A stretch of 60,743 nt of DNA from Acidisoma sp. L85 (lineage in GTDB: Bacteria; Pseudomonadota; Alphaproteobacteria; Acetobacterales; Acetobacteraceae), in contig NZ_LMUQ01000037.1 of assembly GCF_009765865.1 (NCBI RefSeq), positions 153,518-214,260 of the forward strand. The letters run 5' to 3'. This document shows positions 1 through 60,743 of this stretch, one piece after another. Position 1 is the stretch's first letter, and every line of letters begins with the position of its first letter. The translations under genes were made by a program, and so were the position numbers. Below the pieces are notes generated by a model that saw only the letters and a list, made by a program, of their open reading frames with translations, was not told where the DNA came from and searched no databases.

Positions 1-1092
1 AGCAATTTGCCGCTGATGGATTTCGTCGGCGACTATCTGCGCGCCCATGGCGTGCCTTTCCGCGTCAGTCACGACCCCACCGGGCAGAAGGCCAATATCC
101 ATGCGGTGATCGGCACACCCGGGCCCGGTGGTCTCGCGCTATCCGGCCATGTCGATACCGTGCCGGTCGAGGGCCAGGACTGGGCGAGCGACCCTTTCCG
201 GCTGCGGCGGGACGGCGACCGCCTGTATGGGCGCGGCACCGCTGACATGAAGGGCTTCGTCGCCGCCTGCCTGAGCGCCGTCCCCGATTTGCAGGCGGCC
301 CGGCTGGCGCGGCCCGTCCACCTCCTCATCACCTATGACGAGGAAGTCAGCTGCGACGGCGCCCGGCGGCTGATCGAGGATGTTGCCGAAAGCGGCTGGC
401 AGCCGGCGCTTTGCGTGGTCGGCGAGCCGAGCCTCATGCAGCCGATCACCGCGCATAAGGGCCGGATGGCTCTGCGCGTCTCGGCGTGCGGCCGGGCGGG
501 CCACTCCTCCACTCCGGATCGCGGGGTCAATGCCGTGACCGCCATCGCCGAGGCGGTGCGCTGGGTGGCGCAGCGGCAGCGGCGATTTGCCGCCGAGGGT
601 CCGTTCATCGCGGGTTTCGAGCCGCCGCATAGCACCGCCCATGTCGGGGTGATGGGCGGCGGATCGGTGATCAACATCATTCCGGACCAGGCCTGGTGCG
701 ACATGGAGTGGCGCACGGTGCCGGGCGACAACTTCGACCGCGAGACGGCGGCGCTGCGCGCCTATCTCGCCACCGAGATCGAACCCGCAATGCATGCGGT
801 CGATCCCGAGACGGGGTTCACGATCGAGGTGCTTAATTGGATTCCCGGTCTCTCGACCGCGGATAATCACGCGGTGGTCGATCTGGTTCGCCAGGCGACG
901 GGGGCCAACGGGGCCGGCAAGGTGTCATACGGCACCGAGGCCGGGCTCTATGACGCGGCGGATATCCCAACGGTCGTCTGCGGTCCGGGTGATATCGCGC
1001 AGGCCCATCAGGCGGATGAATGGATCGCGGAGAGCCAACTCGTGGCCTGCGACGCCTTCATTCGCCGCGTCGCCCGTCTGGCCTGCGGATGA
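1..1092 (+). CDS. argE: Acetylornithine deacetylase (ArgE), 5' end outside window
   Basis: Removes the acetyl group from N2-acetyl-L-ornithine in arginine biosynthesis; cytoplasmic zinc enzyme of peptidase family M20. Visible in order: SGHVDTVP with the first metal His/Asp, GRGTADMKG with the bridging Asp, TYDEEVSCDGA with the Glu-Glu pair, GEPSLMQP, and HSSTPDRGVNA opening the dimerisation domain. The frame is open to base 1, and the TTG at 7 lies inside a conserved helix, so the true start is before the window. The stop TGA overlaps the ATG of the next gene by 4 bases, so the two are probably co-translated. DapE-like substrates cannot be excluded, but length and motifs fit ArgE best. The pathway gene argJ lies 5 kb away on the other strand. 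Confidence 0.9.
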   Translation, partial: SNLPLMDFVGDYLRAHGVPFRVSHDPTGQKANIHAVIGTPGPGGLALSGHVDTVPVEGQDWASDPFRLRRDGDRLYGRGTADMKGFVAACLSAVPDLQAARLARPVHLLITYDEEVSCDGARRLIEDVAESGWQPALCVVGEPSLMQPITAHKGRMALRVSACGRAGHSSTPDRGVNAVTAIAEAVRWVAQRQRRFAAEGPFIAGFEPPHSTAHVGVMGGGSVINIIPDQAWCDMEWRTVPGDNFDRETAALRAYLATEIEPAMHAVDPETGFTIEVLNWIPGLSTADNHAVVDLVRQATGANGAGKVSYGTEAGLYDAADIPTVVCGPGDIAQAHQADEWIAESQLVACDAFIRRVARLACG

Positions 1093-2063
1093 TCGCGAGC
1101 GCCTCCCTCGCATTGCCGCCGCTGCCGCAATTCGCGGTCGAGCTGACGCCGCCCGATCTCTCGCCCTGGAACGCGGGCAATACCGGGATCGAGGGCTTCA
1201 CTACCCGAGACAGCGGGTCGCCGGGTCCGCATCTTGTTCTCGTGTCGCTGATGCATGGCAACGAGCTGGCCGGGGCGATCGCGCTCGACCGGCTGTTGCG
1301 GGCGGATCTGCGGCCGGCGCGCGGGAAGCTCACCTTCGGCTTCGCCAATCTCGCCGCGTTCCGCCGCTTCGATGCGGCGGAGCCTGTGGCATCGCGCTAT
1401 GTCGAGGAGGATCTCAACCGCGTCTGGGATCCGGCTTGGCTTGAGGGCGGGCGGCGGTCGCTGGAGATCGACCGGGCGCGGGATATGCGGCCCCTGATCG
1501 ATACGGCGGATGCGCTGCTGGACCTGCATTCGATGCTGTGGCCCTCCATCCCGCTCATCCTGTGCGGCCCCACCGCACGCGGCCGCCAACTGGCCCAGGC
1601 GGTCGGAACGCCGGGGCTGGTGGTGTCGGATGCCGGTCACGCCAATGGGCGGCGGCTGATCGACTATGCGCCCTTCTCCAATCCGCATACGGCGCAGCGC
1701 GCGATCCTGGTCGAGGCCGGCCAGCATTGGGAGGAGCCGACCGTTGCCGCGACGCTGCGCGCGATCGGCGGCATGATGCGCACCCTGGGCATGGCGGCGA
1801 AAAACGAGCCAAGGCTGCCTCCCGTGACGGAGGATCCCCCTTCGCTCGCCGAGGTCACGGCGGTCATTACCGCGAGCACCGGCAGTTTCACCTTCACCCG
1901 CCCGTTCCGTGGCGGAGATCTGATCCCTCGCCGCGATACCCTGCTGGCGCTGGATGGCGGCATCGAGATCCGCACGCCTTATGACGACTGCCTGCTCATC
2001 ATGCCAAGCCTCCGCCCCAGCCGAGGCCACACTGCGGTGCGGCTGGCGCGGCGGATGGGGTAG
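1089..2063 (+). CDS. Succinylglutamate desuccinylase/aspartoacylase family protein
   Basis: A 324-residue zinc-dependent amide hydrolase of the M14 carboxypeptidase fold (AstE/AspA family). SLMHGNELAG carries the His-x-x-Glu zinc pair, LLDLHSML the third zinc His, and EAGQHWEE the likely catalytic Glu. A C-terminal beta domain (about residues 250-324) ends in a stretch typical of the family. I chose the ATG at 1089, not the longer ORF from 1020, because it forms an ATGA overlap with the argE stop. Coupling to argE suggests an acylated amino acid substrate, but the exact one cannot be read from sequence. E. coli-type ast operon partners are not present here. Confidence 0.85.
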   Translation: MIASASLALPPLPQFAVELTPPDLSPWNAGNTGIEGFTTRDSGSPGPHLVLVSLMHGNELAGAIALDRLLRADLRPARGKLTFGFANLAAFRRFDAAEPVASRYVEEDLNRVWDPAWLEGGRRSLEIDRARDMRPLIDTADALLDLHSMLWPSIPLILCGPTARGRQLAQAVGTPGLVVSDAGHANGRRLIDYAPFSNPHTAQRAILVEAGQHWEEPTVAATLRAIGGMMRTLGMAAKNEPRLPPVTEDPPSLAEVTAVITASTGSFTFTRPFRGGDLIPRRDTLLALDGGIEIRTPYDDCLLIMPSLRPSRGHTAVRLARRMG

Positions 2064-2067
2064 TATT

Positions 2068-2126
2068 CCGGGATTTCGTTGCGCGCCTCCCAGAGCGGGC
2101 AAGGTTTTCTTCGGAGCAAATCCCGG
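2068..2126. repeat. Inverted repeat downstream of aspartoacylase-like gene
   Basis: Nine-base arms CCGGGATTT (2068-2076) and AAATCCCGG (2118-2126) enclose 41 bases. It begins 5 bases after the stop of the upstream gene, so it could fold in the mRNA 3' end. No T-run follows, so it is not a standard intrinsic terminator. Confidence 0.4.
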
Positions 2127-2150
2127 CGCGGATGGATGTCCCAGAGCGAG

Positions 2151-2310
2151 ATGATCGACTACTGAACGGCGACAAGGTTTCGTCATGGCACGCGAAGGCC
2201 TGCCATCCACGCCTTCACCTTCGTGGAGAAAGGAAGCCGTGGATCCTCTGCCTTCGCCGAGGATGACGATACGGAACGAGAACCGTTCAACCAAAGACAT
2301 CGTGCTCTAG
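2151..2310 (+). repeat. MITE-like palindromic repeat, copy 1 of 5
   Basis: Intergenic repeat shared with copies at 31131, 40404, 47243 and 50416. Inner order: a conserved CTGAACGG block, a GTCATGGCA...TGCCATCCACGCC hairpin, then a GGATCCTCTGC...GCCGAGGATGACG hairpin, then GAACCGTTCAACCAAAGACAT, ending at CTAG (2307-2310). This copy has lost the CTAG at its left end and its second hairpin is altered (GATCCTC/GAGGATG instead of ATGCTCGG/CCGAGCAT). The rest of the 2064-2443 gap shows no gene. Confidence 0.75.
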
Positions 2311-2443
2311 GACCTTTGTTAATGCCTTGGCTCGTACCTGCGTGTTTCTGACCAACTGATCAATCCGGCACTCACTGACAGAGCATCAGCCGTCCTTCGG
2401 CGAACTGCGTATGTCCCGAGAATTTGCAGCGTGAAAGCCACCC

Positions 2444-3541
2444 ATGCCCCAGCCGGCGCCGAGCCATGATCTGACGCGGACCGTCTTCGCCGTCCTGATC
2501 ATCGGCATACTCATCATCGTCACGCTTTGGGTGGTGCGGCCCTTCCTGCCCGCTTTCATCTGGGCTGTGACGGTTTCCGTCGCGACCTGGCCGCTGCTGC
2601 AGCGGATGCAGCGGTTGCTGTGGGGAAGTCGTGGATTGGCGGTGGCGGTCATGACGCTGATCGTCCTGATCGTCTTCGTGCTGCCGTTCTGGCTCGCGAC
2701 CATCACCATCCTCGGGCATGCGGGAGATCTGGCGGCCCTGGCGCAGGCCGCAGTCAGCTTCCGGCTGCCGCCGGCGCCGCATTGGCTCGAGACGCTGCCG
2801 CTGGTCGGTCCCAGCTTGGCCGAGCTGTGGCGGGATATCGATGCAAGCGGCCTCAGCAAGCTTGCGCCGACGCTACGGCCCTATGCGGGTTTGGCGATCG
2901 GCTGGCTGCTGGGCAGCATCGGCGGCCTGGGGCGCCTGCTGATCCAGTTCCTGCTGACCGTCGTGATTGTCGCCCTCATCGATGTCCATGCCGAAGCCGG
3001 GGTCCGGCTGCTCGACCGCTTCGGCCGCCGGCTCGCCGGAGAGCGCGGGGAGGAGATGGTGCGGCTGGCCGGGCGCTCCATCCGCGCCGTGGCGATGGGA
3101 GTGATGGTGACCTCGCTGGTCGAGACGCTGATCGGTGGCCTGGGGCTTTGGATAACCGGTGTGCCCTTCGCGGTGGTGCTGACGGCGGTGATGTTCGTGG
3201 TCTGCGTCGCGCAGGCCGGGCCAGGGCTGGTGCTGATCCCAGCCGTGATCTGGATGTTCGTCTACGGCGGCACAACGATGGCGGTGGTTCTGCTGCTGTT
3301 CACGATCCTGGCGATCGTGCTCGACAACGTGCTGCGGCCGGTCCTGATCAGGCGGCAGGCGGATTTGCCGCTGCTGCTGATCCTGGTCGGCGTGCTCGGC
3401 GGGCTTGTCGCCTTTGGCCTTATCGGATTGTTCATCGGCCCGGCCATCCTGGCGGTCAGCTACACGCTGATGCAGACCTGGATGGGCGATCCGCCGGCGA
3501 AGCTCAGCGCGGCCGACGGGAATGCGACGATCGCCCAATAA
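2444..3541 (+). CDS. AI-2E family (PerM/YdiK-type) membrane transporter
   Basis: A 365-residue inner-membrane protein with about eight hydrophobic segments. Two open the protein (residues about 15-50), one is near 65-90, a soluble loop spans about 95-150, and the rest fall between about 150 and 350. The PGLVLIPAVIWMF and DNVLRPVLI stretches fit the AI-2E/PerM family, in which the C-terminal segment has a conserved D-N-x-x-x-P block. Members export autoinducers, act as Na+/H+ antiporters, or have unknown cargo; nothing here decides between these. Single gene between a repeat and the convergent sugE-like gene, 17 bases apart. Confidence 0.85.
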   Translation: MPQPAPSHDLTRTVFAVLIIGILIIVTLWVVRPFLPAFIWAVTVSVATWPLLQRMQRLLWGSRGLAVAVMTLIVLIVFVLPFWLATITILGHAGDLAALAQAAVSFRLPPAPHWLETLPLVGPSLAELWRDIDASGLSKLAPTLRPYAGLAIGWLLGSIGGLGRLLIQFLLTVVIVALIDVHAEAGVRLLDRFGRRLAGERGEEMVRLAGRSIRAVAMGVMVTSLVETLIGGLGLWITGVPFAVVLTAVMFVVCVAQAGPGLVLIPAVIWMFVYGGTTMAVVLLLFTILAIVLDNVLRPVLIRRQADLPLLLILVGVLGGLVAFGLIGLFIGPAILAVSYTLMQTWMGDPPAKLSAADGNATIAQ

Positions 3542-3558
3542 GGCTCGCGACGGGCTTC

Positions 3559-3879
3559 TTACCCCGATGTCGTCAGCCGCAAGCCAATGGTCCCGGCGAT
3601 GATGGCGGCGATGGAGAGAACGCGGGCCACGGTGATCGGCTCGCCGAGGAGAATGACGCCGGTCACCGCCGTTCCGATGGTGCCGATGCCGGTCCAGACC
3701 GCATAGCCCGGACCGAGCGGCAGGCTCTTGAGCGAGAAGCTCAGCGCGAGGAAGCTCATTCCGGAGACCACTAAGGTGATCGCGGACGGCAAGAGGCGCG
3801 AAAAGCCTTGGGATTGCTTCAGGAAATAGGTCCAGACCGGCTCACACAGGCCAGAGAAAACGATCAGCAGCCAGGCCAC
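3559..3879 (-). CDS. SMR family small multidrug efflux protein (SugE-like)
   Basis: A 106-residue protein with four transmembrane helices, the standard SMR length. The N-terminal helix has the family Glu (SGLCEPVW, residue 13), which couples protons and cation or guanidinium. The GPGYAVWTGIGTIG block is the conserved dimer contact region. SugE/Gdx-like members export guanidinium and quaternary cations; here the assignment is by similarity only. It starts at a GTG at 3877-3879 with a poor ribosome site. It ends convergently with the AI-2E gene and lies 27 bases downstream of the CinA-domain gene, so it may be last in that leftward group. Confidence 0.85.
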   Translation of the reverse strand: MAWLLIVFSGLCEPVWTYFLKQSQGFSRLLPSAITLVVSGMSFLALSFSLKSLPLGPGYAVWTGIGTIGTAVTGVILLGEPITVARVLSIAAIIAGTIGLRLTTSG

Positions 3880-3906
3880 CTCAGCGCGACCGCGCGCGCG
3901 TGGTCG

Positions 3907-4659
3907 TCACACCGGCTCTCCCTGAATGGGCGCCAGGCCGAGACCCGCCATGAGGGCGGTGACATCGGCCGTCGCCGCCTCGGCCTCCGTGACATCGGTG
4001 CCCTTGCTGACGATGGCGACGCCATGGCCGGCGTCACGCGCGAAGGGATAGCTGCCGACATCGAGCTCCGGATAGCGGTTCTGGATCGCCTCCAGGCCAG
4101 CGGCGATGGTGCCCTCCATCAGTCCCATCGCATAGACGGCGCGGGAAATGACCGGCTTGCCGCCAGCCAGGGTCGGCGCGAGCGCGTCGAACATCGCCTG
4201 CATGATGCGCGGCACCCCGGCCATGACATGGACATTGCCGATGCTGAAGCCAGGCGCCGCGGAGATCGCGTTTTTGATCAGCGTGGCGCCGCGCGGCATC
4301 GTCGCCATGCGGCGGCGGGCGGCATTGAACTCGCCTTTGGCGTAGCGCGCCTCCATCAGGGCGAAGGCCTCCGGGTGGATTTCCCAGGGCACGCCGAAAG
4401 CCGCCGAGATGCATTCGCTGGTGATGTCGTCATGGGTCGGCCCGATGCCGCCGGTGGTGAAGACATGGTCGAAGGCGGCCCGCACTTCGTTGACGGTGGC
4501 GATGATGGTCGCGGCGATGTCGGGGATGACCCGCACCTCGCGCAGCGGAATACCGATCTCGCCGAGGCGTGTGGCGAGGAACTTGATGTTGATGTCCTGC
4601 GTGCGGCCGGAGAGTATTTCATTGCCGATGACGAGAAGGCAGGCGGTCGGGTTAGGCAT
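3907..4659 (-). CDS. Competence/damage-inducible CinA N-domain (molybdopterin-binding) protein
   Basis: A 250-residue protein made only of the MoCF/COG1058 domain. Seen: ACLLVIGNEILSG at the start, TTGGIGPTHDD with the conserved Gly-rich and Asp pair, and VMAGVPRIM near residue 180. There is no PncC-type C-terminal domain. In other bacteria the domain has ADP-ribose pyrophosphatase activity in CinA. The start ATG at 4657-4659 is preceded by an AGGAGG ribosome site; the longer ORF upstream is Cys-rich junk overlapping the NUDIX gene. A second, full-length CinA lies at 52052, so this is a paralogue. The stop of the GNAT-NUDIX gene lies 34 bases upstream. Confidence 0.85.
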   Translation of the reverse strand: MPNPTACLLVIGNEILSGRTQDINIKFLATRLGEIGIPLREVRVIPDIAATIIATVNEVRAAFDHVFTTGGIGPTHDDITSECISAAFGVPWEIHPEAFALMEARYAKGEFNAARRRMATMPRGATLIKNAISAAPGFSIGNVHVMAGVPRIMQAMFDALAPTLAGGKPVISRAVYAMGLMEGTIAAGLEAIQNRYPELDVGSYPFARDAGHGVAIVSKGTDVTEAEAATADVTALMAGLGLAPIQGEPV

Positions 4660-4693
4660 GGAGCCGGAGCCTCCTTCGGGGTCGTTTTCGTGC

Positions 4694-5755
4694 TTACAGG
4701 AAATCGCGCAGCATCGGCAGCAAGGGTTTATCGGCGGGCAACATAGGGAAATCGGCGAGTTCATCCGCCCGCACCCAGCGCAAGGTTTGCCCTTCCCTTG
4801 CCGATGGAATGCCCTGCCAGCGGCGGCAGAGGAATAGAGGCATGAGCAGATGAAAGCGCTCATAGGCGTGCGAGGCGAAGGCGAAGGGCGCCAGGCTCGA
4901 CCGTGACAGTTCGATACCGAGTTCCTCGCGCAGTTCGCGGACCAGCGTCGCTTCCGGGCTCTCGCCGGGCTCCATCTTGCCGCCGGGGAACTCCCAGAGG
5001 CCCGCCATGGCGCGGCCCTCGGGACGGCGGGCGATCAGCACGCGGGTCTCGGCATCGACCAGGGCACAGGCGGCGACGAGCAGCATGGGCAGCCCGTTCT
5101 CCAGCGCCGGCGGGCTCGGGGCAGGCGTCTCCAAGGCGGCGAGAGCCGGGATATCGGCCCTTGTCGCGGTGAAACTCAGCACCGGCTGCTTGCTGCCGCG
5201 CGCGCGGAACATCTCGCGCCCGGCGCCCGTCTCGCGGAAGCCGATGCGGCGCAGCACGGCGGCGGAGGCGGGGTTGTTGGCCGCCGCCACCGCCTCGACC
5301 TCGTCGAGGTCGAGATTGGCGAGGGCCCAGCGCAACATGCGGCCGGCGGCCTCGGTGGCGACGCCATGGCCCCAGTAGCGCCGGCCGATCCAATAGCCGA
5401 GCGTGGCGCGCCGCTTGCCCTGCACCAGCTTGAGGCCGACCGCGCCGATCAGGAGTTCGCTTCCGTCCTCCCGCCCCGTGATCGCGAGGTGGAAGGCGCG
5501 GCCCTCCCGTCGCTTCTTCACGGCATCGGCGAGCCACTCCTGCGCGTCCTCGAGGGGATAAGGGAAATGGACGGTCTGCAGCATCCGGCAGACCTCCCAG
5601 TCATTGAGGAGGCGGTGGAGGTGTTCCGCATCGGCGGGTTGGAATGGGCGTAGCAGGAGACGCTCGGTGGTGAGGGTCGGATACGACTCCTCCGCCGCGC
5701 TTTCACTCGCGCTGGTTTTCACGCTGAGGGGGGCCTCAGCTCCGATAGCTTCCAT
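4694..5755 (-). CDS. GNAT acetyltransferase - NUDIX (MutT-like) fusion
   Basis: A 353-residue two-domain enzyme. Residues about 25-185 are a RimJ/RimL-type GNAT domain ([17 protein letters not shown] start; [12 protein letters not shown] is the acetyl-CoA loop; [14 protein letters not shown]). Residues about 220-353 are a NUDIX hydrolase: the NUDIX box begins [18 protein letters not shown] and continues REELG, intact. The NUDIX half resembles 8-oxo-dGTP diphosphatase ([10 protein letters not shown] opening). Such fusions are known in alphaproteobacteria; whether the two activities share a substrate is unknown. Its start overlaps the end of argJ by 20 bases, which implies co-translation downstream of argJ. 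Confidence 0.9.
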
Positions 5756-6971
5756 TGATGTCGATGTAGCCGTGCGTGAGGTCGCAGGTCCAGACAGTCG
5801 CGGCGCCTTCGCCGAGGCCGATATCGACGGCGATGAGGATCTCCCGCCCCTTCATATGGGCGACCACCGGGGCCTCGTCATAGCCGGCCACCACGGTGCC
5901 ATCGCGGGCCATCCAGGTGCCGCCGATGCCGACCGCCAGACGGTCGCGGTCGGCGGGTTCCCCGGCTTTGCCGACGGCCATGACGATGCGTCCCCAGTTC
6001 GCGTCCTCTCCGGCGACGGCGGTTTTGACCAGGGGCGAATGGGCGATGGCGAAGGCGATGCGCTTGGCCGAGATGGCAGAGACAGCGCCCGTCACCTCGA
6101 TGCGGATAAGCTTCTGCGCGCCCTCCCCATCCCGCGCGACTTGCAGGGCGAGATCGGCGAGCACGGCGTTCAAAGCCTCGGCGAAACCCGCAAGGGCGGG
6201 GTCGTCTGCGCTGCTGACCGCCGGATGCGCCGCCTGGCCGGTGGCGAAGAGCAGAAGGGTGTCGCTGGTCGAGGTGTCGCTATCGACTGTGATGCAGTTG
6301 AAGCTGGGCGCGACGCCGCGCTCCAATAGCGTCTGCAGCACGCTCGCGGGGATCGCGGCGTCGGTGGCGACGAAGCTCAGCATGGTCGCCATGTCGGGGG
6401 CGATCATGCCGCTGCCCTTGGCGATGCCGTTGATGGTGACCGCCGTGCCGCCGATGCGGGCGCGGCGGGTGCTCGCCTTCGGAAACGTGTCGGTGGTCAT
6501 GATGGCGCGGGCCGCGTCTTCCCACCCGTTCTCGCCGAGGGCGGCGTGGAGCGCGGGGAGTGCCGCGGTCAGGCGCTCATGCGGCAGAACCTCGCCGATC
6601 ACCCCGGTCGAGGCGACGAAGACCGCGGCGGGCGCGCAACCGGCGAGTGCGGCAGCGGCCTCGGCGGTGGCGCGCACGCTTTCGGCGCCGGCGCGGCCCG
6701 TAAAGACATTGGCGTTGCCGGCATTGACCACCAGCGCGCGGGCGGCGCCGGCGGGCAGCACCTCCCGGCACCAGTCGATCGGCGCGCCGGGGCAGAGGTT
6801 GCGGGTGAAGACGCCAGCGACAGTGGTGCCGGGCGCGAAGGCCATCATCATGAGGTCGCGGCGCCCGCGATAGCGAATGCCGGCCTCCGCGGCCCCAAGC
6901 CGGACGCCCGGCACGGGGCCGAGCAAGGGCAAGGGAACCGCGAGGGGCGAGACCTCGGTGATCTTGGCCAT
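5736..6971 (-). CDS. argJ: Bifunctional glutamate N-acetyltransferase / ornithine acetyltransferase (ArgJ)
   Basis: Transfers acetyl from N-acetylornithine to glutamate (the cyclic arginine route), and in bifunctional forms also uses acetyl-CoA. The autocleavage site is visible as [13 protein letters not shown]: cleavage before Thr196 would give alpha and beta chains, with that Thr as the new N-terminal nucleophile. TGVIGEVLP (residues about 122-130) is the oxyanion-hole region, and the C-terminus ends in the expected Asn/Ser-rich INGSYRS. At 411 residues it has full length. It is downstream of the parvulin gene by 13 bases and overlaps the GNAT-NUDIX gene. The presence of argE nearby means both linear and cyclic deacetylation routes are encoded. 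Confidence 0.95.
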
Positions 6972-6984
6972 GGCGCCGGCGCGG

Positions 6985-8004
6985 CTACTGAGCCGCGGGC
7001 TTCGCGGGAGCCGGTGCGGCGGCTGGCGCTGGCGTGGCGGAGGGTGCCGCGGCAGCCGGTGCGCCGGGGGCTGGGCCGTTGGGTCCCGCCATCGGCGTGC
7101 CGTCCGGGCCGAATTCCTTGATCGTCACCTGGCTGCGCACCTGGGTCAGCAGCTTGTGGACATTCTCCTGGATCAGATCATTGCGGATTTTGTCATGCAC
7201 ATCGGCGAGGCTGGGCGCCGGATCGGTCTTGTGGCCGAGCACCTGGATCACATGATAGCCGAACTGGGTGTGAACGGGGGTCTGGGTGATCTGGCCGTCC
7301 TTCAACGAGAAGGCCGCCTCAGCGAATTCGGGCACCATATCGGTCTTCTTGAAGTAGCCGAGATCGCCACCGTTCGCCGCACCGGGATCCTTGCTATATT
7401 TCTTCGCGAGCTTGGCGAAATCCGCGCCATGGTCGAGCTGCTTGATGATGTCCTTGGCCTGCTGCTCGTTCGACACGAGGATATGGCGCGCATGCACCTC
7501 CTCGATCCCCGGCTTATCGGCGTAGTCCTTGGCATAGACGGCCTTCACGGCATCCTCGGTGATGGCCGGGCCGACAACCTTCGAGACGAGGGCGCCTTGG
7601 AGCACCTGGTCGATCCCGACGGCGATGCGCTTCTGCACCAGCGGGTCGTTCTGCAGACCATCCTTGCGGGCGGCGATCGCCATGGCCTTCTGATCGACGA
7701 GCTGCTCGAGCAGGATCGGGTAGAGCTGATCGGGCGGCATGCCCTGGAGCTGCTGCGGCAGGTTGCGCGTGAGTTCGGAGACATCCGCGAGGTGGATATC
7801 CTGGCCGTTCACAGTCGCGACGACGGTGTTCGGATCGACGGGCGCCTGCGCCTGGGCACCGGCCGGGGCGGGTGCCATGGTGCCCGGCGGGGCGCCGGCG
7901 GCCGGTGGTGACTGCGCGCTGGCAAGGGATGGGAGGGCCAGCGAGAGGCCGCTGGTCACCAATGCGGCTAGGCAGGCACGCGAAAAAAGGCGGTCGGAAC
8001 GCAT
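6985..8004 (-). CDS. Periplasmic parvulin-type peptidylprolyl isomerase
   Basis: Catalyses cis-trans isomerisation of prolyl bonds in exported proteins. The ATG at 8002-8004 gives a signal peptide (MRSDRLF then a hydrophobic run ending ASAQ, residues 1-31). A Pro/Ala-rich linker, an N-terminal SurA/PrsA-like helical part (about 65-180) and a parvulin domain (about 185-285; [25 protein letters not shown]) follow. The last 30 residues are Pro/Ala-rich. The upstream ORF extension to 8073 is rejected because the signal peptide begins at the inner Met. It diverges from secA, and argJ follows 13 bases on; this order is typical of Rhodospirillales. Confidence 0.9.
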
Positions 8005-8111
8005 GAGAGACCTCGCGGGGCGATGGCTGGGGCAGGATGGGGCGGGACAATGGCGGAAGAGCCATGGCATCACAAGGCGGCGGGCGTTAACGCTTGTTCA
8101 TAACGCTCGCG

Positions 8112-8140
8112 TTGACCGGTGCGGGCCAGGATCCTATCAC
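8112..8140 (+). promoter_or_regulatory. Candidate sigma-70-type promoter of secA
   Basis: TTGACC (8112-8117), a 17-base spacer and TATCAC (8135-8140) stand 102 bases before the secA start, in the gap between secA and the divergent parvulin gene. Proposed from hexamer match and spacing only. The leader between it and the ATG is GC-rich and could fold. Confidence 0.35.
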
Positions 8141-8242
8141 TGCGCCCCTCCGCACCGGATGAGCCCGGGCCGTGCCACAGACCGGGCGGCTCCGCGGATG
8201 CCGGCGGGATCGCCTCCCGGCCCTATCTGACCCAAGGTTCAC

Positions 8243-10963
8243 ATGTTCGGATCTCTCGCTCGCGCCATTTTCGGAACCAGCAACGAACGCGTCCTCAAGG
8301 GCTATCGCCGGATCGTGCCCGAGGTCAATGCCTTGGAGCCCCAGATCTCGGCGCTGACCGATGAGGCTTTGCGCGGCAAAACGGCTGAGTTCCGCCAGCG
8401 CCTGGCCGGCGGCGCCACGCTGGACGAGCTGATGCCCGAAGCCTTCGCGGTGGTGCGGGAGGCGTCCAAGCGCGTGCTCGGGCTGCGCCACTTCGACGTG
8501 CAGCTGGTGGGCGGCGTCGTACTGCATTCCGGGCGCATCGCCGAGATGAAGACCGGCGAGGGCAAGACCCTGGTCGCCACTCTGCCCGTCTACCTCAATG
8601 CGCTGCCCGGCAAGGGCGTCCATGTCGTGACGGTGAACGACTATCTGGCGCGACGCGACGCGGAGGATATGGGCCGGCTGTACGGCTTCCTCGGCCTTTC
8701 CACCGGCATCATCGTGCACGGGCTGGAGGACGGGCAGCGCCAGGCGAGCTACGCCTGCGATATCACCTACGGCACCAACAACGAATTCGGCTTTGACTAC
8801 TTGCGCGACAACATGAAGTACCGGCTGGAGGACATGGTCCAGCGCGACTTCAACTACGCGATCGTCGATGAGGTCGATAGCATCCTGATCGACGAGGCGC
8901 GCACGCCGCTCATCATCTCCGGCCCGGCCGAGGATAGTTCCGACCTGTACCGCCAGGTCGATCTCATCGTGCTGCAGATGGCAAAAGAGCCGGAAACCTT
9001 CGAGAAGGACGAGAAGGCCCGCAGCGTGACCCTGACCGAAGCGGGCAACGAGCGCGCGGAGGAAATACTCCGCGCCCACGGCATCCTGCTCGAAGGCAAT
9101 CTCTACGACGTCCACAATATTTCCATGCTGCATCACGTGCAGCAGAGCCTGCGCGCGCATGTGCTGTTCACCCGCGACGTCGATTACATCACGCGCGACG
9201 ACAAGGTGGTGATCATCGACGAGTTCACCGGCCGCATGATGGAAGGCCGCCGCTATTCCGAAGGGCTGCATCAAGCGCTCGAGGCCAAGGAGCACGTCAC
9301 GGTCCAGCCCGAGAACCAGACACTCGCCTCCATCACCTTCCAGAATTACTTCCGGCTCTATCCCAAGCTCGCCGGGATGACCGGCACGGCGATGACCGAG
9401 GCCGACGAGTTCGAGGAAATCTACAAGCTCTCGGTGGTCGATATCCCCACCAACGTAGGCGTGGCGCGCAAGGATGAGGACGACGAGGTCTATCGCACGG
9501 CGGAGGAGAAATACGCCGCCGTCGGCACGCTGATCGCCGAGACGCGGAAACGCGGCCAGCCGGTTCTGGTCGGCACGACGAGCATCGAAAAGAGCGAGCT
9601 GCTCAGCGAAATCCTGACGCAACAGAATGTGCCGCATGCGGTGCTGAACGCGCGCTTCCATGAGCAGGAAGCGGCGATCATCGCCCAGGCGGGCGCGCCG
9701 GGCGCCATCACCATCGCGACCAACATGGCCGGGCGCGGCACCGACATCAAACTCGGCGGCAATGTCGAGATGCGCCGCAAGCTCGAACTCGCGGAGATCA
9801 CCGACCCTGAGGAATACGACCGCCGTAATGTCGAGCTGGTGGCCGAGATCGCGCGCAACCACGATGCGGTGGTCGCGGCCGGCGGGTTGTATGTCATCGG
9901 CACGGAGCGGCATGAGAGCCGGCGTATCGACAATCAGTTGCGCGGGCGATCGGGCCGTCAGGGCGACCCTGGGCACAGCCGATTCTTCCTGTCGCTCGAA
10001 GACGACCTCATGCGCATCTTCGGTTCGGACCGGATGGGCGGGATGCTGCAGCGCCTCGGCCTCAAGCCGGGTGAGGCGATCACCCATCCTTGGATCAACC
10101 GCGCGCTGGAAAAGGCGCAGAAGAAGGTCGAGGCGCGCAACTTCGATACCCGCAAGACGCTGCTCAAATACGACGACGTGATGAATGACCAGCGCAAGGA
10201 GGTCTATGCCCAGCGCCGCGAATTCATGAAGTCCGAGGATGTCTCGGAGATGCTTTCGCAGATGCGCAACGAGGTCATCTCCGCGGTGGTCTCCCGCCGC
10301 ATTCCCGAGAAGGCTTTCGCCGAGCAGTGGGAAACCGCGGAGCTTGCCGAGGATGTCGAGCGGTTGCTGAACCTGTCACTGCCGATCGTCGATTGGGGCC
10401 GCGAGGAGGGCATCGACGAGACCGGTATCCGCGAGCGCATAGAGTCGACGGCTGATTCGATGATGGCGGCGAAGACGGCCAATTTCGGCCCCGACCTGAT
10501 GCGGATGGTCGAGAAGTCACTGCTGTTGCAAACGCTCGACCAGGTTTGGAAGGAGCATCTGCTGAACCTGGATCACTTGCGGCAGGGCATCGGGCTGCGC
10601 GCCTATGGTCAGCTCGATCCGCTGCGCGAATACAAGTCCGAGGCGTTCTCGCTGTTCGGGGCACTGCTGGAGGATCTCAAGGAGAGGGTTACGTCGATCG
10701 TGTCGCGGGTCGAGCTTGGGCGGCCGGTGGAAGCCGAGCCCGCTTTGCCCCCGATGATCGAGAGCCATCCTGAGCCGTCGCTGATGTCGATGATGGGCGA
10801 TCCGGATTTGGCGACGGGCTCACCCACGGGCCTCGCCGTCGCGGTGGCGGAGAGCGGCACGACGCTGGCGGAATTGCCCGCCGAGTGGCGCGCAACGCCG
10901 CGCAACGCCGCCTGCCCCTGCGGGTCAGGGAAGAAGTTCAAATACTGCCACGGGAAACTTTAA
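8243..10963 (+). CDS. secA: Preprotein translocase ATPase SecA
   Basis: Motor ATPase that drives unfolded preproteins through SecYEG at the inner membrane. A 906-residue protein of full length. Seen: Walker [12 protein letters not shown] (about residue 105), the preprotein crosslinking domain from about 225, [16 protein letters not shown] Walker B region (about 210-225), [13 protein letters not shown] (about 495-507), [10 protein letters not shown] (about 570), and the C-terminal zinc motif [13 protein letters not shown], which binds SecB and lipid. AAGG six bases before the ATG supports the start. A long antisense open frame across its 5' half is an artefact of GC-rich third positions. Confidence 0.98.
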
Positions 10964-11008
10964 AGCCGCTGAAGCCGAATTAGGCGCGGCGGCTCCTCAA
11001 TCAGCTGG

Positions 11009-11800
11009 TTAGGGCGGCTCAGCTGGCGCAAGCGTGCGCAACACATACTCCAGTGGTTCAGCCGAGACCCGGATGCCGCCCGAGAAGGGGTGGTCGAGGG
11101 CGACGACCATGAAGAGCGCCATGAAGATGACAGCAGCCAGCATGCCCGCCATCAGGGTTTGCGCGAATAGATTCTTGGCGCCGAAGAAAAAAGTGAAGGA
11201 CAGCGTCAGCAGCGCGCCGAAAAACAGCACGAGCCACAAAACACCGGGCACGATACCGCCGGAAAGCTCGAACCTCGCGCGTCGGCCTTCGGTCATGGCC
11301 GTGAGCTGGTTGAGCATCGCCTGCATGACGACTTCGTCTCGTGTATTATTCGGGGAGACGGCAAGCACGGCAGTGTAGATGTCGGTAAGTGCCTGCGTCG
11401 CGACGGGACTGATTTTGCCGCGATCCATTGCGGGCCAGTCATCTTTCCCGGCGCTCTCCAGATAGTGCGACAGCGCGCGGTCGATCGCAGGGCGATGGGC
11501 GGCGTCGACACCGGGCGACAAGCGGTAGATCGAGGCAGCGGCGGCGGCTTCCTCCGTCACCGCCGCTCCCGCATCGCGAAACCTCTCCCAGACCACGATG
11601 ACGGCGAAGCCGAGCAGCACCGCGTAGATCACGCCGAGCACGGCGAATTTGAAGCCGGCGACCTCGTTGTTGGTGATCAGCCGGTCCAGTCCGAAAATCT
11701 TTCGGACGAGATACGGGCCGACCATGGTGAGCCCGGTCATCACGACGACAATCAGCAGCGCCGAAAGCCAAAGCGGCAGCTGGGATAGCCAAAGCGTCAT
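11009..11800 (-). CDS. DUF4239 family membrane protein, last gene of RND efflux operon
   Basis: A 263-residue membrane protein. Two hydrophobic helices lie at about 8-30 and 50-80 with the family block [23 protein letters not shown] soluble loop holds [11 protein letters not shown], and two further helices lie near 185-240. It ends in [15 protein letters not shown]4239 (bestrophin-like) function is unknown. The ATG at 11798-11800 overlaps the RND pump stop as ATGA, so it is translationally coupled to the pump. A paralogue sits at 42403-43188. A pump accessory role is inferred from coupling alone. Confidence 0.85.
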
Positions 11801-14800
11801 GCCGTGGCAGCGGGCGTGGGCGCCGGAGGTGTCACCGGCTTGCGGGCGCCGCTGCGCCACTCATCGAAGCGCTGCAGCACGACGAAGAAGGACGGCACGA
11901 ACAGCACCGCGAGCAGGGTCGAGGCGGCCATGCCGCTGAACACCGTGATGCCGATGGTCTTGCGCGAGTTGGCGCCCGCGCCGGTCGCGAGGATGAGCGG
12001 CACGACGCCGAGCATGAAGGCGAAGGAGGTCATCAGGATCGGCCGCAGACGGGCATGCGAGGCGGCGCGGGCCGCTTCCAAGATCGACAGCCCATGGATC
12101 GCTCGCTGCTCACGCGCGACCTCGACGATGAGGATGGCGTTCTTCGCGGCGAGCGCGATGAGCAGAAGCAAGCCCACCTGCGTGTAGAGATTGTTGTCGA
12201 GACCGAGCAGCCCCAGTACCAGCGCGGGACCCAGCAGCGCGAGCGGGACGGCGAGCAAGACGGCGATGGGCGTGATCCAGCTTTCGTATTGGCCGGCGAG
12301 CACGAGATAGACCAGCAGCAGCGCGAAGCCGAAGGCGTAGATGATTTGGCCGCCGGCGGCTTTCTCCTGATAGGACATCGCGGTCCAGTCGAAGGCCGAG
12401 CCGCGCGGCAGGTTATGCGCCGCCACCTGCTGCATGAGATCGAGCGACTGGCCCGAGCTGAAGCCCGCCGCCGCGCCACCGACGATCGTCGCGGAGGGGT
12501 AGAGATTGTACAGGCTGATCAGCGACGGCCCCACCATCGGCTTGATGCGGACCAGGGTGCCGAGCGGGATCATCGTCGTGCCGTCCTCGGCCCGTACCTG
12601 CAGCTGCTCTAGCTGATCCGGGCGCAGGCGATCGGGTGCATCGGCCTGGGCATAGACCTGGAAGGTCATGCCGAATTTGTTGAACTGGTTGATGTAGGTC
12701 GAGCCGAGATAGGAGGAGATGGTCGCGAAAATCTCTCCGATATTGACGTGCAGGGTCTCCGCCTTCACGCGATCGACCACGACCTGATACTGCGGCACCC
12801 CGGCGCGGAATGAGGTACTGGGATGGGCAATGCCGCTCTGGCCCGCCGCGGCACTCACCATGGTTCGCGCGATGGTCTGCAGCTTGGCGTAGTCGGCGCT
12901 GCCGTCCCGTAGTTCCACGACCATGTCGAAGCCGTTGGAATTGCCGATGCCCTGGATCGCCGGCGGCACCAGGACGAAAGTCGCGGCCGACTGCACCGCC
13001 TGCAACTGGCGCGTGAGGTTCATGTAGATCGAGCGAAGATCCTCGCCCTTACCGCGCTTGCTCCAGTCCTTCAGAATCACATAGGCGACGCCGGCATTGG
13101 CGAGCGTCGCGCTGTTGTCGAGAATCGAGATGCCGTTGATGTTGATGACGGTGGCGACGCCCGGCGTGGCTTGCGCGATCTGCTGGATCTTGGCGAGCGT
13201 CTGCGTCGTCCGGCCGAGCGAGGCACCATCAGGCAATTGCGCGCCGATCAGGAGATAGCCCTGATCCTCGGTCGGCAGGAAGCCGGTCGGCAGCCGCGCG
13301 ATGCCCCAGACGGCGAAGCCCATCAGCACAAGGGCGATCAGCGCCATCGGGCCGGCATGATTGGTCATATGGGCGATCAGGCCGGCATACCATCTGGCGA
13401 GGCCGTCGTAGCCGTGGTTGAAGCCGCGGGCGAGGATGTTGCGCTTCTCGGGTGCCTTCGGGACGCGCAGCCAAAGCGCGCATTGCGTGGGCGTGAGCGT
13501 CGCGGCGTTGATGGCGCTGATGAGCGCCGTCGCCGCGATCACCAAGGCGAACTGCGCATACATCTGGCCGGTGAGGCCCGGTGTCATCGAGGCCGGGATG
13601 AACACCGACATGAGCACCAGCGTGATGCCGACGATCGGGCCGAACAGATCCCGCATGGCGCTGATCGCCGAATCGTGGCCGTTCAGCCCCTTCTCGAGGT
13701 ACTGGGCGGCACCTTCCACCACCACGATCGCATCATCCACCACGATGCCGATCGACAGCACGATGGCGAAGAGCGTCGACATATTGATGGTGAAGCCGAG
13801 CGCCGACATCGCCGCAAAGGCGCCGATGACGGTGATCGGCACCGTCGTGGCCGGCACCAGGGTCGCGCGCCAATCCTGCAGGAAGACCAGGATGACGACC
13901 AGCACCAGAATGCCGGCCTCGATGAGGGTCTTGTAGACCTCCTCAACCGAGGCGGAGACGAAGAGCGTGGTGTCGAAGGGAATCCCGTAGGTGAGGTCCT
14001 GCGGGAAGGTTTTGGACAGCCCCGCCATCGCCTTCCGCACTTCGGTCGCGACCTGGAGCGCATTGGCACCGGGCGTCTGGTAGATGCCGATACCCGTGGC
14101 CGGCTGACCGTTGAGCGTGAAAGCCTGGCCGTACGTTTGGGCGCCGAGCTCGACCCGCGCGACGTCGCGCACCCGTGTTACGAGCCCGTTCGCGCCGGGC
14201 GCGGTCTTGACTATGATGTCTTTGAATTGGTCGACGTCGGTCAGGCGCCCCTGGATATTGATCGTGTATTGGAAAGCCTGCCCGGCCGGTGCCGGGGGCG
14301 CACCGATCTGACCAGCCGTCACGGCCTGGCTCTGCTGCGACACCGCGTTGATTACGTCACTCGGCGTCAGGTTGCGCGCCTTGAGCGCATTTGGGTCGAG
14401 CCACAGGCGCATCGCGTAATTGCCGGCGCCGAAGACCGCGACATTGCCGACACCGGGCAGACGTGCCAGCGGATTGACCAGGTTGATGGTGGCGTAATTG
14501 CTCAGATAGAGGCCGCTGTAGCGATTATTCGGCGAACTCAGCGTGATGATCTGCAGGATCGCGGTCGATTTCTGCTGGACGACGACGCCCTGCGCCTGCA
14601 CGGCGGGCGGCAGCTGGGCGAGCGCCGCGGAGACGCGGTTCTGCACCAGCACCTGGGCGAAGTTGAGGTCGGTGCCGATCTTGAAGGTGACGATGAGGTT
14701 GTACGTGCCGTCACTGGCGCTGGTGGACTGCATGTACAGCATGTCCTGCACGCCGTTGACCTGCTGCTCGATCGGCAAGGCAACAGTATCGATCAGGGTG

Positions 14801-14967
14801 CGGGAGCTGGCGCCGGGGTAACTGGTGGAGACCTGCACGGTCGGCGGCACGACATTCGGATACTGCGCGATCGGCAGACCGAGCAAAGCGACGAGGCCGA
14901 TCACCACGAAGACAATGGCGATGACGTTCGAGAGAACGGGCCGCTCGATGAAGAATTTCGAGAACAT
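11797..14967 (-). CDS. RND efflux pump permease, HAE1 family (AcrB/MexB-like)
   Basis: Proton-driven trimeric inner-membrane exporter of amphiphilic compounds. It has 1056 residues, usual length. The opening [19 protein letters not shown], the periplasmic [15 protein letters not shown] block, the proton-relay pair in [15 protein letters not shown] (TM4) and the Lys of [10 protein letters not shown] (TM10) are all present, so it should be active. The C-terminus ends in an Ala/Pro tail. It follows the adaptor gene by 6 bases and overlaps the DUF4239 gene. No outer-membrane TolC-type gene is in the operon, so it must use one encoded elsewhere. Substrates cannot be predicted. Confidence 0.95.
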
Positions 14968-14973
14968 GCGGGG

Positions 14974-16149
14974 CTACTGGGCCGCGGGCTTGGCGGGTGC
15001 GGCGGCCGGCGCAGGGGTATCAGGTGGCGCCGCAAGCGTGGTCAGCGTCGGCGTCACCTTCTCGCCAGGTATCGCGCGCTGCAAACCATCCACGACGACA
15101 TGGTCGTCTGGCGCGAGGCCGTTATCGATCACCCGCAAGGTGCCGACCAGCGGCCCTGTGGTGACAGTGCGCTGCTGCACCGTATTGGTGCCATCGACGA
15201 CCATGAGATAGGAGCCCGCCTGATCGGAGCCGAGCGCCGTGTCGGGCACCAGCATGGCGTTAGGTTGTTTGCCGAGCGGCACGCGCACCCGGACGAACAT
15301 GCCGGGCAGCAGAACGTGGTCTGTATTGGACAATTGGCCGCGTGCGGAAAGGGTGCCCGCGGTCGGGTCCACTGTCGGCGCGGTGTAGTCGAGGAGGCCG
15401 GCATGCGGGAAGCCGGTTTCGGTTTGCAGCCCTACATCGACCGGCACGTTCTTGATCTCAGCGAGCGAGATGCCGCGGGCGCGCAGATTGGCCCGGATCC
15501 GCTGCACGTCCGTCTCGCTGACCGAGAAGTTCACGTAGATCGGGCTGAGTTGCACGATGGTCGATAAGGTCGTGGTGGGCGAGGAGGTCACCATGTCACC
15601 GACAGAGACAAGGTGCGCTGAAACCAGGCCGTCGAACGGCGCCTTCACCTGGGTATAGGAGTAGTTGATTGCGGCGAGCTGGACGCTGGATTTCGCCTGA
15701 TCGAGATCGGCTTGGGCGCCGTCCATCTTGGCCTGGGCTGTGTCGAGATCGGCGACCGAGTTGACGCCCTGGTTCCGCAAGGTCGATTGGCGGGCATATT
15801 GCTGCTGCGCCTGGATAAGCGCCGCCTGCTGCGCGGCCTGCTGCGCCTGGGCCTGCTGCAACTGGGCATAATAGGGCGGCGGCTCGATGGTGAAGAGCGT
15901 GTCGCCCTTCTTCATCTCGGTGCCATCGACGTAATTCTGGCTGTAGAGGAAGCCGTTGACGCGGGCGACGAGCGGCACCGTGTTGATCGCGGCAATGTTG
16001 CCGGTGGTTTCCAGGTAGCGCGTGACTTCCTGCTTCAGCGGCACGGCCACACTGACCTGCGGCGGCGGCGGCGCCACGTATTCGTTGGACTTTTTGCATC
16101 CCGCCAGCAGCCCGGCAAAGGCCAGCGCCAGGAATACGCCGCGACACAC
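14974..16149 (-). CDS. RND efflux periplasmic adaptor lipoprotein (AcrA/MexA-like)
   Basis: Membrane-fusion protein linking the RND pump to the outer-membrane channel. A lipoprotein signal ending LAFAGLLAGC puts the acylated Cys near residue 18. Then come a first lipoyl half (VSVAVPLKQEV...YLETTGN), a Gln/Ala-rich coiled-coil hairpin (about 90-145; many AQQAAQ repeats), the second lipoyl half (APFDGLVSAHLVSVGD), beta barrel (QLSPIYVNFSVSE) and membrane-proximal parts. I chose a GTG at 16147-16149 because it directly precedes the signal peptide; no clear ribosome site is visible, and the frame stays open to 16353. First gene of the efflux operon. Confidence 0.9.
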   Translation of the reverse strand: MCRGVFLALAFAGLLAGCKKSNEYVAPPPPQVSVAVPLKQEVTRYLETTGNIAAINTVPLVARVNGFLYSQNYVDGTEMKKGDTLFTIEPPPYYAQLQQAQAQQAAQQAALIQAQQQYARQSTLRNQGVNSVADLDTAQAKMDGAQADLDQAKSSVQLAAINYSYTQVKAPFDGLVSAHLVSVGDMVTSSPTTTLSTIVQLSPIYVNFSVSETDVQRIRANLRARGISLAEIKNVPVDVGLQTETGFPHAGLLDYTAPTVDPTAGTLSARGQLSNTDHVLLPGMFVRVRVPLGKQPNAMLVPDTALGSDQAGSYLMVVDGTNTVQQRTVTTGPLVGTLRVIDNGLAPDDHVVVDGLQRAIPGEKVTPTLTTLAAPPDTPAPAAAPAKPAAQ

Positions 16150-16285
16150 TGTGCTCGGACTGGCGGAGATGTGATGGGCGGGCGAAACGCGGAGGAAAAT
16201 GGCCAAACGAAGCCTTCCCGCGCCGAAACGCGCGAAATCACAGGGATGAAATGCCAAACGCAGCAAGACTCGGCGCCGAGGCCGG

Positions 16286-16302
16286 AGGCACCCTAGGTGC
16301 CT
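16286..16302. promoter_or_regulatory. Palindrome upstream of RND efflux operon
   Basis: AGGCACC (16286-16292) and GGTGCCT (16296-16302) form a perfect 7-base dyad around CTA, inside the 345-base gap between the efflux operon and the DUF2171 gene. It could be an operator for an efflux repressor, but no TetR/MarR gene adjoins it, so this is a suggestion only. Nothing else recognisable was found in 16150-16494. Confidence 0.3.
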
Positions 16303-16494
16303 TGACGCTGAATCTGCAAGAGAATTTCCGATGGTTTCGGCTTCGCACGCCAATTGGTCACAAAATCGCGATGCACCAAGCTGTCGGCAGCGGGGAATGG
16401 CACGGGCGCGTAAGGCAGGGTTGATCCGGACGCTCGCAACCGCACATCGGCTTCAGCCGCCTGGCTTCAGGCGACTCATTTTGGAGGAACGGCA

Positions 16495-16725
16495 ATGGTC
16501 GATACATCGAAGATCATAGAACATTCGGAGGTCGTCGGGTCCGACGGCCAACATGTCGGAACCGTCGACCATCTGGACGGCAGCCGCCTCAAGTTGACCA
16601 AGAAGGACCCGGCCGCGCATGGCGAGCATCACTATATCGATCTCAGCCTGATCGCCTCCGTCGGCGACAAGGTGACGCTGAACGTCTCCGCCGCCGAAGC
16701 CCAGAAGAAAGCCGCGACCGCCTGA
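16495..16725 (+). CDS. DUF2171 domain protein
   Basis: A 76-residue soluble protein with a PRC-barrel-like pattern: IIEHSEVVGSDGQHVGTVD, then DGSRLKLTKKDP, then HYIDLSLIASVGDKVTLN. The motif 'x-V-V-G-S-D-G-x-x-V-G-T-V-D' is characteristic of DUF2171, a small domain often encoded with stress genes; its function is unknown. GGAGG at 7-11 bases before the ATG supports the start. It stands alone, divergent from the efflux operon and convergent with the oxidase operon, with a hairpin between. Confidence 0.85.
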   Translation: MVDTSKIIEHSEVVGSDGQHVGTVDHLDGSRLKLTKKDPAAHGEHHYIDLSLIASVGDKVTLNVSAAEAQKKAATA

Positions 16726-16730
16726 ACCAA

Positions 16731-16756
16731 TGGGGCGCCCTAAGCTGGGCGTCCCA
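16731..16756. terminator. Hairpin between DUF2171 gene and oxidase operon end
   Basis: Arms TGGGGCGCCC (16731-16740) and GGGCGTCCCA (16747-16756) pair over 10 bases with one G-U, around a 6-base loop. It lies 5 bases after the DUF2171 stop and 7 bases after the convergent gene's stop, so it probably serves both strands. The T-run is weak. Confidence 0.55.
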
Positions 16757-16763
16757 TCCTGGG

Positions 16764-16967
16764 TTATTTCGGCACAATGGCGTTGAGGAAGAACGCCACC
16801 GCGGCGAAGACCACGACGCTCACCCCGTAGATCGCCACGAACCACGCCCAACGCCGCAGACGAGGCCGCGCCACGAACCACTCGGTGCGCGCACGCGCCC
16901 CCGGTAGCCGCGAGGTGGCGGCGGCTAGACGGTCGAAGGCATCACGCCTGTCAGTGGTAATGCGCAC
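16764..16967 (-). CDS. DUF2474-like small membrane peptide of the bd-type oxidase operon
   Basis: A short protein with an Arg-rich N-terminus and one transmembrane helix (RRWAWFVAIYGVSVVVFAAV region) ending AFFLNAIVPK. One-helix peptides of this type follow cydB in many proteobacteria, as CydX does in E. coli, and stabilise the oxidase. The start is uncertain: GTG at 16965-16967 overlaps the cydB end by 17 bases, GTG at 16985 would overlap by 35. It is the last gene of the regulator-cydA-cydB operon. Assigned by position, helix and tail. Confidence 0.7.
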   Translation of the reverse strand: MRITTDRRDAFDRLAAATSRLPGARARTEWFVARPRLRRWAWFVAIYGVSVVVFAAVAFFLNAIVPK

Positions 16968-17988
16968 CGGGTTCCACCTTGCCACGGAAAATATAATACG
17001 AGAGCGCGTTGTAGCCGAGGATGAGCGGGATCATCACCGCCGCCCCGACCAGCAGGAAGATCTGGCTGGAAGGCACGGAGGCCGCCTGCCAGATATCGAG
17101 CGACGGCGGCACGATCATGGGGAAGATCGAGTAGCCGAGGCCGAGGAAGCCCAAAACAAACCAGCCGAGCGCGCAGAAGAACGGCCTGCGGTCGTGCTGT
17201 CCCTCCTCTTTCTTCAAACTGGCGAAGAAGACGAAAGCCAGGACAACGGAGAGAATCGGGGCGACGGCGGTCGCGAGGATGCCCGGCCAGGCAAACCAGC
17301 GATGGGAGAAGCTGGGGTTGAGGGTGGGTGTCCACAGGCTGACGACGAGCAGCATCGCAAGCATGACGATGCCCAGCACCTGCGTGTGCCGCCGCATATT
17401 GGTATGCAGCTTGCCCGAGGTGCGCCACAGCAACCAGCTCGACCCCAACAGCGCGTAGCCGAAAACTACCGCGATGCCGCAGAACACCGTGAAGCCGGTC
17501 AGCCAATCGAAGGGACCGCCGGAGAACTGAAGGTCGGCCGACGACTTCGTGCCCTGGATCAGCGCGCCCAGAATGGCGCCCTGGCAAAACGCGGCGAGCA
17601 CGGAACCGCCGAAGAAGCTCCAGTCCCAGCGGCGGCGCTGGCTCTCGATCGCCCGAAAGCGGAACTCGAAGGCGACACCGCGAAAGATGAGCCCCAGCAG
17701 CATGAGGATCACCAGCGGATAGACCGATGGCAGGATCACGCTATAGGCCGCCGGGAAGGCGCCGTAGAGGCCGCTGCCGCCCAGCACCAACCACGTCTCG
17801 TTGCCGTCCCATACCGGCGCGATGGTATTGACCATCACGTCGCGGTCATGCGGCTCGGGCTCGACCGCGAAGAGCATGCCGACGCCGAGGTCGAAGCCGT
17901 CGAGCGTGACATAGGCGAGGATGACGAAGGCCAGGATGCAGGCCCAGATGACGGGCAGAATGGGATGCCCAGCCAGATCGGCGATCAT
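16951..17988 (-). CDS. cydB: Cytochrome bd-type (cyanide-insensitive) quinol oxidase subunit II
   Basis: Second subunit of a bd-type quinol:O2 oxidoreductase in the inner membrane. It has 345 residues and about eight or nine helices. Family blocks: FVILAYVTLDGFDLGVGML near the N-terminus, PVWDGNETWLVLGG, YPLVILMLLGLIFRGVAFEFR. Its ATG overlaps the cydA stop (ATGA). Binds no haem itself but is needed for assembly. The CioB versus CydB label follows the type of subunit I. Confidence 0.95.
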   Translation of the reverse strand: MIADLAGHPILPVIWACILAFVILAYVTLDGFDLGVGMLFAVEPEPHDRDVMVNTIAPVWDGNETWLVLGGSGLYGAFPAAYSVILPSVYPLVILMLLGLIFRGVAFEFRFRAIESQRRRWDWSFFGGSVLAAFCQGAILGALIQGTKSSADLQFSGGPFDWLTGFTVFCGIAVVFGYALLGSSWLLWRTSGKLHTNMRRHTQVLGIVMLAMLLVVSLWTPTLNPSFSHRWFAWPGILATAVAPILSVVLAFVFFASLKKEEGQHDRRPFFCALGWFVLGFLGLGYSIFPMIVPPSLDIWQAASVPSSQIFLLVGAAVMIPLILGYNALSYYIFRGKVEPGAHYH

Positions 17989-19442
17989 TCCGCGGGCACT
18001 CCTTGTGAGCGGTCACCCGCTCCGGGGTGGGGTTCGGTTCGCTTTCCCGTGCCGCCTGCCGGACCGGGGGTGATGCCCTGGGTGCGCTGCGGCGGATCAT
18101 TCGACGGCGGCGCTTCGTCGAGACTCGGCGGATTGGCCATCATCGCCAGCAAGTAACGGATGCCGACACCGAAGACGACGAAGTAGATGATCAGGATGAG
18201 GGTGCAGGAGAAGATCACCATCGGGAGCGTGACGGGCGACGCGCTGTCCACGGTTCGCAGCAGGCCATAGACCGTCCAGGGCTGCCGCCCGGTCTCTGTC
18301 ACCGTCCAGCCTGCTAGGATGCAGATGAAGCCGGCCGGACCCATGGCCGTGATCAAGCGGTGGAATAGCGGCGTATCGTAAAGTCTTCCTCGGAAGCGGA
18401 GCCATAGGCTGAGGAAGCCAGCCAGCATCATCAGCACGCCGAGACCGACCATCACGCGGAAAGCCCAGAAGGTCACGAAGACGACCGGCCAGTCATTCTT
18501 GGGGAAGGCGTCTAGCCCTTTGACGGTGCCGTCCCAGGTATGGGTCAGGATGAGGGAGCCGAGGTGGGGCAGCGAAATCGCGTAGTCGTTGCGGGCGGTG
18601 TCCACGTTGGGCAGGCCGAAGAGCACCAAAGGCTGGCCGGCCAGCGTGGTGAAGTCACCCTCCATCGCCGCGATTTTAGCCGGCTGATATTGCAGGGTGT
18701 TCCGGCCCTGCGCGTCTCCGGCGAATAGCTGGACCGGCATGCCGAGGGCGGCCATCCACATCGCCATGGAGAACATCAGCCGCGCCACCTCGTTGCGGCG
18801 ATCGCGCAGCAGGTGGAATGCGCCGACCCCGCCGACCACGAAGGCGACCGACATATAGGCCGCGATGACCATGTGGACCCAGCGGAAGGGGAAGCTCGGA
18901 TTGAAGCAAATCGCCAGCCAATCCTTGGGCACAAACTCGCCATGCTGACCGATCGCGTAGCCGACCGGCGTCTGCATCCAGGAATTGGCCATCAGGATCC
19001 AGGTGGCCGAGATCAGCGTGCCGATCGCCACCATGCAGGTCGCGAGCAGATGCAGCTTGGGTCCCACCCGCTTCAGCCCGAAGATCATGATGCCGAGGAA
19101 GCCGGCCTCCAGGAAGAACGCGGTGAGCGTTTCCCAGGCGAGCAGCGGGCCCAGGATGGGGCCGACTTTCAGGGAATAGCCGCTCCAGTTCGTGCCGATC
19201 TCGTAGGCCATGACGAGGCCGGAGACGACGCCCATGGCGAAGCCCACCGAGAAGATCTTCAGCCAGTAGCGGTAGGCCGCCATATAGGCTTCCCGCCCGG
19301 TGATCGACCACAGGATTTCCAGCACCGCGAGGTAGCTGGCGAGGCCGATCGAGAAGGCGGGGAACAGGATGTGAAAGGCGATGGTGAAGCCGAATTGGCC
19401 CCGAGCCAGCACCACCGCTAGGGCGGGCGCATGGGCGATCAT
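17985..19442 (-). CDS. cydA: Cytochrome bd-type quinol oxidase subunit I, short Q-loop (CioA type)
   Basis: Haem-bearing subunit that oxidises ubiquinol and reduces O2 to water without proton pumping. FGFTIAFHILFPAFSIGLA has the haem His near residue 21, FRWVHMVIAAYM the second His, and GWTVTETGRQPW the quinol-site Glu/Arg-Gln-Pro-Trp block. At 485 residues the periplasmic Q-loop is short, as in cyanide-insensitive CioA, so low-O2 or cyanide-tolerant respiration is likely. The C-terminal tail is Pro-rich. It starts within the stop of the GbsR-type regulator (ATGA at 19439-19442) and overlaps cydB the same way. Confidence 0.95.
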   Translation of the reverse strand: MIAHAPALAVVLARGQFGFTIAFHILFPAFSIGLASYLAVLEILWSITGREAYMAAYRYWLKIFSVGFAMGVVSGLVMAYEIGTNWSGYSLKVGPILGPLLAWETLTAFFLEAGFLGIMIFGLKRVGPKLHLLATCMVAIGTLISATWILMANSWMQTPVGYAIGQHGEFVPKDWLAICFNPSFPFRWVHMVIAAYMSVAFVVGGVGAFHLLRDRRNEVARLMFSMAMWMAALGMPVQLFAGDAQGRNTLQYQPAKIAAMEGDFTTLAGQPLVLFGLPNVDTARNDYAISLPHLGSLILTHTWDGTVKGLDAFPKNDWPVVFVTFWAFRVMVGLGVLMMLAGFLSLWLRFRGRLYDTPLFHRLITAMGPAGFICILAGWTVTETGRQPWTVYGLLRTVDSASPVTLPMVIFSCTLILIIYFVVFGVGIRYLLAMMANPPSLDEAPPSNDPPQRTQGITPGPAGGTGKRTEPHPGAGDRSQGVPAE

Positions 19443-20074
19443 GGCAGCATCTCCTGATCCTCGTCCTGTTCCTGATTTTCGCTGGTGGCCAAGGTACCCC
19501 CCGCGCCAGCACGCCGACGCCGCTGTTCGGAACCGAGCAGCGGAAGCCGGTTCTTCAGTTCAAGCAGCCGCACGACCTTGCCCCCGAGTTGGAGAAGCTG
19601 GGTAAGCTGATCGGTTTCGAGCTTTTGCACATCCTCGGACCACCTCGTTATCAATTCGATCAGGTCGTGCATCTCCCGCATACGGGATTGGGCATGGCGA
19701 TCACTGGCGGTCGCCGCCTTCTCCATAAGGAGATCGCGCAGCACGGAAAGGGTGGGATCGATTTCCCGCCGCCGCCGCTCCTCCGCCAAGGTCCGGACGA
19801 TCTGCCACACGTCGTCCGGCGTGGAGAAATGCTCGCGCCGGTCGCCGGGCAGATGCTGCAGGCGGACGAGGCGCCACGATTGCAGCTCCTTTAAACCCAT
19901 TGAAACGTTCGAGCGGGAGAAGCGCAGCACCTCGGCGATCTCATCGGCGGGTAGCGGACGGGGCGAGACGTAGAGCAAGGCGCAGATCTGGCCGACCGTG
20001 CGGTTGATGCCCCAGCGGCTGCCCATCTCGCCAAAATGCAGGACGAAAGCCTCGGAGAGCGGAGACAGCTCCAC
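19439..20074 (-). CDS. GbsR/MarR-type transcriptional regulator, first gene of oxidase operon
   Basis: A 211-residue DNA-binding protein of the GbsR branch of MarR. The winged helix spans about residues 20-95: RTVGQICALLYVSPRPLPADEI then LRFSRSNVSMGLKELQSWRLV (recognition helix) then PGDRREHF (wing). A long helical dimer region follows, ending in a charged, Gln/Glu-rich tail. Being first in the operon with 4-base overlap to cydA, it most likely controls cydAB and itself. The effector is unknown; GbsR relatives sense choline, which is not suggested here. Two dyads lie directly upstream. Confidence 0.85.
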   Translation of the reverse strand: MELSPLSEAFVLHFGEMGSRWGINRTVGQICALLYVSPRPLPADEIAEVLRFSRSNVSMGLKELQSWRLVRLQHLPGDRREHFSTPDDVWQIVRTLAEERRRREIDPTLSVLRDLLMEKAATASDRHAQSRMREMHDLIELITRWSEDVQKLETDQLTQLLQLGGKVVRLLELKNRLPLLGSEQRRRRAGAGGTLATSENQEQDEDQEMLP

Positions 20075-20083
20075 GGCCAGAAC

Positions 20084-20101
20084 TTTCAGTAAATTCTGAA
20101 A
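20084..20101. promoter_or_regulatory. Candidate operator 1 for GbsR-type regulator
   Basis: TTTCAG (20084-20089) and CTGAAA (20096-20101) form a perfect dyad around TAAATT, centred about 18 bases before the regulator start. AT-rich palindromes in this position are normal for autoregulated GbsR/MarR genes. Confidence 0.45.
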
Positions 20102-20108
20102 TTAAGAT

Positions 20109-20121
20109 ATCTACAGTAGAT
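20109..20121. promoter_or_regulatory. Candidate operator 2 for GbsR-type regulator
   Basis: ATCTAC (20109-20114) and GTAGAT (20116-20121) are a perfect dyad around one A. It stands about two turns of DNA (23 bases, centre to centre) from the TTTCAG dyad. The two sequences differ, so they may bind different proteins. Confidence 0.35.
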
Positions 20122-20162
20122 TCGCTCGTCAAATGACGGTTTGGAGCGGTCTGTCATCGCGG

Positions 20163-21200
20163 TCAGACCACGTTGTCGGGGGTCAGGCGGCAGACCGCGT
20201 CGTCGATCTCGATCTGCAGCGTGGCGTGGCCGATGCGGAAGCGTTGGCGAAGTTCCTGGCAGGTGCGTTGCAGGAACACGTCGCCGGGATGCGGGCCGGG
20301 AATGACGAGATGGCTCGTCAGCGCGGTTTCGGTCGTGCTCATGGCCCAGATATGCAGGTCGTGGATGCGCTCGACCCCTGGGAGGCTTTCGAGGTAGCGG
20401 CGCACGGCGGCCGGCTCGATCGCCTCGGGAACCGCATCGAGCGACATGCCGAGCGATTGCCGCAGCAGACCCCAGGTGCCCCAGACGATGACGACGGCAA
20501 TCACGATGCTGATCGCCGGGTCAAGCCGGTTCCAGCCGGTGAAGGCGATGACGATCGCCGCTACCACGACCCCGGCCGAGACAAGGGCGTCGTAGGCCAT
20601 GTGCAGAAAGGCGCCGCGCAGGTTGATGTCATTCTTGCTCCCGGAGGCGAAGAGCCACGCGCTGATGGCGTTGATCGCGATGCCGACGGCGGCGACGATG
20701 ATGACGACGCGTGGCGCCACCGCTTCCGGCGTGACCAGCCGCCGGATCGCCTCCAGCAGGATCGCCCCCGTGGCGAGGAGCAACAGGCCAGCGTTGAAGA
20801 GTGCCGCCAGGATGGTGCTGCGGCCCATGCCATAGGTGAAGCGCGCGGTGGGCCGCCGCCGCCCCAGCACCGTCGCCAGCCAGGCGGCGGCGAGGCCGAG
20901 GACATCGGTCAGGTTATGGGCACCGTCCGCCACCAACGCGACCGAGCCACCCAGGAAGCCATAGACGACCTCCAGCACCACGAAGCCGATGTTGAGCAGG
21001 ATGCCGATGAGGAAAGCCCGCCCGAAACTCGCCGGCGCGTGGACGTGCCCCGCATGGGAATGCCCCGCATGGGAATGGCCCTCATGCGAATGCTCGTCGT
21101 GGGCGTGGCCTTCGTGCTCATGGTCTTCGTGCTCATGGTCTTCGTGCTCATGGTCTTCGTGATCGTGGTCTTCGCCTGATCCGTGCCCATGTGAGTTCAT
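20163..21200 (-). CDS. Cation diffusion facilitator (CzcD/ZitB-like) with His-rich N-terminus
   Basis: Proton-coupled exporter of Zn2+ or related divalent metals from the cytoplasm. A 345-residue protein. Residues 1-60 are a His/Asp/Glu-rich metal-binding tail (DHEHE repeats, then [13 protein letters not shown]). Six helices follow; [12 protein letters not shown] (TM2) and [11 protein letters not shown] (TM5) give the two His-x-x-x-Asp metal sites. The C-terminal domain contains [16 protein letters not shown]. The ATG at 21198-21200 is chosen because it opens the His-rich tail. Single gene, divergent from hisF. The tail is encoded by tandem 15-base repeats. Confidence 0.92.
21047..21180 (-). 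repeat. Tandem 15-bp repeats encoding the His-rich tail of the CDF exporter
   Basis: Two sets of 15-base units. One is GCCCCGCATGGGAAT at 21047 and 21062 with a degenerate third at 21077. The other is TGGTCTTCGTGCTCA at 21121 and 21136 with variants at 21106, 21151 and 21166. Each unit encodes five residues, so gain or loss changes the tail length without a frameshift. Confidence 0.9.
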
Positions 21201-21293
21201 CGGCCGAGACCTCCCGGGGCGGCGCCCGGTCCTTCCTCTTGCGGCGGCAGTAATCCGTGGCCACAAGGGCGCCGTAATGAAAGCCCCTCGCCC

Positions 21294-22055
21294 ATGCTAA
21301 AGCTTCGCGTAATTCCCTGTCTGGACGTCAAGGACGGCCGGGTGGTGAAGGGCGTCAATTTCGTCTCTCTCCGCGATGCCGGCGATCCGGTCGAGCAGGC
21401 CGCGCTGTATGACGCGGCCGGCGCCGACGAGCTAACTTTCCTCGACATTACCGCAAGTCACGAGAATCGCGACACGATCCTCGATGTCGTTGCCAAGACA
21501 TCCGCACGCATCTTCCTGCCGCTGACGGTGGGGGGCGGCATCCGCTCGACCGCCGACATGCGCCGCCTGCTGCTGGCCGGGGCTGACAAATGCAGCATCA
21601 ACTCGGCCGCCATCGCCCGGCCGGAGCTTGTCGCCGAGGCGGCCGAGAAGTTCGGCAGCCAATGCGTGACCGTGGCTGTCGATGCGCGGGCCGTGCCAGG
21701 CGGCGGCTGGGAGGTTTTCAGCCACGGCGGCAGGGTCGCGACAGGGCTCGATGCCGTGCAGTGGTGCCAGCGGATGGCGGCGACGGGTGCGGGCGAGATC
21801 CTGCTCACGAGCATGGACCGGGATGGCACGGGCCGCGGGTTCGACCTCGATTTGTTAGCTCAAGTTTGCGGCACCGTAACGGTTCCGGTGGTAGCGTCCG
21901 GCGGTGTGGGTGAGCTGCGGCATTTCGTGGAAGGCGCGCGCGCCGGCGCTACCGGCCTTTTGGCCGCAAGTGTTTTCCATTTCGGACAATTTACGATTTC
22001 GGCGGTTAAGATGGCATTGAATGAAGCAGGCTTGGCCGTGCGCCTGGCTCAGTAG
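21294..22055 (+). CDS. hisF: Imidazole glycerol phosphate synthase cyclase subunit HisF
   Basis: Makes imidazole glycerol phosphate and AICAR from PRFAR using ammonia from HisH. A 253-residue (beta/alpha)8 barrel. Seen: [18 protein letters not shown] with the catalytic Asp11, [10 protein letters not shown] phosphate loop, [18 protein letters not shown] with the second phosphate loop near the catalytic Asp, and [13 protein letters not shown]. Followed 20 bases on by hisE, presumably the distal end of a his operon whose other members are not in this window. Confidence 0.97.
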
Positions 22056-22075
22056 ATCGAGGATACCGGGACCTT

Positions 22076-22588
22076 ATGGCCAAAGCGACCAAGACCAAGC
22101 CCAAGCTCAAGACGACGAAGAAGGCAACGACATCGAAACGCGTTGCTGCAAAGGCCAAGGCGTCGCGCGTTACTGCCAAGAAAGCCATGCCGAAGACGCC
22201 GGCGGTTTCTTCCTTGGCATCGGCGGACGCGACGGTGCTCGACCGGCTCTGGGAGACGATTGTCAGCCGCCGCGAGGTCGATCCGGCGATCAGCCATTCC
22301 GCGCGCCTGCTATCGCGCGGGACCGCGAAGATCGCGCAGAAATTCGGCGAGGAGGCGGTGGAATGTGTGATCGAGGCGGTGTCGGGCGCCAGCCGCTCGG
22401 CACTCGTCGGAGAAAGTGCTGACGTGCTCTACCATCTGCTTGTGCTGTGGGTGGATGCGGAAGTGGCGCCGGAGGAGGTTTGGGCGGAGCTGATGCGCCG
22501 CGAAGGTATCAGCGGCGTGGCCGAGAAGGCGTCTCGGCTGAACAATTTGCGGAGCAGGGAGCAGATCGCGAGTACGAAGATTCCTTGA
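22076..22588 (+). CDS. hisE: Phosphoribosyl-ATP pyrophosphatase HisE with Lys-rich N-terminal tail
   Basis: Hydrolyses phosphoribosyl-ATP to phosphoribosyl-AMP in histidine synthesis. Residues about 52-155 are the HisE/MazG-like helical domain ([29 protein letters not shown] with the metal Glu residues, [14 protein letters not shown]). HisE is normally about 100 residues; this one has an added tail of about 50 rich in Lys, Ala and Thr, with KKA/AKAK repeats like histone-H1-type bacterial proteins. The ATG at 22076 has a GGAC/GGGACC-like site before it, and no Met occurs at the domain boundary except residue 38, so the tail seems real. A terminator hairpin follows. Confidence 0.92.
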
Positions 22589-22609
22589 GGGTTGGGCGGT
22601 ACGAGCGTT

Positions 22610-22632
22610 TGGCCGAGTTCCGCGCTCGGCCA
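22610..22632 (+). terminator. Hairpin downstream of hisE
   Basis: TGGCCGAG (22610-22617) and CTCGGCCA (22625-22632) pair over 8 bases around TTCCGCG. It lies 21 bases after the hisE stop and ahead of the convergent unknown gene. There is no T-run, so it could act in either direction or as a 3' end protector. Confidence 0.5.
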
Positions 22633-22653
22633 TTCAGCGCCTCAGCCTATTGC

Positions 22654-23241
22654 CTATTTGTCGTAAGATGCGCTCACTCTTGGTGGTGCCGGTGGAGCTT
22701 GCCGTCGCGCCAATGCAGCTTGGCGCTTCTCCTCTAGATCTCGAAAATGGCACCAGACATAATCTCCCTCGTCGCCCGGCCGAATGAGAGATTCGCCGTT
22801 TCGGTTGCGAATCTCCATGATCCGCTTCAGACCTGCCTCGTTGATGGTGATCATGGGGATTTCGACGACCCGGGTGACACCGTCGAAGTCGGTGTAATTT
22901 ATGAGCTTGTTTACTCCCAAATGGGAGAGGCTGTAGTATTTGCCTGGAGCGGAGCTCTTTACCCAACAGTTTAGCTGTTCGTTTCGCAGCTCTTCCGGAA
23001 CGGAGTAATACGTCGCTCTCGGCTGCAATGGCGTCAACGACGGCCATTCGTCCAATGCCTCACGAATGGTGAAATTGTATTGCTTGAAAGGTGACCGCGG
23101 TGGCCGGCCGCCGTGCGGGGACGCCAGTGGAACGCCTGTGTATCGGGCGGGCAGGCGAGCTCCAGCGGGCGGGCGAAACACGGGAACGTCCTGCTGCGCC
23201 TGGACTTCGAGACGACTTGGACCATTAACACTCAGGGACAT
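22654..23241 (-). CDS. Orphan protein, paralogue of the gene at 23388
   Basis: A 195-residue protein I do not recognise. The first 55 residues are Pro/Arg-rich and low in structure; residues about 60-165 look folded, with SVPEELRNEQL, KSSAPGKYY, an ITINEAGLKRIMEIRNRNGE helix and a final GDEGDYVWCHFRDLEEK motif; a Pro/Ala tail follows. The same blocks in the same order occur in the protein at 23388-23936 (SVPKELREKEL, KSSVGNKYY, VTVSKLGIEHIIAARKARGE, GDDADVVWRHS). No signal peptide or membrane helix is visible. It is convergent with hisE. Local GC is lower than in neighbours, suggesting acquisition. Confidence 0.7.
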   Translation of the reverse strand: MSLSVNGPSRLEVQAQQDVPVFRPPAGARLPARYTGVPLASPHGGRPPRSPFKQYNFTIREALDEWPSLTPLQPRATYYSVPEELRNEQLNCWVKSSAPGKYYSLSHLGVNKLINYTDFDGVTRVVEIPMITINEAGLKRIMEIRNRNGESLIRPGDEGDYVWCHFRDLEEKRQAALARRQAPPAPPRVSASYDK

Positions 23242-23387
23242 GACTGCGCTCCTTCGATCAGCGCATTATCCGCACAATCGTTAACATCTCTTAAGCATCG
23301 CGGTCGTTAGAGGAGTGACTCGTGTGCCTAGGCGCCACGCGATGGGCCGGTCGGAGTGGCTCCGGCGGGTGCCGCCGCTGTCGGCAT

Positions 23388-23936
23388 TTACTTTAGCGGA
23401 TAGGGCGGAGAAACGATCCGTCGGAAGGTAGCATAGAGTTTCTCATTTTCCTTCTTCGCAGCTTGACTATGACGCCAGACCACATCGGCATCGTCGCCCA
23501 CCAGCATAGGCTCTTCGCCGCGCGCCTTGCGTGCCGCAATGATGTGTTCGATGCCCAGCTTGGACACAGTAACTTTGTTCGAAAATAATAAATTGATTCT
23601 GTAGTATTTGTTGCCGACAGAGCTTTTGCCGTTTGTCAGCTCCTTTTCGCGTAGCTCCTTGGGAACTGACTCGACCAATTTCTGCCACGCCTCCGACGAT
23701 AGGTCGAAAAAACGAAGCTTCGCATCATCAAGATTTGCAAACGAGTTTCTACCTGCCCATGGCAGCCTCGGCTTTTGCGGTTTCCGCGTTTCAGCAGCGC
23801 GTTGTGCCGGTGAAAGAAGAGAAAACTCCGCGCCGGATCCGCCAGAGGAGTGGCTGCTAGCGGCAGTCAGATACAAGCCAAATTCATCGGGCTTCCAGTA
23901 GGCGGAAAGCTGTCGAACAGGTAGGTTCACGGTCAT
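23388..23936 (-). CDS. Orphan protein, paralogue of the gene at 22654
   Basis: A 182-residue protein of unknown function. An N-terminal Ser/Pro-rich part (about 1-65) leads to a domain (about 70-170) sharing SVPxELRxxxL, KSSxxxKYY, a Leu/Ile-rich strand-helix, RxxxGE and GDxxDxVWxH with the gene 146 bases downstream. Both are leftward, with no Met-led frame in the gap, so they look like a diverged tandem duplication. No catalytic pattern of a known family is visible; the paired Asp residues in GDDADVVW and the conserved His could form a site. No export signal. Confidence 0.7.
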   Translation of the reverse strand: MTVNLPVRQLSAYWKPDEFGLYLTAASSHSSGGSGAEFSLLSPAQRAAETRKPQKPRLPWAGRNSFANLDDAKLRFFDLSSEAWQKLVESVPKELREKELTNGKSSVGNKYYRINLLFSNKVTVSKLGIEHIIAARKARGEEPMLVGDDADVVWRHSQAAKKENEKLYATFRRIVSPPYPLK

Positions 23937-24002
23937 AACAGCCCTCCGCCAATCAGCCCATCAAAGCAGAGAATTCCTTAACGCACTCTCAGCGCTCCAA
24001 TA

Positions 24003-25553
24003 TCAGAGCAGAGACTCCTGTGCCGGAACGCCGCGCCCAGCCCCGCGCCGGGTCGGCGCGCCTCCGGCCGTTGCGGCCACCGCGCCATCCTCGAAGCGCA
24101 GGTTGAGGCGGGCGCCGGGGGATATGCCGGCCGCCGCCGTCACCGCGTGGCCGCCCTCGTCCGTCACCAGCGCGAAGCCGCGCGCGAGCACCGCCATGTA
24201 GGAGACCGAATCGAGGCGAGCCGCGAGACCGGCAAGCTGTGCCGAAGCCTCTCGCCTTTGCGCGAGAACAGGTCCCGGATGCAGCCGCGCGCTGATGCGG
24301 CCCTCCAACTGCCGGGCCTCGCCGATGCGATGGCGCCCGCAGGCGATCAAGCCTTGCGCCGCGAGGCCGAGCCCATGCTGACGCAGCCCCAGAAGCTGCG
24401 GCAGACCGATGCGCAGCCGTGTCTCCTCCTCGCGCAGATGCCGTGCGAGGCCGTCGAGCCAATGGCCCGAATCGGGCAGACGCCCGACCACCTGACGCAG
24501 TTCGGACCGCCGGCGTTCCAGCAAGTTCGGCAAGGCGAGGCGCTGACGCTCGGCCCGGTCGTCCAGCCGCTGGCGCGCATGGCCGAGCGCGGTCGCCATA
24601 TCCGGCAAGCCGCGCGCCCCCGCCGCCAGGTGCAGACGGTTCTCGCTCATGAAGCGCGCGAGGGCGGCCGAGATGCGTCCGCCACGCTGGGCGACATCGG
24701 CGATTAGCTCCATCCGCGCGGGTATTGCCATCTCGGCCGCCGCCGTGGGCGTGGGCGCCCGGCGGTCAGAGGCAAAATCGATGAGCGTGGTGTCCGTCTC
24801 ATGGCCCACGGCGGAGATCAGCGGAATGGTGCAGGCCGCCGCGGCGCGGACCACTGCCTCGTCGTTGAAGGCCATGAGGTCTTCCAGACTGCCACCACCG
24901 CGCGCGACGATCAGCACGTCGGGTCGGGGAATCGGGCCGCCATACGGCAAAGCGGAGAAACCGGCGATGGCGGCGGCGATGCGCGCGGCGGCGCCCTCGC
25001 CCTGCACCGCCACCGGCCAGAGCAGGATCGGGCGGGGGAAGCGGCGCGCGATGGTGGTGCGGATGTCCTGCAGCACCGCGCCCTGCTCCGAAGTCACGAC
25101 GCCGATTACCGTTGGCAACATGGGCAAAGGCCGCTTGCCGGCGATGTCGAACAGACCCTCGGCGGTGAGGCGCTGGCGCAAAAGCTCGATCCGGGCGAGC
25201 AGCGCGCCGGCACCGGCATAGTCCATCCGCTCGACGATGAGCTGGTAGCTCGAACGCTCGCCATAGGCGGTGATGCGGCCGGTGGCGATCACCTCGACAC
25301 CGTTTTCCGGCACCAGCCCGAGACGGGAGACGGAGCCTTTCCAGACGATGCCGGCGAGCTTGCCGTTCTCGTCCTTGAGCGAGAAATACATGTGGCCGGA
25401 AGCGTAGCGCTTGAATTCGGTGATCTCGCCGCGCACGCGGACACGGCCGAAGGCGCCCTCCAGCGTGCGTTTCACGGCGGCGGAAATCTCGCCGACCGAA
25501 TATTCGGGGATATTGCCGGTGAGGAGCGTGGCGGAGTCGTCGGTTTCGGGCAT
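24003..25553 (-). CDS. xseA: Exodeoxyribonuclease VII large subunit (XseA)
   Basis: With XseB, degrades single-stranded DNA from either end. A 516-residue protein. The N-terminal OB fold (about 15-110; EYSVGEISAAVKRTLE, GEITEFK, GHMYFSLKD), the catalytic domain (VIGVVTSEQGAVLQDI, DVLIVARGGGSLEDL, AVGHETDTTLIDFASDRRAPTP) and a long Arg/Leu-rich coiled coil (about 290-440) are all seen, then a C-terminal segment with VLARGFALVTDE. The ATG at 25551-25553 is the only start consistent with the OB fold; the frame continues upstream as non-homologous sequence. Divergent from purD with a 61-base gap. Confidence 0.95.
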   Translation of the reverse strand: MPETDDSATLLTGNIPEYSVGEISAAVKRTLEGAFGRVRVRGEITEFKRYASGHMYFSLKDENGKLAGIVWKGSVSRLGLVPENGVEVIATGRITAYGERSSYQLIVERMDYAGAGALLARIELLRQRLTAEGLFDIAGKRPLPMLPTVIGVVTSEQGAVLQDIRTTIARRFPRPILLWPVAVQGEGAAARIAAAIAGFSALPYGGPIPRPDVLIVARGGGSLEDLMAFNDEAVVRAAAACTIPLISAVGHETDTTLIDFASDRRAPTPTAAAEMAIPARMELIADVAQRGGRISAALARFMSENRLHLAAGARGLPDMATALGHARQRLDDRAERQRLALPNLLERRRSELRQVVGRLPDSGHWLDGLARHLREEETRLRIGLPQLLGLRQHGLGLAAQGLIACGRHRIGEARQLEGRISARLHPGPVLAQRREASAQLAGLAARLDSVSYMAVLARGFALVTDEGGHAVTAAAGISPGARLNLRFEDGAVAATAGGAPTRRGAGRGVPAQESLL

Positions 25554-25614
25554 GGCGGCAGGATATGCTAGAGGCGCCCCGACATGAAGATTGCCCGATG
25601 GGCAGGAGGGGCGG

Positions 25615-26889
25615 ATGCGCGTTCTGGTGGTAGGCTCCGGCGGCCGGGAACACGCGCTGGTGCGGGCGATTGCGCGCAGCCCCCTGGTGACGGGCCTCTG
25701 GTGCGCCCCGGGCAATGCCGGAATCGCGGAGCTTGCGACGCTGGTGCCCATCCCCGCCGATGACGTGGAGGCGCTGACCGCTTTCGCCGCCACGAATGCC
25801 ATCGATCTGGTCGTGCCGGGACCGGAGGCGCCGCTGGTGTTCGGTCTCGCCGATGCCTTGCAGGAGCAGGGCATACGCTGCTGCGGGCCGACCGCCGAGG
25901 CGGCGCGGCTGGAGGGCAGCAAGCAATTCGCCAAGGAGGTCGCCGACGCGGCGGGCATCCCGACGGCGCGGTGGGAGGCTTTCACCGATACCCATCACGC
26001 GCTCGAATTCGTGCGGCGGCGTGGCGCGCCGCTGGTGGTGAAGGCTGATGGTCTGGCGGCCGGCAAGGGTGTCGTGGTGGCGCAGACCGTCGAGGAGGCC
26101 GAGGCCGCGGTGATCGCCTGCATCCGCGAGGGCAGCTTCGGCGCTGCGGGGGCGACGGTGGTGATCGAGGAGTTGCTGGAGGGCCCGGAGGTTTCGGTCT
26201 TCGCCCTGTGCGACGGCACCGATGCCATCTTCCTGGGCGCGGCGCGGGATCATAAGAGGGTGGGCGACGGGGATACGGGGCCAAATACGGGCGGCATGGG
26301 CGCCATCGCGCCGCCGCCGAGCTTCACCCATGCGACCCAGCTTCAGGTGATGGAGAGCATCATCCGCCCGACGCTGGAGGAGATGACGGCGCGGGGAGCG
26401 CCGTTTCGGGGCATCCTGTTTGCCGGCATCATGCTGACCGCAGCGGGTCCCAAGCTCATCGAGTTCAATGTCCGTTTCGGCGATCCGGAATGCGAGACGC
26501 TGCTGCCGCTGCTGGAAAGCGATTTGCTGGAAGCGCTGCTGGCCGCCTGCGATGGCCGGGTGGCGGAGATCGAGCTGCGCTGGCGGCCTGAGGCTTCGGT
26601 CTCGGTCGTCATGGCGGCGCGGGGTTATCCGGGCGCCTATGCGCGCGGCGAGGCGATCGGCGGGCTGGATGGGCTGGCGGCGCTGTCCGATGTCACCGTC
26701 TGCCAGGCCGGAACGCGGGCCGAGGCGGGCGGTGTGGTTTCCGACGGGGGGCGGGTGCTGGTGGTGACGGCGACCGCGCCGAGCCTCGCTGCCGCGCGGG
26801 CTCGGGCCTATGCGGCGGTCGATGCGGTGCATTGGCCGGGCGGTTTTTGCCGGCGCGACATTGGGGATGCGTTGGCCCTGCGGGTTTGA
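25615..26889 (+). CDS. purD: Phosphoribosylamine-glycine ligase (PurD)
   Basis: Second step of purine synthesis: joins glycine to phosphoribosylamine with ATP. A 424-residue ATP-grasp enzyme. VLVVGSGGREHALV opens the N domain; GSKQFAKEVADAAGIPTARWE starts the ATP-grasp; VVKADGLAAGKGVVVA is the ATP loop; RDHKRVGDGDTGPNTGGMGA and EFNVRFGDPECE are the phosphate and metal blocks. The ATG at 25615 is preceded by GGAGGGG; the TTG at 25591 is less likely. Pairing with xseA is common in alphaproteobacteria. Confidence 0.97.
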   Translation: MRVLVVGSGGREHALVRAIARSPLVTGLWCAPGNAGIAELATLVPIPADDVEALTAFAATNAIDLVVPGPEAPLVFGLADALQEQGIRCCGPTAEAARLEGSKQFAKEVADAAGIPTARWEAFTDTHHALEFVRRRGAPLVVKADGLAAGKGVVVAQTVEEAEAAVIACIREGSFGAAGATVVIEELLEGPEVSVFALCDGTDAIFLGAARDHKRVGDGDTGPNTGGMGAIAPPPSFTHATQLQVMESIIRPTLEEMTARGAPFRGILFAGIMLTAAGPKLIEFNVRFGDPECETLLPLLESDLLEALLAACDGRVAEIELRWRPEASVSVVMAARGYPGAYARGEAIGGLDGLAALSDVTVCQAGTRAEAGGVVSDGGRVLVVTATAPSLAAARARAYAAVDAVHWPGGFCRRDIGDALALRV

Positions 26890-26926
26890 CTGAGGTCAGC
26901 CAGCGTCATCCGGCAAGCTGTCATCT

Positions 26927-27002
26927 ACCCCAAATCCCGCCTTTGCCACCAGCGACGACAGCCGCGGCGGCTCGTTTATTCACCCGAGGGCGCATTTGGG
27001 GT
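26927..27002. repeat. Long-loop inverted repeat upstream of potA
   Basis: ACCCCAAAT (26927-26935) and ATTTGGGGT (26994-27002) are exact reverse complements, enclosing GC-rich DNA with further short pairing. It lies between purD and potA and could be a purD 3' structure. Apart from this the 26890-27127 gap shows nothing recognisable. Confidence 0.35.
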
Positions 27003-27127
27003 CCATCTAAGTAGCGAGAGCGGTATGCCCAATGCGCCGAGAGATGGCACGCGCCGTGCATGGACAGAAACGACCGAGAGGCTAGTGTAGCTCGGTAAGC
27101 GTCCACCGCATTCCAGACCCTCGGAGA

Positions 27128-28219
27128 ATGGCCAGTATGGTTTCCTCGCCGTCCGGCGCCACGGCCCCCACCGCCGCGATCGTCATGCCGAGCGCATTTC
27201 CGGTAACGGCGCCCGGCACCCAGGGCGACCGGCTGATTGAGATCGCTGGAGTCGAAAAGGTCTTCGGTGATCCCAACACCGGCCACCGCGCGCTCGAAGC
27301 GATCAATATTTCCATCATGGAGAAGGAATTCTTCACGCTGCTCGGCCCCTCGGGCTGCGGCAAAACGACGCTGCTGCGCATGATCGCGGGCTTCGAGAAT
27401 CCGACGACCGGCGAAATCCGGCTGCACGGAAAGGATGTCGCAGCACTGCCGCCGCGCGAGCGGCCGGTGAATATGGTGTTCCAGAACTACGCATTGTTTC
27501 CGCATCTGACGGTTTATCAGAACGTCGCTTTCGGACTTGAGATGCTGAACTGGAAGAAGGCCGATATCACGGCCCGGGTTGACGAGATGCTTTCGCTGGT
27601 GAAACTTTCGCAGTTTCGCGGCCGCAAGCCGACGCAGCTTTCCGGCGGACAGCAACAGCGCGTGGCTTTGGCCCGTGCCCTCGCTCCTCGCCCCCAGGTG
27701 CTGCTGCTGGACGAGCCGCTTTCGGCCCTGGATCTGAAGCTGCGCAAGGAAATGCAGTTCGAACTCAAACGCCTGCAGCGCGAGACCGGCATTACCTTCG
27801 TGCTGGTGACGCATGACCAGGAGGAAGCGCTGGCGATGTCGGATCGGCTGGCGGTGATGAATACCGGCCGGGTGCAGCAGGTCGGCACACCGGAAGAGGT
27901 TTACGATCAGCCGCGCAATCGTTTCGTGGCAGATTTCATCGGCGAGGCCAATCTCATCCACGGCGCGACCCTCGGCCGCAATGCGGATGTGATGGTGGCG
28001 GTGCGGCCGGAGCGGATCGAACTCACGATGCCTGGTTTTCAGCCACGTATCCGGGGTGTGGTGGAAGCCGCGACCTTTCTTGGCTCCGACACGTTGCTCG
28101 AGATTCGCGCCGGGGAGGATCGGCTGCGCGCCCGGATCCGCGGCGCGGTGAGGCTGGAACCGGGAACCAATGTCGGGCTGAGCTGGCCCGACGATGCCGA
28201 GCGCCTGTTGGCGGATTGA
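27128..28219 (+). CDS. potA: Spermidine/putrescine-type ABC transporter ATPase
   Basis: Energises uptake of polyamines through the PotBC channel. A 363-residue protein. The ABC domain has GPSGCGKTT (Walker A, about residue 76), a Q-loop in [28 protein letters not shown] (signature), [17 protein letters not shown] (Walker B) and THDQEEAL. The C-terminal TOBE domain (about 270-363) includes VRPERIEL. It has a 30-residue Ala/Pro-rich N-terminal extension. The stop TGA precedes potB by 14 bases. First gene of the potABC-binding protein operon. Confidence 0.95.
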
Positions 28220-28233
28220 GCGGGAGACTGGGC

Positions 28234-29109
28234 ATGCGCTTCCGCACCACTGGTTTCCTGCTTTTGCCGGCGGTCGCCGTGATCTTTATCTTCATGGCGA
28301 TCCCGATGCTGATCTCGCTGACCTATTCATTCCTGACCGCCAATACCTATGGGGGCGTCACCGGACCGCTCAGCGTCGGCGCCTATATTCAATTGCTGTA
28401 TGACCAGGATTTCGACGGCAGCCTGGTGTTTATGCCGGATTACATCTGGATCATCCTGCGATCGGTCTATCTCGCGGTCTTCACGACGATATTGAGCCTG
28501 GCCGTGGGTTTTCCTGTCGCCTGGTATATCGTCTGCCAGTCGGCGAACCGGCGAAAAGTCCTGTTGACGCTGGTGACCCTGCCGTTCTGGATCAATACGC
28601 TGATCCGCACCTATTGCTGGATCCTGATCCTGCGCGACGAAGGCCTGATCAACAATTTCCTAAAATGGACCGGGCTGATCACGCACCCGCTACCCTTGCT
28701 GTACAATCAGGGCGCGATCCTGCTCGGGCTGGTCTACACCTTCCTGCCGTTCATGGTGCTGCCGATCTACGCGACGCTAGAGCGGCTGGATCCTCGGCTC
28801 ATCGAAGCCGCCTACGACCTTTACGCGAACCGGGTGCAGTTGTTCCGCCGTGTCGTTTGGCCGCTGACTAAGCCCGGTGTGGCAGCCGGAACCGTGCTGG
28901 TCTTCGCGCCCGCGCTCGGCGCCTTCCTGCAGCCCGATCTGCTTGGCGGCGGCAAGCAATTGCTCATCGGCAGCCTCATCGAGATGCAATTCACCTCCTC
29001 CCGCAACTGGCCCTTCGGCGCGGCACTGGCGACACTGGTGACGCTGGCCGTGGTCGCGGCACTGGTGTGGCAGAACCGACGCGGCAAATCCGTGGAGGCG
29101 CAAGCATGA
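28234..29109 (+). CDS. potB: Spermidine/putrescine-type ABC transporter permease (PotB)
   Basis: One of two channel subunits. A 291-residue protein with six transmembrane helices and the binding-protein-dependent EAA loop, IEAAYDLYANRVQLFRRVVWPLTKPG. The ATG at 28234 follows GGGAG at good spacing; the longer frame begins at a TTG. The stop overlaps the potC ATG (ATGA), so translation is coupled. Confidence 0.94.
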   Translation: MRFRTTGFLLLPAVAVIFIFMAIPMLISLTYSFLTANTYGGVTGPLSVGAYIQLLYDQDFDGSLVFMPDYIWIILRSVYLAVFTTILSLAVGFPVAWYIVCQSANRRKVLLTLVTLPFWINTLIRTYCWILILRDEGLINNFLKWTGLITHPLPLLYNQGAILLGLVYTFLPFMVLPIYATLERLDPRLIEAAYDLYANRVQLFRRVVWPLTKPGVAAGTVLVFAPALGAFLQPDLLGGGKQLLIGSLIEMQFTSSRNWPFGAALATLVTLAVVAALVWQNRRGKSVEAQA

Positions 29110-30008
29110 GCGCCGCCACCAATGCCAGCCACGCGATCCATGCGAAGTCCGCCGAAGCGAAGCGGCGCCGGCGGCGGCCTTTCGACTGGCGGCATAATCC
29201 GGGGTTCGGTCCCTTCACGCTGCTGGTGATGCTGTTCCTCTACACGCCGCTGGTTGTGCTGGTGATCTTTGCCTTCAATGCCAACCGGCTGGTGACGATC
29301 TGGAGCGGCTTCAGCTTCAAATGGTTCGTCTCCGTAGCCAATAACGGAGATATCCGGCACGCCGCCTATATCAGCGTGCTAGTCGGTGTTCTCGCGACGA
29401 TCTGCTCAACCGCGATCGCCATCGCCGCCGCCTTGGGTTTCGAGCGCGGCGGCTGGTTTCGCGGACGCGGCAGCGCCATCGGCCTGGTCACCATGCCGCT
29501 GGTGGTGCCCGAGATCGTCACCGCCATCACCACGCTGATTTTCTTTTCCGCGATCGGCTTTCACAGCGGCGTGCTGAACCTGGTCATCGCGCATACGGTG
29601 TTCTGCATTCCCTTCGCGATGCTGCCGATCCAGGCGCGTCTCAACACCTTGGGCGCTGGATATGAGGAAGCCGCGCGTGATCTCTACGGCAGCGAATGGC
29701 GCATCTTTCTGCGCATCACGCTGCCACTGATGTCGCCGGGCATCATGGCGGGGGCGATCCTTGCCTTCGTCACGTCGCTCGACGACTTCCTGATCAGCTT
29801 CATGGTCAGCAGCGCGGGCTCCACCACCCTGCCCGTCTATGTCTACGGCATGATGCGACTGGGCGTGACGCCCGAGGTCAATGCGATCTCGGCTGTCCTG
29901 CTCGTGATCTCGGCGGCGCTTGCCTTGGTCGCGTTCATCATCAGCCGCCCAAGCGAGGCCGCGACGGCCGCCGCTGCGGGAACACCGCAGACGGCCGCCA
30001 CGCTCTAG
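29106..30008 (+). CDS. potC: Spermidine/putrescine-type ABC transporter permease (PotC)
   Basis: Second channel subunit, 300 residues. A basic N-terminus (KRRRRRPFDW) precedes six helices, which fits the positive-inside rule. The EAA loop is YEEAARDLYGSEWRIFLRITLPLMSPG, and SLDDFLISFMVS is the conserved PotC/PotI block. The tail is Ala/Thr-rich. A 24-base gap precedes the first binding protein. Confidence 0.94.
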   Translation: MSAATNASHAIHAKSAEAKRRRRRPFDWRHNPGFGPFTLLVMLFLYTPLVVLVIFAFNANRLVTIWSGFSFKWFVSVANNGDIRHAAYISVLVGVLATICSTAIAIAAALGFERGGWFRGRGSAIGLVTMPLVVPEIVTAITTLIFFSAIGFHSGVLNLVIAHTVFCIPFAMLPIQARLNTLGAGYEEAARDLYGSEWRIFLRITLPLMSPGIMAGAILAFVTSLDDFLISFMVSSAGSTTLPVYVYGMMRLGVTPEVNAISAVLLVISAALALVAFIISRPSEAATAAAAGTPQTAATL

Positions 30009-30032
30009 AACACTCACCAACCGGAGACTTCC

Positions 30033-31085
30033 ATGACGCCGTTCCGTTCGCTCCTCGCGCTCTGTCTGAGCGCCACCGCTTTGGCGGCGCTGCCCGCCGC
30101 ACGGCCCGCCCAGGCCGCCGATCCCGGCATGCTGCATATCTTCAACTGGACCGACTACACGTCTCCGGACATGCTGAAGAAGTTCACCAAGGAGACGGGC
30201 ATCAAGGTCACGCTCGATACCTATGATTCGAACGAGACTTTGCTCGCCAAGCTCAAGGCCGGCACGACGGGCTACGATATCGTGGTGCCCAGCAGCGACT
30301 TCGTGAAGATCTTCGTGAGCCAGGGGCTGCTGCAGAACGCCGATGTCGCCAGTATGGCGAACTTCAAGAATTTGGAAGAGCGCTGGAAGACCCGCGCGTG
30401 GGATCCGCAGGCCGAATACACCGTGCCATGGCAATGGGGCACGACGTCCTTCATCTATGACACCAAGGTCTATCCGGGGCCGGTCGATAGCCTCGAGACG
30501 CTGTTCAAGCCGCCGGCGGTGTTCAAAGGTCAGGTCGGCATGTTCGGCTCTCCGAGCGAGGTCATCAACCTCGCGCTGATCTATCTCGGCAAGCCGGTCT
30601 GCAACTCGAACCCGCCCGACCTGAAGGAAGTGAATGCGCTGCTGGAGGCGCAGAAGCCTTTCGTGAAGGTTTATAACTCGGACGGCATCGAGGATCGTAT
30701 GGCATCGGGCGAGACCACGATGCATGAGGTTTGGTCCGGCGATGGCGAGCGTGCGCGCGTGCAGCGGCCGACGCTGAAGTATGTCTATGCCAAGGAAGGC
30801 GGCATCGGCTGGATGGACAACCTCGCGATTCCGGTCGGCGCGCCGGATGTCGAGAACGCGAAGAAGTTCATGAACTTCATGATGGACCCGGAAAACGCGG
30901 CGCTTGAGAGCGATTTCGCGGGATACCAGAATGCTGTGGTTGGTTCGAACAAGTTCCTCAAGCCGCAGCTTGCCTCGGCCCCGGAGTTCAATCCGCCCGC
31001 CGATTATAAGATCACCTTCGCGCCGGGCTGCCCGCCGGCCGCGACGAAGGATTACGACCGGATCTGGACGCTGCTGCGGAAGTAG
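30033..31085 (+). CDS. potF: Polyamine-binding periplasmic protein 1 (PotD/PotF-like)
   Basis: Delivers polyamine to PotABC in the periplasm. A 350-residue protein with a signal peptide ending in ARPAQAAD. Mature start LHIFNWTDYTSPD carries the Trp/Tyr ligand-stacking residues; DIVVPSSDFV, PWQWGTTSFIYD and VWSGDGERARVQ follow. The Trp and Asp of VWSGD correspond to PotF residues that clamp the amine end, and GWMDN retains a further Asp. So canonical diamine or spermidine binding is expected. It closes the operon; a strong hairpin follows. About 60 percent or more of residues match the second binding protein at 33031 by eye. Confidence 0.93.
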   Translation: MTPFRSLLALCLSATALAALPAARPAQAADPGMLHIFNWTDYTSPDMLKKFTKETGIKVTLDTYDSNETLLAKLKAGTTGYDIVVPSSDFVKIFVSQGLLQNADVASMANFKNLEERWKTRAWDPQAEYTVPWQWGTTSFIYDTKVYPGPVDSLETLFKPPAVFKGQVGMFGSPSEVINLALIYLGKPVCNSNPPDLKEVNALLEAQKPFVKVYNSDGIEDRMASGETTMHEVWSGDGERARVQRPTLKYVYAKEGGIGWMDNLAIPVGAPDVENAKKFMNFMMDPENAALESDFAGYQNAVVGSNKFLKPQLASAPEFNPPADYKITFAPGCPPAATKDYDRIWTLLRK

Positions 31086-31094
31086 GTGGTTCAG

Positions 31095-31126
31095 GCCTGC
31101 CCGCCTCATGTGTGAGGCGGGCAGGC
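31095..31126 (+). terminator. Strong hairpin after the pot operon
   Basis: A perfect 14-base stem: GCCTGCCCGCCTCA (31095-31108) with TGAGGCGGGCAGGC (31113-31126), loop TGTG. It starts 10 bases after the binding-protein stop. No T-run follows; it probably ends or stabilises the pot mRNA and lies immediately before repeat copy 2. Confidence 0.6.
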
Positions 31127-31130
31127 TGCA

Positions 31131-31287
31131 GGACATCTATTGTTCGAACCGTTCTCACACCATTCCGTCATGCTCGGCGAAGGCAGAGCATCCAGGTCTT
31201 GCTTACGGCGCCAAGGAAGGACGTGGATGGCACGCCTTCGCGTGCCATGACGGATCTTGAATTACGGTTCGAGAATAGATCATCACG
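31131..31287 (-). repeat. MITE-like palindromic repeat, copy 2 of 5 (inverted)
   Basis: Same element as at 2151, on the other strand: GGACATCTATTGTTCGAACC at one end, GTCATGCTCGGC...GCAGAGCATCCA hairpin, then GTGGATGGCACGCC...GCGTGCCATGACGG hairpin, ending GATCATCACG. It lies between convergent genes, and the TGA stop of the amidohydrolase falls inside its conserved TGATGATC end. No CTAG remains at its ends. Confidence 0.75.
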
Positions 31288-32962
31288 CGCCCGTCCGGTA
31301 AGCCACAACCCCATCGCATATCGTCATCACAGGACGCAACTCTCTCACCGCCTCGGGCGCCGTCTTCACGATGTCGCCTGACAGGATCACGATATCCGCG
31401 AGATAGCCTGGCGTGAGCTGGCCCTTGCGGTCCTCCATGAACTCCACCCATGCGCTGTCTCGCGTATAAGCGGCGAGTGCCTGATCCAGGCTTGGGCGGT
31501 GGTCGGGCAGGTCCGCGCGCCACGGCTTGCGTGTCAGGGCGTCGCCGATCGAGGCGAGCGGGTCGAGCGGGGAAACCGGCCAGTCGGTCGCGAAGACCAG
31601 CTTGGCGCCGGCGTCGCGCAGCGTCTTCCAGGCGTAGGCGTAGGGCCACTTCGCCTCCCCGATGCGGGAGATCGTGGGCTGGAGCGGCAGACCGGCCGAG
31701 CCGGGCGGATGCGGCGGCTGCATCGAGGCAACAACTCCGAGGGCGGCGAAGCGCGGCACGTCGTCCGGGCTCACCACTTCGATATGCTCGATGCGGTGGC
31801 GGCTGTCTCGCGCGCCATTCGCCTCGCGCGCCGCCGCGTAGCCGTCGAGCACGATGCGGACGGCGCCATCGCCGATCGCATGGACAGCGATCTGCAATCC
31901 GCGACGATCGGCCTCGATCGCGACATCCCGGAAGTGTTCGGCGGTGAACAGGGGCTCGCCGCGCCAGCCGGGGCGGTCGGCGTAATCGTTCAGCATCACG
32001 GCGGTCCATGAGTCGAGAACCCCATCGACGAAGACCTTCACGAAGCCGGATTGCAGCCGGTCATCGCGGTAGTCCTCGTTCATCCGGGAGGCTCGGGCCA
32101 ATGCGTCGAGCGGCATGAACTCCTTCATGTGGAAAGGCACGCGCACCCGGGCGGTGAGGTCGCCAGTGGCGTCGATCTCGCGCAGCAGGTCGAGGGTGTA
32201 GCGATTGCCGTCCATGTTTTGGATCGAGGTGATGCCATGTTGCGCGCAGTAATCGAGGCCGCGCTTTAACGTCGCGCGGTCAGCAGCGCGTTCGGCCTCG
32301 GTCAGGCTCGCATCGGGTTCAAGGCCGGCGATACCGAGCCTGGCGCGTGCGCCGGCGCGGTCGAGCCCATAGACCGGATCGAAGGCTTCGCGCTCCCGCA
32401 GCTCGCCCTGGGCGAGACCGCCCGCTTCCATCACGATTTCATTGCCCGGACCGAGCTTGCGGCCGTGCAGGATGCCGGCCTGGTCGAGCGCGATCGTATT
32501 GGCCCAGGCGGTGTGAGAGTCGGGTGCCAGAAGCATCAGCGGGCGGTTGGGCAGGATGCGGTCGAGGTGATGGCGGCTGAGTGGCTCGGTCGCTGACAGG
32601 ATGGTGTAGTCGGCGGATTGGCCGATGATGAGGCCGTCCCCGGGATTGGCGCGGTCGAAATCCTGGATCGCGCGTTGTAGGTCGCCGAAGCCTTGGACGC
32701 CGCGAAGCTGGAGATGGGACAGCGCTGCCGCGCCGAGGAAGAGGTGCATATGGCCTTCGTTGAAGCCGGGGAGCACGGTGCCGCCCCCCGCCTCGATCAC
32801 GCGGGTTCGCGGGCCGCGCAGGGCGCCGATCTCCTCCGCGGTGCCAACGGCGGCGATGCGGTTGGCGATGATGGCGATCGCTTGGGCCGTGGGGCGTTGG
32901 GGGTCCATCGTCAGTATTTGACCGCCCTGGATGATGATGTCCGCCGTATCGCTCACCGCCAT
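31283..32962 (-). CDS. YtcJ-type metal-dependent amidohydrolase
   Basis: A 559-residue amidohydrolase-superfamily enzyme. LPGFNEGHMHLFLGAAAL has the His-x-His metal pair, VHAIGDGAVRIVLDGY and HRIEHIEVVSPDDV have further metal His residues, and VFATDWPVSPLDPL the catalytic Asp. Family members hydrolyse N-acyl or formamide bonds; the substrate here is unknown. The start ATG at 32960-32962 is preceded by AAAGGGG. It is convergent with the pot operon and divergent from the second binding protein, so it is not co-transcribed with either but lies within the polyamine region. Confidence 0.9.
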   Translation of the reverse strand: MAVSDTADIIIQGGQILTMDPQRPTAQAIAIIANRIAAVGTAEEIGALRGPRTRVIEAGGGTVLPGFNEGHMHLFLGAAALSHLQLRGVQGFGDLQRAIQDFDRANPGDGLIIGQSADYTILSATEPLSRHHLDRILPNRPLMLLAPDSHTAWANTIALDQAGILHGRKLGPGNEIVMEAGGLAQGELREREAFDPVYGLDRAGARARLGIAGLEPDASLTEAERAADRATLKRGLDYCAQHGITSIQNMDGNRYTLDLLREIDATGDLTARVRVPFHMKEFMPLDALARASRMNEDYRDDRLQSGFVKVFVDGVLDSWTAVMLNDYADRPGWRGEPLFTAEHFRDVAIEADRRGLQIAVHAIGDGAVRIVLDGYAAAREANGARDSRHRIEHIEVVSPDDVPRFAALGVVASMQPPHPPGSAGLPLQPTISRIGEAKWPYAYAWKTLRDAGAKLVFATDWPVSPLDPLASIGDALTRKPWRADLPDHRPSLDQALAAYTRDSAWVEFMEDRKGQLTPGYLADIVILSGDIVKTAPEAVRELRPVMTICDGVVAYRTGA

Positions 32963-33030
32963 CCCCTTTGAAACCTGGCGCGGCGCAGATAGCATGGTTC
33001 AGGAATTTTTAAGAGATGAGGTGCCCCGCC

Positions 33031-34080
33031 ATGACCAGTTGGAAATCCTGGCTAGGTCTGACAATCGCCGCAGCAGCCTTCGCCGTGCCGGCGTTTCAGG
33101 CCGCGCGGGCGGCGGATGCCGGGGTGCTGCATATCTACAACTGGACCGATTATACGGCGCCCGATCTCCTCACGAAATTCACCAAGGAAACCGGAATCAA
33201 GGTCTCGCTCGATACCTATGATTCGAACGAGACGCTGCTTGCCAAGCTGAAGGCGGGGGCAACGGGCTATGACGTGGTGATCGCATCGAGCGATTTCGTG
33301 CCCATTCTGATCGACCAGAAGCTCATCCAGCCTGTCGATGCCGCGAGCATGAGCAATTTCAGCCATCTGGCGCCGCAGTGGAAGGCACGGACCTGGGATC
33401 CGAAGGCGGAATACACGGTGCCGTGGCAGTGGGGCACGACCTCGTTCGTGTATGACACCAAGGTCTATCCCGACCCGGTTGACAGCATGGCGACGCTGTT
33501 TACCCCGCCTGCCGTGTTCAAGGGCCAGATCGGCATGTTCGGCTCGCCGAGCGAGGTGATCGGCATGGCGCTGGTTTATCTCGGCAAGCCGCCCTGCAAT
33601 GAGGATCCCACGACCTTGAAGGCGGTGATGGCGATGCTGGAGGCGCAGAAGCCGTTTGTGAAGGTCTATAATTCGGATGGAATTCTCGACCGCATGACAT
33701 CCGGCGAGACAACGATGAGCATGGAGTGGTCAGGCGGCGCCGCCCGCATCCGTGCCGCGAAGCCGACAGTGCGTTACGTTTATCCGAAAGAAGGCATTGT
33801 CGGCTGGATGGATAATCTCGCTGTGCCGGTCGGCGCGCCCGATGCCGAGAACGCGAAAAAGTTCCTCAACTTCCTGATGGATCCGCAGAACGCCGCCATC
33901 GAGACCAATTTCGCTGGCTATCAGAATGGCGTTGATGGCAGCAATGCTTTCGTCAAGCCGGAGATCGTCAACGCGCCTGAATACAATACGCCGAAGGATG
34001 AGAAGCTCAGCTTCACGCCGTCCTGCCCCGCCAAGGCGACGAAGGATTACGATCGGATCTGGACCCTGCTGCGCAAGTAA
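33031..34080 (+). CDS. Polyamine-type periplasmic binding protein 2, altered ligand site
   Basis: A 349-residue paralogue of the protein at 30033, with signal peptide ending in ARAADAG and the same blocks LHIYNWTDYTAPD, KETGIKVSLDTYDSNETLL, PWQWGTTSFVYD and GWMDN. The site VWSGDGERA of paralogue 1 is here MEWSGGAARI: the acidic residue that in PotF contacts the ligand amine is Gly. The gene after it encodes an acetylpolyamine deacetylase, 14 bases on, so this protein may prefer acetylated polyamines and share PotABC. GAGGTG 7 bases before the ATG at 33031 decides the start over 33016. Confidence 0.9.
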   Translation: MTSWKSWLGLTIAAAAFAVPAFQAARAADAGVLHIYNWTDYTAPDLLTKFTKETGIKVSLDTYDSNETLLAKLKAGATGYDVVIASSDFVPILIDQKLIQPVDAASMSNFSHLAPQWKARTWDPKAEYTVPWQWGTTSFVYDTKVYPDPVDSMATLFTPPAVFKGQIGMFGSPSEVIGMALVYLGKPPCNEDPTTLKAVMAMLEAQKPFVKVYNSDGILDRMTSGETTMSMEWSGGAARIRAAKPTVRYVYPKEGIVGWMDNLAVPVGAPDAENAKKFLNFLMDPQNAAIETNFAGYQNGVDGSNAFVKPEIVNAPEYNTPKDEKLSFTPSCPAKATKDYDRIWTLLRK

Positions 34081-34094
34081 TCGGGAGACAGGGG

Positions 34095-35123
34095 ATGGAA
34101 ACGATCTTCAGCGCGGACCACGCGCTGCATGCGAGCCCGGGTGAGTTGATCTCGGGCGAGTTCTCTCCGGCTTTCGAGAAACCGGAGAGAGCGGAGATCA
34201 TTCTGGCGCGGGTCAAGGAAGTCAGGCTTGGCGCGGTACGCGCGCCGGATCGCTTTCCGCGTGAGGCGATCACGCGGATTCACGATGCGCGCATGGTCGA
34301 TCTGCTGGAGACGGCGGCGGCGGATTGGGCGGCGCTGGGACGTAAGGATGGGGCTTTTCCATACACCTTCGCAGCTGACGGCATGCGTGCGGACCGTTTA
34401 TCTAAGAATGTGGAAGGCCGGCTTGCGCGGTATTGCTTCGACGCCGGGACGCCCATCACGAAGACGAGCTGGCAGGCGATCCGCAGCTCGGCCGATGTCG
34501 CGCTGACGGGTGCGAAGGCGATCACGGAGGGGGCGCCGGCGATCTTCTCGCTTTGCCGGCCGCCCGGCCATCATGCGGGGTCGAACCATTATGGCGGCTA
34601 TTGTTTCCTCAACAATGCCGCGATCGCGGCGCAGGCTTTGTTGGATGGCGGGGCGAAACGCGTTGCTATCCTGGATGTCGATTACCATCACGGCAATGGC
34701 ACGCAGCATATCTTCTACGACCGCTCCGACGTGCTGGTGGTGAATATCCACGCCACGCCGGATCAGGAATTTCCCTATCTGCTGGGCTTCGATGACGAGC
34801 CCGGACGCGGCGCAGGCGAAGGCTTCAACCTTAACCTGCCATTGCCTTGGGGAAGTGGCTGGGAAGAATGGGGCGCGGCTTTGGAGACGGGGTGCCGGAG
34901 GGTGGAGGAATACGGGCCGGATGTCGTGCTCGTGTCGCTTGGTGTCGATACCTACAAGAAGGATCCGATCTCGCATTTCAAACTCGACCACGATGACTTC
35001 ATCCGGATCGGCGAGCGAGTCGCGAAGCTGCGACGCCCGACATTGTTCGTGATGGAGGGCGGCTATGCGGTGGTGGAGATCGGCATCAATGCGGTGAATG
35101 TGTTGACGGGATTCGAGGGCTAG
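34095..35123 (+). CDS. Acetylpolyamine amidohydrolase / class II histone-deacetylase-family protein
   Basis: Zinc deacetylase; members such as Mycoplana ramosa APAH remove acetyl groups from acetylputrescine and acetylspermidine. A 342-residue protein, the APAH length. PPGHHAGS gives the catalytic His159-His160; LDVDYHHGNGTQ gives zinc Asp196 and His198; VSLGVDTYKKDPI gives the third zinc Asp; MEGGYAV carries the transition-state Tyr. Placement directly after a polyamine-type binding protein strongly favours acetylpolyamines over other acyl amides. GGGAG precedes the ATG. The product polyamines could enter the general pool. Confidence 0.92.
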   Translation: METIFSADHALHASPGELISGEFSPAFEKPERAEIILARVKEVRLGAVRAPDRFPREAITRIHDARMVDLLETAAADWAALGRKDGAFPYTFAADGMRADRLSKNVEGRLARYCFDAGTPITKTSWQAIRSSADVALTGAKAITEGAPAIFSLCRPPGHHAGSNHYGGYCFLNNAAIAAQALLDGGAKRVAILDVDYHHGNGTQHIFYDRSDVLVVNIHATPDQEFPYLLGFDDEPGRGAGEGFNLNLPLPWGSGWEEWGAALETGCRRVEEYGPDVVLVSLGVDTYKKDPISHFKLDHDDFIRIGERVAKLRRPTLFVMEGGYAVVEIGINAVNVLTGFEG

Positions 35124-35148
35124 AGACGGACGTCCGACATATGCGCGC

Positions 35149-35202
35149 TGCTGGTTCCCCGATTGACGCGATTCTGCGCTTGACGGGGAACCAACAACAG
35201 CA
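35149..35202 (+). terminator. Stem-loop after the deacetylase gene
   Basis: TGGTTCCCC (35152-35160) pairs with GGGGAACCA (35185-35193), and CTGCTG/CAGCAG can extend it across a bulge. It lies 26 bases after the stop. No T-run; terminator role is tentative. Nothing else is seen up to the small gene ending at 35339. Confidence 0.4.
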
Positions 35203-35338
35203 GTCTCCAGCAAGTTCTACGTGCAGATAGCCTCAGGCACATGACTATGCGATTTGACGTGCGCCGGTGGCTAGTCGCTGAAATGCGGCAAGGTTTATCA
35301 CCTGCTTAGGTCAGCAACTGGAGGCACCCGCCAGCCGA

Positions 35339-35656
35339 CTATGCTTTGCGGTCGGCAGCAACCCGTTGGACCTGCCCTTGAAGGGGCTTCCGTTTTGGCA
35401 CCACAATTGGCAACTCGAGGTTCAGGACGTTTGGGTCGCCGTTGGGATTCTTCGCACCACGAGGAAGCTCGGCCGCGATCTTTGCAGCCTGTTCCGACGT
35501 GAACTTACCAGTGGGGCTGATGACTGCGACGCGACGGTTCGTTACCGGCAGACCCTCTACCTTACGCTTTGGCTCGAATTTCTCGACCGGCGTCTCGTTA
35601 TGGCGAGCCTGCTGCCCCGCGCGGCCTGCTGAGCCTACGCCCCCTGATCCTGACAT
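35339..35656 (-). CDS. Small unknown protein
   Basis: A 105-residue soluble protein. After a Gly/Ser-rich start (MSGSGGVGSAGRAGQQARH) come EGLPVTNRRVAVISPTGKFT, EQAAKIAAELPRGAKN and NLELPIVVPKRKPL, then a basic tail. The predicted strand-helix pattern and the AAGGA ribosome site 7 bases before the ATG at 35654-35656 suggest a real gene, but I recognise no family. It is convergent with the polyamine deacetylase, with the GGT-like gene 220 bases downstream-side upstream of it on the same strand. Confidence 0.55.
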   Translation of the reverse strand: MSGSGGVGSAGRAGQQARHNETPVEKFEPKRKVEGLPVTNRRVAVISPTGKFTSEQAAKIAAELPRGAKNPNGDPNVLNLELPIVVPKRKPLQGQVQRVAADRKA

Positions 35657-35876
35657 TTTCAATCCTTACCGAAGTTGGTTCAGGGACGTTTCCCTCCCCC
35701 GGTGGTACGCTCAGAATCTTGCCAAGAGATTTATCGATACGGGTCGGCCACCGTTGTGAAACAAGCTTCACGATGGTGCCGCACCGTCTCGCGGTTATCC
35801 CTTATTAAGGGCGTATCGATACGCCACGGCGGCCGAGCAGTCTTGACACATCGGCTTCGGCGAAACCACCTCCCAC

Positions 35877-37367
35877 TCAGTTTCGGCCTGTCGCGATGCC
35901 GGCGCCTCGGGGGTCGGTGACCCAAAGGCAGGTCTTGAAGCTGCCTGGGATGAAGTCGGGGCAGCCGATGGCATTGGCGCGGCCAGGTTCCGGCACCGGC
36001 TGGCCGATGTCTCGCCCGCCATGGCGTAGCGCGTTGTCGGTGGCGACGGCGACGGCGAGCGGGGCGCCCTCCTGGCCCGAAGCGGCCACCGCGGCGCGGA
36101 AGGCGTTCAGCGGGCGGTTCCATACCAGCGCAGCGCTCAGCAGCGGCACCTGGGCATGCGCCGGGGAAGCGGCGAGAAGAATGCCGGTGCCGGGAGCGAT
36201 GCGGCCAGTGCCAAAGAGATTGTTCATCGTCAGCGTGCAGGCGACGGCGCCGCCATATTGATCCGCCGTCACGAAGCTGGTCGAGGCCGCGAGTTGCGGC
36301 AGATTGCCCTGCGGCAAGTTGGCGTCCTTGAGCAGCGCCTCGGGATTTTCGGCGCTCATGCCGTGACGCCAGGCGGTGGCGATGCCGAGGGCTGTCGCCT
36401 GGGCGCCGCCGAGATCGTTCTGATTCGCCCGCAATATGTTGAAGGCGCCCTCGGCGGCGAGACCGCCGTCGGCGGGCGGCGGCAGAAAGGCGACCTTGGT
36501 GCCGCCGAGCGGACGTTCGAGCGGCATTGTCTGCGTCGGCACAGCGGCGGCGAGGTCGGCGGCGCTGATGGGGCCGCCCGCCTGGGACGAGCCATCGACG
36601 AGACGCTCGGCGAGCCGGCCCTGGTAGAGATCCGTGACGCCCCGAAGGCGGAGCTGGTCGAGCGTGGCGGCCAGGTCAGGCTGGGTCATCGTCGCGCCCA
36701 CGCCGAGCGGGGCGCCCGCCGCATCACCGAAGGCCGCGCGGGCGATCGGGTCACCGAAGAGCGGACCCGAAACCACGGCAAGGTCGCTCTCGAAGGCCTG
36801 GGACACCGGGGTGCCGAGGGCGGCCAGGCGCTGTGCCGGGCCAATGAGCTGGTCGATCGGCTTGAGGCCATAGACCGCCTGCATGAGTAGCAGGCCGCGC
36901 GCCGTCATCGGCACGGCGGCCGGACGGCTGCCACCTCCGGCGGCGGCGGGCGGCAGGAAGAGGAACGCCGTCGGACCCTCCTTCTTCCCCGGCTTCACCG
37001 ACGGCGAGAAGGCGAGGCAGGCGCCGCCGCCGCCCAAGGAGGCGCGGGACGGCAGGGTGACCATCAGGGTGAAGGCGAGCGCGGTCGCGGCATCGGCGGC
37101 ATTGCCGCCGGCGGCGAGAATCGACCGGGCGACCAGCGCCGCCGTCGGCTCATCAGCCGCGGCTGCTCCTGCCCAGACCGCCGGCGGTCCGCCTTCCGCC
37201 GAGGCCGGCGGCGGCTGCTCCGGTCCGGCGCCAATGAGGCGATTGTGGAAGAAGCCGCAGCCGCTCAGGGTCATGGAGAGGGCGACGAGCGTGGCGGTCG
37301 AGCGGAAGAGGTGGCTCGCCGCGCGGGCGCGCGACCGCGGCAGGCCCTGCGACTGTGACATCTTCAT
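35877..37367 (-). CDS. Gamma-glutamyltransferase-like lipoprotein with altered active site
   Basis: A 496-residue protein with a lipoprotein signal (STATLVALSMTLSGC). The GGT fold is recognisable: AAAADEPTAALVARSILAAGGNAADAA at the N-domain start, RASLGGGGACLAF, TARGLLLMQAVYG, and the small-subunit block ending GAVACTLTMNNLFGTG. The autoprocessing Thr (TTHxSVxD in E. coli) aligns to Ser in STSFVTADQYG, and the PLSSMSPT oxyanion block is reduced to PLLSAAL. The protein may be a non-processing relative. The start ATG at 37365-37367 has GAAGGG before it. It is divergent from the DsbA-like gene. Confidence 0.8.
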   Translation of the reverse strand: MKMSQSQGLPRSRARAASHLFRSTATLVALSMTLSGCGFFHNRLIGAGPEQPPPASAEGGPPAVWAGAAAADEPTAALVARSILAAGGNAADAATALAFTLMVTLPSRASLGGGGACLAFSPSVKPGKKEGPTAFLFLPPAAAGGGSRPAAVPMTARGLLLMQAVYGLKPIDQLIGPAQRLAALGTPVSQAFESDLAVVSGPLFGDPIARAAFGDAAGAPLGVGATMTQPDLAATLDQLRLRGVTDLYQGRLAERLVDGSSQAGGPISAADLAAAVPTQTMPLERPLGGTKVAFLPPPADGGLAAEGAFNILRANQNDLGGAQATALGIATAWRHGMSAENPEALLKDANLPQGNLPQLAASTSFVTADQYGGAVACTLTMNNLFGTGRIAPGTGILLAASPAHAQVPLLSAALVWNRPLNAFRAAVAASGQEGAPLAVAVATDNALRHGGRDIGQPVPEPGRANAIGCPDFIPGSFKTCLWVTDPRGAGIATGRN

Positions 37368-37510
37368 CCCTTCGCCGGTCCTCCGGCGCCATCGGTGGTT
37401 TGCATTTTGAGAATCTGCCATAACCGCCTTCAGGTAACCCGGCAACCACGGCCCCTAAAAACCTGGGAGCCTTTCGGCGACCCAATGCCGTGCTCGAAGG
37501 ACAAATGCTC

Positions 37511-38311
37511 ATGACCTTACGGCCGCTTCTCGTCGCGCTTTCCGCCGTGGCGCTGCTCGTTGGCCTGGCACCTGGGCGTGCAAGCGCGCAGCAGAGCACC
37601 GCGCCCGGCATGATGGCGCCAGCCACGCCGACGCTCGGCGGCAACAGCTTCTCAGCGGCCCAGCGGGCGGAGATCGTGTCGATCATGCGACAGGCGATGA
37701 TCCGCGATCCCTCGATCCTGCGCCAGGCGGTCGCGGCGCTGCAGGCCGATGACCAGCGAGCGCAGGCCAATGCCCAGGGCCAAGCGATCGCGGCACAGCG
37801 CGACGCTTTAGTGGCCGACGCGTCGGATCCGACTATCGGTAACCCGCGCGGCGACGTGGCGGTTGTCGAATTCTACGATGTGCGCTGCCCCTATTGCCGC
37901 CAGGTGCGGCCCTTGATCGAAACTCTCGCCCGCGAGGATCCCAAGGTCCGGGTGGTGTTCAAGGATATCCCCATCCTGGGGCCGGCGAGCGTTATCGGCG
38001 CCCGGGCCTTGCTCGCGGCGCAGCGCCAGGGCGGCTATGCCAAGATGCAGGAGGCTTTGATGTCCGAAAGCGCGCCGGCGACGGAGGACAGCATCAGCGC
38101 CGATGCGACTCGCCTGGGGCTTAACGCCAAGATGCTATTGCGGGACATGAACAGTCCGGCCGTGACGGAAAAGCTTGCCGCCAATGCAAGCCTCGCCCAG
38201 ACGCTCGGCATCAGCGGCACGCCGGCTTTCGTGATCGGCGACCAGCTCGTGCCGGGCGCTGTTGGCCTCGCCGACCTGCACAAGCTCGTGGGCATGGCCC
38301 GCGCGAGTTAA
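37511..38311 (+). CDS. DsbA-family thiol oxidoreductase, periplasmic
   Basis: A 266-residue exported thioredoxin-fold protein. A signal peptide ends in GRASAQ. Residues about 45-110 form an ScsC/DsbG-like helical stalk (RQAMIRDPSILRQAVAALQ). The thioredoxin fold has VRCPYCRQV (active-site Cys-Pro-Tyr-Cys), DIPILGPAS, and the cis-Pro loop ISGTPAFVIGD. CPYC suits disulphide isomerase or oxidase activity in the periplasm, perhaps as an oligomer. Of two nearby ATGs (37505, 37511), the second stands 9 bases from AAGGA. Confidence 0.88.
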   Translation: MTLRPLLVALSAVALLVGLAPGRASAQQSTAPGMMAPATPTLGGNSFSAAQRAEIVSIMRQAMIRDPSILRQAVAALQADDQRAQANAQGQAIAAQRDALVADASDPTIGNPRGDVAVVEFYDVRCPYCRQVRPLIETLAREDPKVRVVFKDIPILGPASVIGARALLAAQRQGGYAKMQEALMSESAPATEDSISADATRLGLNAKMLLRDMNSPAVTEKLAANASLAQTLGISGTPAFVIGDQLVPGAVGLADLHKLVGMARAS

Positions 38312-38332
38312 GCCGGATCGGTCTCGACCGGG

Positions 38333-39022
38333 TTAGCCGAGAAGTGGAAAGCGTTCGACGAGCAGGAAAGATTTGCCTGGGCCGCTCTGGGTGAAAAGCG
38401 CAAGACTTTCGACGCGGCGCGGATGGGCCAGCGCGGTGGCGAAATGGGCCTCGGCGAGAGGTGCTATTCGGGCGTGTTCCTCCGAGTCTAGGCGTCGGGT
38501 CAGCGTCATGTGGAAACGCCAGGCGCCGAAGACATGCGGATAACCCCAGCGGAGGAGCATCGCCTCCTCCGCCCTCGGTAGCCCTGCACCGCGCCGCTTC
38601 TGGAGTTCCGCCGCATCAGGCGGCATGCGAAAGGGATCGAGCGCCGCCACACTCAGATCGGCCAAGGCTTGGAGCGCTGGGCTGGGTGAGGTTTCGCGCA
38701 GCGCCAGGAAGCCCGCGAGGTCGGCGACCGCGAAGGCCGGCAAGGCGAAAGGCGCGATTCCGGCGGCGAGGGTTGCCACTGCTTCCTGAAGCGAGCCCCA
38801 GGTTGAGACAGACGAGAGACGGAAGGGCGGTTTGAGCGTGGCATGGAAGCCGTAGGCGGCGGGCTCACGCGTGAGATCCGCTTCTTTCAAGCCGGGCGGT
38901 CGGTCGCGCGTCGCGCCGGTCTCGGGGTCGCGGCCTAGCCAGGTCGTACCGGCGTGCCATAGCGGATCCGCTGGTTCAGGGACGTAGTAGACTGCTGCGC
39001 GGGCGAGGCTCGATCCGCTCAT
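38333..39022 (-). CDS. DUF1045 phosphonate-metabolism protein, 2H-phosphoesterase type
   Basis: A 229-residue protein. Two His-x-Thr/Ser-x motifs, FHATLKP near residue 60 and FHMTLTR near 170, match the 2H phosphoesterase fold, and ARAAVYYVPE is the usual opening of DUF1045. The family is found next to phn genes, and this one ends the phnM transcription unit with a 3-base gap. Role by association: processing a phosphonate-pathway phosphodiester. No C-P lyase core gene lies within the window. Confidence 0.85.
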   Translation of the reverse strand: MSGSSLARAAVYYVPEPADPLWHAGTTWLGRDPETGATRDRPPGLKEADLTREPAAYGFHATLKPPFRLSSVSTWGSLQEAVATLAAGIAPFALPAFAVADLAGFLALRETSPSPALQALADLSVAALDPFRMPPDAAELQKRRGAGLPRAEEAMLLRWGYPHVFGAWRFHMTLTRRLDSEEHARIAPLAEAHFATALAHPRRVESLALFTQSGPGKSFLLVERFPLLG

Positions 39023-39025
39023 CCG

Positions 39026-40162
39026 TCAGCCCACTCGGACGCCGCGCCGCCAGACGGCTCGGACGGCGGGAAGGCCCTCATAGACGCGCAGCTGCACGAG
39101 GTCCGCGGCGAGACCGACGGCGAGGCGGCCGCGATCAGCCAGATTCGCCATACGCGCGGGACTTGCGGTGATCAGGCCAACCGCCTGGGGCAAAGGGATG
39201 CCTGCAAGCCGCGTCGCCATGAAGGCGGCCTCGATGAGGCTGCCGGGCACGTAATCCGAGGCAAAGGCATCGACCGTTCCTGCCCGCAGCAGGTCGATGG
39301 CGGCGACATTGCCGGAATGTGAACCTCCACGGACGATATTGGGGGCGCCCGCGATGACCGTCATGCCATGCGCGCGCGCCGCCTTTGCCGCTTCCAATGT
39401 GACGGGAAACTCCGAGATGCGGATGCCGTCGGCGTCGTTTTCGGCGATCTCTTCGGCCGTGCGATCGTCGTGGCTCGCAATGGGAATAGCGCGCCCGGCA
39501 ATCCCGGTGAGAACGGCGGACCGGTTGGGGCCGCGCCAAAGCGCGCGTAACGCGCGGTGGTGTTCGAGCTTGCGGTCGATCTCCGGCTCGGTGGCGCCTT
39601 CTCGCCGCCGGTTGGCGCGATACTGCGCGACATCGCCCCATTGGCCGACGCCCGGGGAATGATCCATCACGCTGACCAGGTGAAGCTTCGGGTGGTCGAT
39701 ATAGCGGCGGAACTCGTCCTGCATGTCGGCGGCCGGAAGCTCGCAGCGCAGATGCAGGAGGTGTTCGGCTTTCAGGAGGCCGGCGGAAGCGAGGATGTCG
39801 AGATCGGCGACGCCGTCGGCCAGGGTGCGCTGGCGGTCTTCCTCGAAGCCGAGGTCACCGACGCAGAAGGAGTCGAAGACGGTGGTGACGCCCGCCACAG
39901 CGCATTGTGCGTCATGCGCCAGGAAGGCGGAGCGCGAGGGCCAGCGCGCGCTGGGCCTTGGCTGAACCTGACGCTCGAGGTTGTCGGTATGGAGATCGAT
40001 GACGCCCGGGATGAGGAAGTCACCCTCGAGGTCGATGCCGCCCGCGCGCGAGCCGCCTTCGTCGAGGGCGGCGATCAGTTCTCCTCGTATGGATAGGCCG
40101 CCGTCGAGGATGCGGTCAGGCAGAACGAGGCGGGCATTCGATAGCCGAATTTCCGGCTTCAT
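39026..40162 (-). CDS. phnM: Alpha-D-ribose-1-methylphosphonate-5-triphosphate diphosphohydrolase (PhnM)
   Basis: Cleaves pyrophosphate from ribosyl-phosphonate triphosphate in the C-P lyase pathway. A 378-residue amidohydrolase. FLIPGVIDLHTDNLE has the metal HxD, SVMDHSPGVGQW a further metal His, ASHDDRTAEEI and FASDYVPGSLIEAAF the later ligands. It is followed by DUF1045. The rest of the pathway (phnG-L) is absent from 60 kb of sequence, so the pair is either separated from the main operon or serves another phosphonate route. Confidence 0.92.
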   Translation of the reverse strand: MKPEIRLSNARLVLPDRILDGGLSIRGELIAALDEGGSRAGGIDLEGDFLIPGVIDLHTDNLERQVQPRPSARWPSRSAFLAHDAQCAVAGVTTVFDSFCVGDLGFEEDRQRTLADGVADLDILASAGLLKAEHLLHLRCELPAADMQDEFRRYIDHPKLHLVSVMDHSPGVGQWGDVAQYRANRRREGATEPEIDRKLEHHRALRALWRGPNRSAVLTGIAGRAIPIASHDDRTAEEIAENDADGIRISEFPVTLEAAKAARAHGMTVIAGAPNIVRGGSHSGNVAAIDLLRAGTVDAFASDYVPGSLIEAAFMATRLAGIPLPQAVGLITASPARMANLADRGRLAVGLAADLVQLRVYEGLPAVRAVWRRGVRVG

Positions 40163-40403
40163 GAAGGCTTGATTTCAAACGGTCGCATGTCCGGACACAG
40201 GAGTCCGCGGCCGGTTGCCGTGATGACCATTTCGGCGCGCTCATTCCAGGGTTGGCGCTCTGCGTGACCCGGTCGGGCCAGAAGGGCTTCTTGCTGACCG
40301 CAGGCTATCCAGCGCTCTCAGAAAACACAACCCGGCTGGCCTTGGACGTTGCATGCGGGGATCCGCCCTGGCGAAACTAGGCCCCGATGGCATTCTTAGG
40401 GTG
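40163..40403. other. Intergenic DNA upstream of phnM
   Basis: 241 bases between the phnM start and repeat copy 3. No open frame with a ribosome site and no known motif was found. Confidence 0.5.
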
Positions 40404-40570
40404 CTAGACCGTGATGATCTAATAGTGAGCCGCGACCCAAAGAGCCGTCGTGGCACGAAGGCGTGCCATCCACGCCTGCCTTCGTGAAGCAAGCAAAGGC
40501 GATGCCCGGCCTTCGCCGAGCATGACGTGGTGGAATGAGCGCGGTTCGAATCAAAGACATCCCGCGCTAG
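40404..40570 (+). repeat. MITE-like palindromic repeat, copy 3 of 5
   Basis: CTAG to CTAG (40404-40407 and 40567-40570), 167 bases. Order: GACCGTGATGATCT, GAGCCGCG, GTGGCACG...CGTGCCATCCACGCC hairpin, long CACGCCTGC.../...GCAAAGGCG stem, GCCCGGCCTTCGCCGAGCATGACG hairpin remnant, GCGGTTCGAATCAAAGACAT. The right-hand CTAG supplies the TAG stop codon of the leftward membrane gene that begins at 41112. Confidence 0.85.
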
Positions 40571-41112
40571 TTCGTTGATTTATTCCCCGCAAGCTCCGCG
40601 CCATCGACAAAGAAAACTCTCCGCAGCCGGTCTCCGCCGATCGCTTCGTTCAGGACGCGGAAACCGAAGAACGGAATCAGAATCAGAAGCATGATGAGGA
40701 AACCGGCAAGGGTTTCCTCTAACCTTCGGCCGAAGAGATCACCGAGCGAAGCGGAGATCGACAGACCGTGGAACAGCCCGACGACCACCTCCTCGAGGCT
40801 GGTGAGGATCACGAGCAGCACCAGGAAGGCGGCTGCCTTGTGCAGGGTCGGCCAGATCAACGGACGGTCCTTGTAGCGTTCGCCGAGTTTCAACCCATTG
40901 CCGATCAACATGAATTTCGCAAGAAGCAGGGCCTTGACGATGGCGATGCCCCAGAGAGCGGAGTGAATGCCATGCGTGTGCAGCACCGCCGCTTTCATCA
41001 GGATAACCGCGCCGAGCGTCACGTAGAGATAGGCCGTCAGGATCACGAACTCTCGTAACTCGTGCACGGCCCGCTGATTCAGCGTCGCTTTCGCGTGGGT
41101 CTCGGTTGCCAC
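40567..41112 (-). CDS. Unknown integral membrane protein
   Basis: A 181-residue inner-membrane protein with about four helices: near 22-45 (FVILTAYLYVTLGAVILMK), 55-72, 90-115 (AAAFLVLLVILTSLEEVVVGL) and 135-155 (LAGFLIMLLILIPFFGFRVL). An N-terminal THAKATLNQRAVHELREF and a polar C-terminus lie outside. The TS-LEEVVVG acidic pair sits inside helix three. I recognise no family. Its stop codon is the CTAG end of repeat copy 3. Single gene, 189 bases before the end of the PLD gene upstream. Confidence 0.75.
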   Translation of the reverse strand: MATETHAKATLNQRAVHELREFVILTAYLYVTLGAVILMKAAVLHTHGIHSALWGIAIVKALLLAKFMLIGNGLKLGERYKDRPLIWPTLHKAAAFLVLLVILTSLEEVVVGLFHGLSISASLGDLFGRRLEETLAGFLIMLLILIPFFGFRVLNEAIGGDRLRRVFFVDGAELAGNKSTN

Positions 41113-41301
41113 GAGTATCTCCTGCCGTGTTGTGCCGCTTTCGCTATCAGGCTGTCTTGCAAGCGGTGTCCGGTTCTGCTGCCCGGTCTACCGCATCGTC
41201 TTTCAGCGCCTGCAGCCTCGCGGCAAGCTTAAACGGCCGCCTCGGTACCGGCAACCTGCCGGCTCGATCGCGGCCGTTGCCTCGCCCATGATCGAGCCGG
41301 C

Positions 41302-42312
41302 CTATTCGTGCACGAGTTCCTCATCATGCGGGTGGTCATCCTCCACGACGAGATGCACGCCCAAAGGATCCGGGGGGTCATATTCGCCGGCCTCATGCCA
41401 GTCAGTGTCGAAGACTTTCTGAAGCGCGGCAACCGCCTTCGGATCCGCGACAAAGCAGCCGAGCTCACGTCTGAGGTCGAAGGCGCTGCGGTCGATATTC
41501 ATGGAGCCGACGAGGGCTCGCTTCTCGTCCGCCAGCAGGAGCTTCGCGTGAAGGCGCAAATGCTTTTGCTTGCGGACCTTGATGCCATTTCGCGTCATGA
41601 GCCTGAGGGAGGCAAATGTGTCGAGGATGTCCCAGGTGCTGATGCCATGCTTGCCGCCACAGATCACGCGCACACGAACGCCCCGGCCATGCGCCTCGAT
41701 CAGCCGGTCCAGCACCACGGCATCGACGAATTTCGGGTGCTGCACATCGAGCGTATGCTTGGCCTGATCGATGAAGGAGCACATGAGGACGCGTGAACCG
41801 CTATTGCTCCACAGCAGGGCGCTGTGACTGGGACGACTATACGGCTGGCGCTGCCAATCATGCTCGAAGCATTGCGCGATCTCCGCGACCACCGCCGCGT
41901 CTTCCGTGACGACCCCGTAGTCGCGCGTGAGCGTGAAATACTTCACGCCGTAGTTGAAGGTGGCGATCAGCGCGAGACGGCTGTCGATCACCATGGATTT
42001 CTCGTGGGTGACAGCGAAATCCGGGCTGCTCCAGTTCAGTTCTATCCCGCCGGCTTCCAGCCTCTGTCGCATATCGTCATTCGCCCGGCTACCAGAGGAG
42101 CGAGCGGGATTGAGCATGACCCGCACCTTGACGCCCCTTTTCTGTGCCCTGATGAGCGCTTCGGCGATGTCATCCGACGTGAAGGTGAACATCTTCAGGT
42201 CGATAGTCTTTTTCGCGCCATCGATCAGGTCGAGCACCGGCTTGCTGCCGTCCTGAGGCTGAACGATCGCGTGCCCGCTCGAAATCCAGCTAATCTCTTG
42301 GTTAATTTCCAT
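41302..42312 (-). CDS. Phospholipase D-family protein (two HKD motifs)
   Basis: A 336-residue phosphodiesterase of the PLD superfamily. Both catalytic motifs are intact: HEKSMVIDSRLALIATFN (about residue 114) and HAKLLLADEKRALVGSMN (about 254). Length and paired motifs fit cardiolipin-synthase-like or PLD nuclease-like enzymes. No export signal or membrane helix is visible, so cardiolipin synthase is less certain. Two blocks DLKMFTFTSDDIAEALI and GVRVRVICGGKHG resemble the ClsC type. Upstream, 90 bases separate it from the second DUF4239 gene on the same strand. Confidence 0.88.
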   Translation of the reverse strand: MEINQEISWISSGHAIVQPQDGSKPVLDLIDGAKKTIDLKMFTFTSDDIAEALIRAQKRGVKVRVMLNPARSSGSRANDDMRQRLEAGGIELNWSSPDFAVTHEKSMVIDSRLALIATFNYGVKYFTLTRDYGVVTEDAAVVAEIAQCFEHDWQRQPYSRPSHSALLWSNSGSRVLMCSFIDQAKHTLDVQHPKFVDAVVLDRLIEAHGRGVRVRVICGGKHGISTWDILDTFASLRLMTRNGIKVRKQKHLRLHAKLLLADEKRALVGSMNIDRSAFDLRRELGCFVADPKAVAALQKVFDTDWHEAGEYDPPDPLGVHLVVEDDHPHDEELVHE

Positions 42313-42402
42313 ACGTTCGGCCCTTCACTTTTATTTTGGTTGAGCCCGCAAGAAACGGATGAGCCAACGGGCGCCTAGGGCTTCCTACGCGGATCATCCT
42401 CA

Positions 42403-43188
42403 CTAATCTTGCGAGGAGAGGTTTTCGAGTGTGTATTTCAGCGGCTCCACTGAGACCTTGAGTCCCCCCGTGAATGGATAGTTGATATTGATCACGACGA
42501 ACAGCGACATGAATATAACGGCAGCGAGCATCCCCGTCATGATGACCTGGGACATCACGTGCTTGGTGCCAAAGAAGAGAGCGAAGGCGATGTTGAGGAT
42601 CGCGCCCCCCACCAGGACAGACCACAGGATGGGCGGAGCAGCGCCGCGGCTTAGTTCCAGCCGCTCGCGCCGGGCCTCCGCCAGCAAGCGCAGGTCGTCG
42701 AGCGTTGCCGAGAACATATCGGATTCCTTAGCGTTGGTCGGCTTTGCCGCCAGCACCGATGTATACAAGTTATTCAAGGCGATAGTGGTGGAGACGTCAG
42801 CTTGGCCGGTCTCCATGGTGTCCGCCTCGCGCCCCAGCACGGAAGTCAAGTAATGCCGGACGCCCGCCTGTAGAGCTGGGCGATACGTGCTCTCGAATTC
42901 ATCCGCCAGGCGATAAATCCCCGCAGTGGAGGCGGCTTCCGCGGTCACCGCATCCTCCGCGTCCTTGAATTTCTCCCAAACGGTGATGATCGCGAATCCG
43001 AGGAGAACCGCGTAGACCACGCCGACTACCGCGAATTTAAACCCGGCGACCTCATTGTTGCTGACGAGCCGCTCGAATCCGACATTGCTCCGGACGAAAA
43101 CGGTGAGAATCATCGCTATGACCGTGGGTATACCCACCACAAGCAAGGCGCATGTCCAGATCGGTTGGCTCGCTAGCCAGAGAATCAC
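42403..43188 (-). CDS. DUF4239 family membrane protein, second paralogue
   Basis: A 261-residue membrane protein like that at 11009: N-terminal ILWLASQPIW helix, [20 protein letters not shown], two loops (RRERLELSRGAAPP), two C-terminal helices and SVEPLKYTLENL end. The start is a GTG at 43186-43188 with AGGGA before it; the longer ORF to 43380 is not supported, because the first paralogue also starts at this point. This copy is not in an efflux operon, unlike the first. Function unknown. Confidence 0.82.
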   Translation of the reverse strand: MILWLASQPIWTCALLVVGIPTVIAMILTVFVRSNVGFERLVSNNEVAGFKFAVVGVVYAVLLGFAIITVWEKFKDAEDAVTAEAASTAGIYRLADEFESTYRPALQAGVRHYLTSVLGREADTMETGQADVSTTIALNNLYTSVLAAKPTNAKESDMFSATLDDLRLLAEARRERLELSRGAAPPILWSVLVGGAILNIAFALFFGTKHVMSQVIMTGMLAAVIFMSLFVVININYPFTGGLKVSVEPLKYTLENLSSQD

Positions 43189-43403
43189 GAGGCGGTCCCT
43201 TCTTATCCCGCGATCGCCAGGTGCGGCCACGTCTCGCCACGAATTCCCCGCACGCGCGGCCTGGGGCGCCGAGTGCCCGAAGGAGGCTAGCAACCGGGTT
43301 CCCCGGAGGCTATTTAATTCGGAGATGGTCCGTTTCGGGGACCGGCGGCGGTTCCGAGAAGCCGCCGGAAGCCGCCGCACGATACGTCATTGCCGTTCCC
43401 TGG

Positions 43404-44117
43404 TTACCTGTCGTAGTCCAACTTCGGATACCAATCCCCGCCCCGCCCGTCCGGCGTCGAATCCAATACCATCCACAGCGGCGCGGCATCCGGGGCGCCC
43501 CGCGGATCCTGGCCGGGGTCCGCCGTGGTGTCCGTCATTTCGGCGGACCAAAAATGGCGGATTTTGCCGTCGCGACGCGTGAACACGTTGAACGCGGGAA
43601 TTTCCTCACCGTCCGACAATAGGCCGAAATAGTCGCGCGAGTAGTTGTCGTTGAGGTCGCTCAATAAGCGGAGGTCTTTCCAGCCGCGTTCGCGCTTCCA
43701 GCCGACAAGACGGTCTATGGGTGAGCGGGCAACAACGGCGAAGGCGATGTGCTGGCCGATGTCGGTGGCATTTCCCTCCCAGGCGTCCAGCATATTGGTG
43801 CACATCGGACAGGGGCGATCACGCTGAGGGCCGAACATGTAGCTGTAAAGCGCGAGCGTCGATTTGTCGCCGAATAGCGCAGCGAAATCCATAGCACCAT
43901 TCTCGCCCTGGAAGCTGTACTTGCCGATGACTTCGCCGCCGGGTGGCAAGGCGCGGCGCTGCGCGGCGACACGCTCGATATGGCGCCGCAGTTCGATTTC
44001 CTCGGCCAGGAGCGCGGTGCGGGCAGCACGGTATTCGGCGCCCTCGTTGAGAATTCGAACCCGGTTGTTGCGCGCCAGTTCGCTCGCCGGAGTGAGGGTC
44101 TCCGTTTTAACGTCCAT
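43404..44117 (-). CDS. DUF899 family protein (thioredoxin-like fold)
   Basis: A 237-residue cytoplasmic protein. EEIELRRHIERVAAQRRALP then the thioredoxin-like part with LALYSYMFGPQRDRPCPMCTNMLDAWEG (CPMC active-like motif), then SRDYFGLLSDGEEIPAFNVFTRRDG and WYPKLDYDR. Genes of this type are often next to VOC and MarR genes, as here. Biochemical role unknown, perhaps thiol-related. The ATG at 44115-44117 follows GGAG. It is 59 bases after the VOC gene and likely co-transcribed with it. Confidence 0.85.
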   Translation of the reverse strand: MDVKTETLTPASELARNNRVRILNEGAEYRAARTALLAEEIELRRHIERVAAQRRALPPGGEVIGKYSFQGENGAMDFAALFGDKSTLALYSYMFGPQRDRPCPMCTNMLDAWEGNATDIGQHIAFAVVARSPIDRLVGWKRERGWKDLRLLSDLNDNYSRDYFGLLSDGEEIPAFNVFTRRDGKIRHFWSAEMTDTTADPGQDPRGAPDAAPLWMVLDSTPDGRGGDWYPKLDYDR

Positions 44118-44176
44118 CTGAAACTCCCAGGTTTTGAAGCGGATGGCGACGAACGCGCCCATCCGCTTCCGTTGTT

Positions 44177-44941
44177 TCAGCGCTTCGGGGCGACCAGGGC
44201 GAAATGCGCACCCTGCGGATCAATGCATTGCACGATCCACTGACCACCGGGAACTTCCGTCGGACCCATCAAAAGGGTGCCCGCGGCGGTCTTCACGCGC
44301 TCGACCGCGGCATCGATTGCCGGGACGTTGAAGTAGTAGCCCCAATTCGGATACGGGACTGCTTCGGGCTTTGTCATCATGCCGCCGGCTGGCTCCTCGC
44401 CGGTCGCAAATAGCTGGTAGGTGCCCATCGGGCCCATATCGAAGCTGTCCGCCTTGGTCCAGCCGAACATCTTTTCATAGAAGGCGAAGGCCGATTTCCA
44501 TTCGCCGGCATAGAGTTCGCGCCAGCCGATCGTGCCGGGCGTCCCTAGGGGCAAGGCAGGCGGTGCTTTGTCGATAAGACCCTTGGCGACATAGAAGACG
44601 GCGCCTTGCGGATCCGCGACGACCGCGAAGCGGATGATGCCGGGAACGGTTTCCGGCTCGTGCTTCACATTGCCGCCTTCCTGCTTCAGCTTGGCGACAG
44701 CCGCGTCGACATCATCAACGGCGACGTAGCCAAGCCAAGCGGGCTTTACCCCGCGCTGGGCCACTTCTTCCGGAGTCGCCATGAGACCCGCGACGCCCTG
44801 ACCGTCGACAGTGAACAGCGTGTAGTTCTTGCCGCCGCTGCTGGCATCCTGTGTGTCCCACCCAACGACATCCGAGTAGAATCTCGCTGCCGCCTCCGTA
44901 TCGGTGGTCATGATATCGTACCAGAAGAACTTCCCGTGCAT
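44177..44941 (-). CDS. Two-domain VOC (glyoxalase/bleomycin-resistance fold) protein
   Basis: A 254-residue protein with two VOC repeats (about 1-120 and 128-254), opening GKFFWYDIMTTDTEAAARFY and IGWRELYAGEWKSAFAFYEK. Each repeat has the metal-like edge residues (VGWDTQD; GMMTKPEAVP). This class of double-VOC proteins resembles glyoxalase-like detoxifying or ligand-binding proteins with unknown substrate. It starts 66 bases from the divergent MarR gene and shares an operator-like dyad with it. Confidence 0.88.
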   Translation of the reverse strand: MHGKFFWYDIMTTDTEAAARFYSDVVGWDTQDASSGGKNYTLFTVDGQGVAGLMATPEEVAQRGVKPAWLGYVAVDDVDAAVAKLKQEGGNVKHEPETVPGIIRFAVVADPQGAVFYVAKGLIDKAPPALPLGTPGTIGWRELYAGEWKSAFAFYEKMFGWTKADSFDMGPMGTYQLFATGEEPAGGMMTKPEAVPYPNWGYYFNVPAIDAAVERVKTAAGTLLMGPTEVPGGQWIVQCIDPQGAHFALVAPKR

Positions 44942-44972
44942 TTCGCTTCTCCCTTTCGTTCCCCCAACTCAA

Positions 44973-45001
44973 TTGACATTATGGGTTGATGTCAACATAT
45001 T
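44973..45001 (+). promoter_or_regulatory. marR-VOC control region: dyad over a sigma-70 promoter
   Basis: TTGACAT (44973-44979) and ATGTCAA (44989-44995) are exact reverse complements, nine bases apart. TTGACA is also a consensus -35, 17 bases before CATATT (44996-45001). Transcription would then begin near 45008, exactly at the GTG start of the MarR gene. A repressor on the dyad would cover the promoter. Confidence 0.6.
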
Positions 45002-45007
45002 AGTTTT

Positions 45008-45454
45008 GTGGATGATGTCCCCTTCGAGATTACACTGCAGGTCCGTGATACCTGCCTGTGCCTCGCCGCCCAGCGGGCCGCGCGGGCTCTGGCGCGGCGG
45101 TTCGATGAAGCGCTGCGTCCTTTGGAACTGACGAACGGACAGTTCTCGCTCCTAATGTCGCTCAATCGGCCGAAGCCGGCAGCAATGGGGCCCGTCGCCG
45201 AGTTATTGGCGATGGACCGCACCACACTGACGGCCGCGCTGAAACCGCTCGAGCGCCGAGGGTTGGTAGAAGTGACGGTTGACCCCAAGGATCGCCGCGG
45301 TCGCCTTTTGACGCTGACGACCGAAGGCCAGAGGCGCCTCGCGGAGGCGGTGCCGATATGGAAACACCATCACCGCGAAATCGAAAAACACTTGACCGCG
45401 CCTGACGCTCTTAGGCGCGATTTGGCAATCTTGAGCAGCATCGAGCGTCGGTGA
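45008..45454 (+). CDS. MarR family transcriptional regulator
   Basis: A 148-residue winged-helix regulator. RLNGQF-like block TNGQFSLLMSLNRPKP, then VAELLAMDRTTLTAALKPLERRGLV (recognition helix) and DPKDRRGRLLTLT (wing). It begins at GTG 45008, with no ribosome site; the promoter position suggests a leaderless mRNA. Divergent from the VOC-DUF899 pair, which it probably represses along with itself. Ligand unknown. N-terminal CLCLAAQRAAR includes two Cys residues that might sense oxidants, in line with the CPMC of DUF899. Confidence 0.9.
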   Translation: MDDVPFEITLQVRDTCLCLAAQRAARALARRFDEALRPLELTNGQFSLLMSLNRPKPAAMGPVAELLAMDRTTLTAALKPLERRGLVEVTVDPKDRRGRLLTLTTEGQRRLAEAVPIWKHHHREIEKHLTAPDALRRDLAILSSIERR

Positions 45455-45473
45455 GCGATCGGCGCATCGAACC

Positions 45474-46340
45474 CTAGCGAACGCCGTACTGCCTGAGCCA
45501 GGCGATGGCGCGGCCCCAGGCGGCTTCGGCATCGGCGTGGTTGTAGCTGGGCCGATAGTCGGCGTGGAAACCGTGGCCGGCATCTGGGAAATAAACGATC
45601 TCGACTGTCTTGCCGGCGGCTTGAGCGCGCGCTTCGGTTGTGAAGACGTCAGCCTGGGCGATGCTCGGATCCTCGCCTCCGTAAAGACCCAATAGCGGGC
45701 AGTTCAGTTCCGCCGCCATGTCGATCGGGTTGCGTGGTTGGATGGTGCTCGTGGGACCCGCAACCGGCCCATAGAAGGCGACCGCCGCGCGCAGCCGCTT
45801 GTCGTGTTCCGCGAACAGCCAAACCTCCCGGCCGCCACGGCAGAATCCGATTGTTCCAATCCGAGCGGCGTCCCCCTGATGGGCCGTGGCCCAATCGATG
45901 GCGGCTCCCAGGTCCGTCATTACAGTCGCGTCCGGCGCCTTGAGGATCACATCTCGGAAAATCTTCTCCCCGTCGGTCATTTTCGAGAGGTCGGCCAGTC
46001 GCGCATAGAGCTCCGGCGCTACGGCGAGATAGCCAAGCTTAGCGAGGCGGCGGCAAACATCCTTGATGTAGTCGTGAACACCGAAGATCTCCTCCACCAC
46101 CACCACGATCGGAAACGGTCCCGATCCTTCTGGGCGTGCGAAATAAGCGGGAAGCAGACCGTCCGACACCGGAATCTTAGTCTCACCAACCGTCAGACCC
46201 GTCGCATCCGTGTGGATCTGCTGTGCTTCGGCGCGCGGCGTCGCCAAAGTGAGGCCACTGATCAGGCTGGTCATTACAAAACCACGGCGGGTCAGGATTG
46301 AGAGATCGTCTGGTGTCACAGGGTGTCCTTTCGATAGCAT
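45474..46340 (-). CDS. Dienelactone hydrolase family protein, Tat-exported
   Basis: A 288-residue alpha/beta hydrolase. SILTRRGFVMTSLISGLTLATPRAEA is a Tat-type signal, followed by the DLH core: IVVVVEEIFGVHDYIKDVCRRLA (with the conserved Glu), RIGTIGFCRGGREVWLF (Cys nucleophile in GFCRGG), GLYGGEDPS (Asp), and DAGHGFHAD (His). Cleaves dienelactone-like or other small ester substrates, in the periplasm if exported. The start is uncertain; ATG at 46338-46340 is used because the signal begins just after. Convergent with the MarR gene. Confidence 0.85.
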   Translation of the reverse strand: MLSKGHPVTPDDLSILTRRGFVMTSLISGLTLATPRAEAQQIHTDATGLTVGETKIPVSDGLLPAYFARPEGSGPFPIVVVVEEIFGVHDYIKDVCRRLAKLGYLAVAPELYARLADLSKMTDGEKIFRDVILKAPDATVMTDLGAAIDWATAHQGDAARIGTIGFCRGGREVWLFAEHDKRLRAAVAFYGPVAGPTSTIQPRNPIDMAAELNCPLLGLYGGEDPSIAQADVFTTEARAQAAGKTVEIVYFPDAGHGFHADYRPSYNHADAEAAWGRAIAWLRQYGVR

Positions 46341-46523
46341 TGTGAAACCATAGCCGCGACGGTCATGCGGCGGCATGCAAGTCATGCGGCCCTCATGCTT
46401 GTCAATGTCGCAGCTGGAGAACGAATAGTTACGCTTTACGATCTTGGCACATGAAAGCATAGCCTTCGCAGCGAGCGGGTTCAGGGTGCATGATACGCCG
46501 TCCCGTCAGCGAAAGGTTAGACC

Positions 46524-47246
46524 ATGTCCGCCACCGAGGCCCCGACTTACGTCGTCGACGAACGCAACCGCGTGAAGCGCCGGCATGACCGTGGGTCCTA
46601 CGATCACGAGACGGTCCACCGGCTGCTCGATGCCGCGGCACTCTGCCACGTCTCCTATGTCGTCGATGGTCTGCCCTACTGCACGCCCACCCTCTTCTGG
46701 CGCGAGGAAACGCGGCTCTACTGGCACGGCAGCAGCGCGAGCCGCATGTTGCGAAACCTTTCGGACGGACAGCCGGCCTGCCTCACGGTGACGCATCTCG
46801 ACAGCCTCGTTCTCGCGCGCTGCGGTTTCAACCACTCGGCCGACTACCGCTCGGTGATGGCTTTTGGGCGGGCTCGGCTCGTCACCGAGCCCGAGGAAAA
46901 ACGCCGCGCCCTTGTGATGATGGTGGATCGTTTCTTTCCTGGCCGCACGGCACAGTTGCGCGCGAGCACGGACCAGGAAATCAAGGCGACGTCAGTTGTG
47001 ACGATGGAAATCGAGCGGGCGTCAGCGAAAATCCGCGCCAAGGGCGTTGCGGATGACGATGAAGATTACGCGCTCCCGATCTACGCGGAGCGCCTTCCGG
47101 TCCACACCGTCATTGGCGAGCCTGAGGCGTGCCCCCGGTTGCTATTGGGTGTCGAGCGGCCGGCGAACCTTGCGGGCTATCTGGCCGAACGGCCGCTCGA
47201 GGAGGCACTCGCGGAGGCCTATGCCGAGGCTTACGCGCGCGGCTAG
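46524..47246 (+). CDS. Pyridoxamine-5'-phosphate-oxidase-family flavin-binding protein
   Basis: A 240-residue protein with the FMN-binding split barrel: VKRRHDRGSYDHETVHRLLD, CHVSYVVDGLPYCTPTLFW, RLYWHGSSASRMLRNL, DYRSVMAFGRARLV and a C-terminal segment EIKATSVVTMEIERASAKI with ELPVH-like RLPVHTVIGE. Similar genes are common in proteobacteria; the substrate is unknown. The TAG stop lies in the left CTAG of repeat copy 4, so the protein end AYARG may have been reset by repeat insertion. Confidence 0.87.
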   Translation: MSATEAPTYVVDERNRVKRRHDRGSYDHETVHRLLDAAALCHVSYVVDGLPYCTPTLFWREETRLYWHGSSASRMLRNLSDGQPACLTVTHLDSLVLARCGFNHSADYRSVMAFGRARLVTEPEEKRRALVMMVDRFFPGRTAQLRASTDQEIKATSVVTMEIERASAKIRAKGVADDDEDYALPIYAERLPVHTVIGEPEACPRLLLGVERPANLAGYLAERPLEEALAEAYAEAYARG

Positions 47247-47426
47247 GACAGGATGACCTGATACTGAACGGCGAACCAAAGATCCGTCATGGCATGCGAG
47301 GCGGGGCGGCCCCCCGCATGCCATCCACGCCTTGCCTTCGTCACGCAAAGCAAAGGCGTGGATGCTCGGCCTGCGCCGAGCAGGACGTGGAGGAATGAAA
47401 GGTTCAGACCAGAGATATCCGGCTAG
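47243..47426 (+). repeat. MITE-like palindromic repeat, copy 4 of 5
   Basis: CTAG to CTAG (47243-47246 and 47423-47426), 184 bases, the largest copy; one hairpin carries an extra GC-rich insert (GAGGCGGGGCGGCCCCCCGC). Both CTAG ends provide TAG stop codons: for the rightward flavin protein and for the leftward isomerase gene. Inner blocks GATACTGAACGGCGAACC, GTCATGGCATGCG...CGCATGCCATCCACGCC, GGCGTGGATGCTCGGCC...GCGCCGAGCAGGACGTGG and GGTTCAGACCAGAGATATCC match other copies. Confidence 0.88.
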
Positions 47427-48478
47427 GAAAGACCCAGCATGCGCTTCACCCCGGAACGGCCAGCCTCCTGATCAATGAAGTCCTCAAAGGTCGAGGTACT
47501 CACTTTGATCAGATGATCGGCGATAAACTTGGCCCCTTCCCGCGCGCCGTCCATGCGGTCCTTGATGGCGCATTCCCATTCTAGAACCGCCCATCCGTCG
47601 AAACCATGAACTGAGAGCTGCGAGAAGATCGAACGGAAGTCGATGTCACCATCGCCAAGCGAGCGGAACCGTCCGGCGCGATCCGGCCAATCCGAGAAGC
47701 CGGAATAGACGCCTTGCTTCGCCGTTGAGCGCAACTCGGCGTCCTTAACGTGAAAGGCTTTGATTCGCTCGTGATAGACGTCGATGAAGCCGACATAGTC
47801 CAGGTTCTGCAGGCGGAAATGCGACGGGTCATAGGCGATGCAGCAACGCTTATGACCATCGAGCAGATCCAGGAACCGCTCGAAGGTTGTGCCATCGAAA
47901 AGATCCTCGCCGGGATGGAGCTCGAAACAGGCATCCACGCCATGCTCCTCATGCTCGTCCAGGATTGGGCGCCACCGGCGCGCGAGTTCCTCGAATGCCT
48001 CCTTGATCAGGCCAGGGGGGCGAGGCGGCCAAGGGTAGACATAGGGCCAGGCGAGACCACCCGAGAAGGTGACGTGCGACTTGAGACCCAGATTGCGGCT
48101 CGCTCGGGCACCGAACTTCACCTGTTCCACCGCCCATTGCTGACGCGCCGCGGGATTGCCTCGCACATGAGGAGCCGCAAACGCATCAAAGGGTTCGTCG
48201 AAGGCTGGATTGACCGCCACGAGCTGCCCTTGCAGATGGGAGGCGAGTTCGGTGATCACCACGCCGCTTTTATCCGCGGTAGCCTTGAGGTCGTCGCAAT
48301 AGGCCACGCTCTCGGCGGCTTTTTGCAGGTCGATGAGGCGCGTATCCCAAGCGGGAATTTGGACGCCCTTGTAGCCAAGTGACGCGGCCCAGCCACAGAT
48401 TTCAGCGAAACTATTGAACGGCGCTTCATCGCCGGCGAATTGAGCCAAATAGATCGCAGGTCCCTTGATCGTCTTCAT
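47423..48478 (-). CDS. Sugar phosphate isomerase/epimerase (AP endonuclease 2-type TIM barrel)
   Basis: A 351-residue TIM barrel of the xylose-isomerase-like family (IolE/IolI type). GPAIYLAQF and ASLGYKGVQIPAWD begin it; FELHPGEDLF, CIAYDPSHFRLQ, KAFHVKDAEL and AVLEWECAI carry the metal-binding Glu/Asp/His set. Such enzymes isomerise or dehydrate inositol or sugar derivatives. No inositol operon is nearby. GGGGGAG precedes the ATG at 48476-48478, so I do not use the longer frame. The stop comes from repeat copy 4. Confidence 0.88.
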   Translation of the reverse strand: MKTIKGPAIYLAQFAGDEAPFNSFAEICGWAASLGYKGVQIPAWDTRLIDLQKAAESVAYCDDLKATADKSGVVITELASHLQGQLVAVNPAFDEPFDAFAAPHVRGNPAARQQWAVEQVKFGARASRNLGLKSHVTFSGGLAWPYVYPWPPRPPGLIKEAFEELARRWRPILDEHEEHGVDACFELHPGEDLFDGTTFERFLDLLDGHKRCCIAYDPSHFRLQNLDYVGFIDVYHERIKAFHVKDAELRSTAKQGVYSGFSDWPDRAGRFRSLGDGDIDFRSIFSQLSVHGFDGWAVLEWECAIKDRMDGAREGAKFIADHLIKVSTSTFEDFIDQEAGRSGVKRMLGLS

Positions 48479-48630
48479 TTTTTTCTCCCCCGGGCGAGGT
48501 TGCCGCATACGCCGGCTATTTGCAAAGCAATGTAGACCGGTTTTCCGGGGGCGAACCAGAACACGGCCACGCGCGCGGCCACTCAATGAAACCTGTGCAG
48601 CGGTTCGGTGGCAGCGGCACGTCAGCGAAG

Positions 48631-48957
48631 TTACGGCAAGGACGCTGCCCGCAAAGCCGCCTCATATGCCATCCGCACCCACTTCGCCATGATATCGGGG
48701 TTGTCGAAGGCGTCTTCTGGGATCGACCAGTAAGGCATTTTGACCGCCTTCCTGGTCTTGTTCTCGTACGCCCATTGCGTCGCGCCGGCGGCCTCGAACT
48801 TCGGCGCGCTGAGGGCGTCTGCCTTCAGCAGGATCTCGTCACTGACTTCGAGCGCCAGGATATGGCCCCTGTGATAGATGCCTTTGCCACCAAACATGCG
48901 CCGGATGGTGATCGGGCCTAGGGAAGAGAACATCTCCTCTATTTCAGCGTTGTCCAT
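48631..48957 (-). CDS. TfoX/Sxy N-terminal domain protein
   Basis: A 108-residue protein with the Sxy N-domain: MFSSLGPITIRRMFGGKGIYHRG, LALEVSDEILLKAD, KFEAAGATQWAYENKTRKAVKMPYWSIPE. TfoX proteins activate competence genes with CRP in gammaproteobacteria; alphaproteobacterial single-domain forms have unknown roles. It follows the methyltransferase gene by 41 bases on the same strand. Confidence 0.88.
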   Translation of the reverse strand: MDNAEIEEMFSSLGPITIRRMFGGKGIYHRGHILALEVSDEILLKADALSAPKFEAAGATQWAYENKTRKAVKMPYWSIPEDAFDNPDIMAKWVRMAYEAALRAASLP

Positions 48958-48998
48958 CTGGCTTTCTCATAGGGCGCGGACCTGGTGGGCCTTTCGCT

Positions 48999-49766
48999 TC
49001 AGGGCTTACGAAACAGCAGCACGAAGTTGTCAGCCTCGCCGACCGCTGCATAGCGGGCGTGGTCTTTCTCGCCCAAGGCGAAAGTCGGCGGCAGTGTCCA
49101 GACGCCTTTCGGCCAATCCGTCGTGTCTTTCGGATTGGCGTTGATCTCGGAGCTGCCGACGAAGACGAAACCGGCCTGTTGCACCAGGGCGATGGCGTAA
49201 TCCTGGCGTACATAGCCGCTGACCGCATGCGGATCCTGCGGCCGGTCGGGGCGAGCGCGATGGTCCTCGACGCCCAAAACCCCGCCAGGCTTCAGGGCGA
49301 CGAAGAAGGCCGCGAGCATCTGGCTCGCCTCATTCGTCGCCATCCAATCATGCAGATTGCGGAACGTGACGACGACATCGGCCGAGCCCCGCGGGGCGAT
49401 GGTGTAATGGCTGTCCCCTAGCTCGGTGGTTTCGGCTTTTGGAAAGCGGGTGCGAAACGACGCTGCCTGCTTGCCGGGCGGCAGGGCGGCGACGTAGTGT
49501 CCGTGGCCCCGCAGGTAAGGCATCAGGATTTCCGTCCAATAGCCGCCGCCGGGCCATATCTCGACCAGCTTTGCGTCCGGCTTCACGCCGAAGAAGCGGA
49601 GTTCCTCCGCCGGATGACGCACCGGGTCACGCGCGATGAAGGCGGCGCTGCGTGCCGGCGAAGCGATGGCCTGCTGGAGGGCGTTGTCGTCGCTTTGCGC
49701 CAGGGCAGCTGTCGCCACGGACATCAGTGCCGCCGTGCCGGCGAGCAGTCGTGCAATAGAGGTCAT
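48999..49766 (-). CDS. Exported class I SAM-dependent methyltransferase-like protein
   Basis: A 255-residue protein with a signal peptide (MTSIARLLAGTAALMSVATAALAQS), then a methyltransferase fold of the COG4798 group. LVEIWPGGGYWTEIL is motif I (Gly-x-Gly with acidic start), VVVTFRNLHDWM is motif II/III-like, and LKPGGVLGVEDHRA is motif IV. S-adenosylmethionine in the periplasm is unusual, so it may be inactive or bind another cofactor; the group is widespread in proteobacteria. The ATG at 49764-49766 opens the signal. Confidence 0.85.
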   Translation of the reverse strand: MTSIARLLAGTAALMSVATAALAQSDDNALQQAIASPARSAAFIARDPVRHPAEELRFFGVKPDAKLVEIWPGGGYWTEILMPYLRGHGHYVAALPPGKQAASFRTRFPKAETTELGDSHYTIAPRGSADVVVTFRNLHDWMATNEASQMLAAFFVALKPGGVLGVEDHRARPDRPQDPHAVSGYVRQDYAIALVQQAGFVFVGSSEINANPKDTTDWPKGVWTLPPTFALGEKDHARYAAVGEADNFVLLFRKP

Positions 49767-49930
49767 GGATTGGTTATCTACCTCTCGGTCGCGGGGATCC
49801 AGGGGCGCCACGATTACGGGGCGTGATAGGCGCCTTGCGCCTGGCACAGCCGGGGTTACGCTTTGTAGCGTCCCGGGTTGCGAATTTCGGGCTACCGCTT
49901 GTCCCCATTGGGGGCGGAGCAGAGAAAGCG

Positions 49931-50170
49931 ATGCATCCGGAGTTTCGAACGGTCCTATGGTTCGTCGCGAGGCTTCTCGCGGGGCCGGACCACCCTGAAG
50001 ATGGCGGGTTCGACAACGAGCCGCCCAGCCGGCGAGGCGCCGTCATCGCGCTCGTGTTCCTTGTGCTGCTGGGCTTGTTCGGGCTCTGGATCAGTCGCGC
50101 ATTGCGAGATACCGGCAAGTTGCAGGATTGTGTCATGCAGGGGCGGACGAACTGCGTGCCCAGCCAATAA
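49931..50170 (+). CDS. Small one-helix membrane protein of unknown function
   Basis: A 79-residue protein: soluble head (FRTVLWFVARLLAGPDHPED), basic SRRGAVIALVFLVLLGLFGLW helix near residues 37-55, and a small tail with two Cys residues (LQDCVMQGRTNCVP). A Cys-containing tail of this form recurs in other alphaproteobacterial small proteins I recall, but I cannot name a family. A GGAG-rich region stands before the ATG at 49931; the longer frame from 49823 is unsupported. The next gene starts 18 bases later, probably co-transcribed. Confidence 0.7.
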   Translation: MHPEFRTVLWFVARLLAGPDHPEDGGFDNEPPSRRGAVIALVFLVLLGLFGLWISRALRDTGKLQDCVMQGRTNCVPSQ

Positions 50171-50188
50171 CCAATGCGGGAGTGAACC

Positions 50189-50419
50189 GTGACCGAGTTC
50201 GAGAATGAGCTGATGGACCGGCTGCAAACGATCGCGGATCAGAAATTCGGCGGCCATCTGACGATCCTGAAATTCACCACGAACTGGCGCATTTGCTTCG
50301 GCTCCCCGGAGGGGGAGGATCTCTGGAACGACATTCAGAAGATGCCGGTTGGCCGTAGTTTCGCGGAGGCCGCGCAGAAGGCGGTCAATGATCCGCGTAC
50401 TTTTGGAGTGGAAGCCTAG
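50189..50419 (+). CDS. Small soluble protein of unknown function
   Basis: A 76-residue protein. ENELMDRLQTIADQKFGGHL looks helical; TILKFTTNWRICFG forms a strand pair; LWNDIQKMPVGRSFAEAAQKAV is another helix. The form resembles small HicB-like or 'DUF'-type proteins but I recognise none. The GTG start at 50189 has GGGAG before it. The TAG stop is part of the CTAG at the left end of repeat copy 5. Confidence 0.7.
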   Translation: MTEFENELMDRLQTIADQKFGGHLTILKFTTNWRICFGSPEGEDLWNDIQKMPVGRSFAEAAQKAVNDPRTFGVEA

Positions 50420-50581
50420 GGGGATGTCTTCTGTTGAAACCCTCGCTATCCCACCACGTCATGCTCGGCGAAGGCCGAGCATCCACGCCTGCTTTCGTCA
50501 CGCAGGCAAGGCGTGGATGGCATGCCTTCGCATGCCATGACGCATCTTTGCCTCACGGTTCAGTATCAGATCATAACGCCG
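50416..50581 (-). repeat. MITE-like palindromic repeat, copy 5 of 5 (inverted)
   Basis: Inverted relative to copies 1, 3 and 4. CTAG (50416-50419), GGGGATGTCTT, then GTCATGCTCGGCGAAGGCCGAGCATCCACGCC hairpin (23-base core perfect), CTGC/GCAG stem, GGCGTGGATGGCATGCC...GCATGCCATGACGC hairpin, and GGTTCAGTATCAGATCATAACG. CTAG at its start gives the TAG stop of the small gene at 50189. It lies between convergent genes. Confidence 0.85.
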
Positions 50582-50603
50582 TAAGAAGAAGCCACGCCTC
50601 TTC

Positions 50604-51854
50604 CTAGCGCGACGACTCCTCCGGCGTGGAGTGGCGTATGGGCTTCGTTCGACTCAGATAAACGCCGGCCGCACCGAGCACCATCAAGGCGGAAGTGCCG
50701 AGAAATACCGCGCGCATGCCGATGCGGCCGCCAACCAAGCCTCCGAGTAGCGGCCCGGCCACCTGCCCGACAAATTGCGCCGAGGTCGAATAGCCGAGAA
50801 TGCGGCCGGCCATGCCATCCACCACACTATGGCGAATGACGCTCGTGACGCAGGGCAAGAGACCGCCCAGCGCCAGCCCCATCAGGAAACGGAGCCCGAT
50901 GAGTTGCCACGCCGCCGTCACGAAGGCTTGCGGGATCAGCAACAGCCCGGAGACGAGAAGCGCGCCGATGATCACGTTCCAATGCCCGATGCGATCCGCC
51001 AGCTTCCCGAGCCGTGACGCGGACAGGATGCTCCCCAAGGCGGCGGCGGCCATGACGACACCCGACACCAGCGTCACGCGCGACGAATTTTCGACGAGAT
51101 GGGCGACGTAGAGCGTGATGATCGGCTCGATCGACATGGTGGCCAGCATCAGCAGCAGCCCGGTCACCAGCATGGCGATGATCGGCCGCTTGTTGGGGAG
51201 CGCTTTCCAGCCGCCGCGCGAGATGTTGTGCCGGGCCCGGGCAGGGCGCGGTTCCTCCTTGATGAGGGTGGTGGTCGCGATGAAGGTCAGGAAGATGACG
51301 CCGCCGGCCAGCCAGAAGGTGCCGCGGATACCGATGAGCGGGGGCAGCACGCCGCCGATCAGCGGCCCGACCAGATTTCCCGCCATGATGCCCGAGGACA
51401 AGGTGCCCAGCGCCCAGCCGGAGCGCGCCCTCGGGGTTTGGGTCGCGACAAGGATCGTCGAGCCAGACGCGTAGCCACCCGCGAAGCCGGCCAGCAGCCG
51501 CAGCGCCACCAGCTCCCAGACATTATGCGCCATGCCGATCAGGGACATGACCACCGCCATGCCCAGGCTCGCCCGGATCAGCATGAGTTTGCGGCCGTAG
51601 CGGTCGGCGAGGCGTCCCCAGATGGGTGCCACCAGCGCCGCCGCGAAGAAGGTCGCGCCATAGGCGATGCCGGACCACTGCGCGATGGCCGCGTGACCCG
51701 AGACGCCGAGCTGCTCCACGTAGAGTGGCAGGAACGGCAGCAGCAGGGTCATCGCGACGATGGTGGTGAAGGAACCGACAAGGCAGACGGCGAGGTTCCT
51801 GCGCCAATGCTTGTCTTCCCACTGGTCTGGTGACTGTTCGTCTGGCGCTGACAT
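50604..51854 (-). CDS. MFS multidrug-type transporter
   Basis: A 416-residue, 12-helix major facilitator. DRYGRKLMLIRASLGMAVVMSLIGMA has the loop 2-3 motif A; RLLAGFAGGYASGSTILVATQ motif B region; LSSGIMAGNLVGPLIGG the drug-antiporter motif C. It is similar to MdtG/TetA-type exporters, with unknown substrate. A cytosolic Trp/Lys-rich N-terminus EDKHWRRNLAVCL precedes helix 1. The ATG at 51852-51854 follows AGGA. Divergent from the cinA gene. Confidence 0.9.
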   Translation of the reverse strand: MSAPDEQSPDQWEDKHWRRNLAVCLVGSFTTIVAMTLLLPFLPLYVEQLGVSGHAAIAQWSGIAYGATFFAAALVAPIWGRLADRYGRKLMLIRASLGMAVVMSLIGMAHNVWELVALRLLAGFAGGYASGSTILVATQTPRARSGWALGTLSSGIMAGNLVGPLIGGVLPPLIGIRGTFWLAGGVIFLTFIATTTLIKEEPRPARARHNISRGGWKALPNKRPIIAMLVTGLLLMLATMSIEPIITLYVAHLVENSSRVTLVSGVVMAAAALGSILSASRLGKLADRIGHWNVIIGALLVSGLLLIPQAFVTAAWQLIGLRFLMGLALGGLLPCVTSVIRHSVVDGMAGRILGYSTSAQFVGQVAGPLLGGLVGGRIGMRAVFLGTSALMVLGAAGVYLSRTKPIRHSTPEESSR

Positions 51855-52051
51855 CCATGCTTCCTGCGCGGGGCGATGCCCTGTTCCATCTTGTTTGAAC
51901 ACAGGTTCCGGGTGCCGTCTTCGGTGGCCCGGTCTGGGCTGCATCCCTTTGGGGGCGGAGCGGCGCTGGTGCGTGGAAGGCCCGACTTGGGAACTGCGCG
52001 GAACCCGCTCTAACATGCCCCGGTGAGCGTCGGCAGGAGTTGTCCAGGACT

Positions 52052-53332
52052 ATGACCAGCATGCACGTCGAGGTTATCTGCACCGGGGACGAGGTTCTCA
52101 CCGGCAAGATCGTCAATACGAATTTCAGCTACATCACTCAGAAGCTTGAGGATTTTGGTCTTTCCGTGCGCTGGGAAACCACTGTCGGCGATGATCGCGA
52201 GGATCTGCTGGCGGCCTTCCGCCATGCCGCCGGCCGCGCGGACGCGGTGATCGTCAATGGCGGCCTCGGCCCTACGGTGGACGATCTGTCGCAGGAGGTC
52301 GCGGCAAAGGCGGCTGGTGTCGAGCTGGTGCTGAACGAGGCTTGGCTCGCCACTATGGAGGGCTTCTTCACCCGCCGCAGCCGGGTGATGCCACCCAATA
52401 ATCGCAAGCAGGCGATGTTGCCGGCCACCGCCGAGGTCCTGGACAACCCGATCGGCACCGCCTGCGGCTTCGCGCTGGATATCGGCAAGGCGCGCTTCTT
52501 CTTCACGCCCGGCGTGCCTCGGGAGCTGCGCCGCATGGTCGAGGAGCAGATCGTTCCGCGCTTACTGACGCGCGGCGGTTCGCCGACGGCGATCCATCTG
52601 AAGCGATTCCACTCCTATGGTCTGGGCGAATCCCACGTCGACGCGCTGCTGGCCGGGCTGGAGAGCCTCGTGCCCGACGGGAGCTTGAAGCTTGGGTTTC
52701 GGGCGCATTATCCGCAGTTGGAGACCAAGCTGACGGTGCGCGGCGCGGACCGCGCGGAGATCGACCGCAAGTTGGCGCCGGTGCAGGCGGAGGTCCGCAA
52801 GCGGCTGGGCAATTTCATCCTGGGCGAGGATGACCAGACGCTGGAAGGCGTGGTGCTGGCGGAGCTATCCGGCCGGGGCAGTTCGTTGGCGGTGGTGGAG
52901 ACCTTTACCGGCGGCGGCATCGCCGCCCGCATTGCGCCGCTGCCCGGGGCGGAGGCGGTGTTTCGCCGTGGGGTGATCGCGCGTGATTTGGGCGAGATCG
53001 CCGGGGCGGTCGGATTGGCGAGTGGGTCGCTGTCGGGGGCGCTCACTGTGGCGATGGCGGAGGCTGTCGCACGCGCGGTGCGGTCGCAATCCAGGGCGAC
53101 GCATGCGCTGGCGGTGCTGATCGACCTCGACACGGATCCGGACCAGACGGATTTGGGCGGCACGATCTGCCTGGCGATCGCCGATGGCGAGGGGGTGGTG
53201 TCCCGCGAGTCCCGCATAGTGGGCGGCCGCGACTGGGTGCGGTTGGGTGCGGTGGAACTGGCGCTGGATTGCTTGCGGCGCCACCTGCAACACCTGCCGG
53301 TTACTGAGCGGACGGATTTCGAGAGGGTGTAG
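52052..53332 (+). CDS. cinA: CinA-family protein: MoCF domain plus degenerate PncC domain
   Basis: A 426-residue protein. The N-domain (about 4-175; VEVICTGDEVLTGKIVNTN, NGGLGPTVDDLS, FTPGVPRELRRM) resembles CinA ADP-ribose pyrophosphatase. A middle region (about 185-260) links to a PncC-type C-domain (from about 268). NMN amidohydrolases carry ESCTGG; here it is VVETFTGGGIAARIA, with Ser-Cys changed to Thr-Phe. Thus the first activity is likely and the NMN deamidase may be lost. Competing starts at 52052 and 52061 differ by three residues; both follow AGGA. The first paralogue of only the N-domain is at 3907. Confidence 0.88.
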   Translation: MTSMHVEVICTGDEVLTGKIVNTNFSYITQKLEDFGLSVRWETTVGDDREDLLAAFRHAAGRADAVIVNGGLGPTVDDLSQEVAAKAAGVELVLNEAWLATMEGFFTRRSRVMPPNNRKQAMLPATAEVLDNPIGTACGFALDIGKARFFFTPGVPRELRRMVEEQIVPRLLTRGGSPTAIHLKRFHSYGLGESHVDALLAGLESLVPDGSLKLGFRAHYPQLETKLTVRGADRAEIDRKLAPVQAEVRKRLGNFILGEDDQTLEGVVLAELSGRGSSLAVVETFTGGGIAARIAPLPGAEAVFRRGVIARDLGEIAGAVGLASGSLSGALTVAMAEAVARAVRSQSRATHALAVLIDLDTDPDQTDLGGTICLAIADGEGVVSRESRIVGGRDWVRLGAVELALDCLRRHLQHLPVTERTDFERV

Positions 53333-53562
53333 GGTTTTAATTGTTACTTTGCGGTGGTGCCTGAGGATAACACTTTGGTGTCGCCTGATTTGTGGTAAAA
53401 CACTTTCACTAGTCCTAGCCAGCGCTCTCCACCTCCTTGAGGTCGCGAATCTTATGAAAGCCGGCAACATCTCGCCGCCGGTCCACGTTCGATTCAGAGA
53501 ACCTCGACGCCGATGGGGTATCCGAGAGGCTTACTCGATCTCGACAGCCTCCGGATGCCGCC

Positions 53563-54236
53563 TCAGACGGGTCTCTTGAGCGCCGCGAGCAGTTCCTTCG
53601 CCATCGGGCCTGCGGAAGCGGGGTTCTGGCCGGTTATGAGTCGGCCGTCGACAACCACCTTCGGCATCCAATTTTCGGTTGAGGAGTACTCGGCGCCTTC
53701 CGCCCGAAGTGCATCCTCGAGTTCGAACGGGACGTCGTCGCGGGCATAGTCGTACTCTTCCTTCTTCGAAAATGCGGTGAGTTTCTTGCCACGCACGAAT
53801 GGCACTCCGTCGCCGAGATCCACTCCGAGTAGCGAGCAGGGACCATGACAGACGGCCGTCACGAACTTGCCCGTGCTCCAAGAACGAACGACGGCTTTCT
53901 GCACCTCCGCATTGCGCGCGAGGTCAACCATCGGTCCGAGACCACCGGGAATCAGAATGGCATCATAGTCCGCGGCATCGACCTCGGACAACTTGCGGCT
54001 CCGATTCAGCCTGCGGAACGCCTTGCTCTCGAAAAACGCCTTCTGAGCCTGATCCTTTTCGTCGTAAGCATCGTAGGGTGCCCATCCACCCGCGATGGAC
54101 GCGAACTCAACCGCGATACCCGCCGTGTCAAGCACCTCAAACGGGTGAGCGACCTCGGCAAAAAAAAACCAGTCTTGCGATTCTGCGGCCCGATGATGGC
54201 TGCGTTGGTGACAATAAACAGAACATGCTGGGTCAC
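53563..54236 (-). pseudogene. DJ-1/PfpI family glutamine-amidotransferase-like protein, frameshifted
   Basis: The C-terminal 190 residues (to 54135) contain LIPGGLGPMVDLARN and FVTAVCHGPCSLLGV with the nucleophilic Cys; it is a type I glutamine-amidotransferase-like domain resembling the catalase-peroxidase-independent Hsp31/YhbO group. The N-terminal 25 or so residues (QHVLFIVTNAAIIGPQNRKTG) are in another frame, from a GTG at 54234-54236 preceded by GAAGGGA. The shift falls in a run of nine A (54160-54168). One base inserted or two deleted there restores AEVAHPFEVLDTAG. Either a disrupted gene, a phase-variable run or a sequencing error. Confidence 0.75.
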
Positions 54237-54897
54237 GATATTGTCCCTTCTCTGGACGTCAAACGATAGCGGAAAAGGCTTGATACTGCCAGGGAGAATA
54301 GCAGCGTGCCAGAGAATTTCGCGGGACGGAAGGAGTGCCTCGAACGCAAGATCATTGGGTGTCGTTTTCACAGGCGGCACATTTTGCCAACGATGGTGGT
54401 TTGGCATTTTCTAATCCTAAGCAAAATCATCGGGTTCAAATCGCTGCGTGATGAAGTCCGTTAGAGTTGAAATATATGAATTTTCGCCTGCGGTGCGTAG
54501 CCAAGGACACACCGAAGCAGCAGTGTGCAGACGAGTCCAGAAACACCCACTACCTGGACTGCCATTCATGCTCAGTTTGTTGCTGGTTTCCGTCTTGTGC
54601 GTCAGATTAAGCCAACCTCTACAGGAGCCTTGAAACCTGCCCTGGCAATTTATTTGGAGGCTGGCGTCCGCGTGGAGAAAGAAGGCATCGTCCTGCACCC
54701 TCCCCCCAGCAGTGCCTAAGACCGAAGCCCCGCGGTCGAAAATCGCCTGACACTTAGCAGTTGGGACTCTACTGACGCCTTACCCGCCATAGAGAGACGC
54801 GGCACACATCCTGTTGTCCTGGCCCATCTATTTTGCCCAAGACCGACGCGGCCGAGCGGCATGAGTATGAGGCTACTAGAATGGCCTTCGTGTAATC
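54237..54897. other. No recognisable gene (degenerate DNA)
   Basis: 661 bases of lower-GC sequence between the DJ-1 gene and the mcrC remnant. Short open frames exist on both strands (for example 54417-54698 minus) but none has a credible ribosome site plus family pattern. Probably decayed inserted DNA. Confidence 0.5.
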
Positions 54898-55294
54898 GCG
54901 CAGGATGGCCGTCGGCCCTGCACCACGGTAGCTGACGGCGGCGATGGGCTATTCCAGACTCGCCCTGATCTACTGATCAAACGTGGCGAGAAGACGGTGT
55001 TGATCGCAGACAAAAAATGGAAAAAGCTTCTGCCAGGAAGCGCAGATCGGAAGCAAGGAGTCGCGCAGTCAGATATCTATCAATGATGGCCTATGGACAG
55101 TTGTACGGCTGCGATACGCTGCTGACCTACCGCACCATCCTGAGTTTTGCAACACGAATGAAGCGGCAGTGATGCACCGCATTACTAATACGGAGTCGCG
55201 ATTGGGTTGGACGACCGTGGATCTTGCCCAACACGATATCATGCCGATGGTGCTGCGCAAGTTGGTCGTCAACTATCTTATGATGAGGGCCTAG
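54898..55294 (+). pseudogene. McrC-type restriction component, 3' remnant with two frameshifts
   Basis: McrC partners McrB in McrBC, which cuts methylated DNA. Reading LFQTRPDLLIKRGEKTVLIADKKWKKL (motif with the nuclease Asp/Lys), QGVAQSDIYQ, then MMAYGQLYGCDTLL, then HHPEF gives the McrC C-terminal catalytic part. It needs two -1 corrections, near 55083 (TGA in frame) and near 55132. The last part runs to TAG at 55292-55294. No mcrB is present. This is a decayed remnant of a mobile defence locus. Confidence 0.65.
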
Positions 55295-55394
55295 ATGTTT
55301 GGTCCCAGGGTTTGGTGGTGCGGGTTTTATTTGGATTTTGATGGCTCTTTTTCCCATATTTGACAGAAGAATTCACCAGGGGGTGAGGTCGCGA

Positions 55395-55630
55395 AGCCGT
55401 CATTGGTGGGCTCGTAGAGGCAGTCGTCGAGGGGCAGCAATATACCGCCGGAAGACCAGGATGACTGCTTCATCCTCAAGCGAAAGCACTGTCAAGCCGG
55501 GTTCTTTGGGACCGGTTCGCCGGTCGGCGATAACGCTCGCCTCTTTTATTTGGCGACTGTCTCCGTGTTGATCCCGTAGCGCTTCGCCGGAGACCTCGGG
55601 CTGGTGCAGTTCGAGGTTCAACACGCCGCC
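55395..55630 (-). pseudogene. IS481-type transposase remnant
   Basis: On the minus strand: a helix-turn-helix-like AKRYGINTETVAK followed by a stop, then TGPKEPGLTVLSLEDEAVI and VFRRY with LPLDDCLYEPTN in a shifted frame. This order resembles the N-terminal half of IS481-type transposases (TGPKEPR...LS-EEEAIIVAFRRHTLLPLDDCL). Several stops and shifts show it is inactive; the catalytic core is missing. Confidence 0.55.
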
Positions 55631-55756
55631 CAGCAGACAGTCGAAGCCGCCGCTTGATCCTGTCCACCCCCTGGCGGCGCATTACAAATCGAGGAGTCCT
55701 TTCATCTTATTTCGACCCCAATATGGAATTCCTGACAGACATGAAGTTAGGCGTGC

Positions 55757-55783
55757 ACCCGGAGGGCGATAGCTTCTCCGGGT
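55757..55783 (+). terminator. Candidate intrinsic terminator
   Basis: ACCCGGAG (55757-55764) and CTCCGGGT (55776-55783) pair perfectly over 8 bases with an 11-base loop and are followed by CTTTTC. Weak T-run. It lies in the 418-base gap between the IS481 remnant and the fkbH-type gene, which otherwise shows only a short unsupported frame (55802-55999). Confidence 0.4.
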
Positions 55784-56048
55784 CTTTTCATCAACAGTGC
55801 TATGATATCTACACCCGCGCTTAAGGTCCGCGCTGTACTGCTTCCTTTTCGCACCCACGTGTCACGCCTCTTTGAGCCGGTCAGCCCTATATCCACTGTT
55901 CAGAAAATCGTGCAGCCGCACTGTTCAGATACCCATATGCCGCATATCGACATCGCCTATGAGAAAATTCCGTCAAAGTTTTTTAACGAGCATAACTAGA
56001 ATCCTTCGATTTAACGGCTTACACAACGCTTGAATCTAGAGGTGTGAA

Positions 56049-58940
56049 ATGTCGGAGCCTGTGCGCTTGGTGATCTGGGACCTGGACGAAACCTTTTGGA
56101 AAGGTACGTTAACGGAAGGCGGTCTTACTGAAGCGGAACATGCAGGCGACATCGTTATAAAGTTAGCACAGCGTGGGATTATGAGTTCAATCTGTTCCCG
56201 CAACGACTATGTTTCGGTGCAGGACTTGATGGAGCGTTGGGGAGTCTGGCGTTACTTTATCTTCCCGAGCATCGACTGGAGTTCAAAGGGTGCCCGCGTT
56301 GCCAGCATCATTGAAGCTGTTCAGCTTCGGCCGGAGACCGTTTTGTTCCTCGACGACAATCCAATGAACCTTCAGGAGGCGAAATATTTTACGCCGACTT
56401 TACAGGTGGCTGGACAGAACTTCGTGCAAGAGATGTTGGCGGACGTTCGCCTAAGAGGCAAAGATGATCAGGCGCTGACGCGGCTGGCAACTTACAAGCT
56501 CCTTGAAGAAAAACAACAGGCACAGATCAAGGCAGGGGGCGAGGTTTATGGCTTCTTGCGAGAAAGTGGAATAACGGTCGAAATCGTCTACGACATCGAA
56601 GCCAACATTGATCGCGCGGTGGAGTTAATAAACCGAACCAATCAGCTGAATTTCACTAAACATAGGCTGCCCGAGAACCCCGACCTTGCCAGAGCCACTC
56701 TGCGCGAACAACTCAGTTTGTTCAACGTTCAAGCAGGTCTGCTCCGTGTCCGCGACAATTTTGGCGACTATGGTCTTGTCGGGTTCTATGCCCAGCGCAA
56801 AGGCGCGGGTTACCATGATCTCCTGCACTACTGTTTCTCGTGTCGCACGCTCGGCATGTTTGCAGAGCTTTGGTTCTACCGCGAACTCGGTCGGCCAGCC
56901 GTGGCCATGACAGGCGAGGTGCTGACGGATCTACACGACGAACAAATCCCCGTTGACTGGATCAGTTATTACGCTGGTACGGAGCATCAGGGCCTGGTCA
57001 ATGCTCATTGGGATGATGTGCTTCTAATCGGTGGTTGCGACATACAAGCCTTATCACACTATTTGCAGCCACACGCGCGAACCTTGCACAGCCACTTCAT
57101 CAGCGTCCGACATGGAATGGAGATTCGCACCGATCATACTACGATGCTGGCCCGATCCGGCATCCCTCCGACGAAAGAGGAGTTGTACTTCCTTCGCCTC
57201 GCCGGATATCAGTACGGTGATTTCAATCTCCCGAACCTAACGGCAACGCCTGGCCTTGTCCTCCTGAGCCTCTGGGCGGATGCTTATTATCTGCTCTTCC
57301 AACATCGGCGGCTCGGCCATGTCGCGCCGTTCTCGCCTGCTGCTCTCGGGCATCATGATGTACTAGCCCTAGATGAAGGTAGCTTGTTGGCGCGGCAAGC
57401 CTCACCAGAAGCGATGTTGGTGTTCCACTATCTGAAGGCTAACGCAATCTGCATTGGGTTGATTGACGAGACAACCTTCAAGCGTAATCTTGAGCTCATT
57501 GTCTCTCGGTTTCAGGATTCGTCGTCTGTGGTCCTATTGCTACTTAGTGAACGAGCCTGCGAGACGATTCCTGGTCTGCTGGTGCGGCACAAGGTGTTCA
57601 ATCAATGGATGATAGAGGCAACACGGCTGCGGCCGAACATAACGACCGTCAGTATCGACCCGCACATTCATGATCGTGCCGAAATTACCGGTCCAACTCA
57701 TTTTCATCGCATCGTGTACCAGCGGCTTGCGAGCGCCATAATCAAAGAGTTTCCGGCAGCAAGCCTGTCTACTTCCAGTGTCATACAGCCGGTTAACACA
57801 CAGTCGTTGCCGGTAGAGGAAGAGGACATCGAAGCCACGCTGGCGATCGATCCAGCTGTGATCGAAATCTTCCGGCAGAGGGGAGCGGAAAGCGTTCCCT
57901 CTTGCTTTGAATTAGCCAACATTCTTCACTTACATGGGCATTTTGCGCAAGCTTCAGCCCTATACAAACGAGCCTATGATTTGCATCCCAAGGCGCCCGG
58001 AATCTATCCGCTCGCCCAATCTCTGCTTTACGCACGCCTGCTCTGCTTGATTAAAGACCGCCAGGCGCTAGAGGATAACGAGCTGGTTAGTCTGCGTATG
58101 CTCAATACGCAATTTTACAAGCTGGTCTGTGGCGCTCAACTGCTCATGAACGACGCAAATCCTCATAGTGCCATCGCTCTCATGGAGAATTGCTACGAGG
58201 AATTCCACACAGGCGAAGAGTCTGATTTGATCTACGTGGCAGGAATACTCAAGGTGTTCTCTGCGAGCCGCAGGCGGATAGAAAATTATCGACGCTCCGC
58301 GGGGGTGCAGAGCGATATCATTCCTCGTAATCTGTTCTTCTACTGGGATCAGGCACCTCCAGTAGAGATTCAGCAAAACTTCGAGTATCACTCAGCTCTA
58401 AACTACTTTAATATAAGAGTTTTCAACAAGGCAACGGCCGAGCACTGGCTGTATGAGACGTTTGGCTTTGAGGCTCGTGCTGTATTTCTGAACGCACGAC
58501 ATCCTGCGGAAGCGGCTGATATTCTCCGTGTACATGTCATTTATCAATACGGGGGCTACTGGCTCGACGCCGATATTCGTCTTCATTCTGTAGATAGATT
58601 TGAAAAATTCCTACCTAAGAACGTCGAGCATGTTTTCCTGCTGACGGCCGGCAACGTCGTGCATAACGACTTTTTTGGCGCGGTAAGAGGCTCAAAAATT
58701 CTCTCGGATTGTCTCCTATCTCTTTACCGAAACTGTTTCCTTCACCCGGGCCTTTACATTCCGTTCAAGACCGGCCCAGGAATCTTTGCCCGCGCGCTTA
58801 ATCGTGCTTACTATAACGCCTTCACTGGCGCAGGTTTAGTGCCGTCAGCCATGGTTCTTGACCAAGAGAATTTCGATTACGTGATCGAAGAATTCCCCGT
58901 TACTTATAAATCTGGTGCTGGAACGTGGCACAATGTTTAG
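56049..58940 (+). CDS. FkbH-type HAD-IIIC phosphatase - SGNH-like - TPR - GT32 glycosyltransferase fusion
   Basis: A 963-residue multidomain protein. Residues 1-150 are a HAD-IIIC phosphatase with VIWDLDETFWKGTL (Asp11/Asp13), SICSRND, WSSKGARV and LFLDDNP, all intact. Residues about 165-320 are the FkbH acyltransferase-like half (RVRDNFGDYGLVGF, CRTLGMFAELWFYREL). Residues about 325-590 (DDVLLIGGCDIQALSHYL) are an SGNH-like region. About 610-740 is TPR-like (ILHLHGHFAQASALYKRAYDLHP). About 765-963 is a GT32-type glycosyltransferase with QYGGYWLDADIRLHS (DxD). FkbH enzymes form glyceryl-ACP from 1,3-bisphosphoglycerate; here no ACP gene is near. AGAGG precedes the ATG. GC is visibly lower than elsewhere. 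Confidence 0.88.
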   Translation: MSEPVRLVIWDLDETFWKGTLTEGGLTEAEHAGDIVIKLAQRGIMSSICSRNDYVSVQDLMERWGVWRYFIFPSIDWSSKGARVASIIEAVQLRPETVLFLDDNPMNLQEAKYFTPTLQVAGQNFVQEMLADVRLRGKDDQALTRLATYKLLEEKQQAQIKAGGEVYGFLRESGITVEIVYDIEANIDRAVELINRTNQLNFTKHRLPENPDLARATLREQLSLFNVQAGLLRVRDNFGDYGLVGFYAQRKGAGYHDLLHYCFSCRTLGMFAELWFYRELGRPAVAMTGEVLTDLHDEQIPVDWISYYAGTEHQGLVNAHWDDVLLIGGCDIQALSHYLQPHARTLHSHFISVRHGMEIRTDHTTMLARSGIPPTKEELYFLRLAGYQYGDFNLPNLTATPGLVLLSLWADAYYLLFQHRRLGHVAPFSPAALGHHDVLALDEGSLLARQASPEAMLVFHYLKANAICIGLIDETTFKRNLELIVSRFQDSSSVVLLLLSERACETIPGLLVRHKVFNQWMIEATRLRPNITTVSIDPHIHDRAEITGPTHFHRIVYQRLASAIIKEFPAASLSTSSVIQPVNTQSLPVEEEDIEATLAIDPAVIEIFRQRGAESVPSCFELANILHLHGHFAQASALYKRAYDLHPKAPGIYPLAQSLLYARLLCLIKDRQALEDNELVSLRMLNTQFYKLVCGAQLLMNDANPHSAIALMENCYEEFHTGEESDLIYVAGILKVFSASRRRIENYRRSAGVQSDIIPRNLFFYWDQAPPVEIQQNFEYHSALNYFNIRVFNKATAEHWLYETFGFEARAVFLNARHPAEAADILRVHVIYQYGGYWLDADIRLHSVDRFEKFLPKNVEHVFLLTAGNVVHNDFFGAVRGSKILSDCLLSLYRNCFLHPGLYIPFKTGPGIFARALNRAYYNAFTGAGLVPSAMVLDQENFDYVIEEFPVTYKSGAGTWHNV

Positions 58941-58944
58941 GACT

Positions 58945-59219
58945 GGTTCGCAGCCCAATACTCGGCGAATCGCTGATTGGCGCAGCGGTTCGGTAGGAAT
59001 GGAGTTGTCGGACGGGGCCGTGGCGCTTAGCTTCGAAGATTGGGAGCGGCTGTCCCAGGTGCCATCCTTTGGCCGTCTCCTGGGGGAATCGCCCTTCGAG
59101 GCGGGCGACTTACCAGCACGCCACGATGGGCTTCGGGAGACTGAGTTCTGGGCGGTGTACCTGGTCGATACGAATGTCCTCACAACTGGTGCACGACGAA
59201 AGTCGTCGTTGTGCCTGAC
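58945..59219 (+). pseudogene. Toxin-antitoxin remnant: antitoxin tail fused to VapC start, cut by IS5
   Basis: One open frame runs VALSFEDWERLSQVPSFGRLL...LRETEF, a Phd-type antitoxin C-terminus, then WAVYLVDTNVLTTGARRKS, the start of a PIN-domain VapC toxin (first catalytic Asp in VDTNV). In intact operons a stop separates these; here TGG at 59149-59151 replaces it (a one-base change from TGA or TAG). The toxin stops at the IS5 left end at 59224. The right side of the IS has no VapC continuation. Confidence 0.6.
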
Positions 59220-59223
59220 CTAG

Positions 59224-60418
59224 GGAATCTCTGAACAAGTCTTCCTCGACACGGTTACGGACCGATCTGTAGGAGTGTAGCTGCAGCGGCGGAGTTGAGT
59301 GAGATGCGGCAACTGACCCTGGCGAGCGCAAGCTTCGACAAGCATAGCAAGCAAACCCGCCGGGCAAAGTTCTTGGCCGAAATGGACCAGGTGGTGCCAT
59401 GGCGTGAACTCTGCGCCCTGGTCGCGCCGTTCTACCCCAAGGCCGGCAACGGCCGCCCACCGATAGGACTGGAGCGCATGCTTCGGCTGCACTTCCTCCA
59501 ACATTGGTACAACCTATCGGATCCTGCGGCGGAGGAAGCGGTTTATGACTCCCTCTCCCTGCGGCGCTTTGTCGGCATCGACCTCGGTCGCGAGCCGGTG
59601 CCCGACGAAACCACCATCCTGAACTTCCGGCATCTGCTCGAGCGGCACAATCTGGGCAAGCCCCTATTCGAGCGCGTGAACGAGCACCTTGCCTCGCGCG
59701 GACTGAAGGTGGCGGGCGGCACCATCGTCGATGCCACCATCATCGCTGCGCCGAGCTCGACCAAGAATGCGACCAAGGCGCGCGACCCGGAGATGCATCA
59801 GACCCGCAAGGGCCAGCAATGGTATTTCGGGATGAAGCTGCATATCGGTGTGGACAGCAAGACCAAGCTGATCCACGCGATGACCACGACGGCGGCGAAC
59901 GTGCATGACGCCAAGGTCGTGGGCGAGTTGCTGCACGGCAAAGAGACCCGGGTGTATGGCGACCAAGCCTATCGGGGCCAGACAGCGTTGGTCCGCGAGC
60001 ACGCGCCGAATGCCAAAGACTTTACCAACCAACGTTATCGCTACCGTGGCTCGGTCGATGAGGTGGAGCGTGGCAAGAACCGCACAAAATCAGGAGTTCG
60101 CGCCAAGGTCGAACATCCTATTGGGGTGATCAAGCGGGTGTTCGGCTTTGCCAAGGTTCGGTATCGCGGATTGGCAAAGAACACGCAGCGTCTGTGGCTT
60201 ACCTGCGGTCTCGCTAATCTGTTCATTGTCCGTCATCGGCTGCTGCGCACCTGACAGGAGTACTATGTCCGGTGCGCGTCAGTTCAGCCTCAAATGGCAA
60301 AATCCTGCCGCCAGAGTCCCCCTTCGCGAAATAGTTTTTGCCGATGCGAGTCCACAAACGCCTGGCGAACACCATCACCGCTCAGCCTCGCCCGAGAATG
60401 GGCTTATTCAGGACGTCC
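59224..60418 (+). mobile_element. IS5-family insertion sequence, 1195 bp
   Basis: The ends are GGAATCTCTGAACAAG (59224-59239) and, reversed, GGACGTCCTGAATAAG (60403-60418), matching over 11 of 16 bases, with the GAA(C/T)AAG core of E. coli IS5. The length of 1195 is the IS5 length. The target flanks are CTAG (59220-59223) and CTAA (60419-60422): both fit CTAR, but are not identical. One transposase gene fills it. Confidence 0.85.
59304..60254 (+). CDS. IS5 family transposase
   Basis: A 316-residue DDE transposase. An N-terminal helical DNA-binding part (GNGRPPIGLERMLRLHFLQHWY) is followed by the catalytic domain: VDATIIAAP (Asp), VYGDQAYRG (Asp), and VRAKVEHPIGVIKRVFG (Glu with the YREK-like Arg/Lys). 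All look intact, so the element may be active. The ATG at 59304 follows GGAG; the TTG at 59295 is an alternative. Confidence 0.93.
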   Translation: MRQLTLASASFDKHSKQTRRAKFLAEMDQVVPWRELCALVAPFYPKAGNGRPPIGLERMLRLHFLQHWYNLSDPAAEEAVYDSLSLRRFVGIDLGREPVPDETTILNFRHLLERHNLGKPLFERVNEHLASRGLKVAGGTIVDATIIAAPSSTKNATKARDPEMHQTRKGQQWYFGMKLHIGVDSKTKLIHAMTTTAANVHDAKVVGELLHGKETRVYGDQAYRGQTALVREHAPNAKDFTNQRYRYRGSVDEVERGKNRTKSGVRAKVEHPIGVIKRVFGFAKVRYRGLAKNTQRLWLTCGLANLFIVRHRLLRT

Positions 60419-60743
60419 CTAAGGGAGACCAGCTGACGATCGGCGTGGAATCTCCGTACGAGGCGTGGAGACTCCGTGCGCCTCAGATTTTGGCGATAGC
60501 GGGCCGGGACGGCCGCAGGATCACGCCGCGCTCGCCAATATCGACCCGGGCTTCGGGATACGCCGCTAAGGCGAGGCCAAGGCACTCGAGGAAGTGCTGC
60601 CGGAACCGGCGCACGGTCCCAAACCCGGCGCCGAACTGATTAAAAAGAGCTAGTGTCCTGATTCCGAAGTTTCTATCCACATCTCTGCTGGACGTCGACG
60701 GTTCTTTGGCAGAAGCGCTGGATTGACGCCAAGATGTCGTCTG
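60419..60743. other. Right flank of IS5, no clear gene
   Basis: 325 bases to the window end. A plus-strand frame ends EAKALEEVLPEPAHGPKPG...KKS with a TAG near 60652, after a frame break from ALANIDPGFGI; and a minus frame holds VDIGERGVILRPSRPA. Both look like decayed genes. GTGTCCTGATTCCGAAG near 60653 might be an insertion-sequence end, but it is unconfirmed. Confidence 0.35.

What the first reader, a model, noticed from the sequence alone, without database searches (positions are those of the whole stretch)
2151..50581. Dispersed palindromic repeat ending in CTAG that supplies stop codons
Five copies (2151, 31131, 40404, 47243, 50416) share two inward blocks near their ends, GATGATCTGATACTGAACCG-like and GATGTCTTTGGTTCGAACC-like, which are imperfect copies of each other, as terminal inverted repeats would be. 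Inside are paired hairpins GTCATGGCA/TGCCATCCACGCC and GTGGATGCTCGG/CCGAGCATGACG. In copies 3, 4 (both ends) and 5 the terminal CTAG forms the TAG stop of the gene next to it: membrane protein at 41112, flavin protein 46524, isomerase 48478, small gene 50189. In copy 2, a TGA stop lies in the conserved TGATGATC. Insertion at CTAG-containing stop codons (with CTAG possibly the target duplication) would explain this. Related RIME/REP-like palindromes are known in alphaproteobacteria; stop-codon targeting is the inferred new point.
Basis: partly seen in the sequence, partly recalled or inferred. Interest (0 to 1): 0.75.

Follow-up and report, generated by a model that had tools for sequence, protein, structure and literature searches.

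The report
Mini-transposons that land on stop codons
Five copies of a short, gene-less repeat that looks like a small transposon sit in this window, mostly just behind genes, and its ends are built so that when it drops into a stop codon the gene still stops at the same place.

Summary
The five copies are real. Each is 161-178 bp: two hairpins of the known CGTC-REP kind, head to head, inside two ~40-bp arms ending CTA|GAGC...GCTC|TAG. I found 90 copies in 1.45 Mb fetched of this 6.4-Mb genome and 16 in 1.06 Mb of a same-genus genome. The host genome carries IS630-family (Tc1/mariner) insertion sequences with closely similar TA-flanked ends (36 of 52 positions). Best reading: a non-autonomous IS630-type MITE with a CGTC-REP heterodimer as cargo, inserted at YTAR sites. 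The duplicated target is TA, not CTAG; the G of the terminal TAG is the element's own first base, so landing in a TAA or TAG stop rebuilds a TAG stop exactly. Of 119 ends with gene context, 36 are precisely a gene's stop codon. Six of six usable relatives without the element end at the same place or two residues away, five with TAA. In copy 4 one CTAG shared by two convergent stops was split into two TAG stops. Stop-codon 'targeting' is mostly target availability (34 elements seen, about 24 expected). The parts are known kinds; the composite and the stop-preserving geometry did not turn up in my paper searches. Transposition was not shown.

The parts
2144..2307 (-). Copy 1 of the element (164 bp). 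TA at 2308-2309; the other side reads CA at 2142-2143 (decayed). Between two co-directional genes, no called stop codon at its ends.
31126..31290 (+). Copy 2 (165 bp; no TA on either side, limits from the profile). The TGA at 31283-31285 inside its right end is the stop of the gene on the minus strand.
40407..40567 (-). Copy 3 (161 bp). TA at 40405-40406 and 40568-40569, CTAG on both sides. TA 40568-40569 with base 40567 is the TAG stop of the gene 41112..40567 (minus strand).
47246..47423 (-). Copy 4 (178 bp). TA at 47244-47245 and 47424-47425. Both ends are TAG stop codons of the two convergent genes.
50419..50581 (+). Copy 5 (163 bp). TA at 50417-50418 and 50582-50583. The left end is the TAG stop of the gene 50189..50419.
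50457..50489 (+). REP unit 1 of copy 5 (CGTCATGCTCGGC-GAAG-GCCGAGCATCCACGCC), CGTC outward, 9-bp stem
50510..50542 (-). REP unit 2 of copy 5, CGTC outward on the minus strand; with unit 1 a head-to-head heterodimer
46524..47246 (+).
47423..48478 (-). 45 of 80 fetched relatives have this length, counted from the aligned start.
40567..41112 (-).
50189..50419 (+). Small gene (76 aa) ending in the TAG at the left end of copy 5
31283..32962 (-). Gene that ends in the TGA inside copy 2

Best explanation
The repeat is a non-autonomous miniature transposon (MITE) of the IS630/Tc1-mariner type that carries a head-to-head heterodimer of CGTC-REP hairpins as cargo. An IS630-family transposase, of the kind whose copies are still in this genome, cuts at the ends (GAGC...GCTC) and pastes the element into the TA of YTAR sites, best CTAG, duplicating TA. 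Because the element begins with G when read from either end, TA|G is a TAG in one frame. An insertion into the TA of a TAA or TAG stop therefore gives the gene a TAG stop at the same codon, from whichever side the gene comes. Insertions inside genes and in front of genes are lost by selection; those in stop codons and between convergent genes survive. Shown here: the anatomy, ends similar to those of a resident IS630 element, an excess of TA at the ends, the exact coincidence with stop codons, unchanged gene ends in relatives without the element, and a mostly fixed arrangement of arms and cargo. Inferred: that such a transposase moves it, that TA is duplicated on insertion, and that selection explains where copies survive.
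For: IS copies L109:4893-5938 and L107:7491-8527 have TA|GAGC ends that match the MITE arm consensus at 36 of 52 positions, against 23-27 of 52 for nine other related IS630 copies; one further relative (L128) also scores 36. Transposase parts of L109 hit NCBIfam IS630 (C-terminal part 144.7 bits, cut-off 100; N-terminal part 64.9, below the cut-off for a whole protein; together profile positions 4-298 of 299) and Pfam DDE_3. Scanning 2.84 million positions, 15 of the 29 that match the IS left end at 18 or more of 26, and 6 of the 16 for the right end, are ends of this element. TA at 67 of 120 ends against 388 of 1620 random spacer points; at the 83 non-stop ends TA 34 and YTAG 19, against 24% and 5%; at ends facing gene starts TA at 12 of 18. 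Stop codon exactly at the TA at 36 of 119 ends, 28 of them TAG, against 24% TAG among called genes; without boundary refinement 23 of 101 ends with a 3' gene. Five genes stop inside an element against 36 at the edge; random truncation would put about 1 in 3 at the edge. Six of six usable orthologs in G003 end at the same residue (5) or two earlier (1), 5 with TAA where this genome has TAG in 5 of the 6. Copy 4: the joined flanks give one CTAG that stops both genes at 240 and 351 aa, as now. Arms and cargo have one orientation in 40 of 51 full copies, the reverse in 1, undecided or two like arms in 10.
Against: Arms match the IS ends only at about 70%, so the present IS may not be the exact mover. 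Neither of the two IS copies shows one uninterrupted transposase frame: the frames change at a run of A in L109 and further upstream in L107, so an active mover is not shown. TA is absent at 53 of 120 ends. REP halves are 92-93% alike between copies but arms only 60%, with no correlation between arm and core divergence; a unit that moved as one and drifted neutrally would not look so. By my threshold 33 of 90 copies have neither arm, some of them only diverged, and a dimer in G006 has none. In G003 the arms differ and a pattern search showed no evident IS with matching ends, though the listing was cut. No empty site within one species could be compared, so the TA duplication rests on statistics, not on a before/after pair.
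Confidence: 0.82

Rival explanations
1. The elements are steered to stop codons, for example by the translation or termination state or by hairpins behind genes, beyond what the YTAR preference and selection explain.
For: 34 elements at stops against about 24 expected from YTAR availability in the same spacer types, P about 0.009; 28 of 43 in convergent spacers against 0.44 expected, P about 0.004.
Against: The excess is modest, and in unidirectional spacers there is none (6 of 20 against 0.28). TA is kept by selection at stops but decays elsewhere, which by itself inflates the stop count (inference). The boundary search favours YTAG within 6 nt; with raw boundaries 23 of 101 ends are exact.
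Confidence: 0.12
2. A DDE element of the IS5 type with a 4-bp YTAR duplication, so that CTAG itself is duplicated, as the first reader suggested (IS5 target recalled, not looked up).
For: Both ends often read YTAR: 19 left and 19 right of 51 on strict alignment columns, 8 on both sides.
Against: Left and right 4-mers agree no better than shuffled (P about 0.15-0.19); copies with CTAG left and CTAA right occur (3 of 51); IS copy L109 has CTA|G left and TA|A right; the transposase between such ends is IS630.
Confidence: 0.04
3. Plain REP/BIME repeats with no transposon in them; the outer blocks and CTAG are old flanking sequence, and the stop codons are there because REPs usually lie just behind genes.
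For: The hairpins fit the CGTC-REP superfamily, said to have no transposase (PMC3733652); dimers without recognisable arms exist.
Against: Arms are shared by 51 full copies with sharp outer limits (flanks 27-28% identical, arms 60%), carry IS630-like ends with an excess of TA, and the stop lies at the arm length in a sharp peak for well-armed ends (19 of 69 at 41-42 nt from the REP).
Confidence: 0.08
4. REP dimers inserted many times independently into the middle of older IS630 MITEs already sitting at stop codons.
For: Cores 92-93% alike within arms 60% alike, no correlation; REP dimers inside palindromes are described for H. neapolitanus and A. variabilis (PMC3733652).
Against: The orientation of the heterodimer relative to the two different arms is fixed in 40 of 51, reversed in 1, undecided in 10, and only one armed copy without cargo was found (L111:10291-10367).
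Confidence: 0.1

Closest known systems
CGTC-tagged REPs (Di Nocera, De Gregorio and Rocco 2013, PMC3733652; parts 1-5 of 8 of the text read, figures not held)
   Same: Terminal CGTC, A and T as first stem pairs, 9-bp stem, 4-nt loop, CCA tail, head-to-head heterodimers, behind convergent or unidirectional genes.
   Different: That paper finds no transposase for CGTC REPs. Here the dimer lies inside ~40-bp arms with IS630-like ends, and the arms, not the REP, supply the TAG.
RUP of Streptococcus pneumoniae / IS630-Spn1 (passages of PMC2229807)
   Same: Short MITE with ends like a resident IS630 element, inserted at TA, intergenic.
   Different: No REP dimer cargo and no landing on stop codons in the passages seen. 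RUP sequence was not compared here.
IS630 and ISY100 (passages of PMC2170065; Tenzen and Ohtsubo 1991 seen only as a title in its reference list)
   Same: Insertion at TA with TA duplication; the title records preference for TA in CTAG; DDE transposase.
   Different: Those are autonomous elements; their ends were not compared here.
REP dimers inside palindromes in H. neapolitanus and A. variabilis (PMC3733652)
   Same: REP dimers within a larger palindrome.
   Different: There no transposon is named for the palindrome in the parts read; sequences not compared here.
RIME elements of Rhizobium
   Same: Intergenic palindromic elements of similar size (recalled).

Membership tests
IS630-family MITE | Ends shared with an IS630 element of the same genome | tested here: met
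   Similar, not identical: 36 of 52 end positions against 23-27 of 52 for nine other related IS630 copies, one relative equal; genome scan with the IS ends
IS630-family MITE | TA duplication at the ends | tested here: met
   TA at 67 of 120 ends against 388 of 1620 random spacer points and 84 of 597 outside positions; statistical only, no intraspecific empty site
IS630-family MITE | Short and without transposase gene | tested here: met
   161-178 bp in the window
IS630-family MITE | Moved in trans by the transposase | not testable with these tools
   needs an experiment
CGTC-REP superfamily | CGTC at one end, A and T first in the stem, 8-9 bp stem, 4-5 nt loop, CCA tail | tested here: met
   Consensus and pair counts in 51 copies; definition read
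CGTC-REP superfamily | Head-to-head dimers | tested here: met
CGTC-REP superfamily | Assignment to family CGTC-1 to CGTC-4 | tested here: inconclusive
   Family consensus is in a figure that is not held; a 9-bp stem with a 4-nt loop fits none of the stated combinations exactly
GTAG REP / RAYT system | Y1 transposase (PF01797) in the genome | tested here: not met
   0 matches in the own genome; the control search found it in 5 of 14 named genomes
GTAG REP / RAYT system | GTAG foot next to the hairpin | tested here: not met
   The hairpins are footed by CGTC
RIME | Sequence similarity to the RIME consensus | not tested
   no RIME sequence available in the tools
Rfam RNA families | Match at gathering score | tested here: not met
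   0 matches in the window

The most novel reading that the evidence does not exclude
CGTC-REP dimers, thought to lack a transposase, spread in this genus as cargo of IS630 MITEs, and the first base G seen at the readable ends of this IS630 clade makes stop codons a safe landing class: insertion into TAA or TAG, from either side and even into a CTAG shared by two convergent genes, leaves the proteins unchanged. This would be a general rule by which TA-inserting elements with G-first ends gather at gene ends.
Probability: 0.45. Interest if true: 0.7.

Novelty: new variant of a known kind. Interest (0 to 1): 0.52.

Why it matters
It offers a mover for one lineage of CGTC REPs, a question left open by the 2013 survey, and a simple reason why some small repeats sit exactly on stop codons: the target TA plus the element's G rebuilds TAG. 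That turns 'REPs lie behind genes' into a testable insertion rule, and predicts that TAA stops become TAG where such an element lands. It also warns that a gene ending in TAG at the edge of a repeat need not be truncated.

Tried and rejected
A 4-bp CTAG/YTAR duplication (IS5-like): disfavoured by the 4-mer agreement test and by IS copy L109. A RAYT mover: no PF01797 match in the genome. Gene truncation as the source of the edge stops: disfavoured by 36 edge against 5 internal stops and by the orthologs. Independent insertion of REP dimers into resident MITEs: disfavoured by the orientation. Armless dimers as decayed armed ones: stops lie 38-46 nt from the REP at 27 of 69 well-armed ends (19 of them at 41-42), 1 of 12 intermediate ends and 12 of 49 ends with a poor arm match, some of the last still with readable arms; left open. 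The ortholog test of the 240-aa gene was uninformative, since C-termini vary among the 11 relatives read. The 181-aa gene had only distant relatives, 41% identity or less. No match of copy 5 in the plasmid collection. In 123 other loci the element profile found only L314, which is the window's own copy 4 fetched again; a REP pattern run in the same script found nothing even there, so it was too strict and tells nothing. The organism could not be named: the one genome-contig scan used the 351-aa protein, kept the best 80 of 586, and found relatives at 69% identity or less. A pattern search in G003 (118 matches, about as many as its control, first 100 listed) showed no evident IS with the arms of its own copies. 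In the G003 ortholog test 8 of 36 proteins had a tblastn hit; 2 (from L016 and L113, 40% identity or less) were left out and 6 used. About 1.45 Mb of the own 6.38 Mb and 1.06 Mb of G003 were examined, with gene calls by a simple model of my own. Scripts failed on errors; 55 and 63 were rerun, and the readings of 77 as 79.


Full report
Observation. A profile started from copy 5 and iterated finds 86 non-redundant hits, 51 of them full length, in about 1.33 Mb of the host genome, and 90 at E <= 0.001 in the 1.45-Mb set used later. In the window plus three 400-kb contig pieces (1.26 Mb) there are 59 at E <= 0.01, which by extrapolation means about 300 in the 6.38-Mb genome (inference). I could not name the host; the type of REP and the best homologs of one gene suggest an alphaproteobacterium (inference).

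Anatomy. The consensus of 51 copies reads YTA|GAGCGGGATGTCTTTGGTTTGAACCG... REP 1, spacer, REP 2 ...CGGTTCAGTATTAGATCATCACGC(C/T)C|TAR, with identity falling to 27-28% outside. REP 1 is CGTCATGCTCGGC-GAAG-GCCGAGCATCCACG; REP 2 has another stem and stands head to head to it, CGTC outward on both. Stems vary with matching changes, for example C-G to T-A in 9 of 51 copies at one pair of REP 2. Copy 5 as RNA folds at -69.7 kcal/mol against a mean of -51.1 for shuffles, z -4.9. Mean pairwise identity is 92-93% in the REP halves, 71% in the spacer and 60% in each arm.

The mover. Searching the own genome for CTAGAGCNNGATG (one mismatch allowed; about as many matches as the control pattern overall) gave, among the 11 exact matches, two facing each other 1.04 kb apart on contig C30. 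Between them lies an IS630-family element (L107:7491-8527); a second copy lies on C82 (L109:4893-5938). The ends are TA|GAGCAGGATGGTTTTGGCTTGAA and, at the other end, TA|GAGCGTGATGCATTTAGCTTGAA. In L109 the transposase is read in two overlapping frames that change at a run of A; in L107 the change lies further upstream. Neither copy has one uninterrupted frame; whether L109 uses programmed frameshifting or is broken I cannot say. The two parts of L109 match profile positions 4-121 (64.9 bits) and 120-298 (144.7 bits; cut-off 100) of NCBIfam's IS630 model of 299 positions, and the second matches Pfam DDE_3. Related IS630 copies occur in 14 of 40 genomes searched, the own one included; paired TA|GAG ends could be read in 12 of 30 fetched loci, several others being cut by contig ends, and in one more on closer look (L132). 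The MITE arms match the own IS ends at 36 of 52 positions and those of one relative (L128) equally, but nine other IS630 copies at only 23-27. In a scan of 2.84 million positions, 15 of 29 with at least 18 of 26 matches to the IS left end are ends of this element and one more is a cargo-free copy (L111); for the right end 6 of 16. No RAYT-type transposase (PF01797) was found in the genome.

TA, not CTAG. With a search allowing 6 nt either way, TA stands at 67 of 120 determinable ends and YTAG at 45 of 120. The same search gives TA 84 and YTAG 14 of 597 at five positions 40-200 nt outside (mostly coding), TA 388 and YTAG 83 of 1620 at random points of element-free spacers, and TA 441 and YTAG 147 of 1057 centred on stops without an element. 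At the 83 ends that are not stops, TA is at 34 and YTAG at 19, so the motif is not merely a by-product of stop codons. Left and right 4-mers agree no better than shuffled ones. IS copy L109 reads CTA|G on one side and TA|A on the other, as a TA duplication in CTAA would. ISY100, an IS630-family member studied in vitro, inserts at TA and duplicates it, and a title in that paper's reference list records preference for TA in CTAG by an IS630-associated transposon (passages of PMC2170065).

Stop codons. Genes were called with a simple codon-pair model of my own. Of 119 ends with gene context, 101 face a gene's 3' end and 18 a gene start; 36 coincide exactly with a stop codon at the TA position: 28 TAG, 5 TAA, 3 TGA. 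With the raw profile boundary 23 of 101 are exact, against 4 at each neighbouring position. TAG is 272 of 1138 stops called and 28 of these 36. Of 65 elements with a determinable end, 34 touch a stop, 2 of them at both ends. None of 90 elements lies wholly inside a called gene; 56 of 88 classified lie between convergent genes, against 175 of 1137 spacers.

How much of this is targeting? YTAR sites at stop codons make up 68 of 155 YTAR sites in convergent and 135 of 489 in unidirectional element-free spacers up to 600 bp. For 43 convergent and 20 unidirectional elements this predicts about 24 at stops; 34 were seen, P about 0.009. Availability, together with the loss of insertions in genes, explains most of it. 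The small excess may come from TA being kept where it is a stop and lost where it is not (inference).

Preserved, not created. If insertions truncated genes, about a third should stop exactly at the edge; 36 stop at the edge and 5 inside the element. Of 36 edge-stopped proteins, 8 had hits in 1.06 Mb of the same-genus genome G003; 2 weak ones were left out. In the 6 others the relative shows no element there and ends at the same residue (5) or two residues earlier (1); its stop is TAA in 5 and TGA in 1, where this genome has TAG in 5 and TAA in 1. One pair reads GTC TAA in the relative and GTC TAG AGCGGG here. For copy 4, joining the flanks with one TA gives a single CTAG that stops the left gene at 240 aa and the right gene at 351 aa, the same lengths as with the element; 45 of 80 homologs of the 351-aa protein have that length counted from the aligned start. 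Orthology of that gene in G003 (61% identity) is not backed by gene order.

A second species. G003 has 16 hits in 1.06 Mb with the same REP core and other arms; stops lie 38-46 nt from the REP edge at 8 of 17 ends with a 3' gene, the distance seen here at 27 of 69 well-armed ends. An IS630 end in a third genome (G027, L130) matches six G003 arms at 19, 18, 17, 13, 10 and 8 of 26 positions and the two arms of this genome at 15 and 13. A pattern search showed no evident IS with such arms in G003 itself. In G006 a REP dimer stands without arms, so the dimer is probably independent of the arms.

One unit. The two arms differ, and REP 1 stands next to the same arm in 40 of 51 copies, next to the other in 1; 10 are undecided or have two left arms. 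This speaks for one composite ancestor that moved as a unit. That the REP halves are far better conserved than the arms, with no correlation between the two, is not explained; selection on the hairpins or conversion between copies would do.

Known and new. The REP dimer is a CGTC REP as defined in PMC3733652, which states that GTAG REPs often give TAG stops and that CGTC REPs have no known transposase. IS630-driven MITEs are known (RUP, passages of PMC2229807). A 2025 REP survey (passages of PMC12306157) treats closeness of REPs to stop codons in E. coli as translational control. The combination found here, and the rule that TA plus a first base G rebuilds a stop, did not turn up in my ten searches, which cover open-licence papers only and of which I saw listings. 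I therefore call it a new variant of a known kind.

Noticed in passing
window 31095-31127: A hairpin (CCTGCCCGCCTCA...TGAGGCGGGCAGG, from the sequence), probably a terminator, lies directly against the left end of copy 2.
   Followed up: no
window 30033-31085 and 33016-34080: Two neighbouring genes look like paralogs: 300-nt stretches at 30091/33086 and 30767/33762 are 71% and 73% identical.
   Followed up: no
51 full copies, consensus: REP halves 92-93% identical between copies, arms only 60%, no correlation between the two: some force keeps the hairpins alike.
   Followed up: partly
L111:10291-10367: The only copy found with both arms but without the REP dimer; a CGTC remains at the junction.
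   Followed up: partly
for example contig C45:93038-93143 of the own genome, L112:19182-19282: REP dimers without recognisable arms; some have two CTCGG-type halves, unlike the usual armed heterodimers.
   Followed up: partly
L109:4983-5925 and L107:7491-8527: Both IS630 copies have the transposase in two frames, changing at a run of A in L109 and further upstream in L107.
   Followed up: partly
window, 47 CTAG sites: CTAG is rare in the window: 47 sites against about 205 expected from base composition by my own arithmetic, so ends at CTAG stand out.
   Followed up: no
L130 (G027) and L116, L117, L126 (G003): An IS630 end of one genome resembles some MITE arms of another species (19, 18 and 17 of 26), hinting that the arms of each lineage follow a different IS630.
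   Followed up: partly
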